Of a stretch of 34,957 nucleotides of DNA, positions 1-34,957 are shown piece by piece. Each line of letters starts with the position of its first letter. Position 1 is the first letter of the stretch. Origin of the DNA: Paludibacteraceae bacterium (GTDB lineage Bacteria; Bacteroidota; Bacteroidia; Bacteroidales; Paludibacteraceae); assembly GCA_017938155.1 (NCBI GenBank), contig JAGBCD010000044.1, positions 1-34,957 on the forward strand. The letters are read 5' to 3'. Position numbers and translations under genes: made by a program. The notes beneath the pieces were generated by a model. That model searched no databases and had not been told where the DNA came from. It saw only the letters and a list, made by a program, of their open reading frames with translations.

Positions 1-3000
1 CATTGGACCCGCAATATCAGTTGCTGGGATGATAAGGTATGGAACACCCGCTTCTATGCTTTGCGCAGGAGTAAAATACAAAGTCAACTCACGGTTACTA
101 CCCTCACCTACTACCTCTGCATTGAGGAAACGAACCAAGGTTGCGCCTGCCAAATCGGTACCCAATAAACTTGGCAAAGAGAATGGCAAACAAATCGTAT
201 TGTACATGCCTGATACTAACGAACGATTGACTATCACATCCACTGTTTGGGATAGGTTGTTCGTTAGGATAGTTTGAGGATCTTGCGTGTCGTTGAAAGC
301 AACTTTGGTACGAACTGGAGAGTTGGTAGAACCGACGGTATAAGTGAAATCCCAACGATTGGCACCGCCTGCAAATGCTGGATAGAAGAAACCTGAAAGA
401 ACATCCCCATCGGTATATGTTGATTCAGAAGTATATGAATAGACTTTCGTATTTGCATCATATGCCATTGCACGCCAATCACCATCATTGACTTGCATGA
501 CTAATCCCACAACTGTACCATTAACAATAACCTCATAATGTAATTTACGTTCTGCAGTGCGGGTAATAGAATAGTTGACACCTACATATCTACCGTTTTC
601 AATGAAGAATGCATTTGCGTTATATGTTACGTCCGTCAAAGCGGCAACAACACTTATGATACAAGTAGCTGTTTTGTTTCCATCTTGAGTGGTAACGGTA
701 ATCGTTGCATTACCAGCTGATTTTGCTGTAACTAAACCATTATTGACGGTAGCTACAGATTCATTATTTGAAGACCATGTGATTGTCTTGTTTGCGGCAG
801 TTCCTGGATTTATAGTCGCTGCGAGTTGAACGGTTTCACCTACCAACAAACTGCAAGATGCTTGATCTAAAACAACCGATGCAACGGATACATTAGGACG
901 TTCGTTAGATGAACCAACAATGTAGTCAAAATTTATACGATTGCCTGCGATGTACCAAAAACCTGATATTTTTTCACCTTTTGAATGTGTAGTAGCACTT
1001 GTCCATAATGCCGTATTGTTGCCAGTACCATCATCTTGCATCAAATTATAAACATCTGCAACATTTACGTTAATGTCCGCACGTTTAGCTGAAGCAGGAT
1101 TGTCAAAAATTACTGAATAGGTAATCGTTTTATTTTCATTACGTGTATATGAATACAAAATAGCCACATCTACACCTTCAATCTTGATTGTGGTAGGTTC
1201 TCCCCACCATGTTTTTGCGGTGATAGGTTCTACGGTTATTTCGCAAATAGCTTTAATTTCGCCGTTCTCTTCAGAAGCTGCGGTAATGGTAGTGGTTCCT
1301 GGTGTCAATCCTGTAACCAAACCTTCTGCTGAAATGGCAGCAACAGAAGTATTGGATGATGTCCAAATCACATTCTTGTTAGCCGCTTCCACAGGAAGAA
1401 TAGTAGCAGTCAATTGTAATGATTCTTCTACCTCAATAGTAGCGGTTGTTTTGTCCAATGTAATAGACTCAACAGGAGCAGTTCCTGCAGATTTCCAGAA
1501 ATAAACATTGTCAATAGCAACAGCAGCTGTTGTACGCTCAGCAAACTTGAATTGGAAGATTGATGAAAAATCATGTTTTTCTGCTTCTGGTTGGAATCCT
1601 GTAGCCAAAGGAATATCGATTGAGTTCCATTGGTTGGCAGTAATTTCTATTGTTGCATAATAGCGGTCATTGGTAGCAAGAGCTCCTGATTCGGCCAAAT
1701 TGGTACCACCCCAAATTGGCATTACACGAATTGTACCATTCTCATATCCCCATACATCAATATGTAAGTATTCCATTTCAGAACAATCAACGCCAGAAGA
1801 AATTCCTTCTTTGTTGGCACCAGCATTTACACCAAATTCCCATCCCCACCAGTTTCCTGCTGTATAATATAAATATTTATTGGTAGAGATATTGTTTTCC
1901 TTCATTGTAACTGCATTCCATTGTGATTTACCCCATAGGTTGACAACAGGCGTATAGTTGTCGGAATAGAACGCAATCACATCTTCAGCATCATGAGTAG
2001 GAACTGGTGCTGCAACATGAGGAATGGTAATATCTTGTGTTGTTGAAAATGCACTCATTGAGAATGCATCTGATTTGTTTCCCGCAGCGTCAACTGCTAC
2101 TATCGTTAGATTGTAGGTGGTTTGCTCCTGAAGATTAGAAACTGTTATCACATTGTCCACTGGTACACATGTAGCAGAAACACCACTACCTGACACTTCG
2201 TAGGCAACAATACCTACATTATCCGAAGCAACCATTGTGATTTGCACTTCGTTGTGTGCGATAGGAGTTTTAGGTGTAGCAGAAGTGATAACTGGTTTCT
2301 CTGTATCTGCAGCTGCAGAAGGGTCGTAAACTCCTGTACCAAATACACGGAACTCCCAGAAACTACATCCCCAACCATTATTTGCTAATGTATTTGCTTG
2401 CAAACGAATATATCGTGCATGTCTTCCTGTTATGGAATATACTTCTTGTGTATTATTTCCAATAGTAGGTGCAACGTCCTTAACCACTAAAGTAGTTGCG
2501 GTTTGCCATGCCGTTGCATTGGTAGGGTCTATGTAGTCATCCGATCCCATAATTACATAATCAGAAGCATAAGCACCTTCCCAAGAAATTTCAATAGTAG
2601 AAAGGTTGTATGATTCTCCCAAATCTACATACCACCATGCATCTGTAGGATTGTTTCCTCCTCCAGAAGCCCAGCGGGTACCTGTATTACCATCATTAGC
2701 TTTAGATGCTTCCATATTATTCGCATCGAAACCTGCTTGACATGGTTTGTTTAGAGCAAGGTTGGAAGTTGCATTAAATGCCATTGAAACTTCTGCTGTA
2801 AGAGGAGTTGACATGTTGCCATTGAAGTCCACTGCATAGCAAGAGTAGGTGTAGGTAACGCCTGAGCCGTCTTGTGGCAGAACAAAAGCAGGAGTAAGAG
2901 AAATGTATTGCTTGTTGTGTGCTTCGTCTTTAATCATATAGAACACTTCTTCAGAAGTAACTGCAGGCAAAGCAATGGTTACATTCTCTGCTGTGGATGT

Positions 3001-4428
3001 TACATTAGCAGCACCTGGCAACGTAGGTGCGGTATTATCCGAAATAGGATTGTTGATATGGTCACGGGTGTAAGTGAGAGTTTCTATAGAACGTTCATCA
3101 GGAGCACAATTTTTTACTGTCATGTATGAATAAAGTTTGAAAGTCTCACCATAACCATTTAAGCCTTGTGCATTGTTGAGGTTTCCGTATAGAGTGTAAC
3201 GAGTCGTTCCATCATCTGTAGCAGCTATTGCCCAGGTTTCTCGTACACCATCAGATAATTCCGCATTTTTGGTGCGTAATTGACATCTCCAACCAGTACC
3301 ATTATCAATAAATTGATTGTTTACCAATTTAGCTTTGTATAACATATCATTACCACATGTTACTACATACAAATCTACTTTCCCGCATGCTTCCGTGCCT
3401 GCATAACCATCAACTATATTATATAAATCTAACCTACCTTGGAATGTTCCAAAACCTTTGGTAGAAGGAATAGCAATGGCAGTTCCGTCCCATTCAAATC
3501 CTTCTTGTACTTGTTCTACCACCTCTTGAATAGAAATATCTGATATGGTAATTTGGCATGGCGCAGCCCTACCAAAGTCGAAAACCATAATCTTGTTGTT
3601 TCCTGGCACACCATTCACTACCGCAGAAGTATAAACAAAATCTTCATTAGCAGGAATATTGATGGTCTGATCCTCATAAACCATTCCAGTATTGTCGTCA
3701 ATCTTCAACGTCACTCCATTGACTGCTGCAGTCGCATGGAATTTTACAGAACATTGATATTTCTTAAGTGCTTCAAAATCCATATCGTGCTTCACTTTTA
3801 CTTGTGCTTGCCATTGACCATAGAATTGGTTCTTGAGGTCAACTGTAATTGCACCTGTATTTGCGTCATAGGTAGCAGAACTTGTAGGATCTACCACCCA
3901 GTTAGGAGCGAAGTATGTTTCTGCAATAATTGTTTCTTCTGGATCTGGAGTAGGTTCTGGGTCTTCGCCACCTTCGCCAGGAGTTTCGCCACAAGTAGCA
4001 AATAAATCAATATCAGTCAAAGTAAAACCAGCAACTGGAGGTGCTCCCGCATTTACAATATCGAACAAGCAATAAATTTGTCCTGTACCTGAAGTTGGGT
4101 ATGTGGAAAACGCAAAATCTTTCGTCCAAATTGTTCCATTTTGGGTCCATCCATCTTTAAAATTTGCAACAGCATCATCCTGATTCGCCCATACTCCATT
4201 TCCCCACTGTTGAAATGTACCACCACCGCGTATTCCTGAAATATGTTCACTTTCAAAAGAAACGCGTAGGACATCCCCAACTTTTAAGATGGTAACTCCA
4301 ATACTTACAGACTTGTTGTCAACCGTTGATTGTACTTGCTCTCCACAATACTTCGTGGCCGCGCTCATACTCAGCGCACTAAACAGCATCGCGAGTAGTG
4401 CGAATGATTTAAGAAAATGTTTTTTCAT
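1..4428 (-). CDS. Giant secreted multimodular glycan-binding protein, C-terminus beyond left edge
   Basis: The frame is open from the ATG at 4428 to base 1: 1476 codons, no stop, C-terminus missing. Residues 1-24 are a signal peptide nearly identical to those of the 1068- and 470-residue proteins; there is no lipobox. Approximate domains: unassigned 25-130; CBM4_9-like 150-290, close to the N-terminal half of the 371-residue neighbour; unassigned 300-440; FN3-like 455-545; F5/8 type C (CBM32-like) 556-695; FN3-like 705-790; the 'YSD' module 806-973 ending in DNVYFW; Ig-like BIG2 978-1060; a 105-residue module ending YIVGS; a second BIG2 1175-1258; a second such module ending YTVGS; and from 1368 a domain with CLPFSLP and GVPYLIIP, a type I recall from large Bacteroidota extracellular proteins. 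I see no catalytic domain. Likely role: binding insoluble beta-glucan outside the cell. The existence of the gene is certain; the function is inferred. Confidence 0.9.
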   Translation of the reverse strand, partial: MKKHFLKSFALLAMLFSALSMSAATKYCGEQVQSTVDNKSVSIGVTILKVGDVLRVSFESEHISGIRGGGTFQQWGNGVWANQDDAVANFKDGWTQNGTIWTKDFAFSTYPTSGTGQIYCLFDIVNAGAPPVAGFTLTDIDLFATCGETPGEGGEDPEPTPDPEETIIAETYFAPNWVVDPTSSATYDANTGAITVDLKNQFYGQWQAQVKVKHDMDFEALKKYQCSVKFHATAAVNGVTLKIDDNTGMVYEDQTINIPANEDFVYTSAVVNGVPGNNKIMVFDFGRAAPCQITISDISIQEVVEQVQEGFEWDGTAIAIPSTKGFGTFQGRLDLYNIVDGYAGTEACGKVDLYVVTCGNDMLYKAKLVNNQFIDNGTGWRCQLRTKNAELSDGVRETWAIAATDDGTTRYTLYGNLNNAQGLNGYGETFKLYSYMTVKNCAPDERSIETLTYTRDHINNPISDNTAPTLPGAANVTSTAENVTIALPAVTSEEVFYMIKDEAHNKQYISLTPAFVLPQDGSGVTYTYSCYAVDFNGNMSTPLTAEVSMAFNATSNLALNKPCQAGFDANNMEASKANDGNTGTRWASGGGNNPTDAWWYVDLGESYNLSTIEISWEGAYASDYVIMGSDDYIDPTNATAWQTATTLVVKDVAPTIGNNTQEVYSITGRHARYIRLQANTLANNGWGCSFWEFRVFGTGVYDPSAAADTEKPVITSATPKTPIAHNEVQITMVASDNVGIVAYEVSGSGVSATCVPVDNVITVSNLQEQTTYNLTIVAVDAAGNKSDAFSMSAFSTTQDITIPHVAAPVPTHDAEDVIAFYSDNYTPVVNLWGKSQWNAVTMKENNISTNKYLYYTAGNWWGWEFGVNAGANKEGISSGVDCSEMEYLHIDVWGYENGTIRVMPIWGGTNLAESGALATNDRYYATIEITANQWNSIDIPLATGFQPEAEKHDFSSIFQFKFAERTTAAVAIDNVYFWKSAGTAPVESITLDKTTATIEVEESLQLTATILPVEAANKNVIWTSSNTSVAAISAEGLVTGLTPGTTTITAASEENGEIKAICEITVEPITAKTWWGEPTTIKIEGVDVAILYSYTRNENKTITYSVIFDNPASAKRADINVNVADVYNLMQDDGTGNNTALWTSATTHSKGEKISGFWYIAGNRINFDYIVGSSNERPNVSVASVVLDQASCSLLVGETVQLAATINPGTAANKTITWSSNNESVATVNNGLVTAKSAGNATITVTTQDGNKTATCIISVVAALTDVTYNANAFFIENGRYVGVNYSITRTAERKLHYEVIVNGTVVGLVMQVNDGDWRAMAYDANTKVYSYTSESTYTDGDVLSGFFYPAFAGGANRWDFTYTVGSTNSPVRTKVAFNDTQDPQTILTNNLSQTVDVIVNRSLVSGMYNTICLPFSLPSLLGTDLAGATLVRFLNAEVVGEGSNRELTLYFTPAQSIEAGVPYLIIPATDIAGPM

Positions 4429-4455
4429 GTTATAAGAATTTTTTGTTTGTTGTAA

Positions 4456-4482
4456 GCATAGGAAGTTATCAGCTTCCTATGC
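4456..4482 (-). other. Intergenic hairpin between the 935-residue gene and the giant gene
   Basis: A perfect 10-bp inverted repeat (arms 4456-4465 and 4473-4482) encloses a 7-nt loop, CTGATAA on the transcribed strand. It begins 12 nt after the upstream stop codon and lies 27 nt before the next start. No U-tract follows, so it does not look like an intrinsic terminator. A role in mRNA processing or stability, or in setting relative expression, is inference. It resembles the hairpins at 8549-8575 and 32855-32877. Confidence 0.6.
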
Positions 4483-4494
4483 CTATTGAAATGG

Positions 4495-7302
4495 TTATTG
4501 AATAATTCTACCAAAAATATCGTATTTTACCCCATTTCGTATGATGATGAGTTGTCCATCACGCATTATCTTGTTATTGATTTGGTCGGCATGGATATCC
4601 TCAAGTCCTGTTGTTCTGTTGCCCCAGAAATAAACGTTATCTATAAAGAATTGCTTTCCATTTCCGTTGAAGAACTTGATTTGAATGAATTTTGAGAATT
4701 CTACTGTAGGGAATGCTGTCAATGGGATATCGAATTGGTTCCATTGACCTGCTTGTAGATTCATTTTGTATAGTCCTTCTTTATTGGTAGGTGTTGCCAT
4801 AGAGATTGGTGTGATATCCAATGTTGTTTCCTCTGCACAATAAACATCAACGTGCATATAATTGGTTCGTGCAACGTTGTATGGTTTGTTATCGTTAATC
4901 TCCCAACCAAGATAGTCTGTATTGGTAAACAAGTAACATTGGTCGTTAGGCGCAAGATAACCTGTAGTAGCAACAGTGGCTTGTGCCCATCCACCAATCC
5001 AGAAATAAGTATTCGTTGGATAAGCATCCGAATAAATAGAGATAACACTATCTTGTCCGTGTATAGGAAGAGGAGCAGCATTAGGTCCTTGCAATGTAGC
5101 GACCTCTACAACTAATGGTTCGGTAACATTATTTGCCAAGTCGCTTGCGGTAATGGATAGTTGCATTTGTTGAGAAGGTTGCAATCCATCTACGCGTATC
5201 GCAGTTTGTTTGCCAGAAATAGAAGGAGCAGACAAAACAAGCGTATCAGCATTGTAGATATTAAAGAAAACGACACCTGATTCATCATTTGCAGTACAAT
5301 TGAGTGTGACAGAGAAATAATCTGCTTTATCCATTGTGGCAACAAGAGCTGTTGGTGCAATGGTATCTTCAATAGCTGTGGTGCGATAGAAATAAAGGTT
5401 ATCAATAGCAAAAGTGGTTAATTCAGGTGTGCCATCAGAGTATTTCATTTGGAAAATAGAAGTGAAATCCAAACCTTTGAAATCGGTCAATGGGATATCA
5501 AAATGGTTCCATTGTTGCGCTTTGAGTTCTACAAAAACTCCTTTGCCATCATCTGTTTGTAGTCCCGCACCACCATAGATAGGTGTAAGTTTGATCTTAC
5601 CATCGTTGGCTGCCCATATATCAATATGCATATATTCCATGTGTTGTAGGAATACAGGTTGTGCTGCCGCCCATCCTAACCAGTTGAATGAAGTATAGTA
5701 AGCATAATTGTCACCATCTATCTCTTTTGCCTCGTAGATAGTAGCATCACCCCATCCTTCTTTGTATGACCAAGAAGGTGAAACAGTATAGGCGTCTGAA
5801 TAAATAGCATGTACCAATTTTGCATCTACAGTAGGAATAGGAGCAGCTGTTTGTGGAGTAGCATAAAACTTCGTTGTAGTAGCGGTTACGTTGACCGATT
5901 GGTCAGAGATATTACCTCCACCATCCACTGCTTTGATAGCAAAATTGTAAGTGGTTTCTGGTTTAAGACCTGTAATGGTAGCAATATTGCCATCCAATGG
6001 GAAAATACCATTTATATTATTTGTTGCGTCAGCAACTTGGCACTTGGAAACCATTAGGTTATCCGTTGCATTGATACGCACTTTTACCTTATCAAATGAA
6101 GCTTCAACAAACTCAGCAGATTGGATAGTAGGTTTTTCGTTGTCAGGAACTTGAGAACCGAATACTTGCATCTCATATACCTTCATACCATATTGCGTAG
6201 ATGCTTTCGTTGAGAAGAAACGTATGTATCGAACCATTTTGGTTTTCTCTGGTTGGTCGTACCAAAAATCGGTATGTGCCCATATATTGCTGTTGCCTAC
6301 ATAATTGTAAACAGTGGTCCAAGTCTCATTGTCTTTGGAGAAATCCAAGTGATACAATTCGGAGCAAGCTCCCTCGAATTGTACAGAAACAAGGTCAATA
6401 TCGTACACATTTCCTAAGTCAAGAACAAGCCAAGCATCGTATGTTCTTTCTTCAGCAGCAGTACTGGTATTGGCATGTGCATTCCACAATGTCCCCGCAT
6501 CTCCATCAACGGCTTTTTCAGGGGCATCATTCCCTTCTTGTCCACTGGATGCATACAACTTGTTGAGCGCGAGGTTTTCTCCTTCATATCCAAATACAAC
6601 TATTTCGGGAGCGAGGACCTCTCCAACCTTAGCGACTATAGTAGCTTTGCCTTTTTGTTTTGCATAGTACTTACCATCTTTAACCTCGCCAGCTCCTTGT
6701 GGAGTAATGGTATAGGTTGGGGTTACATCCATTTGTTTTCCATTTTGGTCTGGGGATTCAATAGTCAAATCAACAAACTCTCCTACTTTGCACACATTGT
6801 TGGATGGTGTAACTTTTAGTGATTGGAGTACACTGACACCTGCCTTGAATACTTTGAATTCAAAGAACGAATATCCATATTGCGTACCGCGTTCTGTACC
6901 ATCAAACTTGATATAACGTGCTTTCGTTTCTGTAAAGTCAAACGTTTGAGTATTAGGAAAACCTGCTAATGATTGTCCTTGAATGGTAACAATTGGTGTA
7001 AAGTCTGTTCCATTATTTGAAGTAGAGATGGTAAATGTTTTTCCATAAGCACCTTCCCAAATAATCTGTATGGTATTGAACGTGCGTTCTTGTGCCATAT
7101 CCAATAGCCACCATTGTGGGTCTTCAAAAGCGGATTCCCATCGTGAGCCATTATTGCCATCTATAGCAGCTGCAGCATTTCCTGATGATGCTGTAGCAGT
7201 TGAGCCATTGGATGCCAATGCAAAATTAACATCCACTTCTTGTGCCGCAATAGGTTGCAAAATACACAAGGTAACTAAAAGAGGTAAAATGTAACGTTTC
7301 AT
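4495..7302 (-). CDS. Secreted multimodular beta-glucan-binding protein (2x F5/8C, Ig, FN3, 2x YSD module)
   Basis: 935 residues with a cleavable signal peptide (about 1-20, ending IAAQ) and no lipobox. Approximate domain order: F5/8 type C (CBM32-like) 25-156; bacterial Ig-like 157-245; second F5/8 type C 246-386; FN3-like 387-475; YSD module 487-640; FN3-like 655-740; second YSD module 745-895; C-terminal tail 900-935 containing DGQLIIIRNG. Both F5/8 domains carry the late RxTxYG...E motif also seen in the GH81 partner. There is no glycosidase signature, so this looks like a pure binding or adhesion protein. It is a clear paralogue of the 1068-residue protein two genes upstream, lacking only that protein's extra N-terminal domain. 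The gene follows the 371-residue gene after 77 nt and probably belongs to the same transcript. Substrate binding is inferred from domain type and context. Confidence 0.92.
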   Translation of the reverse strand: MKRYILPLLVTLCILQPIAAQEVDVNFALASNGSTATASSGNAAAAIDGNNGSRWESAFEDPQWWLLDMAQERTFNTIQIIWEGAYGKTFTISTSNNGTDFTPIVTIQGQSLAGFPNTQTFDFTETKARYIKFDGTERGTQYGYSFFEFKVFKAGVSVLQSLKVTPSNNVCKVGEFVDLTIESPDQNGKQMDVTPTYTITPQGAGEVKDGKYYAKQKGKATIVAKVGEVLAPEIVVFGYEGENLALNKLYASSGQEGNDAPEKAVDGDAGTLWNAHANTSTAAEERTYDAWLVLDLGNVYDIDLVSVQFEGACSELYHLDFSKDNETWTTVYNYVGNSNIWAHTDFWYDQPEKTKMVRYIRFFSTKASTQYGMKVYEMQVFGSQVPDNEKPTIQSAEFVEASFDKVKVRINATDNLMVSKCQVADATNNINGIFPLDGNIATITGLKPETTYNFAIKAVDGGGNISDQSVNVTATTTKFYATPQTAAPIPTVDAKLVHAIYSDAYTVSPSWSYKEGWGDATIYEAKEIDGDNYAYYTSFNWLGWAAAQPVFLQHMEYMHIDIWAANDGKIKLTPIYGGAGLQTDDGKGVFVELKAQQWNHFDIPLTDFKGLDFTSIFQMKYSDGTPELTTFAIDNLYFYRTTAIEDTIAPTALVATMDKADYFSVTLNCTANDESGVVFFNIYNADTLVLSAPSISGKQTAIRVDGLQPSQQMQLSITASDLANNVTEPLVVEVATLQGPNAAPLPIHGQDSVISIYSDAYPTNTYFWIGGWAQATVATTGYLAPNDQCYLFTNTDYLGWEINDNKPYNVARTNYMHVDVYCAEETTLDITPISMATPTNKEGLYKMNLQAGQWNQFDIPLTAFPTVEFSKFIQIKFFNGNGKQFFIDNVYFWGNRTTGLEDIHADQINNKIMRDGQLIIIRNGVKYDIFGRIIQ

Positions 7303-7344
7303 AAGCGATATTAGATTAAGTTATTATGCAATGAATTTTTGTGA

Positions 7345-7371
7345 GTATAGGAGGTATTCCTCCTCCCATAC
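7345..7371 (-). other. Intergenic hairpin between the 371- and 935-residue genes
   Basis: AGGAGG (7349-7354) and CCTCCT (7359-7364) form a 6-bp stem with a 4-nt loop. It is extended outward by GTAT/ATAC across a 3-nt bulge. It lies 8 nt after the upstream stop codon and 42 nt before the next start. No U-tract follows. Same position and purine-rich/pyrimidine-rich arm style as the other post-stop hairpins in this cluster. Confidence 0.45.
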
Positions 7372-7379
7372 CCTTGTGG

Positions 7380-8495
7380 TTAGAATACTTCGCGTCCCAT
7401 TAAATCAAAAGTCGCCCCATTGCGAATTATTACAACCTGACCATTTACCATTGTCTTCGTAATATTGTTTTGCTCTACAATATTTTCCAAACCGGTTTGC
7501 GTAGTGTTGGTATAAAAATACACATTGTCAATATAGCAAGTAGCAGGCATATTAGCCCATTTGAGTTGGAAAATATTGGTTAGATTGATAGCAGGAAAAT
7601 CTGTTGCGAGTACAATATTGAGTGCATTCCATCCAGCATTAAGCGTATATTTTTTCTCAGCTTCTGCTCCCCAAATAGGTGTAAAACCTATGGTTCCAGC
7701 CTCAGCAACATAAATATCCATATGAAGATTAGGATATGCAGTCATATCACCTATTGTGGTACTACCATTAAATTCCCATCCGAGGTAGTTGTTGTTGGAA
7801 TAGTAGAAAGCTTTGTCTCCCGCTGCCAATTCTACTTCTTGTTCTTTGGTTGTTTGTCCCCAACTACCTGTAACACGAGTAACGGTAGAAGTATAAGCAT
7901 CGGAATAGATGGCGAACACTTTTGAGCTATCATGTGTTGGCGCTGGAGCTGCTGCTGGATGCACTACTTCGGGAGGTGCAACGGCATCACCTACTTCTTT
8001 GATAGAGATTTCACTGATTGTCACTTGACAAGGAACAGCCCAACCAAAGTCGAAGACAAGTATTTGATTGCTACCTTCAGCGCCATTAGCAGGTTCGGAT
8101 GTGAAGACAAAATCTTGGTTTGCAGGCAAGTTGATAGATTGATTGGCATAAATCATTTCTACATTGTCATCCATCTTTGCAGTTATACCTCCAATAGCCA
8201 CTGTAGATTTGAATTTAGCAGATAAGGTGTATTGTTTGGCAGGGTTGAAAACTACATTGTGTTTGATCTTCACTTGCGCTTGCCATTGACCATAGAATTG
8301 ACTTTTGAGGTCCACAGTAATGGTTCCTGTTATGCTATCATAAGTGGCTGTACTATTGGTTTCTTGTGCCCAATTAGGTGCAAAATAGGTTCCTCCTTCA
8401 GGAATAAAAGCTTTTGCAGGATTGAACATTTCAGTAGCTGCCATAGCATTCAAAGCAATGAATGCTACAATGAAAAAAGATAAAATTTTTCTCAT
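7380..8495 (-). CDS. Secreted two-module carbohydrate-binding protein (CBM4_9-like plus YSD module)
   Basis: 371 residues; signal peptide about 1-19 (ending AMAA), no lipobox. Residues about 38-170 look like a CBM4_9-type jelly roll and closely match residues 150-290 of the giant protein (shared motif QFYGQWQAQVK). Residues about 185-335 are one YSD module: IYSDAY, NYLGWEF, then IDNVYFY. The last 27 residues are the shared tail (NGQVVIIRNG). This is the smallest and simplest member of the non-catalytic cluster and the clearest construct for testing both modules. CBM4 members often bind beta-1,3-glucan or xylan, so laminarin-type binding fits the locus, but that is inference. No catalytic motif is present. 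Gaps to its neighbours are 91 nt upstream and 77 nt downstream, each holding a hairpin. Confidence 0.9.
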   Translation of the reverse strand: MRKILSFFIVAFIALNAMAATEMFNPAKAFIPEGGTYFAPNWAQETNSTATYDSITGTITVDLKSQFYGQWQAQVKIKHNVVFNPAKQYTLSAKFKSTVAIGGITAKMDDNVEMIYANQSINLPANQDFVFTSEPANGAEGSNQILVFDFGWAVPCQVTISEISIKEVGDAVAPPEVVHPAAAPAPTHDSSKVFAIYSDAYTSTVTRVTGSWGQTTKEQEVELAAGDKAFYYSNNNYLGWEFNGSTTIGDMTAYPNLHMDIYVAEAGTIGFTPIWGAEAEKKYTLNAGWNALNIVLATDFPAINLTNIFQLKWANMPATCYIDNVYFYTNTTQTGLENIVEQNNITKTMVNGQVVIIRNGATFDLMGREVF

Positions 8496-8548
8496 AAATA
8501 GTAGAATTTAAAGGATTAGTATAATTTATTGTGTAAAAGCGTTAGTAA

Positions 8549-8575
8549 GTTAGGGAAGGAATCACCTTCCCTAAC
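8549..8575 (-). other. Intergenic hairpin between the 1068- and 371-residue genes
   Basis: A perfect 11-bp inverted repeat (arms 8549-8559 and 8565-8575) with a 5-nt loop, TGATT on the transcribed strand. It starts 11 nt after the upstream stop and is 53 nt from the next start. It is the strongest stem of the set. There is no poly-U run directly after it, so termination is unlikely to be efficient. Confidence 0.6.
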
Positions 8576-8586
8576 CTAATATTATA

Positions 8587-11500
8587 TCAACGAATAACAC
8601 GTCCCATTACATCATATGTAACACCATTGCGAATGATGTACAATACACCATCGCGAATGATTTTTTGTGATGTAGTTTGGATTTGTGTGTCTTCAAGTGA
8701 TGTAGAAGTTGCTTTGTATAGATATACGTTGTCAACAAAGAATGAACCCAATGCGTAATAGTTGATCATCTTCACTTGGAAAATCTGGGTCAAATCTTTT
8801 CCAGTAAGATCAATAGTGATTGTGTTCCATTGATTTGCAGTAACAGCAACGCCTGTTTTAGCATAATCAGCACCACCTTGTCCAAGAGGTCCAAAGTCGA
8901 TTGTGCCATTAGCAGTTGGGTAAATATCCATCGTGAAGGTAGTGTAGCCAGTAGCATCAAATGCGTTGAATTCCCATCCTACCATACCATCGGTAAAGCC
9001 ATAGTAGAATAATGCATTGTCACCTTCTGCAAGTGTAGCCTCTACCATTTGTGGTGCGTTCCACCAAGGTTGGTTGAATGATTGAACATTCGTCCAAGCA
9101 GGAGTATAAGCATCGGAGTAAATAGATTTCACATTGCTTGCTTCATGTGTTGGGGTTGGAGCTGATGTTGCGTTAGGCAATGCCAATGTGGTAGCTGTCA
9201 CCATTACAGCCGCAGCCTTATTCTCATTGAGGTCATAAGCAACTACAGATAGATTGTATGCTTTACCTGGAGTCAAATTGCCAACAATAACGTCCACTTC
9301 TTTTCCTGATTCAGCACCGCTGGTTGCCAATTTGGTCTCACCATCAAATACATCATAAGATACAGAACCAGAGTTGTCGTTCGCTTTGCAAGTAATAACA
9401 ACAGAAGTGTAAGAAGCTGATTTCAAGGTAGCAGAAATATCGGTTGGTATTTCTGTATCTTCCAATTCGGTGACACGATAGAAATAAACGTTGTCAATAG
9501 CAAAGGTAGTACCACCTTGAGGCACATCAAATTTGAATTGGAAAATAGATGAGAGATTTAGTCCTGCAAAATCTGTAGCTAAGTCCAAATCAATAGCATT
9601 CCATTGTTGCCCTTGTAGTTCTACCACTTTACCTTTTGAGTCATCAGTAGTAAGACCTGCACCACCATAGATAGGCACAAGTTTCAATGAACCTGTATTT
9701 TCTGCCCAGATGTCAATGTGGAGTTTCTCCATATTAAGTGCATTGATAGGAGCAGAAGTAAATTGCCAACCAAGATAGTTGAGGTTGGTATAGTAGCGAA
9801 CGTGGTTGCCATCCAATGTTAGTTCTTCAAATTGAGTAGCGTCACCCCAGCCTTCATGAGCGGTGAAATTGTGAGTAGTAGCATAACTATCTGAATACAA
9901 AGAGATAACTTTCTTCTCTTCTACTTCAGGAGCGGCAGGTGCTGTGGTAGGCTTAACATCATGTTTAGCTGTAGTTACAGCCACTGTAACTGAATTGTCG
10001 GATTCGTTACCAGCCAAGTCCTTGGCAGAGATAGTAAATGTATATTGAGTAGAAGGAGTCAAATCGGTTACTGTGATTTTTCCATCTGTAGGAGAGAATG
10101 TTTTGTTGTATTCTGGGGTAGTTGATACCACATGATAACTTCCTACTTCTTCATTATCTGTAGCAGTAACAGAGATGATTGCAGAATTATGTGTATTGGA
10201 AACAAGAGTCGCTGTACCCATTACTGGTTTTACGTTGTCAGCTGGAGCCACCCAAGGAGTACCAAACACTTTGAATTCGTACATTTTCATACCCCATGTT
10301 GTAGCGGCCTTGGTGCTGAAGAAACGAGCATAGCGCACTTTGGTTTTGTTTTGAAGGTCGTTGCCATAGATTAATTTGGTATGGCCGTTAACTCCTGCAT
10401 TGCCTACATGGTTATATGCCTCAGCCCAAGTAGCATTGTCTGCAGAGAAATCTACGTGATAGTCTTGTGAGCATGCGCCTTCAAACTTGATAGATACAAG
10501 GTTGATGTCGTAATATGCCCCAAAGTCCACGATAAACCAAGAATCGTATGTTCGAGATGCTTCATCTTCAGCTGTACCATTGGTAGCAGAACCTTGCCAT
10601 ACAGAACCTTCGTTGCCATCGATTGCGTGCCAAGCATCAGTACCGCTTGGAGCGAAATCTGATTGAGCAACAATCTTGCTCTGGTTGATATTTGTACTCA
10701 AAGCAACGTTGTCACCATCGTAAGCGAAGACTTCAACTGCAGGAGCTTTAACCTCACCAATAGCAGCAACGATAGATGCCAAACCAATCTTAGCAGGAGT
10801 ATAAACACCATTGGTAATAGTACCTGCATCAGCAGGAGTGATTGTATAGGTTACTTCACCTGCATTTGCCATCACTTTACCATTTTGGTCTTTAGCAGTT
10901 ACGTTAATAGCAAGACCTTCGCCTACTTTGGCCAGTGTGTTGGCGGGTTTTGCCTCAAGAGAAGTAAGTGTACTCACACCTGCGAGATATACACGGAACT
11001 CCCAGAATGAGTAGCCATAACCCGTACCACGAGCTGTACCATGGAATTGGATATAACGAGCAGTTGTTTTTTCTATTACATTGCTTTGTGTATAAGGGAA
11101 ACCTGCTAATGATTGTCCTTCTACCGTCCAAACTGGAGTCCATGTAGCATTATCTGAGCTTACAGACACAGTAAAGGTCTTAGCATAAGCACCTTCCCAT
11201 ACGATTTCAAGTGTATTGAAAATACGTTCTTGACCCAAATCCAATGTCCATGTTTGAGGGTCTTCTGATGCAGACTCCCAACGAGTACCTGCGTTATTGT
11301 CAATAGCAGCAGTAGCATTACCAGATGTTGCCTCTGCAGAAGAACCATTGGAAGTGAGAGCAAAGTTTACATCGTATTCTTCTGCAGGTGTACCAGGAGT
11401 ACCTCCACCTGTCGTTCCATCAGCATAGTAAACCCAGAAAGTGCATGAACCCGTAGCATAGGTAATCGTTACTTGAGTTTCTTGAGCTGTAAAAGAAGAG

Positions 11501-11793
11501 AGGTAAAGAACTACGCCTGCACCATCAATCTTTCCGTTCACAGAGCAATCTGAGATACCTGCAGGAACATGCACATAGATACCTACTTCATCTGCAAACC
11601 CTGGCTTTTGGATATTAACTATAGATAATCCATCTGCTGGAGACACTTTGTATTTTTCAGTGTTCACTGCATCACCTGACCCATTACCAAGCCAAGCGAT
11701 TGTGCTCCAATCTACGCCTGAAGCAGCAGACATAGTCAGTGCGCTAAATAGCATTGCTACGAGCGCAAAAGTTTTTAAAAAATTACGTTTCAT
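8587..11793 (-). CDS. Secreted multimodular beta-glucan-binding protein, paralogue of the 935-residue protein
   Basis: 1068 residues; signal peptide about 1-24 (ending MSAA), no lipobox. Residues about 24-122 form an extra N-terminal domain shared with the upstream 470-residue protein (DGAGVVLYLSSFTA, CTFWVYYADGT). Then follow F5/8 type C 139-268, Ig-like 269-357, F5/8 type C 361-511, FN3-like 520-610, YSD module 621-771, FN3-like 780-865, second YSD module 881-1027, and the C-terminal tail (GVLYIIRNGVTYDVMG). From the first F5/8 domain onward the architecture is identical to the 935-residue protein, so the two probably arose by duplication. No glycosidase domain is recognisable. Expected location is the cell surface or outside the cell. 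Likely role: holding beta-glucan for the GH16, GH81 and GH30 enzymes of the locus (inference). Confidence 0.92.
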   Translation of the reverse strand: MKRNFLKTFALVAMLFSALTMSAASGVDWSTIAWLGNGSGDAVNTEKYKVSPADGLSIVNIQKPGFADEVGIYVHVPAGISDCSVNGKIDGAGVVLYLSSFTAQETQVTITYATGSCTFWVYYADGTTGGGTPGTPAEEYDVNFALTSNGSSAEATSGNATAAIDNNAGTRWESASEDPQTWTLDLGQERIFNTLEIVWEGAYAKTFTVSVSSDNATWTPVWTVEGQSLAGFPYTQSNVIEKTTARYIQFHGTARGTGYGYSFWEFRVYLAGVSTLTSLEAKPANTLAKVGEGLAINVTAKDQNGKVMANAGEVTYTITPADAGTITNGVYTPAKIGLASIVAAIGEVKAPAVEVFAYDGDNVALSTNINQSKIVAQSDFAPSGTDAWHAIDGNEGSVWQGSATNGTAEDEASRTYDSWFIVDFGAYYDINLVSIKFEGACSQDYHVDFSADNATWAEAYNHVGNAGVNGHTKLIYGNDLQNKTKVRYARFFSTKAATTWGMKMYEFKVFGTPWVAPADNVKPVMGTATLVSNTHNSAIISVTATDNEEVGSYHVVSTTPEYNKTFSPTDGKITVTDLTPSTQYTFTISAKDLAGNESDNSVTVAVTTAKHDVKPTTAPAAPEVEEKKVISLYSDSYATTHNFTAHEGWGDATQFEELTLDGNHVRYYTNLNYLGWQFTSAPINALNMEKLHIDIWAENTGSLKLVPIYGGAGLTTDDSKGKVVELQGQQWNAIDLDLATDFAGLNLSSIFQFKFDVPQGGTTFAIDNVYFYRVTELEDTEIPTDISATLKSASYTSVVITCKANDNSGSVSYDVFDGETKLATSGAESGKEVDVIVGNLTPGKAYNLSVVAYDLNENKAAAVMVTATTLALPNATSAPTPTHEASNVKSIYSDAYTPAWTNVQSFNQPWWNAPQMVEATLAEGDNALFYYGFTDGMVGWEFNAFDATGYTTFTMDIYPTANGTIDFGPLGQGGADYAKTGVAVTANQWNTITIDLTGKDLTQIFQVKMINYYALGSFFVDNVYLYKATSTSLEDTQIQTTSQKIIRDGVLYIIRNGVTYDVMGRVIR

Positions 11794-11831
11794 ATTACAA
11801 AAATTTAAGTTAATAATATGTATAAATTATA

Positions 11832-13244
11832 TTAGTGAATTATTTGCACACCCATGGCGTTATAGTACACGCCATTGTTTATAATAATGAGTTGTCCATC
11901 CTTAATTACCTTCATTATTTTTTGCTGAGTCTGAGGCAACTCTATTGCTGTTTGCTCGCATGAGGAACCAACAACATAAGTAATTCGTTCTGTGAATAGC
12001 ACTTTACCTGCTTCCAAAGCTACTTTGACTAAGAAAGTCAGTTCTTCTCCGTTGCTTAATCCTGTTAGGGTATGTGTTGCTATGCGTTTGGTAGCATCCC
12101 AACCTGACATTTGTATATCACCACCCATCAATATGCCTTCGCTATCAAAGCGGAAGAGATAAGGTGAAGCCATTCCTGGAAGGTTATCAAGAAATTGAAT
12201 CGTGATGTTAACACCCTTGGAGGTCGTCTCCGTCTTCCATGTAAATCCTTGTGTTAGTGAGGTAATAGCATGGTCTGGATCTGCTTCTGTATAATAAGTA
12301 TCTACTCCTTTGGATGTTCCTGCACATGAACCCGTTTGAAGATCCTCTGGTGTATCAGGTGTATCGGGAGTATCAGGAGTGTCTGGTGTATCGGGGGTGT
12401 CAGGAGTGTCTGGTGTATCAGGAGTATCGGGTTCGCACGAAGAACCTACAACATAAGTGATACGTTCTGTAAATAGCACTTTGCCTGCTTCCAAAGCTAC
12501 TTTCACTAAGAAGGTCAGTTCTTCTCCGTTGCTTAATCCTGTTAGGGTATGTGTAGCTATGCGTTGGGTAGCATCCCAACCAGACATTTGTATATCGCCA
12601 CCCATCAATAGACCTTCGCTGTCAAAGCGGAAGAGATAAGGCGATGCCATTCCTGGTAGGTTGTCTAAGAATTGAACAGTGATGTTAACACCTTTGGCTG
12701 TCGTCTCAGCCTTCCATGTAAATCCTTGCGTTAGTGAGGTAATAGCATGGTTTGGATCTGCTTCTGTATAATAAGTATCTACTCCTTTGGCTGTTCCTGA
12801 GCATGAACCCGTTTGAAGATCCCCTGGGGTATCGGGAGTATCGGGAGTGGTATTATCTGTTCCATCTACAAAATATACCCAGAAAGTACATGTTTGCGCA
12901 CCCGCGTTGTATTTCAAAGTGACTTGTGTTTCCTTGGCAGTAAATGATGAAAGGTAAAGGACAACACCTGCACCATCTATTTTAGATTTTACGTTACACT
13001 CGGTAATAGCTGCAGGGACATGAACATAGATGCCTTCTTCAGCTGCCCATCCCGGTTTTTGAATATTAACGACAGCCAATCCTTCAACAGCTTGCACTTT
13101 GTATTTATTAGCATACTTACCATTCCCTGCCCCATCTCCAAGGAACTCGTAAGCACTCCAATCAATACCTGATGCAGCCAAAAGGCTAATTGAATAGAAA
13201 AGCATTGCTAACAATGCGCATGACTTGAGTAAATGTTTCTTCAT
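11832..13244 (-). CDS. Secreted protein with duplicated YxVGS module and PDT-repeat linker
   Basis: 470 residues; signal peptide about 1-23, no lipobox. Residues about 24-126 match the N-terminal domain of the 1068-residue protein. A short TPDTPDTPG linker leads into a roughly 130-residue module (LQTGSC to VVGSSCE), then about nine Pro-Asp-Thr repeats, then a second, nearly identical copy of the module. The tail contains DGQLIIINNGVYYNAMG. Each module starts and ends with a conserved Cys (TGSC, GSSCE) that could form a disulfide. The module resembles two segments of the giant protein that end in YIVGS and YTVGS. I do not recognise a family; a carbohydrate-binding role is a guess from context. 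The near-identity of the two copies implies a recent internal duplication. It follows GH3 after 25 nt. Confidence 0.88.
   Translation of the reverse strand: MKKHLLKSCALLAMLFYSISLLAASGIDWSAYEFLGDGAGNGKYANKYKVQAVEGLAVVNIQKPGWAAEEGIYVHVPAAITECNVKSKIDGAGVVLYLSSFTAKETQVTLKYNAGAQTCTFWVYFVDGTDNTTPDTPDTPGDLQTGSCSGTAKGVDTYYTEADPNHAITSLTQGFTWKAETTAKGVNITVQFLDNLPGMASPYLFRFDSEGLLMGGDIQMSGWDATQRIATHTLTGLSNGEELTFLVKVALEAGKVLFTERITYVVGSSCEPDTPDTPDTPDTPDTPDTPDTPDTPDTPEDLQTGSCAGTSKGVDTYYTEADPDHAITSLTQGFTWKTETTSKGVNITIQFLDNLPGMASPYLFRFDSEGILMGGDIQMSGWDATKRIATHTLTGLSNGEELTFLVKVALEAGKVLFTERITYVVGSSCEQTAIELPQTQQKIMKVIKDGQLIIINNGVYYNAMGVQIIH
11952..12818 (-). repeat. Direct repeat of about 390 bp, two copies, encoding the duplicated module
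   Basis: Bases 11952-12341 and 12429-12818 align at a constant offset of 477 bp with only scattered mismatches. An example is the run from the Leu-Gln codons (12336 / 12813) to the Ser-Ser-Cys codons (11956 / 12433). The copies are separated by the Pro-Asp-Thr minisatellite. High DNA identity across the full module points to a recent duplication or ongoing gene conversion. Such a repeat could also collapse or expand by recombination, or be misassembled. Confidence 0.9.
12348..12431 (-). repeat. 9-bp minisatellite encoding a (Pro-Asp-Thr)n linker
   Basis: About nine tandem 9-bp units of the form (a/t/g)gg-(t/a/g)gt-(a/g)tc on the plus strand encode Pro-Asp-Thr repeats between the two module copies. 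Third-position variation shows the array is not brand new, but unit number could still vary by slippage. Pro/Thr-rich repeats of this type are typical flexible spacers between binding modules in secreted bacterial proteins. A shorter version lies upstream near 12826-12848. Confidence 0.9.
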
Positions 13245-13269
13245 AATATCTTCTAATTAATTATTGAGA

Positions 13270-15552
13270 CTATTTCAACATAAATTTAGCAGGGTTTCCA
13301 GTTGCAGCATCTGGTGCTATCCATACATGAAAATCTCCAGGTTCTGCATCGCAGACATAGGCACCATCAGCACCTAATGTGACTCCATCAGCCAAGTGCC
13401 AGTATTCTAAATCTTTTTCTGTCAATTCAAAGCTAACTGTACGTGCTTCACCAGCAGGAATAGTGATACGTTGGAAGCCTTTGAGTTCACGTACTGGTCT
13501 TGCAAGTGAACCCACCAAATCTCTAATATAAAGTTGAGGAACTGCAACCGCAGTCACATTACCAGTATTTTTAATAACGCACGAGGCTTGCAATTTTGAA
13601 TTATTCTCTGCTAAAAGGATAGTGTCCGATAGGACAACGGGACCATACTCAAAGGTAGTATAGGTGAGACCATATCCAAAAGGATAAAGAGGTTTGTCGC
13701 CATATTCAAGCCAATAACTGGATTCACCTATGGAGAATTGTCCTGCACCTACAGGGATATCATCTATCAATACAGGGTGATCGGTAGGACGACCTGTGTT
13801 CTTCTTGTTGTAATACAATGGTATTTGCCCTTCAGTATTAGGGAAAGTGATTGGCAGACGTCCTGAAGGTGCTACCTTACCCATAATGAGATTAGCCAAA
13901 GCAGGTCCTTGCATCGTTCCGCCATGGAAAGCATAGAGCACAGCATCAACGATGTCAATATCCTCACCTATACACAATGGGCGACCTGCCATGACTGTAA
14001 GTACCACAGGTTTGCCCGTGGCCTTGAGCGCACGGAGTTGAGCGGATTGGTCACCAGGCAGATTGAGGTGCGCACGGCAGCGTGCTTCCCCAGACAAGAT
14101 ACTCTCCTCGCCACCGAAATACAATACCACATCGGCTTGGCGAGCCAAATGAGTGAGAGAAGCAATATTCGCATCACTAACCTCACGTGACCAATGCCTG
14201 CCCGTTTGCTCGATGAGGCGAATCTCGCCCTGCTCTGCCAACTGGCGGAAGGCCATCAATGGTGTAATAGTCATTGAATCCACTTTATCAAAGCACCAAG
14301 TACCATTCTGGTCGTGTTGAGCGTGAGCGAGAGGACCACAGACCATTATACTCAATTTTGAATTTTGAGTTTTGCATTTTGAATTCTTTAGAGGCAAGGT
14401 ATTGTTGTTCTTCAACAACACAGCAGATTCTTCGGCGGCGCGTTGAGCAGCAGCTAATGCTTCGGGAGCAAAATAGGTAGGTTGCTCCACTGTAGTATAA
14501 GGATGCTCGAATAAACCCAATCGGAATTTCATGCGCAAGATATTACGTACACAAGCGTCGAGTTGCTTCTCGCTAACTACTCCCTGCGCAACAAGATCGT
14601 CCAGATACCACAGATAAGCATTGCTTTGCATATCCATATCTACCTGCGCATCAAGGCTCTGAGCAGCCGTCTCACAAAGATTGGTAGCAATACCATGAGG
14701 TACCAAGTTACCTATTGATCCCCAATCGGATACAAGCAAACCATCAAATTGCCACTCGTTACGAAGAATATCTACATTAAGATGTTTATTGCATGAAGCG
14801 GGTACACCATTGATGTCATTGAAGGCACACATAATAGATAGCGAACCTGCATCAATAGCTGCTTTGAATGGTGGCAGATAGGTTTCACGGAGTTGGACCT
14901 CTGGAATCCATGTCGAATTGTAGTCGCGTCCGCCCTCAGATACACTATACCCTGCAAAGTGTTTGACACAAGCTGCGAGACGTACAATAGAGTCGTTGCT
15001 TTGATAACCACGCACCGCAGCAGCTCCCATAACTGAGGTAAGGTAAGTATCTTCACCATATCCTTCTGCTACACGTCCCCAACGTGGGTCACGTGCCACG
15101 TCCACCATAGGAGAGAATGTCCAACGGACACCCGTTTGTACTGCTTCATCTGCAGTCAAGCGTGCTGCTTCTTCTACGAGAGCGACATCAAACGTAGCAG
15201 CCTGACCTAACGGAATAGGGTAAATGGTACGGAAACCATGAATAACATCACGTCCCACAAGTAGCGGAATACCCAAACGTGTTTCCTCAACCGCCATACG
15301 TTGAAGGCGATTGACCTCATTGGGATCAACGATATTGAAAATGGAACCCACTAAACCTTCACGAATTTGTGCTTCCTTCTCCTCTGCACTCCAAGAAGGG
15401 TCAAGCTGATTCATCTGCCCTATCTTCTCCTCAAGAGTCATCTGTGAAAGGAGATAGTCTATCTTTTTCTCAATAGGGTCTTGAGGAGTACAAGATAGCA
15501 AACCTAAGAAGGTAAGAATGCATATGGACAATATGGATAAAAAACGTTTCAT
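13270..15552 (-). CDS. GH3 beta-glucosidase lipoprotein
   Basis: 760 residues. The lipobox LLSC at Cys21 marks a lipoprotein, probably periplasmic or outer-membrane. GH3 signatures: GRDVIHG (residues 100-106), KHFAGY (197-202), and LLVSDWG with the nucleophile Asp276. The C-terminal alpha/beta sandwich contains GGEESILSGEAR near residue 480, the usual region of the acid/base Glu. A fibronectin-like C-terminal domain ends at about 755. This is the BglX-type layout at typical length. Expected activity: release of glucose from beta-1,3- or beta-1,6-gluco-oligosaccharides produced by the upstream endo-enzymes. A short low-complexity insert (near residues 391-402, KNSKCKTQNSK) between the two catalytic domains is encoded by a heptamer repeat. 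It starts 49 nt after GH81. Family assignment is firm; linkage preference is inferred. Confidence 0.95.
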   Translation of the reverse strand: MKRFLSILSICILTFLGLLSCTPQDPIEKKIDYLLSQMTLEEKIGQMNQLDPSWSAEEKEAQIREGLVGSIFNIVDPNEVNRLQRMAVEETRLGIPLLVGRDVIHGFRTIYPIPLGQAATFDVALVEEAARLTADEAVQTGVRWTFSPMVDVARDPRWGRVAEGYGEDTYLTSVMGAAAVRGYQSNDSIVRLAACVKHFAGYSVSEGGRDYNSTWIPEVQLRETYLPPFKAAIDAGSLSIMCAFNDINGVPASCNKHLNVDILRNEWQFDGLLVSDWGSIGNLVPHGIATNLCETAAQSLDAQVDMDMQSNAYLWYLDDLVAQGVVSEKQLDACVRNILRMKFRLGLFEHPYTTVEQPTYFAPEALAAAQRAAEESAVLLKNNNTLPLKNSKCKTQNSKLSIMVCGPLAHAQHDQNGTWCFDKVDSMTITPLMAFRQLAEQGEIRLIEQTGRHWSREVSDANIASLTHLARQADVVLYFGGEESILSGEARCRAHLNLPGDQSAQLRALKATGKPVVLTVMAGRPLCIGEDIDIVDAVLYAFHGGTMQGPALANLIMGKVAPSGRLPITFPNTEGQIPLYYNKKNTGRPTDHPVLIDDIPVGAGQFSIGESSYWLEYGDKPLYPFGYGLTYTTFEYGPVVLSDTILLAENNSKLQASCVIKNTGNVTAVAVPQLYIRDLVGSLARPVRELKGFQRITIPAGEARTVSFELTEKDLEYWHLADGVTLGADGAYVCDAEPGDFHVWIAPDAATGNPAKFMLK
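14355..14382 (-). repeat. Heptamer repeat inside the GH3 gene
   Basis: Four consecutive 7-mers, ATTTTGA, ATTTTGA, GTTTTGC and ATTTTGA (plus strand), lie in frame inside the GH3 gene. They encode the Asn-Ser-Lys/Gln-rich insert between the (beta/alpha)8 and sandwich domains. Short TTTTGAA-type tandem repeats are known as scattered repetitive elements in some bacteria (cyanobacterial STRRs, from memory). Here the reading frame is kept. Confidence 0.75.
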
Positions 15553-15601
15553 TTGTTTTTAAGATGTTAACAATTGCTAATAATGAGGTTATTCTAATCC
15601 G

Positions 15602-18600
15602 TTATTTGTTATCATTTACTTTTCTCCCCTGCGCGTTATAGATTCCAGAGGGGTGAATGATATAGAGTTGATGATTGATTATTACCTTACGAGTAGTTGT
15701 TGGATTTGTATAGGTCGTTTCAATATCAGTCGTTTGTGCATCGCATGGTCCATCCCCATAGACTTCTATTTCCCATAAAGAGGAACCATACCCCGTATTA
15801 CGTTTGAGGCATACTATGCGTACATAGCGTGCAGGTATGCTTTGTTGGTTGGAACGCAAATCAATGCTTTGTACCCCACCCTTGGCATTGGTAATGGTTT
15901 GAATGGTGTTGTAGTGGATGCCATCGTCGCTGACTTGTATTTGGTATTCGGTAGCATAGGCTGCTTCCCAACGTAGTGTGAGTGTATGAATACGATAACA
16001 GTTACCCAAATCAACAGCGATCCATTCGTTATCCTGGAATCTGCTAGACCATCTGGTGTCCAGTTTCCCATCAACAGCAGCTGCAGGTTTGGTAGCATCA
16101 GATTCGGAACCAGAAGCCTCAACTTTCTTCCCTAAAGCAAGGTTATAATCGGTATAAGCGATGACGTGTACTATGGCTGTAGCATCCATTCCAAGTCCTT
16201 GGAAAAGGATGGTGGTATCTCCTTCTTGTGTAGCAATAAAAGGAACAGATATGGATTCGGTGGAAGCACCAAATTGATTGACTATACTATACTCAAAGAC
16301 TACACTTTCTCCTATAGGTAACGTAACTTCTTGAGGGGTAACAATGGCTTGGGTAGCTTGTTCTGTTTCTAAAACAACGATGGTAGTAGAAGCGCTCACC
16401 GTACCTATAGTAGCAGTCACTTCTATGGTTCCATATTGGTTTGCTGTAAGTATATTTCCTTGTATGGTTGCTTCTACTCCTGCAGTAGTTAAAGTATAAG
16501 CGTTGGTAATATCTATTTCGTTTCCTTGTGCATCATAACCCTTGACGGTGATAGTAGTACTTTGCGATTGCAAAAGTACATTGTCTTGAGCTTGTATATC
16601 CATTGCAAACAAGGTTCCTTCAGTGCTTTGCATAGGTCTTCCATAGGCTTCTAACTCATAGAGAGATGTTCCATAGGTAGTCGCTCGCTCTACTCCTACA
16701 ATACGTATATATCGCCCTCTTGCTCGCATGCCGTTCTGAGCAAAAGCTTGAGCAAGTGCAACGTGTTGTATGCCACCACTGGAGGTAAGAGTAACAGTCT
16801 GCCATGTTTGTTTGTCGGTAGATAAACTAATAGTAAATTGAGTAGCATAAGCGGTTTCCCAACGCAACACAAGATGATCTATGTAACAATCCTCTTGGAG
16901 ATCAACAATGGCATACTCATTGTCATTATGTTTTGATCCCCATCGTGTGGAATAGTCACCATCCGTGAGCGAAATAGGTTGTGTACCTGCATTTTCATAT
17001 GAAGAGGTCTCAACCGGTTTATGTAGTGCCAAATTAGGGTATGGTAGTTCCCATGCCATAGAGTCTTTGGCAAAGACTTGCTCTTGTTCTATAGGCGCCG
17101 TATATATAATGGGTGCATTTCCATTGTCTGAAACAAGGGTTAGTGCATTAGCAACGGCAATGAGAGAAGTATCTTTTTGCCCAAAGAAACGAACAGTAAC
17201 GGGTGCAGAAGTGGCATTATACATAGCATACGTAGTGATGTTAGTAAGGGTATCAGTATAAGCACAAGCAAGTGGATGTGAACTATGTATATCAAAACGT
17301 TTCTCGCCCAAAGAGCGATGTGAATGCGTTAACCAATAGGTGATTCCTCCTGTATCAGGATTTTTGGCAAGTGCTTTACCCATTTGGTCCATTCTATCCC
17401 ATACACGTGCGGCTGAATCGGCATCAAAGAGTGATAGGTACGATAGGCAGACATTACCCAATCCTGATTCATCCCCCAATCCTCCTGAAGCGGCTTCATA
17501 ATTACCCACTTCTTTCTTGGCATACATTTGTGCATAGTCCCACTGAGCAAAAGGAAGGTTGTATGAGAAATAATTGGTCAATACTGGCGATATAGGGAGC
17601 CATTGTATAGAATGCATCCATACAGGATCACCAGAGAACCAAGTCCACCATCCGACCCCTTGCATGGTGAGGTTGCAGCAATAAGGGTGTTGATACTTGG
17701 TATAGTCAATGTTACGTCTTTTGCGGTCGAACCAATACTCTTCCGTTGCTTTGGCTTCGAGGGTATAACCATATATACCTGCATCCATCATCTCTTCATC
17801 TTCTAATGCCGCTCCTAACATATAGATACCTCCCCACCCTTGCATAGCTTCACTGGAAGACTCTTGTCCGTTACCATTACCTGCGTTGCCCATTCCTCCT
17901 GCGAATGAATGTCCACAATAAGGATTGAACGTACGGAAACGTGGATAACGAGATTCATCTCTAAGCCATGACGCATAATCTAATGCTACCTCACGTATGA
18001 TAGGTCCATAGTGGTTTTTGAAATCGGCATCTAACATACACAAAACGGCTGATGCATAGATGAAATACCCATAGTGAAAATGGTGGTCATTGAAGGTATC
18101 CGAATCGTAAGATGGGTCAAAACCTACCATTGCTCCCCATTTAGGGTAACGAGCGAAATACATATTTTGTTCTCCAGGTGTATAGGTGTACCAATTGATA
18201 AGTACTTCTTTGAGTCGCTTACGTGCTTGATGGAATAAGGTCTCGTCGCCCATCTGTAATGCAAAGGTCATGTAGTGCATCATTTGCGTTAGTCCTTTAC
18301 CACCCCAATAAGTGTCTGCACCAAAGGAGCCCTTCTGTACATAATCGGTGACGAGTTGTGACATTCGTTGAGACGAATATCCATCTTTCCATTCTCTTGG
18401 TGCGGGGAAGAAAGGTAACATGCCTGCTGTAGGATAACGGAACGCGAAATGGTTACCTTTCATGAGGCGCATCTTGCCTCGAGGTGAAAGATAAGACACT
18501 TGTAAGTATTGATTGTTTGTAGAAGTTATGTTAGTTTGGGTACTCGGGCTAAGTGGTTCCTCACTATAGTAATGGTGTGGTAAAAACGCCATCAGACAAG

Positions 18601-19417
18601 AATCTGTCGTAACAGGTTTGGATGTCAATGCTTCTTGTGTATAAACACGGAAGTAAGTATCTAACGTAGCCTGTGACTTATTGACTTGATAATCGGCTAT
18701 TGTACGTCTTGGTATGCGCCATGCATAAGGTTGGATGTCATTCACAGTAAGTCCTTGAGTTAGCCATGCGACAACGGTTATACTGCGTTGATTATCTATT
18801 TTGCTCAAGACAGCAAATAAGGATTGATTTGGATTGGAGGCAGTAACGGTTATACCATCTGCTTCTATCCAAACAAGCGGTGATCCTTGCATGCATGTAA
18901 CGCGTACCCATTGTTCGCCATCTTGCATGATGAAAGAAAGCATAAAGTCTGACCAATTATCCACCAATGCTTCTTGGAAGTTCGCTTTGCTTCCTGTAAT
19001 ATTGTTTGTAAAGCTAAACGTGAGCGGTGTATCCCATTTTACTTCACATCCAGTAGGTTCCCAATAGGTTGGGTAGCCCATTTGCAGTCCATTCTCATTG
19101 GCTTCTACCCATCCTGGATAGCACCAAAGTTTACCTGTCCATGTATTGACAAGTGCATAAGTCCACCAGTCGTTGGATGGTAGTGTAATGGTGCCCGCTT
19201 TCGTTCCATTCGGTTGGCCAAGTCGTTGAAGTAGCGAGTCTGGTAAGTAGATTCGTCTATGCTCCATTTGATATGCTTGGCATCCTCCATGCAACGAAGA
19301 TTGGCTTTCGGACAATGGAACATACGATGCATACGAACCCTCTCCCATTGGAACGGGTTGTTGTCCAAAGACCAACTGTACAAAGAGCAGAAGTATGAGA
19401 ATAACTTTTGGTTTCAT
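15602..19417 (-). CDS. GH81 endo-beta-1,3-glucanase with F5/8C and Ig-like domains
   Basis: 1271 residues; signal peptide about 1-18 (ending FGQ), no lipobox. Residues about 20-780 are a GH81 catalytic module. FNDHHFHYGYF carries Asp444 (general acid), and GQESSSEAM carries Glu519 and Glu523. The spacing (75 and 79 residues) closely matches the catalytic Asp and two Glu I recall for the Bacillus halodurans GH81 enzyme. A C-terminal extension follows: F5/8 type C 794-930, two Ig-like segments 940-1090, second F5/8 type C 1091-1225, and the shared tail 1238-1271 (HQLYIIHPSGIYNAQGRKV). Expected reaction: inverting endo-hydrolysis of long or insoluble beta-1,3-glucan such as curdlan, yeast or fungal wall glucan or laminarin. 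The start overlaps the GH30 stop by one base, implying translational coupling. Confidence 0.95.
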   Translation of the reverse strand: MKPKVILILLLFVQLVFGQQPVPMGEGSYASYVPLSESQSSLHGGCQAYQMEHRRIYLPDSLLQRLGQPNGTKAGTITLPSNDWWTYALVNTWTGKLWCYPGWVEANENGLQMGYPTYWEPTGCEVKWDTPLTFSFTNNITGSKANFQEALVDNWSDFMLSFIMQDGEQWVRVTCMQGSPLVWIEADGITVTASNPNQSLFAVLSKIDNQRSITVVAWLTQGLTVNDIQPYAWRIPRRTIADYQVNKSQATLDTYFRVYTQEALTSKPVTTDSCLMAFLPHHYYSEEPLSPSTQTNITSTNNQYLQVSYLSPRGKMRLMKGNHFAFRYPTAGMLPFFPAPREWKDGYSSQRMSQLVTDYVQKGSFGADTYWGGKGLTQMMHYMTFALQMGDETLFHQARKRLKEVLINWYTYTPGEQNMYFARYPKWGAMVGFDPSYDSDTFNDHHFHYGYFIYASAVLCMLDADFKNHYGPIIREVALDYASWLRDESRYPRFRTFNPYCGHSFAGGMGNAGNGNGQESSSEAMQGWGGIYMLGAALEDEEMMDAGIYGYTLEAKATEEYWFDRKRRNIDYTKYQHPYCCNLTMQGVGWWTWFSGDPVWMHSIQWLPISPVLTNYFSYNLPFAQWDYAQMYAKKEVGNYEAASGGLGDESGLGNVCLSYLSLFDADSAARVWDRMDQMGKALAKNPDTGGITYWLTHSHRSLGEKRFDIHSSHPLACAYTDTLTNITTYAMYNATSAPVTVRFFGQKDTSLIAVANALTLVSDNGNAPIIYTAPIEQEQVFAKDSMAWELPYPNLALHKPVETSSYENAGTQPISLTDGDYSTRWGSKHNDNEYAIVDLQEDCYIDHLVLRWETAYATQFTISLSTDKQTWQTVTLTSSGGIQHVALAQAFAQNGMRARGRYIRIVGVERATTYGTSLYELEAYGRPMQSTEGTLFAMDIQAQDNVLLQSQSTTITVKGYDAQGNEIDITNAYTLTTAGVEATIQGNILTANQYGTIEVTATIGTVSASTTIVVLETEQATQAIVTPQEVTLPIGESVVFEYSIVNQFGASTESISVPFIATQEGDTTILFQGLGMDATAIVHVIAYTDYNLALGKKVEASGSESDATKPAAAVDGKLDTRWSSRFQDNEWIAVDLGNCYRIHTLTLRWEAAYATEYQIQVSDDGIHYNTIQTITNAKGGVQSIDLRSNQQSIPARYVRIVCLKRNTGYGSSLWEIEVYGDGPCDAQTTDIETTYTNPTTTRKVIINHQLYIIHPSGIYNAQGRKVNDNK

Positions 19418-21051
19418 TATAAGGTAACAATAATGGTTTGAATAGATGCTGTTGGCATATCAACCATCGCAAAATAGGCACCTAACTGCACAGGTATCGT
19501 CGTATCTGGTCCCATATTCAGTATGTTGATTGCATATGTGCCATTCCCTTTCTCCACAGCACAAAGGAAGATATCTTGCGTTTCGCAGTCAACACCCGTT
19601 TTCATTGTCGTTGGGTAGTTAACTTGAAGTGCAACATCTCCTGGGCGCATGGAGCGAGAGAACTGTTTGAGTACATAGTAATAAGGTGTGTAATAAATGA
19701 TATCGTTGGCATAGTCTATCATAACTTGCGCACCTGCAAAGTTGTTCACATGGTTAGGTCCGCCAATGGAGTCAAGCACGATATTCCAATCGCAATATCC
19801 TGTGAGCCAATGGTTGGTACCATCAATAATATATTGAGCATAACGATATACAGGAGAGTATTTAGGGTGTGTGCCACCTGCCCAGCGTGTAGAGTATGCC
19901 CAATCGGTAGCAATCTTATCCCACCAAAAAGCATCATTATTGAACCATCCCGACTCTTGGAAGCCGATTGGTTCAGTGACGCCATCCCATGGAGGGCAAC
20001 CGAGGTTGTCAATACAACCTTCAGAATGGAAGATGGTCTTGTTAGGGTATTTGGCATGTACCTCCTCCAATGTCTCTGGAAAACAGCCGATAGTACTGCC
20101 ATACCAGTGAACGGCCATACCTGTGGTATATTGGTTGGCAAGTGAGTCTTGGTAGATAGCATCGGCATATGGTTGCATTTCAAAGATGTTTTGGTCAAAA
20201 CCATAGATAGCTACTTCTTCATGCCCACGACGAATGAGTGTAGGGGCAAGGTAGTCGCGGATAAACTCTGTCTCAACTTGTGGTGAGAAATCCATGCTTT
20301 CCCAACCGCCATCGTTACCCATCGGTTCATTGACAGGAGTCACAGACCAGATATTAACACCCTCAGCCTTCCATGCCTCGATGTAAGCAGCGATATAATT
20401 GGCATACGCCTGATAATACTCTGGGAGCAATGCACCACCGCGAGCTACGCCGTTCTCACGCTCGTAATACTTCTTATTATCCTTCATCCAAGCAGGTGCT
20501 GTCCAAGTATTGGCCATGATGCGATAGGTATTGTCGGATTGGTTTTGCTTGATATTCCAGACGTCTTTCATGAGATGATAGAGGTCGTATTGCTCATCCT
20601 TAACCTGCGGGTATTTATTTGCTGGAAATCCCTCTTTATCTCTATCCAATGAGAAATGCTTCATATCTACGTCTCCATCTACTTCTGTGAGGGCGTACTT
20701 ACCTTCGACAGAAAAATCGGATGAACCGATTTGTGTGCGGACTACAGAGAAGTTGGCACCCGCCTCAGAGAAAAGTTCGTGGAGTATGCTCTGGCGTTGT
20801 TCGGGTGTGAGACATGCAAGCACGAAAGCCGAAGACTCGGTAAGCGAGCCACCATAGCCATCAATGGTCTGTTTTTTCTCGTCCACATGGATAGTGATAG
20901 CATTGTCGGCTATGCCCTCGTGGAAAACGACTGCTTTTTGTTCGGTGCATTTATCGCCCGCAGCAGATGTGAGCCACACATGGGTGGAGGGGACTTTTGC
21001 GGTACATGATACCAACAAGAAGAGTGATGATGCGATTAATAACTTTCTCAT
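19417..21051 (-). CDS. GH30 beta-glucanase lipoprotein, probable beta-1,6-glucanase
   Basis: 544 residues with lipobox LVSC (Cys16). GH30 landmarks: IDGYGGSLTESSA (63-75); the conserved Asn-Glu at VNEP with acid/base Glu242; nucleophile Glu344 in FHSEGC; and the late YYYVLKQFSRSMRPG, where the chain returns to the small beta domain. Length fits GH30 enzymes with no extra modules. Subfamilies 1 and 3 both occur in Bacteroidota. In a PUL with GH81, GH16, GH128 and GH3, an endo- or exo-beta-1,6-glucanase (GH30_3-like) is the most sensible reading, because no other enzyme here would open beta-1,6 links. The alternative is glucosylceramidase-type beta-glucosidase (GH30_1). A 111-nt gap upstream with a possible promoter suggests it may start a sub-operon with GH81 and GH3. 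Confidence 0.9.
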   Translation of the reverse strand: MRKLLIASSLFLLVSCTAKVPSTHVWLTSAAGDKCTEQKAVVFHEGIADNAITIHVDEKKQTIDGYGGSLTESSAFVLACLTPEQRQSILHELFSEAGANFSVVRTQIGSSDFSVEGKYALTEVDGDVDMKHFSLDRDKEGFPANKYPQVKDEQYDLYHLMKDVWNIKQNQSDNTYRIMANTWTAPAWMKDNKKYYERENGVARGGALLPEYYQAYANYIAAYIEAWKAEGVNIWSVTPVNEPMGNDGGWESMDFSPQVETEFIRDYLAPTLIRRGHEEVAIYGFDQNIFEMQPYADAIYQDSLANQYTTGMAVHWYGSTIGCFPETLEEVHAKYPNKTIFHSEGCIDNLGCPPWDGVTEPIGFQESGWFNNDAFWWDKIATDWAYSTRWAGGTHPKYSPVYRYAQYIIDGTNHWLTGYCDWNIVLDSIGGPNHVNNFAGAQVMIDYANDIIYYTPYYYVLKQFSRSMRPGDVALQVNYPTTMKTGVDCETQDIFLCAVEKGNGTYAINILNMGPDTTIPVQLGAYFAMVDMPTASIQTIIVTL

Positions 21052-21088
21052 ACGAATATTTAATAACTAAAATTATATACTATTTAAC

Positions 21089-21117
21089 CAAAAATAACCC
21101 TATATTTTTATTACAAC
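21089..21117 (-). promoter_or_regulatory. Possible Bacteroidota sigma-type promoter upstream of GH30
   Basis: On the minus strand, TATTTTTG (21096-21089) fits the Bacteroidota -7 element TAnnTTTG. A GTTG (21117-21114), 17 nt further upstream, could stand for the -33 TTTG but is a weak match at slightly short spacing. It would give a 5' leader of roughly 30 nt before the GH30 start at 21051. It is the best TAnnTTTG match I found in an intergenic gap of this window, but the region is AT-rich and a chance match is possible. Confidence 0.3.
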
Positions 21118-21128
21118 TTAGACAACTT

Positions 21129-21154
21129 GCGCGGCAATCCACTCTCTGCCGCGC
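21129..21154 (-). terminator. GC-rich hairpin after the phosphorylase gene, possible partial terminator
   Basis: Perfect 8-bp GC-rich arms, GCGCGGCA (21129-21136) and TGCCGCGC (21147-21154), with a 10-nt loop, 8 nt past the phosphorylase stop. No immediate U-tract follows on the transcribed strand; the downstream sequence is only AT-rich. It may attenuate or process the transcript before GH30 and, with the promoter-like site next to it, may separate the proximal and distal halves of the locus. Confidence 0.4.
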
Positions 21155-21162
21155 TCTGCGGA

Positions 21163-24100
21163 TTATAGTTCTATTATTAGTTGTTTGATTTCGCCATCGC
21201 GAGCGAAGATGTGTTTGCTTTGTTCTGGTGTCAGGGTGACACTGCCTGTGCCTTTGCCCGTTTTGCGATAGATAATTTCTGTACCGCAATACGAGAAGCT
21301 TAACTCGCCATTTTGGAAATCCTTGTCGGTGAGCATAACGGGGCAGAAGGTGATTTGTCCATCCTGTACGTGAACGCCCAACTCAAAGAAACGGGAGATG
21401 ATGTCTTCCTTGACCTGTCCTGTCATGCCTGGTTGTTGCACTCCGCTCATAGATGGCGTATGGGAATAGGCATCAAAGGGGAAGGAACCATACTCAGCTG
21501 GGGTCTTGTGGGAGCCGATACCTTCTCGAATGGCTTGATAGTGAGCAAGCAATTTGGAGTTGGATTTAGCACCACTTGCTTGGATACATTCGCCCACAGC
21601 CAGAAGTAGTTTGCTAACCATATGCCAATAGATACACCCCAATCCCTCATACTTATAGAAGGTACCCGAACGTCCGGTGAATGCATGGTGGTTGAACATG
21701 CTTTCGTATAAATCAAGGAGTTGTTGAGTCTCTTCTGGAGAGATGTTAAGAGTAGATGTCTGAATGGCACGCAAAAGGAAATCAGCATTATTAAAATCTG
21801 CACAGAAATGCACCAAACCTTCACAGTCTCTCGTTAGAATATCGGTCGCGTTGTTTTCCAACAAACGTTGAATGATTGGTATGGAGAGTGTTTCTTGAGG
21901 AAGATTGTTCATTTCCAAAAATTCTTTTCTAACACGAGCAGGATAAAGCATATAACTGCGTTGGTCCTCTCGATAGAGTGCGGATTGTCTCATAGCTGTA
22001 AGCAGTTGGTCCACTTGTTGCTCATCCAGTACTTGTGCTGACAAAACTGCAACTTGCCCTTCTAACATCTCGTAAAGAGGAGTTATGGTAATGCTTTGCT
22101 TGTCAAACTTAACCAAATTGTAGGCATGGAACAATCCATCTTCTCTTTGATTGACTGCGATAGATTGGTCAATATAATCTCTGGTCATAAGGAGGAACTT
22201 GACGAACAAGTCTGCATCCAGTTCTACTTTTTCGCCCGAATGGCCTTTATATACTGCATTGCGATATTGTTCGCCGGCTCTACCCATCTGATCTGTAAAC
22301 GTACGTCGACTTTGAGCTGTGAAGGTAATTGGCTGATTGGCATCTTCAGGTAGATGCGCAACCATGGTTGCCAACACATTTCTCAAGAACATAACCACCT
22401 CTTGTGAAATAGCATAAGTAGCATTTTGTTTGCCATACAATTGGATAAGGAAGGAGACAAAGCGTCTCATATAGTACAAGGTCACCATAGATGCCCCATA
22501 ACCGACCAATGCATTGTTGGCGTCGTTCCATTCTGGACGCAAGGTATTCATCCATATACCTGCTTGAGGAATGAAATTGCTTAATTTGGTAAGCAAGGTC
22601 ACCAATATTTTCTCAGTAAATGTAACCAATAATGGTTGCCCATCTTTGCCCATAACGAGCCGCGCATCTTGTCCATACATAGGGATTTGTGACAAGATAT
22701 GGCGATGAACCTCGTTATCAAAAGTGATAGAATTTTTAGGGTCATTAACTATATCGTCATACGACTTGAAACGATAAGGAACAGCAGCAAAAGCAAATTC
22801 ACGCATGCCTAACATGTCTTGGAGTGCTTCGGGATTATGTGCATAACTGAGTTCCAATAAGCGACACAAATAGATGATTTGATGGTCTCCCCAATAACCA
22901 ATATTGGACCATGGGTTTTCTGGTTCTATCACTTCCCAATCAATACCTTCGGAAGTTATCTTGTAAGGATTGTATCCATCTGCTGTCGTTGCGTTGAGGA
23001 ATTTAGCGATGATACCATTCGTATAATCGGGATAGGACAATGATAGTGCTTCCCAGTTTTGGAAGATGTCACGCCAATTACCTTGATAAGAAATGATGCG
23101 ATTACCATCTGCGTCATTGACGCGTATATCAAATAAGTTCCATGGTCTGCTGGGGTCGCCATGCCTTCTGGCAAAAGTCAATGGCAGGTACTCCATAAAG
23201 AGGCGATGCAGTTGATGATCTTGTCTTTCCAATACCAACTGTTCCAAATCAGCATATGCAATGGATTGCGGTAGATTGGTAAGGAAATGGTTGTGTTTAT
23301 CAGCCAATGCATGATTGAAACATGCTATATGTTTGGCAAATGCTTGTCCATTGATGTGGTAGTTATCACAATAGAATCCGCCACGCATTGTATTGTACAA
23401 GGTGTTGGCAAAATGTCTGGCATCATTGGCTTGGTCAGCTGTATGTTGTACACCATCATTTTGCGCTACTATATTCTTGAGCTGGAATGTAGTGAGTGCA
23501 ATGGCTGATTGTACTTGTTGAATTGCATCTTCTTGCTGAGCAAAAACGATACTATTACGAACGGAGACAGCATCCTGCATGACATCACAAACGAACATCC
23601 ATTGCTGTTGTTGTGATGGTTGTAGAGTCAATGTAGTATGAGCAAAGATTGCACCTCTGACACCTTTGGACGAGTTCTCCTCATAAATGGTCTTTCCCAA
23701 TCTAAAATTATCCAACTGGTTGGAAGAAGTGAGGTAAGTAGCTTGAGGTAATCCTAAAGTGTAGATAGAATTGCATCTGAGGCACTCACTGGGTTCTGCT
23801 CGGTCAACTAAGATAGCCTCCATACGGAACAACACCATAGAGGATTGTGGTACCCGCTCGGTTTTCTTGTACCCATCGACCAACGTAGAGAAAGTATTTT
23901 GTGTAATACGTTCTACCCCTGCTGGCATGACGTTTTGTAAACCATCCAACATCTCTATCGTAATAACATGATTTCTATTGTTGCAGATGGTTGCAGTTCG
24001 TACCCACCCCATTTTGTCTGCAGGTGCCCACTGATACGAGAATGTCAATCCTAAATCAAGATTTTGTTCTATAAAGAGAAGTTTATTGCCTACTATGGAT

Positions 24101-24432
24101 TTGGCTATTGAACGTTTGGTATGGTATATACCTAAGTAACGGCAGGAGAATGGTTCCCAAAGGTAAGTGCGTTGGTCTTGCTGTACTCGGATGATTGTTT
24201 TAGGACCAGTATTCTCATAGTTCTCTGTGATTTTATCATCTGTATAGTATGGGAATAGCACTTGTTCTGGGTTTCTTCTACCACATGTAAGTCCTCCAGT
24301 GGAAGCGATATACATAAATAGGTCTGTAGCGCTTGCCAAAGAAGTAAAGAAGGGATGTAATTGATCAAAATTTTCAATGAGGTAATACTCCTCCCCTTCC
24401 CAATTCATGTAATGTCCTATTGATTTATCCAT
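21163..24432 (-). CDS. Cytoplasmic inverting beta-1,3-glucan phosphorylase (GH94/GH149/GH161 group)
   Basis: 1089 residues without a signal peptide, so cytoplasmic. The length is well above GH94 cellobiose phosphorylases (about 800) and in the range of GH149 and GH161 beta-1,3-oligoglucan phosphorylases (about 1100). An N-terminal beta-sandwich (about 1-330) contains LGLTFSYQWAP and LQNVMPAGVE. The (alpha/alpha)6 region contains RPEWNDANNALVGYG, where Asp637 sits in the WND motif that carries the general acid of GH94-type phosphorylases. YEGLGCIYWHMVSKL lies further on and may help bind phosphate. Expected reaction: phosphate-driven removal of glucose from beta-1,3-gluco-oligosaccharides as glucose-1-phosphate. 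It is 16 nt downstream of the GPH transporter, a natural import-and-phosphorolysis pair. The class is well supported; GH161 specifically is my best guess from length and context. Confidence 0.78.
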   Translation of the reverse strand: MDKSIGHYMNWEGEEYYLIENFDQLHPFFTSLASATDLFMYIASTGGLTCGRRNPEQVLFPYYTDDKITENYENTGPKTIIRVQQDQRTYLWEPFSCRYLGIYHTKRSIAKSIVGNKLLFIEQNLDLGLTFSYQWAPADKMGWVRTATICNNRNHVITIEMLDGLQNVMPAGVERITQNTFSTLVDGYKKTERVPQSSMVLFRMEAILVDRAEPSECLRCNSIYTLGLPQATYLTSSNQLDNFRLGKTIYEENSSKGVRGAIFAHTTLTLQPSQQQQWMFVCDVMQDAVSVRNSIVFAQQEDAIQQVQSAIALTTFQLKNIVAQNDGVQHTADQANDARHFANTLYNTMRGGFYCDNYHINGQAFAKHIACFNHALADKHNHFLTNLPQSIAYADLEQLVLERQDHQLHRLFMEYLPLTFARRHGDPSRPWNLFDIRVNDADGNRIISYQGNWRDIFQNWEALSLSYPDYTNGIIAKFLNATTADGYNPYKITSEGIDWEVIEPENPWSNIGYWGDHQIIYLCRLLELSYAHNPEALQDMLGMREFAFAAVPYRFKSYDDIVNDPKNSITFDNEVHRHILSQIPMYGQDARLVMGKDGQPLLVTFTEKILVTLLTKLSNFIPQAGIWMNTLRPEWNDANNALVGYGASMVTLYYMRRFVSFLIQLYGKQNATYAISQEVVMFLRNVLATMVAHLPEDANQPITFTAQSRRTFTDQMGRAGEQYRNAVYKGHSGEKVELDADLFVKFLLMTRDYIDQSIAVNQREDGLFHAYNLVKFDKQSITITPLYEMLEGQVAVLSAQVLDEQQVDQLLTAMRQSALYREDQRSYMLYPARVRKEFLEMNNLPQETLSIPIIQRLLENNATDILTRDCEGLVHFCADFNNADFLLRAIQTSTLNISPEETQQLLDLYESMFNHHAFTGRSGTFYKYEGLGCIYWHMVSKLLLAVGECIQASGAKSNSKLLAHYQAIREGIGSHKTPAEYGSFPFDAYSHTPSMSGVQQPGMTGQVKEDIISRFFELGVHVQDGQITFCPVMLTDKDFQNGELSFSYCGTEIIYRKTGKGTGSVTLTPEQSKHIFARDGEIKQLIIEL

Positions 24433-24448
24433 TGTAGGTAGTAAATAG

Positions 24449-25885
24449 TTATTTGTTTCGTTGTTCCAATTCTGTTTTCATTTGTTGCATAGTCTTGGTA
24501 TCAAGGTTGTAGAATGCAAGCAGGATAGCGCATGATGCATAGAGTACACCTGGCAAGATACCAAATAGCCAATGGATGCAGTTCATGATAGCAGGGTCGT
24601 TCTGAATCTGTTGCAAACCCATGGTAGCATCGAAATGAACGGCCGTCATGATAGCACCAAAGAGGGCAGCACCGATAGACCATCCTATTTTCTGTGCAAA
24701 GACCGCAGCAGAAAGGCAAAGGCCTGTAGTGCGGCGTTGGAACTTCCACTCACCATAGTCAGCTGCGTCAGCAAGCATGGTCCATAGCAACGAGATAGCA
24801 GGTGCGTAAGCTATCTTACCCAAGCAGTTGAACACATTGATGAGTACGAAATTGGTGCCTGCGAAATAGAGCAAGCAGAAGAATAGACCCGATAGCAATG
24901 AGCATACGATATAGAGTTGCTTAGCACCAAACTTCTTAACCAATGGTTTGGTGGTAGGAATAGCGATGATGAGCGCTACCGTGCCAAGGATATTAAATAT
25001 CTGACTCTTGGATTCGGCATCGAGGAAATACTTGAAGTAGTAAGTCGCGGAGATGTTTTGGATAGCAAACATGATGAAGGAAACAATACCCACGAGCATC
25101 AATACTACCCATGGACGGTTCTTGAAGAGGTACTTGAAGTCATGCTTGAGGTCGGTCTCTTGACGTTTAGGTGGAGCTATACGCTCTTTGGTAGTAGCAA
25201 AGGTGATGAGGAACAATATCACACCTATTACACCGAAGATAGCCACGAGGTATCTAAAACCGATGATATAAGATGAGCGTACAAGGTCGGTATTATCCGC
25301 CCCACCCTCCATAAAGAGTTTGCGCGCACTGTCATCGGACATAATGGAGTAGTCCATGCCTGTAGCTTGTGAACCGAGGTAATAGACGATATAGAGTGCA
25401 AAACCCGATACGAGCAACTGACCGATATTAGCCGCTACGAAGCGGTAGGAGTTGAGTCCTGCGCGCTCGATGGAGTCATTCGTCATCACAGCACCCAAAG
25501 AGGAGTAAGGGATATTGACCACAGCATAGACGATACGCAAGCCAATAAACATAGGCAGGATATATGCGATGAGGGCATTACCTTGTAGGTCGGGACCAAG
25601 GAAAGCCAAGAACACAAATAGTGCAAAAGGAATGCAACCATAGAGCAAGAACGGACGGAACTTACCCCAACGGGTGTTGGTACGGTCTGCCCAAATGCCT
25701 ACGATAGGATCCATGACAGCATCCATGATGGTGCCGAGAATAGCAATGGCTGTGGACCATGCAGGACTGATACCGAGTACGTCGGTGTAGTAGAATATTA
25801 ACCAGAAATTGACCATGTCCCACACAAAGTGTGAGGCGGTATCGCCAAGGCTGTAACCGAGTTTTTCTTTGATACTAAGTTTCAT
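24449..25885 (-). CDS. GPH-family (MelB-like) oligosaccharide:cation symporter
   Basis: 478 residues, about 12 predicted membrane helices, no signal peptide. The N-terminal signature is typical of glycoside-pentoside-hexuronide carriers: EKLGYSLGD at the start, then MDPIVGIWADRTNTRWGKFRP at about 57-78. FWLIFYYTDVLG in helix 1 and YSSLGAVMT in helix 4 also match the family. It would sit in the inner membrane and bring short beta-gluco-oligosaccharides (or glucose) from periplasm to cytoplasm with a cation. The adjacent phosphorylase argues for intact di- or oligosaccharide uptake. It follows the last GH16 after a 68-nt gap and precedes the phosphorylase by 16 nt. Confidence 0.92.
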   Translation of the reverse strand: MKLSIKEKLGYSLGDTASHFVWDMVNFWLIFYYTDVLGISPAWSTAIAILGTIMDAVMDPIVGIWADRTNTRWGKFRPFLLYGCIPFALFVFLAFLGPDLQGNALIAYILPMFIGLRIVYAVVNIPYSSLGAVMTNDSIERAGLNSYRFVAANIGQLLVSGFALYIVYYLGSQATGMDYSIMSDDSARKLFMEGGADNTDLVRSSYIIGFRYLVAIFGVIGVILFLITFATTKERIAPPKRQETDLKHDFKYLFKNRPWVVLMLVGIVSFIMFAIQNISATYYFKYFLDAESKSQIFNILGTVALIIAIPTTKPLVKKFGAKQLYIVCSLLSGLFFCLLYFAGTNFVLINVFNCLGKIAYAPAISLLWTMLADAADYGEWKFQRRTTGLCLSAAVFAQKIGWSIGAALFGAIMTAVHFDATMGLQQIQNDPAIMNCIHWLFGILPGVLYASCAILLAFYNLDTKTMQQMKTELEQRNK

Positions 25886-25910
25886 AATTCTTCTGTTTTG
25901 TTCGCTTGCT

Positions 25911-25935
25911 CACGTTGATTACTATGGCTAACGTG
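25911..25935 (-). other. Short inverted repeat between GH16 and transporter genes
   Basis: CACGTT (25911-25916) and AACGTG (25930-25935) could form a 6-bp stem with a 13-nt loop, in the 68-nt gap after the GH16 stop codon. It is weak by itself; I list it because larger gaps elsewhere in the locus also hold an inverted repeat. Confidence 0.3.
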
Positions 25936-25953
25936 TAAAGTGGCTTTGCGTTA

Positions 25954-26925
25954 TTATTTTTGTTGATAAATTCGTATATAGTCAATGTACATTTTGACAG
26001 GGGTACCATCTGCAGGGAGCGCTGTCACCCTTTGGAAGTTCTCATGGTCTGCAGTATATACTTCTGGATATTTCTCATGCATTGGCAAACCAGGGAAGAA
26101 ACCACCCACAGCTAAATTAAGCACAATATAGAAAGGATGGTTGAAGTAGTGCCCAGGTTGATTGATTGATTTATCACGCAAGGAGAGTGCAAAATATGGT
26201 GCTACCTCAGGATATTGGTCTTGGTCAAGATACATTGCCAAGCTATCTTCGGTCCACACTACAGTGAAGAGATGAAAATCGCCTTGCACAGGATAGGGCG
26301 CTTCGCATATGCCTGCTTCGTTAGGATACTTACCATCGTTGAAACTCTCGCCCCAATGAGCAGCCCCATTGAAATATCGGTCAGATACCCCTTTGTCAAT
26401 ACCATCTTTGTGTCCCATTTCTACGATATCAATCTCACCACATTTGGGCCAAACAACTCGTCCTTGTGCTGCCAACTGCTCCTTTTGTTTGTCTATCGAA
26501 TCGTCATTGCCAAGATTGGTAGCTAAATTATTACCCAACATCCAAAATGCAGGCCATAGGCCATTAGCGGTATATGGAAAAGCTATACGCGCCTCTATTT
26601 TGCCATAGTGCACCATCACTTTATCTTGGGTATTAACGCGTCCAGAAGTTGCAGGACGATTGCAATAATCCTCGCGTTTGGCATTAAGTACCAAGCACGT
26701 CTCACCTGAAACGGGATGTTGTTCGATAGTCACATTGCGAGGCGTATAATACTGCATCTCTGCATTTCCCCCGCCACGAGCATTTTCATCCACATTCCAA
26801 TAATTGGTATCTAACGTTGGGGCGTTGAAATCATCCTCCCATACCAAATGATAAGATTCTTTGGCTTGACAAGCCATCAAAACGCATGCAATCGCAATGC
26901 ATGATATAGTTTTTATATTACTCAT
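25954..26925 (-). CDS. GH16 endo-beta-1,3-glucanase lipoprotein (single domain, long active-site insert)
   Basis: 323 residues from the ATG at 26925. I chose this over the in-frame ATG at 26958 because it puts the lipobox LMAC (Cys19) in a normal signal peptide and avoids a 26-base overlap with the preceding gene. Catalytic motif GEIDIVE: nucleophile Glu164, Asp166, acid/base Glu169, the laminarinase-type GH16 signature. The jelly roll starts at about residue 25 (YHLVWEDDF) and ends with the family-typical YIDYIRIYQ. Compared with the 343-residue paralogue it has about 20 extra residues (about 132-156, rich in Asp, Lys, Gln) just before the catalytic strand, probably a loop by the cleft. Surface lipoprotein, cleaving beta-1,3-glucan. 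Last gene of the tightly packed enzyme block. Confidence 0.94.
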   Translation of the reverse strand: MSNIKTISCIAIACVLMACQAKESYHLVWEDDFNAPTLDTNYWNVDENARGGGNAEMQYYTPRNVTIEQHPVSGETCLVLNAKREDYCNRPATSGRVNTQDKVMVHYGKIEARIAFPYTANGLWPAFWMLGNNLATNLGNDDSIDKQKEQLAAQGRVVWPKCGEIDIVEMGHKDGIDKGVSDRYFNGAAHWGESFNDGKYPNEAGICEAPYPVQGDFHLFTVVWTEDSLAMYLDQDQYPEVAPYFALSLRDKSINQPGHYFNHPFYIVLNLAVGGFFPGLPMHEKYPEVYTADHENFQRVTALPADGTPVKMYIDYIRIYQQK

Positions 26926-26932
26926 ATGTTTT

Positions 26933-28207
26933 TTATATTTCTGTCCGTTGATATACACGTACCCAATCCACTTTCATTTGTATTGGTTGATTGAATATTT
27001 GTTCATTTACTTGTCCTCCCATGCTACCACCTATTGCCATATTTAGCAAGATGAAATGCGGTTTATTAAATGGCCAAAAGAACTCGTTGTCCATGTTCTC
27101 TAAGGTCTCTGATTGCACCGCTTGTAGTTGTCCATCATACAAGAATCGGATGATATCTCGTCCATATTCCTCTTCTTGTAGCCATTCAATGGCATATGTA
27201 TGGTATTGATTTTCTATATTCTCATGTTGTTTTTGTACAGACCAACAGTTTCCTCCACTCTTGTATGGATAGTGCAAAGCATGTGTGTTCATATTGGGTT
27301 CGTTTCCCACATGTTCTACGATATCTATCTCTCCACATGCTGGCCACCCTACTCGACTATAATCCTGTCCCATCATCCAAAATGCTGGCCATGTACCTCC
27401 ACCACTCGGAAAAGCGATACGTGCCTCTATCTTGCCATACAAAAATGTCTGCTTGTTCATTGTATTGATGCGTGCAGAGGTATATCGTTTGCCCTGATAG
27501 TTCTCTTTATGCGCCTCAATAATAAGTATTCCGTTCTCCACGCGCAAGTTGGTAGGTCGAGAGGTATAGTATTGCAGTTCTTGATTTCCTCCCCCATTTC
27601 CATTGACCTCTATGTTCCAGTTGGCGGCATTGAGTGTTGTACCATCAAACTCATCGCTCCATACCAATTGATATTCGCTCCATCGATGTTTGACTGCCAC
27701 ATAACATGATGCATTTTCAAACCCATTAGAGACCGTTATTGTCGTATGTCCAGCTTGCTTCGTTCGGACCAGTCCTGAAGGCTCAACGATAGCTACTGAC
27801 GTATCCGAGGACTGCCATACAAGCGGAAGGTCATACAAGGACGAAGGACACATTTGGTAAGTAGTATCTCGTTCCAATTGTAGGTATGTTATCGGCAAAG
27901 CCAGCGTCTGTCCTTCGCGCCCCGTCACATACACTTGACAAACAGCCTCAGCGTTGCCTACACGTGCAGTAATCAATGCCGTACCGACTTGTTTGCCTGT
28001 CACAACCCCTTTCATTACTTCTGCTACCAGTGTATCTGAAGAGTGCCAGATAACTTCTTGTGTAGCTACCGCTGTGAGGATGTGTACTTCGCCTACCTTG
28101 AGTTGCAATACATGAGTGGATAATTTCACTTGCTCTGGCTCCACACGATTGCATCCAACAAACCAATAGGAGATAACAAACAACAATAAGATGGCACGTT
28201 TGGTCAT
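26933..28207 (-). CDS. GH16 endo-beta-1,3-glucanase lipoprotein with two N-terminal Ig-like domains
   Basis: 424 residues from the ATG at 28207. I chose this because it lies 1 nt after the preceding stop and gives a proper lipoprotein signal (lipobox FVGC, Cys19); the ATG at 28249 would overlap the previous gene by 41 bases. Two Ig-like (BIG2-type) domains at about 22-96 and 97-173 act as spacers from the membrane. The GH16 domain, about 178-424, carries GEIDIVE with Glu293, Asp295 and Glu298 and ends WVRVYQRTEI. Same architecture as the 429-residue GH16 of this locus, including the shared DLPL(V/T)W(Q/T)S segment in the second Ig domain, so the two are paralogues. Predicted outer-surface endo-beta-1,3-glucanase (GH16_3-like). 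Confidence 0.94.
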   Translation of the reverse strand: MTKRAILLLFVISYWFVGCNRVEPEQVKLSTHVLQLKVGEVHILTAVATQEVIWHSSDTLVAEVMKGVVTGKQVGTALITARVGNAEAVCQVYVTGREGQTLALPITYLQLERDTTYQMCPSSLYDLPLVWQSSDTSVAIVEPSGLVRTKQAGHTTITVSNGFENASCYVAVKHRWSEYQLVWSDEFDGTTLNAANWNIEVNGNGGGNQELQYYTSRPTNLRVENGILIIEAHKENYQGKRYTSARINTMNKQTFLYGKIEARIAFPSGGGTWPAFWMMGQDYSRVGWPACGEIDIVEHVGNEPNMNTHALHYPYKSGGNCWSVQKQHENIENQYHTYAIEWLQEEEYGRDIIRFLYDGQLQAVQSETLENMDNEFFWPFNKPHFILLNMAIGGSMGGQVNEQIFNQPIQMKVDWVRVYQRTEI

Positions 28208-28208
28208 A

Positions 28209-29165
28209 TTATTTCTTGTAGCAGAAAATAGCGCAAATCTCAAATTCACGATTGGCTCCTTCTACAACTAAAGCGGGTGTATAAACGACATTGGTCAGAT
28301 TGCCTTGTATAGGGGTGCTCCAATCCAATCCATCGGCAAACAAATCTGCCATAGACCATTCTGCTACATCCCATTCGCCACGACTTTGTGATATCATGCC
28401 TCGATCCACATTGTGCTCTCCACCTGAGGTGCTATATAATTTGACCGTTACACTTGTCCCCGCTAACATTCGGGGGGTACGGTAAATAATAACAAAATTG
28501 AAATCGCTGGTCACACTCGTAAAATCACACATTCCCCATTGACGTATACCTCCGCACATATTATTCCACGCCATAGAACCGGATTTCCAGAACATCCATT
28601 CCACTCCTGTATCACCAAAAGCAGTGGAACCTTTGCACTTGCCAAAATTGGCGTCCGTAACGTCGCTATTCCAAATATCCATAGTAGCCGTTACTCCTTC
28701 GGCAGGTTGACCAGGAGAAGCATATTCGCCGTTTACGCGATAATCGTGCACTGTACCTTTGATGCGTTTCATCGCTTCATCATCCATCAGGAAGACATAG
28801 TATTCGGAACCCTCAAGATATTGGCTATACGATATGGTAGAACCTGTTTGTCCACCATCGCCTACTGTTACGACACATGAGGCTAATTGATTGCCTGCGG
28901 TAGCGACGATCACTGCAGTCCCATTACTAACGCCTGTCACTTGACCATTGACAACTACCGCCACCATCGGGTTGGAACTATTCCATGTGACAGCGGCGTC
29001 TTGCGGGTTAGTAGTAGCCACCAATGTCTCGGTTTGTCCTACTGTCAATTGCAAAGAAGCCTTGCTTAGACTAATGGATTCAACCTGTTGTGTTGGCACA
29101 TTTTGGTTGCATGAAATGCAAACAAATAATATTGCCAATAGTGGAATAAAAAAGTTATGCTTCAT
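28209..29165 (-). CDS. Putative surface glycan-binding lipoprotein with BIG2 domain
   Basis: 318 residues; lipobox CISC (Cys19). Residues about 27-102 are a BIG2-type Ig domain (SLQLTVGQTETLVAT, VTWNSSNP). The C-terminal 200 residues have no glycosidase signature. They contain several Trp-rich stretches (VEWMFWKSGSMAWNN, RQWGMCDF) and end CAIFCYKK. The gene sits between two GH16 genes with 1-nt gaps on each side, so it is firmly in the enzyme operon. The layout (lipoprotein anchor, Ig spacer, distal binding domain) resembles SGBP-B-type proteins of beta-glucan PULs. I cannot assign the C-terminal domain to a family; glucan binding is inferred from context. Confidence 0.8.
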   Translation of the reverse strand: MKHNFFIPLLAILFVCISCNQNVPTQQVESISLSKASLQLTVGQTETLVATTNPQDAAVTWNSSNPMVAVVVNGQVTGVSNGTAVIVATAGNQLASCVVTVGDGGQTGSTISYSQYLEGSEYYVFLMDDEAMKRIKGTVHDYRVNGEYASPGQPAEGVTATMDIWNSDVTDANFGKCKGSTAFGDTGVEWMFWKSGSMAWNNMCGGIRQWGMCDFTSVTSDFNFVIIYRTPRMLAGTSVTVKLYSTSGGEHNVDRGMISQSRGEWDVAEWSMADLFADGLDWSTPIQGNLTNVVYTPALVVEGANREFEICAIFCYKK

Positions 29166-29166
29166 A

Positions 29167-30198
29167 TTACATCGTTATTTTTTGCCCTATAATATTATAC
29201 AAATCACCATCCTTCATCATATAAATCTGTCCATCTATTACTACTTTTTGGACAGTTTTGCTGGTAGAAACATGTTCTAAGGCTGTATTTGTTTCTGGTT
29301 CTATAGGGTCGGAAGGTGAAGGAGAAACAAAAGTTTCTTTGTCGTTACCTTGTTGGTAGATACGTATCCAATCTATATATACGGAACGTGGTCCATTGGC
29401 AAGGGCAGTAATCTTGTTGATATCCCAAATCTGTGGAAAATTGCCACCCACTGCAAGGTTTGCGATGATAAAGTTTGGCTTAGCAAAGACGACACTTCTA
29501 TCATAGTTCTTGTCATCATTCGGTTCAAGTTTGGCATGGAAATAAGGTTCCACTCCAGGATTGGCATCCATGTCCATATACATATCAATGGAAGTAGGGG
29601 TCCATATCATTGTTACGATATGGAAGGTATCTTCTACTGAATATGAATACGTAATATCTTGTGCGTCGCACCATACAGTGTTCCAAGCCGAACCGAGATG
29701 AAGGGCACCATTAAAAAAGCGGTCCTGCGTACCTTTTTTGATACCATTAGCATTACCCAATTCAATGATATCAGTCTCTCCACAGCGTGGCCAACCTACC
29801 TTGTCATAATCATTTCCCATCTGCCAAAATGCTGGCCAAAGACCATTCGCGGTATTAGGAAACTTGATACGTGCTTCTATCTTACCGAAAGTGTAATAGA
29901 GTTTATTTTTGGTATTGACACGTCCTGAAGTACATTTTTTGCCTTTGTAATCCTCTTTGGTAGCAGTCAGAATAAGGCATTTCTTACCTGTAGTAGGTTC
30001 GGTACCGAGCGTAACACCTTTCTCACAATAGTATTGCAATTCGCTGTTGCCACCGCCATCACCATTGACTTCTATATTCCAAACATTGAGATCAAGTGAC
30101 GCATCGGTGAAGTCTTCGTTCCAAACGAGGGTGTAATCTTGCGCAAAGGCCAATGTTGCCAAGAACAAGCATTGAGTTATGACTAAATATTTTTTCAT
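29167..30198 (-). CDS. Secreted GH16 endo-beta-1,3-glucanase with C-terminal sorting-like tail
   Basis: 343 residues; signal peptide about 1-20 (ending LAFAQ), no lipobox. A GH16 domain, about 22-285, carries GETDIIE: Glu141, Asp143, Glu146. A short linker of Pro/Ser/Glu precedes the C-terminal tail (about 305-343; DGQIYMMKDGDLYNIIG), the same tail type as in GH81 and the non-catalytic proteins. It is the only one of the four GH16 enzymes that has this tail and the only one without a lipobox, so it is probably released or attached by another route. Catalysis should be retaining endo-hydrolysis of beta-1,3-glucan. One nt before the next gene, 26 nt after GH128. Confidence 0.94.
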   Translation of the reverse strand: MKKYLVITQCLFLATLAFAQDYTLVWNEDFTDASLDLNVWNIEVNGDGGGNSELQYYCEKGVTLGTEPTTGKKCLILTATKEDYKGKKCTSGRVNTKNKLYYTFGKIEARIKFPNTANGLWPAFWQMGNDYDKVGWPRCGETDIIELGNANGIKKGTQDRFFNGALHLGSAWNTVWCDAQDITYSYSVEDTFHIVTMIWTPTSIDMYMDMDANPGVEPYFHAKLEPNDDKNYDRSVVFAKPNFIIANLAVGGNFPQIWDINKITALANGPRSVYIDWIRIYQQGNDKETFVSPSPSDPIEPETNTALEHVSTSKTVQKVVIDGQIYMMKDGDLYNIIGQKITM

Positions 30199-30224
30199 GC
30201 TTTCCTTACATTATATGGTGTATA

Positions 30225-31532
30225 TTATTTAATCAATTCCAAAGCACTCAAAGAGCAACTTCCTGAGAATAGAACCAAAGTAATTGAATGACAACCTGGT
30301 GTCAGTTCAAGCGGAATAGAAACCGTCACCCATTCTGTGCTTGAACCATTGCGAGGCATATCAATATAATTTTGCAGTTTGCCATCCACATGGAGTTCAC
30401 ATATTGAGTTGGAATAGCCATTATATCGCAAGTTCAATTGCTTTGTTTTAGTAGCGGTGTATAGTTGATATGTTATTTGTTGACCAGCGGCAAAATTGGT
30501 AATCATCAACCCTGGAACACCTGCAGAGGCAAGTGCAATACTATCGTTAGATGGTCTTAATGCCATAGAGGTATTTTTCAGTTTCATATATTCAGAAGCG
30601 AGTATCGTTCGTTTGGCATCAATCCAAACCGTGGTATCCATTGGAGATAAATAGCAGAACATCTCTCCGAGAGGCGTCAACGCTGGAGGATAGGTATGCG
30701 TTAGCAGTTGCATATATGGTGCTTTATCAAGTGAGGCACTCGAACGTGGAATGAACCACGCGTAACGCTCTACCAATGGTTCGGACTCTAAGAAGTTGAG
30801 TACAGAACACATATAGTCTTTTTGCACCTCTACATTACCAGGAACAGGATCCCATGCGCAAAACTCCGTTAACCATACAGGTTTATTGTATTTGCTAAAC
30901 ATTCTTACATAGTCTTGCACAGCAGATGGAGAAGACATATAGCAGTGTATAGAAATAGCATGTACGTCATCTATGGAAACACCTGGTTGTGCAAAAAACT
31001 CATCCAACCACTTGATAGGATTACTATATCCTGCAAGCGTACCATAATTCATTGCTGGAGATATGAGTTTGAGATTTAGTTCTTTTGCCAAAGCTACAAC
31101 TGGTGGCCACAAAGCAGCAGCCTGCGCTGGGGTCATATTCGCTTGGTCCGTTAGATTGGGTTCGTTAAATGCTAACAGATATTTTGTATTAGGATGTGCC
31201 GCTACGAAAGAACGAATACGATCGGCACTATAGTTTCCGTTCCAACACATAGGACAAAAATCCATACCATTGGCATCAAACCAAAGTGCAGCATCATTGG
31301 TTGGTGTATTGCCCCAATTATAGTCCCAACTGATATAAGGAGATAACAGAGGTAAATCCATTATATTCGTAAAAGAGAATGAGACTCCTCTTTTAGCAGA
31401 TTTGGGCATATAATCGACAACAGTCCCTTCTGGTATATTGGGATTATCTATCGGTCCCTCAATGTTTTCTCTACAAGAGGTAATTGTAAATACTATCGCT
31501 AATAAGAGCGCATAAATAGTCGTTCTCTTCAT
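30225..31532 (-). CDS. GH128 endo-beta-1,3-glucanase lipoprotein with C-terminal beta-sandwich
   Basis: 435 residues; lipobox TITSC (Cys20). The catalytic region, about 45-320, has the Glyco_hydro_cc (GH128) pattern: KRGVSFSF, the acid/base Glu124 in LAFNEPN, SIHCY at about 194-198, and the nucleophile Glu223 in WLTEFCAW. GH128 enzymes cleave beta-1,3-glucan with an endo or exo mode that varies by subgroup, so the product size cannot be read here. Residues about 325-435 look like an appended beta-sandwich (CBM6/CBM35-like fold is possible: QLNLRYNGYS, ELHVDGK). Placed between two GH16 genes with gaps of 7 and 26 nt. Predicted surface lipoprotein. Confidence 0.9.
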   Translation of the reverse strand: MKRTTIYALLLAIVFTITSCRENIEGPIDNPNIPEGTVVDYMPKSAKRGVSFSFTNIMDLPLLSPYISWDYNWGNTPTNDAALWFDANGMDFCPMCWNGNYSADRIRSFVAAHPNTKYLLAFNEPNLTDQANMTPAQAAALWPPVVALAKELNLKLISPAMNYGTLAGYSNPIKWLDEFFAQPGVSIDDVHAISIHCYMSSPSAVQDYVRMFSKYNKPVWLTEFCAWDPVPGNVEVQKDYMCSVLNFLESEPLVERYAWFIPRSSASLDKAPYMQLLTHTYPPALTPLGEMFCYLSPMDTTVWIDAKRTILASEYMKLKNTSMALRPSNDSIALASAGVPGLMITNFAAGQQITYQLYTATKTKQLNLRYNGYSNSICELHVDGKLQNYIDMPRNGSSTEWVTVSIPLELTPGCHSITLVLFSGSCSLSALELIK

Positions 31533-31539
31533 ACTTTAT

Positions 31540-32829
31540 CTAATCTATAATTTCTGTTCTTTGATATACTCGTACCCAATCCACGTACATGATTCGTTTT
31601 TGATTGAAAATAGCATCATCTATTGCTCCTCCCATAGAACCACCTATTGCGAGGTTAAGGATAAAATAGTGCGGTTGACAGAAAGGCCATGAGGCAGGAT
31701 CATCAATCTTGCTTTCCCACACTGTGGCATATACTTCTCCGTCCACTGTAAAACGGATACAATCCTTTCCATTCTCCTCTTCTTGGCACCACTCTACTCC
31801 ATAGGTATGAAAATCGTTGGATAGAGGGGATTCAAAGAAGTGCGTACCATGCCAGTTCTTGCCATTCATACCATTTTTCTCTTGCGTATGCAGAGCAAAA
31901 GATGCTCTATTATCAATAGAGCCAACATGCTCCATAATATCAATCTCGCCACACTTAGGCCAGTTGCCCGATTCGCCCATCATCCAAAATGCAGGCCATG
32001 TACCTTTGCCACCAGGAAACTTGATACGTGCTTCCATTTTGCCATAAAGGAAGGATTTTTTTCCTTTTGAATAGATACGAGCTGAAGTGTATTCACGATT
32101 TTCATATTTCTCTTTGCGTGCTTCAATCTCAAGGCAACCATCGACAAGACGAATATTCTCAGGGCGATTGGTATAGTATTGCGACTCGTTGTTGCCCCAA
32201 CCATTACCTCCAAGGTTATAATTCCAAATCGATTCATCCACTTTATCGCCATCAAACTCTTCTGACCAAACAAGAGAATATTCACCCCAATTGTGCGCTA
32301 CTGCCACGAGTGCAGTTACTTGTTCGATATCAGTTTTCATTGTGATGGTCGCATTGCCTGGAGCTACTGCTGTCACTTTTCCTTGAGCATCCACCGTAGC
32401 TATCTCTGGATTAGTTGAAGTCCATGTCAAAGGCAAGTCATAGGTATTGCCAATTTTGAAAGTAAATGTCTCGCCTTTCTTCATAGAAACAAAGGCTGGA
32501 GTAATACGTAAAGTTGCCCCATCAGCACCAGAGACAAAGACTTGACATGCTGCTTGGGTCTTACCCGAACTGGCTACAATCTTGGTGCTGCCGATTGCAT
32601 GGGCTGTTACTATACCATGAAAAACGGTCGCAACAGTAGTATCTGAGGAAGTCCACTCTATATTGGTGGCTGTTCCACTGGCTTCAATCGTTGTCATTTC
32701 TCCTACTTTGAGAGAAGCAGATATGGGGGACAATGTCAATGTAGGTGTCAAAACAGGAGTATCGTTATCATTGCATGAGAGCATCATTACCATTGCAACG
32801 AGTCCTACTATAAAGATTTTTTTATTCAT
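31540..32829 (-). CDS. GH16 endo-beta-1,3-glucanase lipoprotein with two N-terminal Ig-like domains
   Basis: 429 residues; lipobox MLSC (Cys19). BIG2-type Ig domains lie at about 30-100 and 105-177 (LKVGEMTTIEA; VDAQGKVTAVAPGNATIT). The GH16 domain, about 182-429, contains GEIDIME with Glu295, Asp297 and Glu300 and ends WVRVYQRTEIID. Close paralogue in layout and sequence of the 424-residue GH16 downstream. It is the first enzyme gene after the 196-nt gap and may begin a separately controlled section. Predicted surface endo-beta-1,3-glucanase (laminarinase, GH16_3-like). Confidence 0.95.
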   Translation of the reverse strand: MNKKIFIVGLVAMVMMLSCNDNDTPVLTPTLTLSPISASLKVGEMTTIEASGTATNIEWTSSDTTVATVFHGIVTAHAIGSTKIVASSGKTQAACQVFVSGADGATLRITPAFVSMKKGETFTFKIGNTYDLPLTWTSTNPEIATVDAQGKVTAVAPGNATITMKTDIEQVTALVAVAHNWGEYSLVWSEEFDGDKVDESIWNYNLGGNGWGNNESQYYTNRPENIRLVDGCLEIEARKEKYENREYTSARIYSKGKKSFLYGKMEARIKFPGGKGTWPAFWMMGESGNWPKCGEIDIMEHVGSIDNRASFALHTQEKNGMNGKNWHGTHFFESPLSNDFHTYGVEWCQEEENGKDCIRFTVDGEVYATVWESKIDDPASWPFCQPHYFILNLAIGGSMGGAIDDAIFNQKRIMYVDWVRVYQRTEIID

Positions 32830-32854
32830 ATTTGTGCTTATTAGATTGGTGCAA

Positions 32855-32877
32855 TGAGGAGGGTATCAGCCTCCTCA
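32855..32877 (-). other. Hairpin in the leader of the GH16/GH128 block
   Basis: TGAGGAGG (32855-32862) and CCTCCTCA (32870-32877) form a perfect 8-bp stem with a 7-nt loop, CTGATAC on the transcribed strand. This loop differs by one base from the CTGATAA loop of the hairpin at 4456-4482, although the stems differ. It lies 25 nt before the GH16 start, in the 196-nt gap 32830-33025. That gap also holds the tandem repeat at 32925-32977; I see nothing else in it. Confidence 0.55.
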
Positions 32878-32924
32878 AAGCTACGGGATTAGTGTCGCAT
32901 TCCTTGCTTGTGCCTATAGGCATC

Positions 32925-32977
32925 TTTCGTATACCCTTTCGTATACCCTTACTATACCCTTACTATACCCTTACTAT
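32925..32977 (-). repeat. Short tandem repeat of 11-12 bp units in the SGBP/GH16 gap
   Basis: On the plus strand two 12-bp units (TTTCGTATACCC) are followed by two 11-bp units (TTACTATACCC) and a degenerate copy (TTACTATTGG). The core TATACCC recurs four times at 11-12 bp spacing, close to one helical turn. It lies between the SusE-position gene (stop at 33026) and the first GH16 gene. It could be an array of regulator sites on one face of the DNA, or a slippage product; both are inference. Confidence 0.8.
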
Positions 32978-33025
32978 TGGATAGTATGATGGCTATTCAA
33001 GCAATGCTGACCCTAAAGGGAGGTC

Positions 33026-34003
33026 TTATTTCTTGTAGAAGTAAACAGCGTCCATATTGAGTTGTGCACCAGCAGTACCTTCGCTCAATGCAACGAATAC
33101 GTTTACACCAGCTGTAACAGTGTGTCCTGCAAGAGCAGATGCATATTGTGCCATAGGGATATCAAACTCAGCCCATTCACCGTTGCGAGTAAAGTCTTTG
33201 TAAAGAGGACCATCATATACACTCTTTGAACCAAGAACAAACTTAGTAGCTTCTGAACCAAGTACATAGAAGCAGTGTGAAGCATTGTCGGTAGATTTGA
33301 TTGCAATATGCAAGAAATAATCATCTGGACTTGCAACGATAGCAGCACGAAGAGCCTCTGCAGCTTCCCAAGCTTTACTACCATCAGATTCGGTAAGACA
33401 GTAGCCACAACCAGACCATCCTACTGAACCTACTGTCAAAGCAGTAAATCCTTCAGTATTGCCGTGGAAGTTCAAACCTGTTGGGTTCTCATTTGCAGCA
33501 TAAGTGTTCTCCCAAATATACAAGAATTTACCTACATCGTCTGGACGGAAGTCTGCAACGAGTTTTGAAGCATTGGCATCTGCAGTTGTTCCATCAATAG
33601 CGATTGGCCAGAATTGTGAACCCTTGAGTTGACCCTTTTGACCTGGATCTGGACCTGGTTCGTCTTTCTTAGAAACGACAACAAGGCAAGAAGCGGTTTT
33701 GGAGCCTGCAGTAGCAACAATGATAGTATTACCAGCAGAAAGAGCTGTAACTACACCATTCTCTACGGTAGCAACTTCAGGATTTTGACTTACCCATGCA
33801 ACTGTAGCTTCAGCATCAGCTGGTTCAACTGTAGCTACCAAGGTAGCAGTAGCACCAACTTCTAATGTTAGAGAAGTTTGATCCAATGTAAGATTGGTCA
33901 CTTCTTTTGGTTCATCAACAGGATTTTTCTCTCCCTCACATGCAGCAAAACCTACCAATGCAAGTACTGCAAAAGCAGTTGCAAAAAATTTGTTTGTTTT
34001 CAT
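33026..34003 (-). CDS. SusE-position surface glycan-binding lipoprotein (SGBP-B-like)
   Basis: 325 residues; lipobox FAAC (Cys22). A BIG2-type Ig domain at about 38-112 (TLEVGATATLVATVEP) is followed by a Pro/Gly linker and a C-terminal domain of about 200 residues without a glycosidase signature. This domain holds GEWAEFDIPM and ends LNMDAVYFYKK. Those two patterns recall WNxFDIPL and IDNVYFY of the YSD modules in the distal proteins, so a related beta-sandwich is plausible. Located directly after SusD (51-nt gap), where PULs encode SusE/SGBP-B, it probably binds beta-glucan at the cell surface and hands it to the SusCD transporter. Sequence of this class diverges too much to assign substrate by eye. 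Confidence 0.85.
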   Translation of the reverse strand: MKTNKFFATAFAVLALVGFAACEGEKNPVDEPKEVTNLTLDQTSLTLEVGATATLVATVEPADAEATVAWVSQNPEVATVENGVVTALSAGNTIIVATAGSKTASCLVVVSKKDEPGPDPGQKGQLKGSQFWPIAIDGTTADANASKLVADFRPDDVGKFLYIWENTYAANENPTGLNFHGNTEGFTALTVGSVGWSGCGYCLTESDGSKAWEAAEALRAAIVASPDDYFLHIAIKSTDNASHCFYVLGSEATKFVLGSKSVYDGPLYKDFTRNGEWAEFDIPMAQYASALAGHTVTAGVNVFVALSEGTAGAQLNMDAVYFYKK

Positions 34004-34054
34004 AAAAATAATTAATTAAAATTGGTTGATATATATTGAGTTTTTAATGGTTGA

Positions 34055-34957
34055 TCAATAACCATTATTTTGTTTCATTGGAGTTGGATTGAGTTGTATC
34101 TCTTCTTGTGGGATTGGGAATATCTCATGCTTTCCTGCTACGAATTCCTGAATATGCATTTGCGCATCAGCAGACTCGGTCGCTTTGTAAGCATCCATAT
34201 GTGCCTTTAGTCCCTGTCCATCCACACCTTCCCAACGTACAAGGTCAAACCAACGATGACCTTCCATCGCCAATTCAACGCGACGTTCATGGCGAAGGGC
34301 TTGTAGTGTAGTAGGAGATGCTATTGCATTGCCATTAACAGATATACCATAGGTACCCACATTACCCAAGCCAACACGTTGTCTTACCATATTGATGTAG
34401 GTTTGTGCAGTGGCTTCATCGCCTATTCCTAAAGCGGCTTCTGCGTACATCAATAGTACATCAGCATAACGGATTTGACGATTGTTCAGCGGACCACGTG
34501 AAGCATGGAGTGACCATTTGCCAAAGCCACCACCTTGGTCAGCAGGGTCGCGGTACATACCATATTTGTTGTTCAGATAGCGTGAACCTAAGTAAATCTC
34601 AACAGATGGTGTCTCTATCAATGAGTCGGCTGGATTGAGAATAGCCACATCACGACGGATATCGGATGCCTCGAACTCATCGTATAGGTTTTGTGTAGGG
34701 TGGTCAAATCCCCATCCACCACCGATGAGGGATGAGCGTGAACGCATCAATATCTGGGTAAACGAACCTGCCGTGTAACCAAACTTAGAAGGGTCGTTTC
34801 CATCTCCGTAGTCACCCCAAGGTACTTCCATATATTGAATCTCGAAGACAGACTCTTGACCGTTTTCGCCTGCGAGGGTGAAGTTGTCCTCGTAGTTAGG
34901 GCAGAGCGAGTACTCGCCAGAAGCGATGATAGAGTCGCCCCATTGCTTAGCCGCAGC
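34055..34957 (-). CDS. SusD/RagB-family outer-membrane glycan-binding protein, C-terminal part
   Basis: The reading frame is open to the right edge and ends with TGA at 34055; 300 residues of the C-terminal half are visible, and the start and lipobox lie outside. SusD/RagB features: the ADVLLMYAEAALGIGD helix, INMVRQRVGL, the RHERRVELAMEGHRWFDLVRW block and a closing region with FPIPQEEIQLNP. SusD partners the SusC TonB-dependent transporter, which should be just upstream, and forms the lid that captures oligosaccharides at the outer membrane. It is the first visible gene of the locus. Confidence 0.95.
   Translation of the reverse strand, partial: AAAKQWGDSIIASGEYSLCPNYEDNFTLAGENGQESVFEIQYMEVPWGDYGDGNDPSKFGYTAGSFTQILMRSRSSLIGGGWGFDHPTQNLYDEFEASDIRRDVAILNPADSLIETPSVEIYLGSRYLNNKYGMYRDPADQGGGFGKWSLHASRGPLNNRQIRYADVLLMYAEAALGIGDEATAQTYINMVRQRVGLGNVGTYGISVNGNAIASPTTLQALRHERRVELAMEGHRWFDLVRWEGVDGQGLKAHMDAYKATESADAQMHIQEFVAGKHEIFPIPQEEIQLNPTPMKQNNGY

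What the first reader, a model, noticed from the sequence alone, without database searches (positions are those of the whole stretch)
4495..29253. Shared C-terminal tail found on every visible plain-signal-peptide protein and on no lipoprotein
Seen: six proteins (935, 371, 1068 and 470 residues, GH81, and one GH16) end in the same roughly 40-residue tail. It begins Thr-x-(Leu/Ile)-Glu (TGLED, TGLEN, TSLED, TAIEL, TDIET, TALEH), followed by Lys-hydrophobic and a core like DGQLIIIRNG, then (Y/F)-(D/N)-x-x-G close to the end. None has a lipobox. The eight lipoproteins (GH3, GH30, GH128, three GH16, two binding proteins) all lack it. A 6/6 versus 0/8 split, including within one enzyme family (GH16), suggests the tail is a sorting or anchoring signal. 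It is shorter than, and different from, the usual type A T9SS C-terminal domain, although its YNxxGR part recalls the middle of that domain. I recall similar tails in gut Bacteroidales proteins but know no named family.
Basis: partly seen in the sequence, partly recalled or inferred. Interest (0 to 1): 0.75.

Follow-up and report, generated by a model that had tools for sequence, protein, structure and literature searches.

The report
Short secretion tag on surface enzymes
A tail of about 40 residues at the end of six secreted, mostly sugar-acting proteins appears to be an uncatalogued, stripped-down version of the tag that Bacteroidota use to send proteins to the cell surface, and the standard tag models miss it.

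Summary
In detail: six plain-signal-peptide proteins end in one ~40-residue tail and the eight lipoproteins lack it. The genome, probably a rumen-type Paludibacteraceae, has 38 such tails, all within 9 residues of a stop, and encodes SprA, PorV, PorQ and PorU. None of 62 tails matches a CTD model in Pfam or NCBIfam.

Three results tie the tail to type IX secretion. (1) Homologous proteins end in this tail or in a canonical type A CTD: 14 pairs are full-length on both sides, 6 short-tail against 13 long-CTD proteins, 26-57% identical. (2) In 21 genomes of the genus the two kinds are inversely abundant (1251 short, 346 long; rho -0.60, not phylogeny-corrected). (3) The tail's end matches motif B of type A CTDs (E 2e-7).

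There the tail stops, without motifs D and E, the part known in P. gingivalis to hold the signal. P. intermedia short CTDs run B-D-E instead. None of 67 lipoproteins in 26 loci has a tail.

Best reading: a minimal, lineage-expanded T9SS sorting signal.

The parts
4498..4611 (-). short tail TGLEDIHADQINNKIMRDGQLIIIRNGVKYDIFGRIIQ of the 935-aa protein (CDS 4495-7302)
7383..7496 (-). short tail of the 371-aa protein (CDS 7380-8495)
8590..8703 (-). short tail of the 1068-aa protein (CDS 8587-11793), the best-scoring place of the own genome with the 38-tail profile
11835..11951 (-). short tail of the 470-aa protein (CDS 11832-13244)
15605..15730 (-). short tail of the GH81 protein (CDS 15602-19417); also on 24 of 25 GH81 relatives at E<0.05, the 25th being cut by its contig end
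29170..29286 (-). short tail of the signal-peptide GH16 (CDS 29167-30198); homologues in two genomes of the genus (G390, G382), which have an extra N-terminal part, end in a canonical type A CTD instead
1..4428 (-). giant protein (1476 aa seen) cut by the contig end; its C-terminus is not in the window; an orphan tail lies at the start of contig C15 (C15:23-145)
   Evidence: the link is inference

Best explanation
The tail is a minimal type IX secretion sorting signal. The protein crosses the inner membrane by its Sec signal peptide. In the periplasm the ~25-residue core (K-hydrophobic-hydrophobic-x-(N/D)-G-x-L-Y-I-x-R-(D/N)-G-x-x-Y-(N/D/T)-x-x-G-(Q/R)-x-V) folds into a small three-strand sheet that ends in a motif-B-like strand. 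The SprA/PorV translocon recognises it in place of a full type A CTD. Outside, PorU probably cuts at T|(G/A/S/D)(L/I/V)(E/D), releasing the tail and joining the enzyme to a surface glycan. By sequence the tail reads most simply as a type A CTD that stops after motif B and lacks motifs D and E. Shown here: position, exclusion from lipoproteins, T9SS genes, occurrence of the two tags on homologous cargo, motif B similarity, and the inverse abundance of the two kinds. Inferred: recognition, export, cleavage, anchoring and fold.
For: 38 tails in the own genome, all terminal. In all fetched loci 182 frames with a terminal short tail and 78 with a terminal type A CTD (E<1e-3) do not overlap. Comparing their bodies, 37 pairs align up to the tail and over at least three quarters of the short-tail protein: 18 short-tail and 16 long-CTD proteins, 26-57% identity. 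11 of the 18 are GH16, including the window's; 10 of those 11 frames are cut at the N-terminus by the locus edge. The strictest set, uncut and at least 75% covered on both sides, is 14 pairs of 6 short-tail and 13 long-CTD proteins, 26-57%. In some pairs the junction motif is shared, e.g. NTGLEEIV versus KTDIEDIV. T-x-(LIVM)-(ED) is in 89 of 179 short tails and 15 of 71 long CTDs, against 31 and 86 of 2100 body windows of the same length; it resembles the P. intermedia cleavage consensus PT/GI (PMC11969387 section 3.5). Short core versus 78 long CTDs: hhalign E 3e-5, probability 73%, 0 of 200 column shuffles reach its score (20.0; highest shuffle 18.4); second half versus motif B E 2.2e-7. SprA 2670 bits, PorV 445 bits next to PorU 1041 bits, and PorQ. 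Counts over 21 genomes: rho -0.60, p 0.004.
Against: Curated type A models do not see the tail: 0 of 62 members. The tail lacks the C-terminal 22-residue stretch that carries the P. gingivalis signal (PMC4804311, passages). Profile similarity outside motif B is weak: with fewer sequences the comparison gave only 31-42% probability, and the first half alone aligns to the motif D region (E 0.017), so a re-ordered rather than truncated CTD is possible. The anticorrelation is not corrected for phylogeny and falls to rho -0.46, p 0.047, without the two extreme genomes. PorU is so common in the order (273 of 295) that co-occurrence says little. Of the nine pairs aligned the junction motif is shared in three (1, 3, 9) and one residue off in a fourth (4); in the other five, including the window's GH16 (6), it is not shared or the junction aligns poorly. 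Pairs 8 and 9 were outside the filter.
Confidence: 0.86

Rival explanations
1. It is a T9SS signal but not handled by PorV: a PorP/SprF-like or other shuttle (or PorQ) recognises it, so it is a third functional class beside types A and B.
For: The tail lacks motifs D and E and is invisible to type A models. Type B CTDs use their own shuttles (PMC12618676, passages).
Against: Occurrence of tail and type A CTD on homologous cargo and the shared motif B argue for the same shuttle; tails are scattered over many contigs. Neighbouring genes were not searched systematically for shuttles.
Confidence: 0.1
2. The tail is an anchoring or retention module unrelated to the T9SS, for instance binding a surface glycan or the outer membrane.
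For: No CTD model matches; no function is shown; several carriers are polysaccharide-acting enzymes.
Against: Terminal position, exclusion from lipoproteins, type A CTDs in its place on homologous cargo, and the motif B match.
Confidence: 0.04
3. It is the short CTD already described in Prevotella intermedia, so nothing new in kind.
For: Similar length class (40-55 aa there; 37-41 aa after the presumed cut in the window), similar cleavage motif (PT/GI there, T-G-(I/V/L) here), coexistence with long CTDs, three predicted strands there (PMC11969387).
Against: There the order after the cleavage site is motif B, 1-6 residues, motif D (GxY), motif E with an invariant basic residue. Here GxxYI comes first and the Y-x-x-x-G motif is last. 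I could not obtain the P. intermedia sequences to align them.
Confidence: 0.12
4. The tail is a re-ordered CTD, with a motif-D-like strand placed before motif B, rather than one truncated after motif B.
For: The first half of the core alone aligns to the motif D region (E 0.017). The doubled core scores 19.9 against 20.0 for the native one, so the profile does not separate the two.
Against: The native linear alignment covers both halves without permutation, and one pairwise junction reads clearly in linear order: ENGVIYIE..KNGKTYNVLGTEI against VENTLYIN..RTTRIFSLTGEIL (pair 9, aligned in part by eye).
Confidence: 0.3

Closest known systems
Type A T9SS C-terminal domain (TIGR04183, PF18962)
   Same: C-terminal, on signal-peptide proteins of T9SS genomes; motif B; T-x-(L/I/V)-(E/D) in a part of both kinds; carried by homologues of the same proteins
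   Different: About 40 instead of roughly 60-95 residues, no motifs D and E, no model match
Short CTDs of Prevotella intermedia (PMC11969387)
   Same: Length class, cleavage consensus PT/GI, coexist with long CTDs
   Different: Order there is B-D-E with GxY; here the tail ends at the motif-B-like element
Type B T9SS CTD (TIGR04131)
   Same: T9SS signal; the own genome has one
   Different: 0 of 62 tails match this or any other CTD model in NCBIfam

Membership tests
Type A T9SS CTD | match to TIGR04183 or PF18962 | tested here: not met
   0 of 62 tails; none of the TIGR04183/PF18962 places of the own genome is a tail
Type A T9SS CTD | at the extreme C-terminus of Sec signal-peptide proteins, not lipoproteins | tested here: met
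   by crude signal rules and by eye, with one credible exception (G214 L125)
Type A T9SS CTD | motif B (strands 3-4) | tested here: met
   second half of core versus 78 long CTDs, hhalign E 2.2e-7, probability 93.6%
Type A T9SS CTD | motifs D and E in the last ~22 residues, with the near-invariant lysine near the end | tested here: not met
   core columns 38-42 are G-x-x-V-K and the chain ends; the invariant K of the tail is column 18, before the other strands
Type A T9SS CTD | genome encodes SprA/Sov, PorV, PorU | tested here: met
   own genome; PorU also in the other 8 credible genomes of the order sample
Type A T9SS CTD | PorV binding, PorU cleavage, glycan attachment, export | not testable with these tools
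P. intermedia short CTD | 40-55 residues from cleavage site to end, cleavage at a PT/GI-like site | tested here: inconclusive
   window tails have 37-41 residues after the presumed cut; T-x-(LIVM)-(ED) in 89 of 179; the cut is not measured; definition from PMC11969387
P. intermedia short CTD | order motif B, then GxY motif D, then motif E | tested here: not met
   motif B is last; P. intermedia sequences themselves were not available
Type B T9SS CTD | match to TIGR04131 | tested here: not met
   the single TIGR04131 place of the own genome is not a tail

The most novel reading that the evidence does not exclude
A new class of type IX secretion signal, expanded in one genus (probably Paludibacteraceae) to as many as 98 places per genome of about 2 to 2.8 Mb. 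It keeps the sortase site and the first strands up to motif B of the type A CTD and has lost motifs D and E, the part held to carry the signal. It has displaced the type A CTD on homologous cargo, and its linker is often built from 7-bp tandem repeats. If true, the minimal T9SS signal is not the last 22 residues but a motif-B strand in a three-strand sheet, read by an adapted PorV/SprA pocket.
Probability: 0.5. Interest if true: 0.8.

Novelty: new variant of a known kind. Interest (0 to 1): 0.68.

Why it matters
T9SS cargo lists can be made with TIGR04183 alone, as in one study of a rumen Bacteroidales (PMC5831590, passages). In the 21 genomes of this genus that model gives 346 places while the tail profile gives 1251; in the own genome the two sets do not overlap, and I did not check this place by place in the other 20. 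The tail is a natural ~40-residue signal, with natural swaps on homologous proteins, on which the question of what PorV and SprA read in a CTD can be tested directly. It also shows two surface routes, lipoprotein and probably T9SS, side by side within one gene cluster and one enzyme family (GH16).

Tried and rejected
A scan of named genomes with the tail alignment itself failed: no stretch was conserved enough. The PDB search with the tail profile gave only two chance hits, E 7.7 and 7.8, both a lectin repeat. A circular permutation was tested by doubling the core profile: 19.9 against 20.0 for the native order, so it is neither needed nor excluded (a first version with fewer sequences). Mean-field coupling analysis on 181 tails (effective number 137) was too shallow to prove a fold; its top pair joins two near-invariant columns. 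Five of its top 20 pairs fall on the two antiparallel registers expected from the NG and DG turns (18-27, 19-26; 25-36, 27-34, 28-33), which fits a three-strand meander but is only suggestive. The end of the giant protein could not be found by homology. Of 10 tail-positive genomes in the order sample, G249 was dropped as spurious: a 33-aa frame, and no PorU match. One possible tail-bearing lipoprotein was kept as an exception: G214, locus L125, 145 aa with a tail cut short by a stop. A second frame flagged as lipoprotein (L301) has its cysteine after a plausible plain cleavage site and was judged a false flag. In the own genome one search flagged lipobox-like motifs near the N-terminus of three tail proteins (C31:37636, C21:87492, C23:6524); in the first two the hydrophobic stretch runs on past the cysteine and in the third the start codon is unclear, so I judged them plain or undecided by eye.
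Full report
WHAT IS THERE. The window is the whole contig C41 (34,957 bases) of a 1.96-Mb genome in 45 contigs, 93% complete. Six proteins on the minus strand end in one tail. The consensus from 181 distinct tails is T-(G/A/D/S)-(I/V/L)-(E/D)-x-(V/I), a variable linker, then K-(V/I/F)-(I/L)-x-(N/D)-G-x-(L/I/V)-(Y/L/F)-I-x-(R/K/H)-(D/N)-G-x-x-(Y/F)-(N/D/T)-x-x-G-x-x-V-(K). K18 and G38 are at 0.99, I27 at 0.97, G23 and Y34 at 0.87 (the rest of column 34 is F). The eight lipoproteins have no such tail.

GENOME-WIDE. A profile of the six finds 38 places at E<=1, 30 of them at E<1e-3. I fetched the 32 outside the window. All end within 9 residues of a stop codon. Two of the 32 are cut by contig ends at their N-terminus; in the other 30 I saw no convincing lipoprotein signal by eye, with three flagged and discussed cases. 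One of the cut ones, at the start of contig C15, is an orphan tail oriented as the missing end of the window's giant protein would be. The residues before its tail resemble those of two other tail proteins with an ICLPF-type domain near the end, but this is not proof.

LIPOPROTEINS AGAINST PLAIN SIGNAL PEPTIDES. In the window plus the 25 GH81 loci, a crude rule on 223 frames gives a short tail or type A CTD on 0 of 67 lipoproteins, 39 of 89 plain-signal frames (38 short, 1 long) and 3 of 67 others (Fisher p 3e-12 for the first two). The rule is not SignalP. It mislabels some frames, among them two window lipoproteins and the MFS transporters, and the GH81s that brought the loci in are counted. 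Among all 182 short-tail frames fetched, 159 show their N-terminus: 149 plain, 8 none, 2 flagged lipoprotein, of which one is credible. Not all plain-signal proteins carry the tail: SusC-type receptors and some others do not.

T9SS. The own genome encodes SprA/Sov (2670 bits), PorV (445 bits) directly next to PorU (1041 bits), PorQ (294 bits) and one type B CTD. It has its own type A CTD proteins: 9 places by PF18962 and 15 by TIGR04183 at E<=1e-3; PorU is one of them. The profile of 17 of these places matches solved CTDs, for instance gingipain R2 (5hfs, E 3.8e-5; 5ag8, E 2.3e-4) and the CTD chains in 8glj and 8glk (E about 2e-5); HBP35 (5y1a), PorU (6za2) and RemA (8gl6) match only at E 0.03-0.2.

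DISTRIBUTION. With 38 tails as query, 10 of 295 genomes of the order match at E<=1e-3, 9 credibly; those 9 have PorU, but so do 273 of 295 (264 over the cut-off). In the family 48 of 150 match. In the genus 21 of 21 match, with 9 to 98 tails each. In the phylum sample only the own genome matches, 1 of 392 at E<=1e-4. The queries come from this genus, so distant forms may be missed. The GH81 relatives (25 loci) are titled Paludibacteraceae or uncultured Bacteroidales bacteria, several from goat, cattle, deer or buffalo, some naming the forestomach. Of those 25 GH81s, 24 end in the tail at E<0.05 and the last is cut.

INTERCHANGE WITH THE TYPE A CTD. Over the same 21 genomes there are 1251 tails and 346 TIGR04183 places at E<=1e-3; rho -0.60, p 0.004, or -0.46, p 0.047, without the two long-rich genomes G382 and G390. 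Counts are not phylogeny-corrected. Comparing bodies of 182 short-tail and 78 long-CTD frames (chosen by E<1e-3 and terminal position), 37 pairs pass a filter for alignment up to the tail: 18 short-tail proteins, 16 long-CTD proteins, 26-57% identity. Eleven of the 18 are GH16, including the window's own, 57% identical to a G390 protein with a type A CTD; the other ten GH16 frames are cut at their N-terminus by the locus edge. The remaining seven belong to about six families. With uncut frames and at least 75% coverage on both sides, 14 pairs remain: 6 short-tail and 13 long-CTD proteins, 26-57%. I aligned the ends of nine pairs, seven of them from the filtered set. A T-x-(I/L/V)-(E/D) junction is shared in three, one residue off in a fourth, and absent or unclear in five, the window's GH16 among them. 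The motif is enriched in both kinds: 89 of 179 short and 15 of 71 long, against 31 and 86 of 2100 body windows of matching length. It resembles the PT/GI cleavage consensus of P. intermedia (PMC11969387, sections 3.2, 3.4-3.6 and the discussion read).

RELATION TO THE CTD FOLD. No tail of 62 matches TIGR04183, PF18962 or any other CTD model. Profile-profile comparison aligns tail and type A CTD in linear order: core against 78 long CTDs E 3e-5, probability 73%, score 20.0, with 0 of 200 column shuffles as good and 18.4 the highest; whole tail E 6.6e-5, 64%. With fewer sequences it was weaker, 31% and 42%. The second half of the core on motif B gives E 2.2e-7; the first half alone prefers the motif D region at E 0.017. 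The tail ends where the type A domain goes on to motifs C, D and E. In P. gingivalis the signal was placed in the last 22 residues (PMC4804311, passages), that is the last two strands with motifs D and E (PMC11969387), and a near-invariant lysine contacting PorV lies near that end in F. johnsoniae CTDs (PMC10994853, passages). The short CTDs of P. intermedia keep B, D and E. So this tail is reduced in a different way. Whether it is truncated or re-ordered is open. Covariation weakly fits a three-strand meander.

HOW IT PROBABLY WORKS. Sec export, folding of the small sheet, capture by PorV in SprA through the motif-B end, exit, PorU cleavage at the T-x-hydrophobic-acid site, and glycan attachment. 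Everything after Sec export is inference from the known pathway and from the occurrence of both tags on homologous cargo.

NOT IN PRINT, AS FAR AS SEARCHED. Paper searches listed no paper that, by title or start of abstract, describes this tail. The closest is PMC11969387, which states that P. intermedia is the only species reported with both long and short CTDs. The library holds only open-licence papers.

Noticed in passing
short-tail linkers, e.g. L155 11512-11546 (CAAATTT x5), L163, L156, L162: The linker between the T-x-(L/I/V)-(E/D) site and the tail core is often coded by 7-bp tandem repeats: 47 of 176 linkers against 14 of 880 body windows and 5 of 176 tail cores. They could explain its variable length and help tails to spread by recombination.
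   Followed up: partly
window 14354-14385: The GH3 lipoprotein gene contains an in-frame 7-bp tandem array (4.6 copies), read as NSKCKTQNSKLS inside the enzyme.
   Followed up: partly
window 12349-12432: A 9-bp array codes a PDT repeat linker between two near-identical domains of the 470-aa protein.
   Followed up: no
window 32930-32977: 11-bp tandem array TATACCCTTAC, 4.3 copies, between the GH16 lipoprotein gene at 31540-32829 and the next gene at 33026.
   Followed up: no
own genome contig C15:1-145 (L051): Orphan 48-aa tail at a contig start in the orientation expected for the cut giant protein of the window.
   Followed up: partly
own genome C37:20882-26411 (L056) and C19:55370-62453 (L057): Two very large tail-bearing proteins share a similar, unusually long stretch before the hydrophobic part of the signal peptide (L-Q-G-Y-T-R/K-G-I-R).
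   Followed up: no
G214 locus L125: A 145-aa frame with a good lipobox ends in a tail cut short by a stop: the one credible candidate for a lipoprotein with a tail.
   Followed up: partly
G382 C16:119823-128017 and own C25:235-8958: Neighbouring homologous secreted-protein genes carry type A CTDs in one genome of the genus and short tails in the other.
   Followed up: partly
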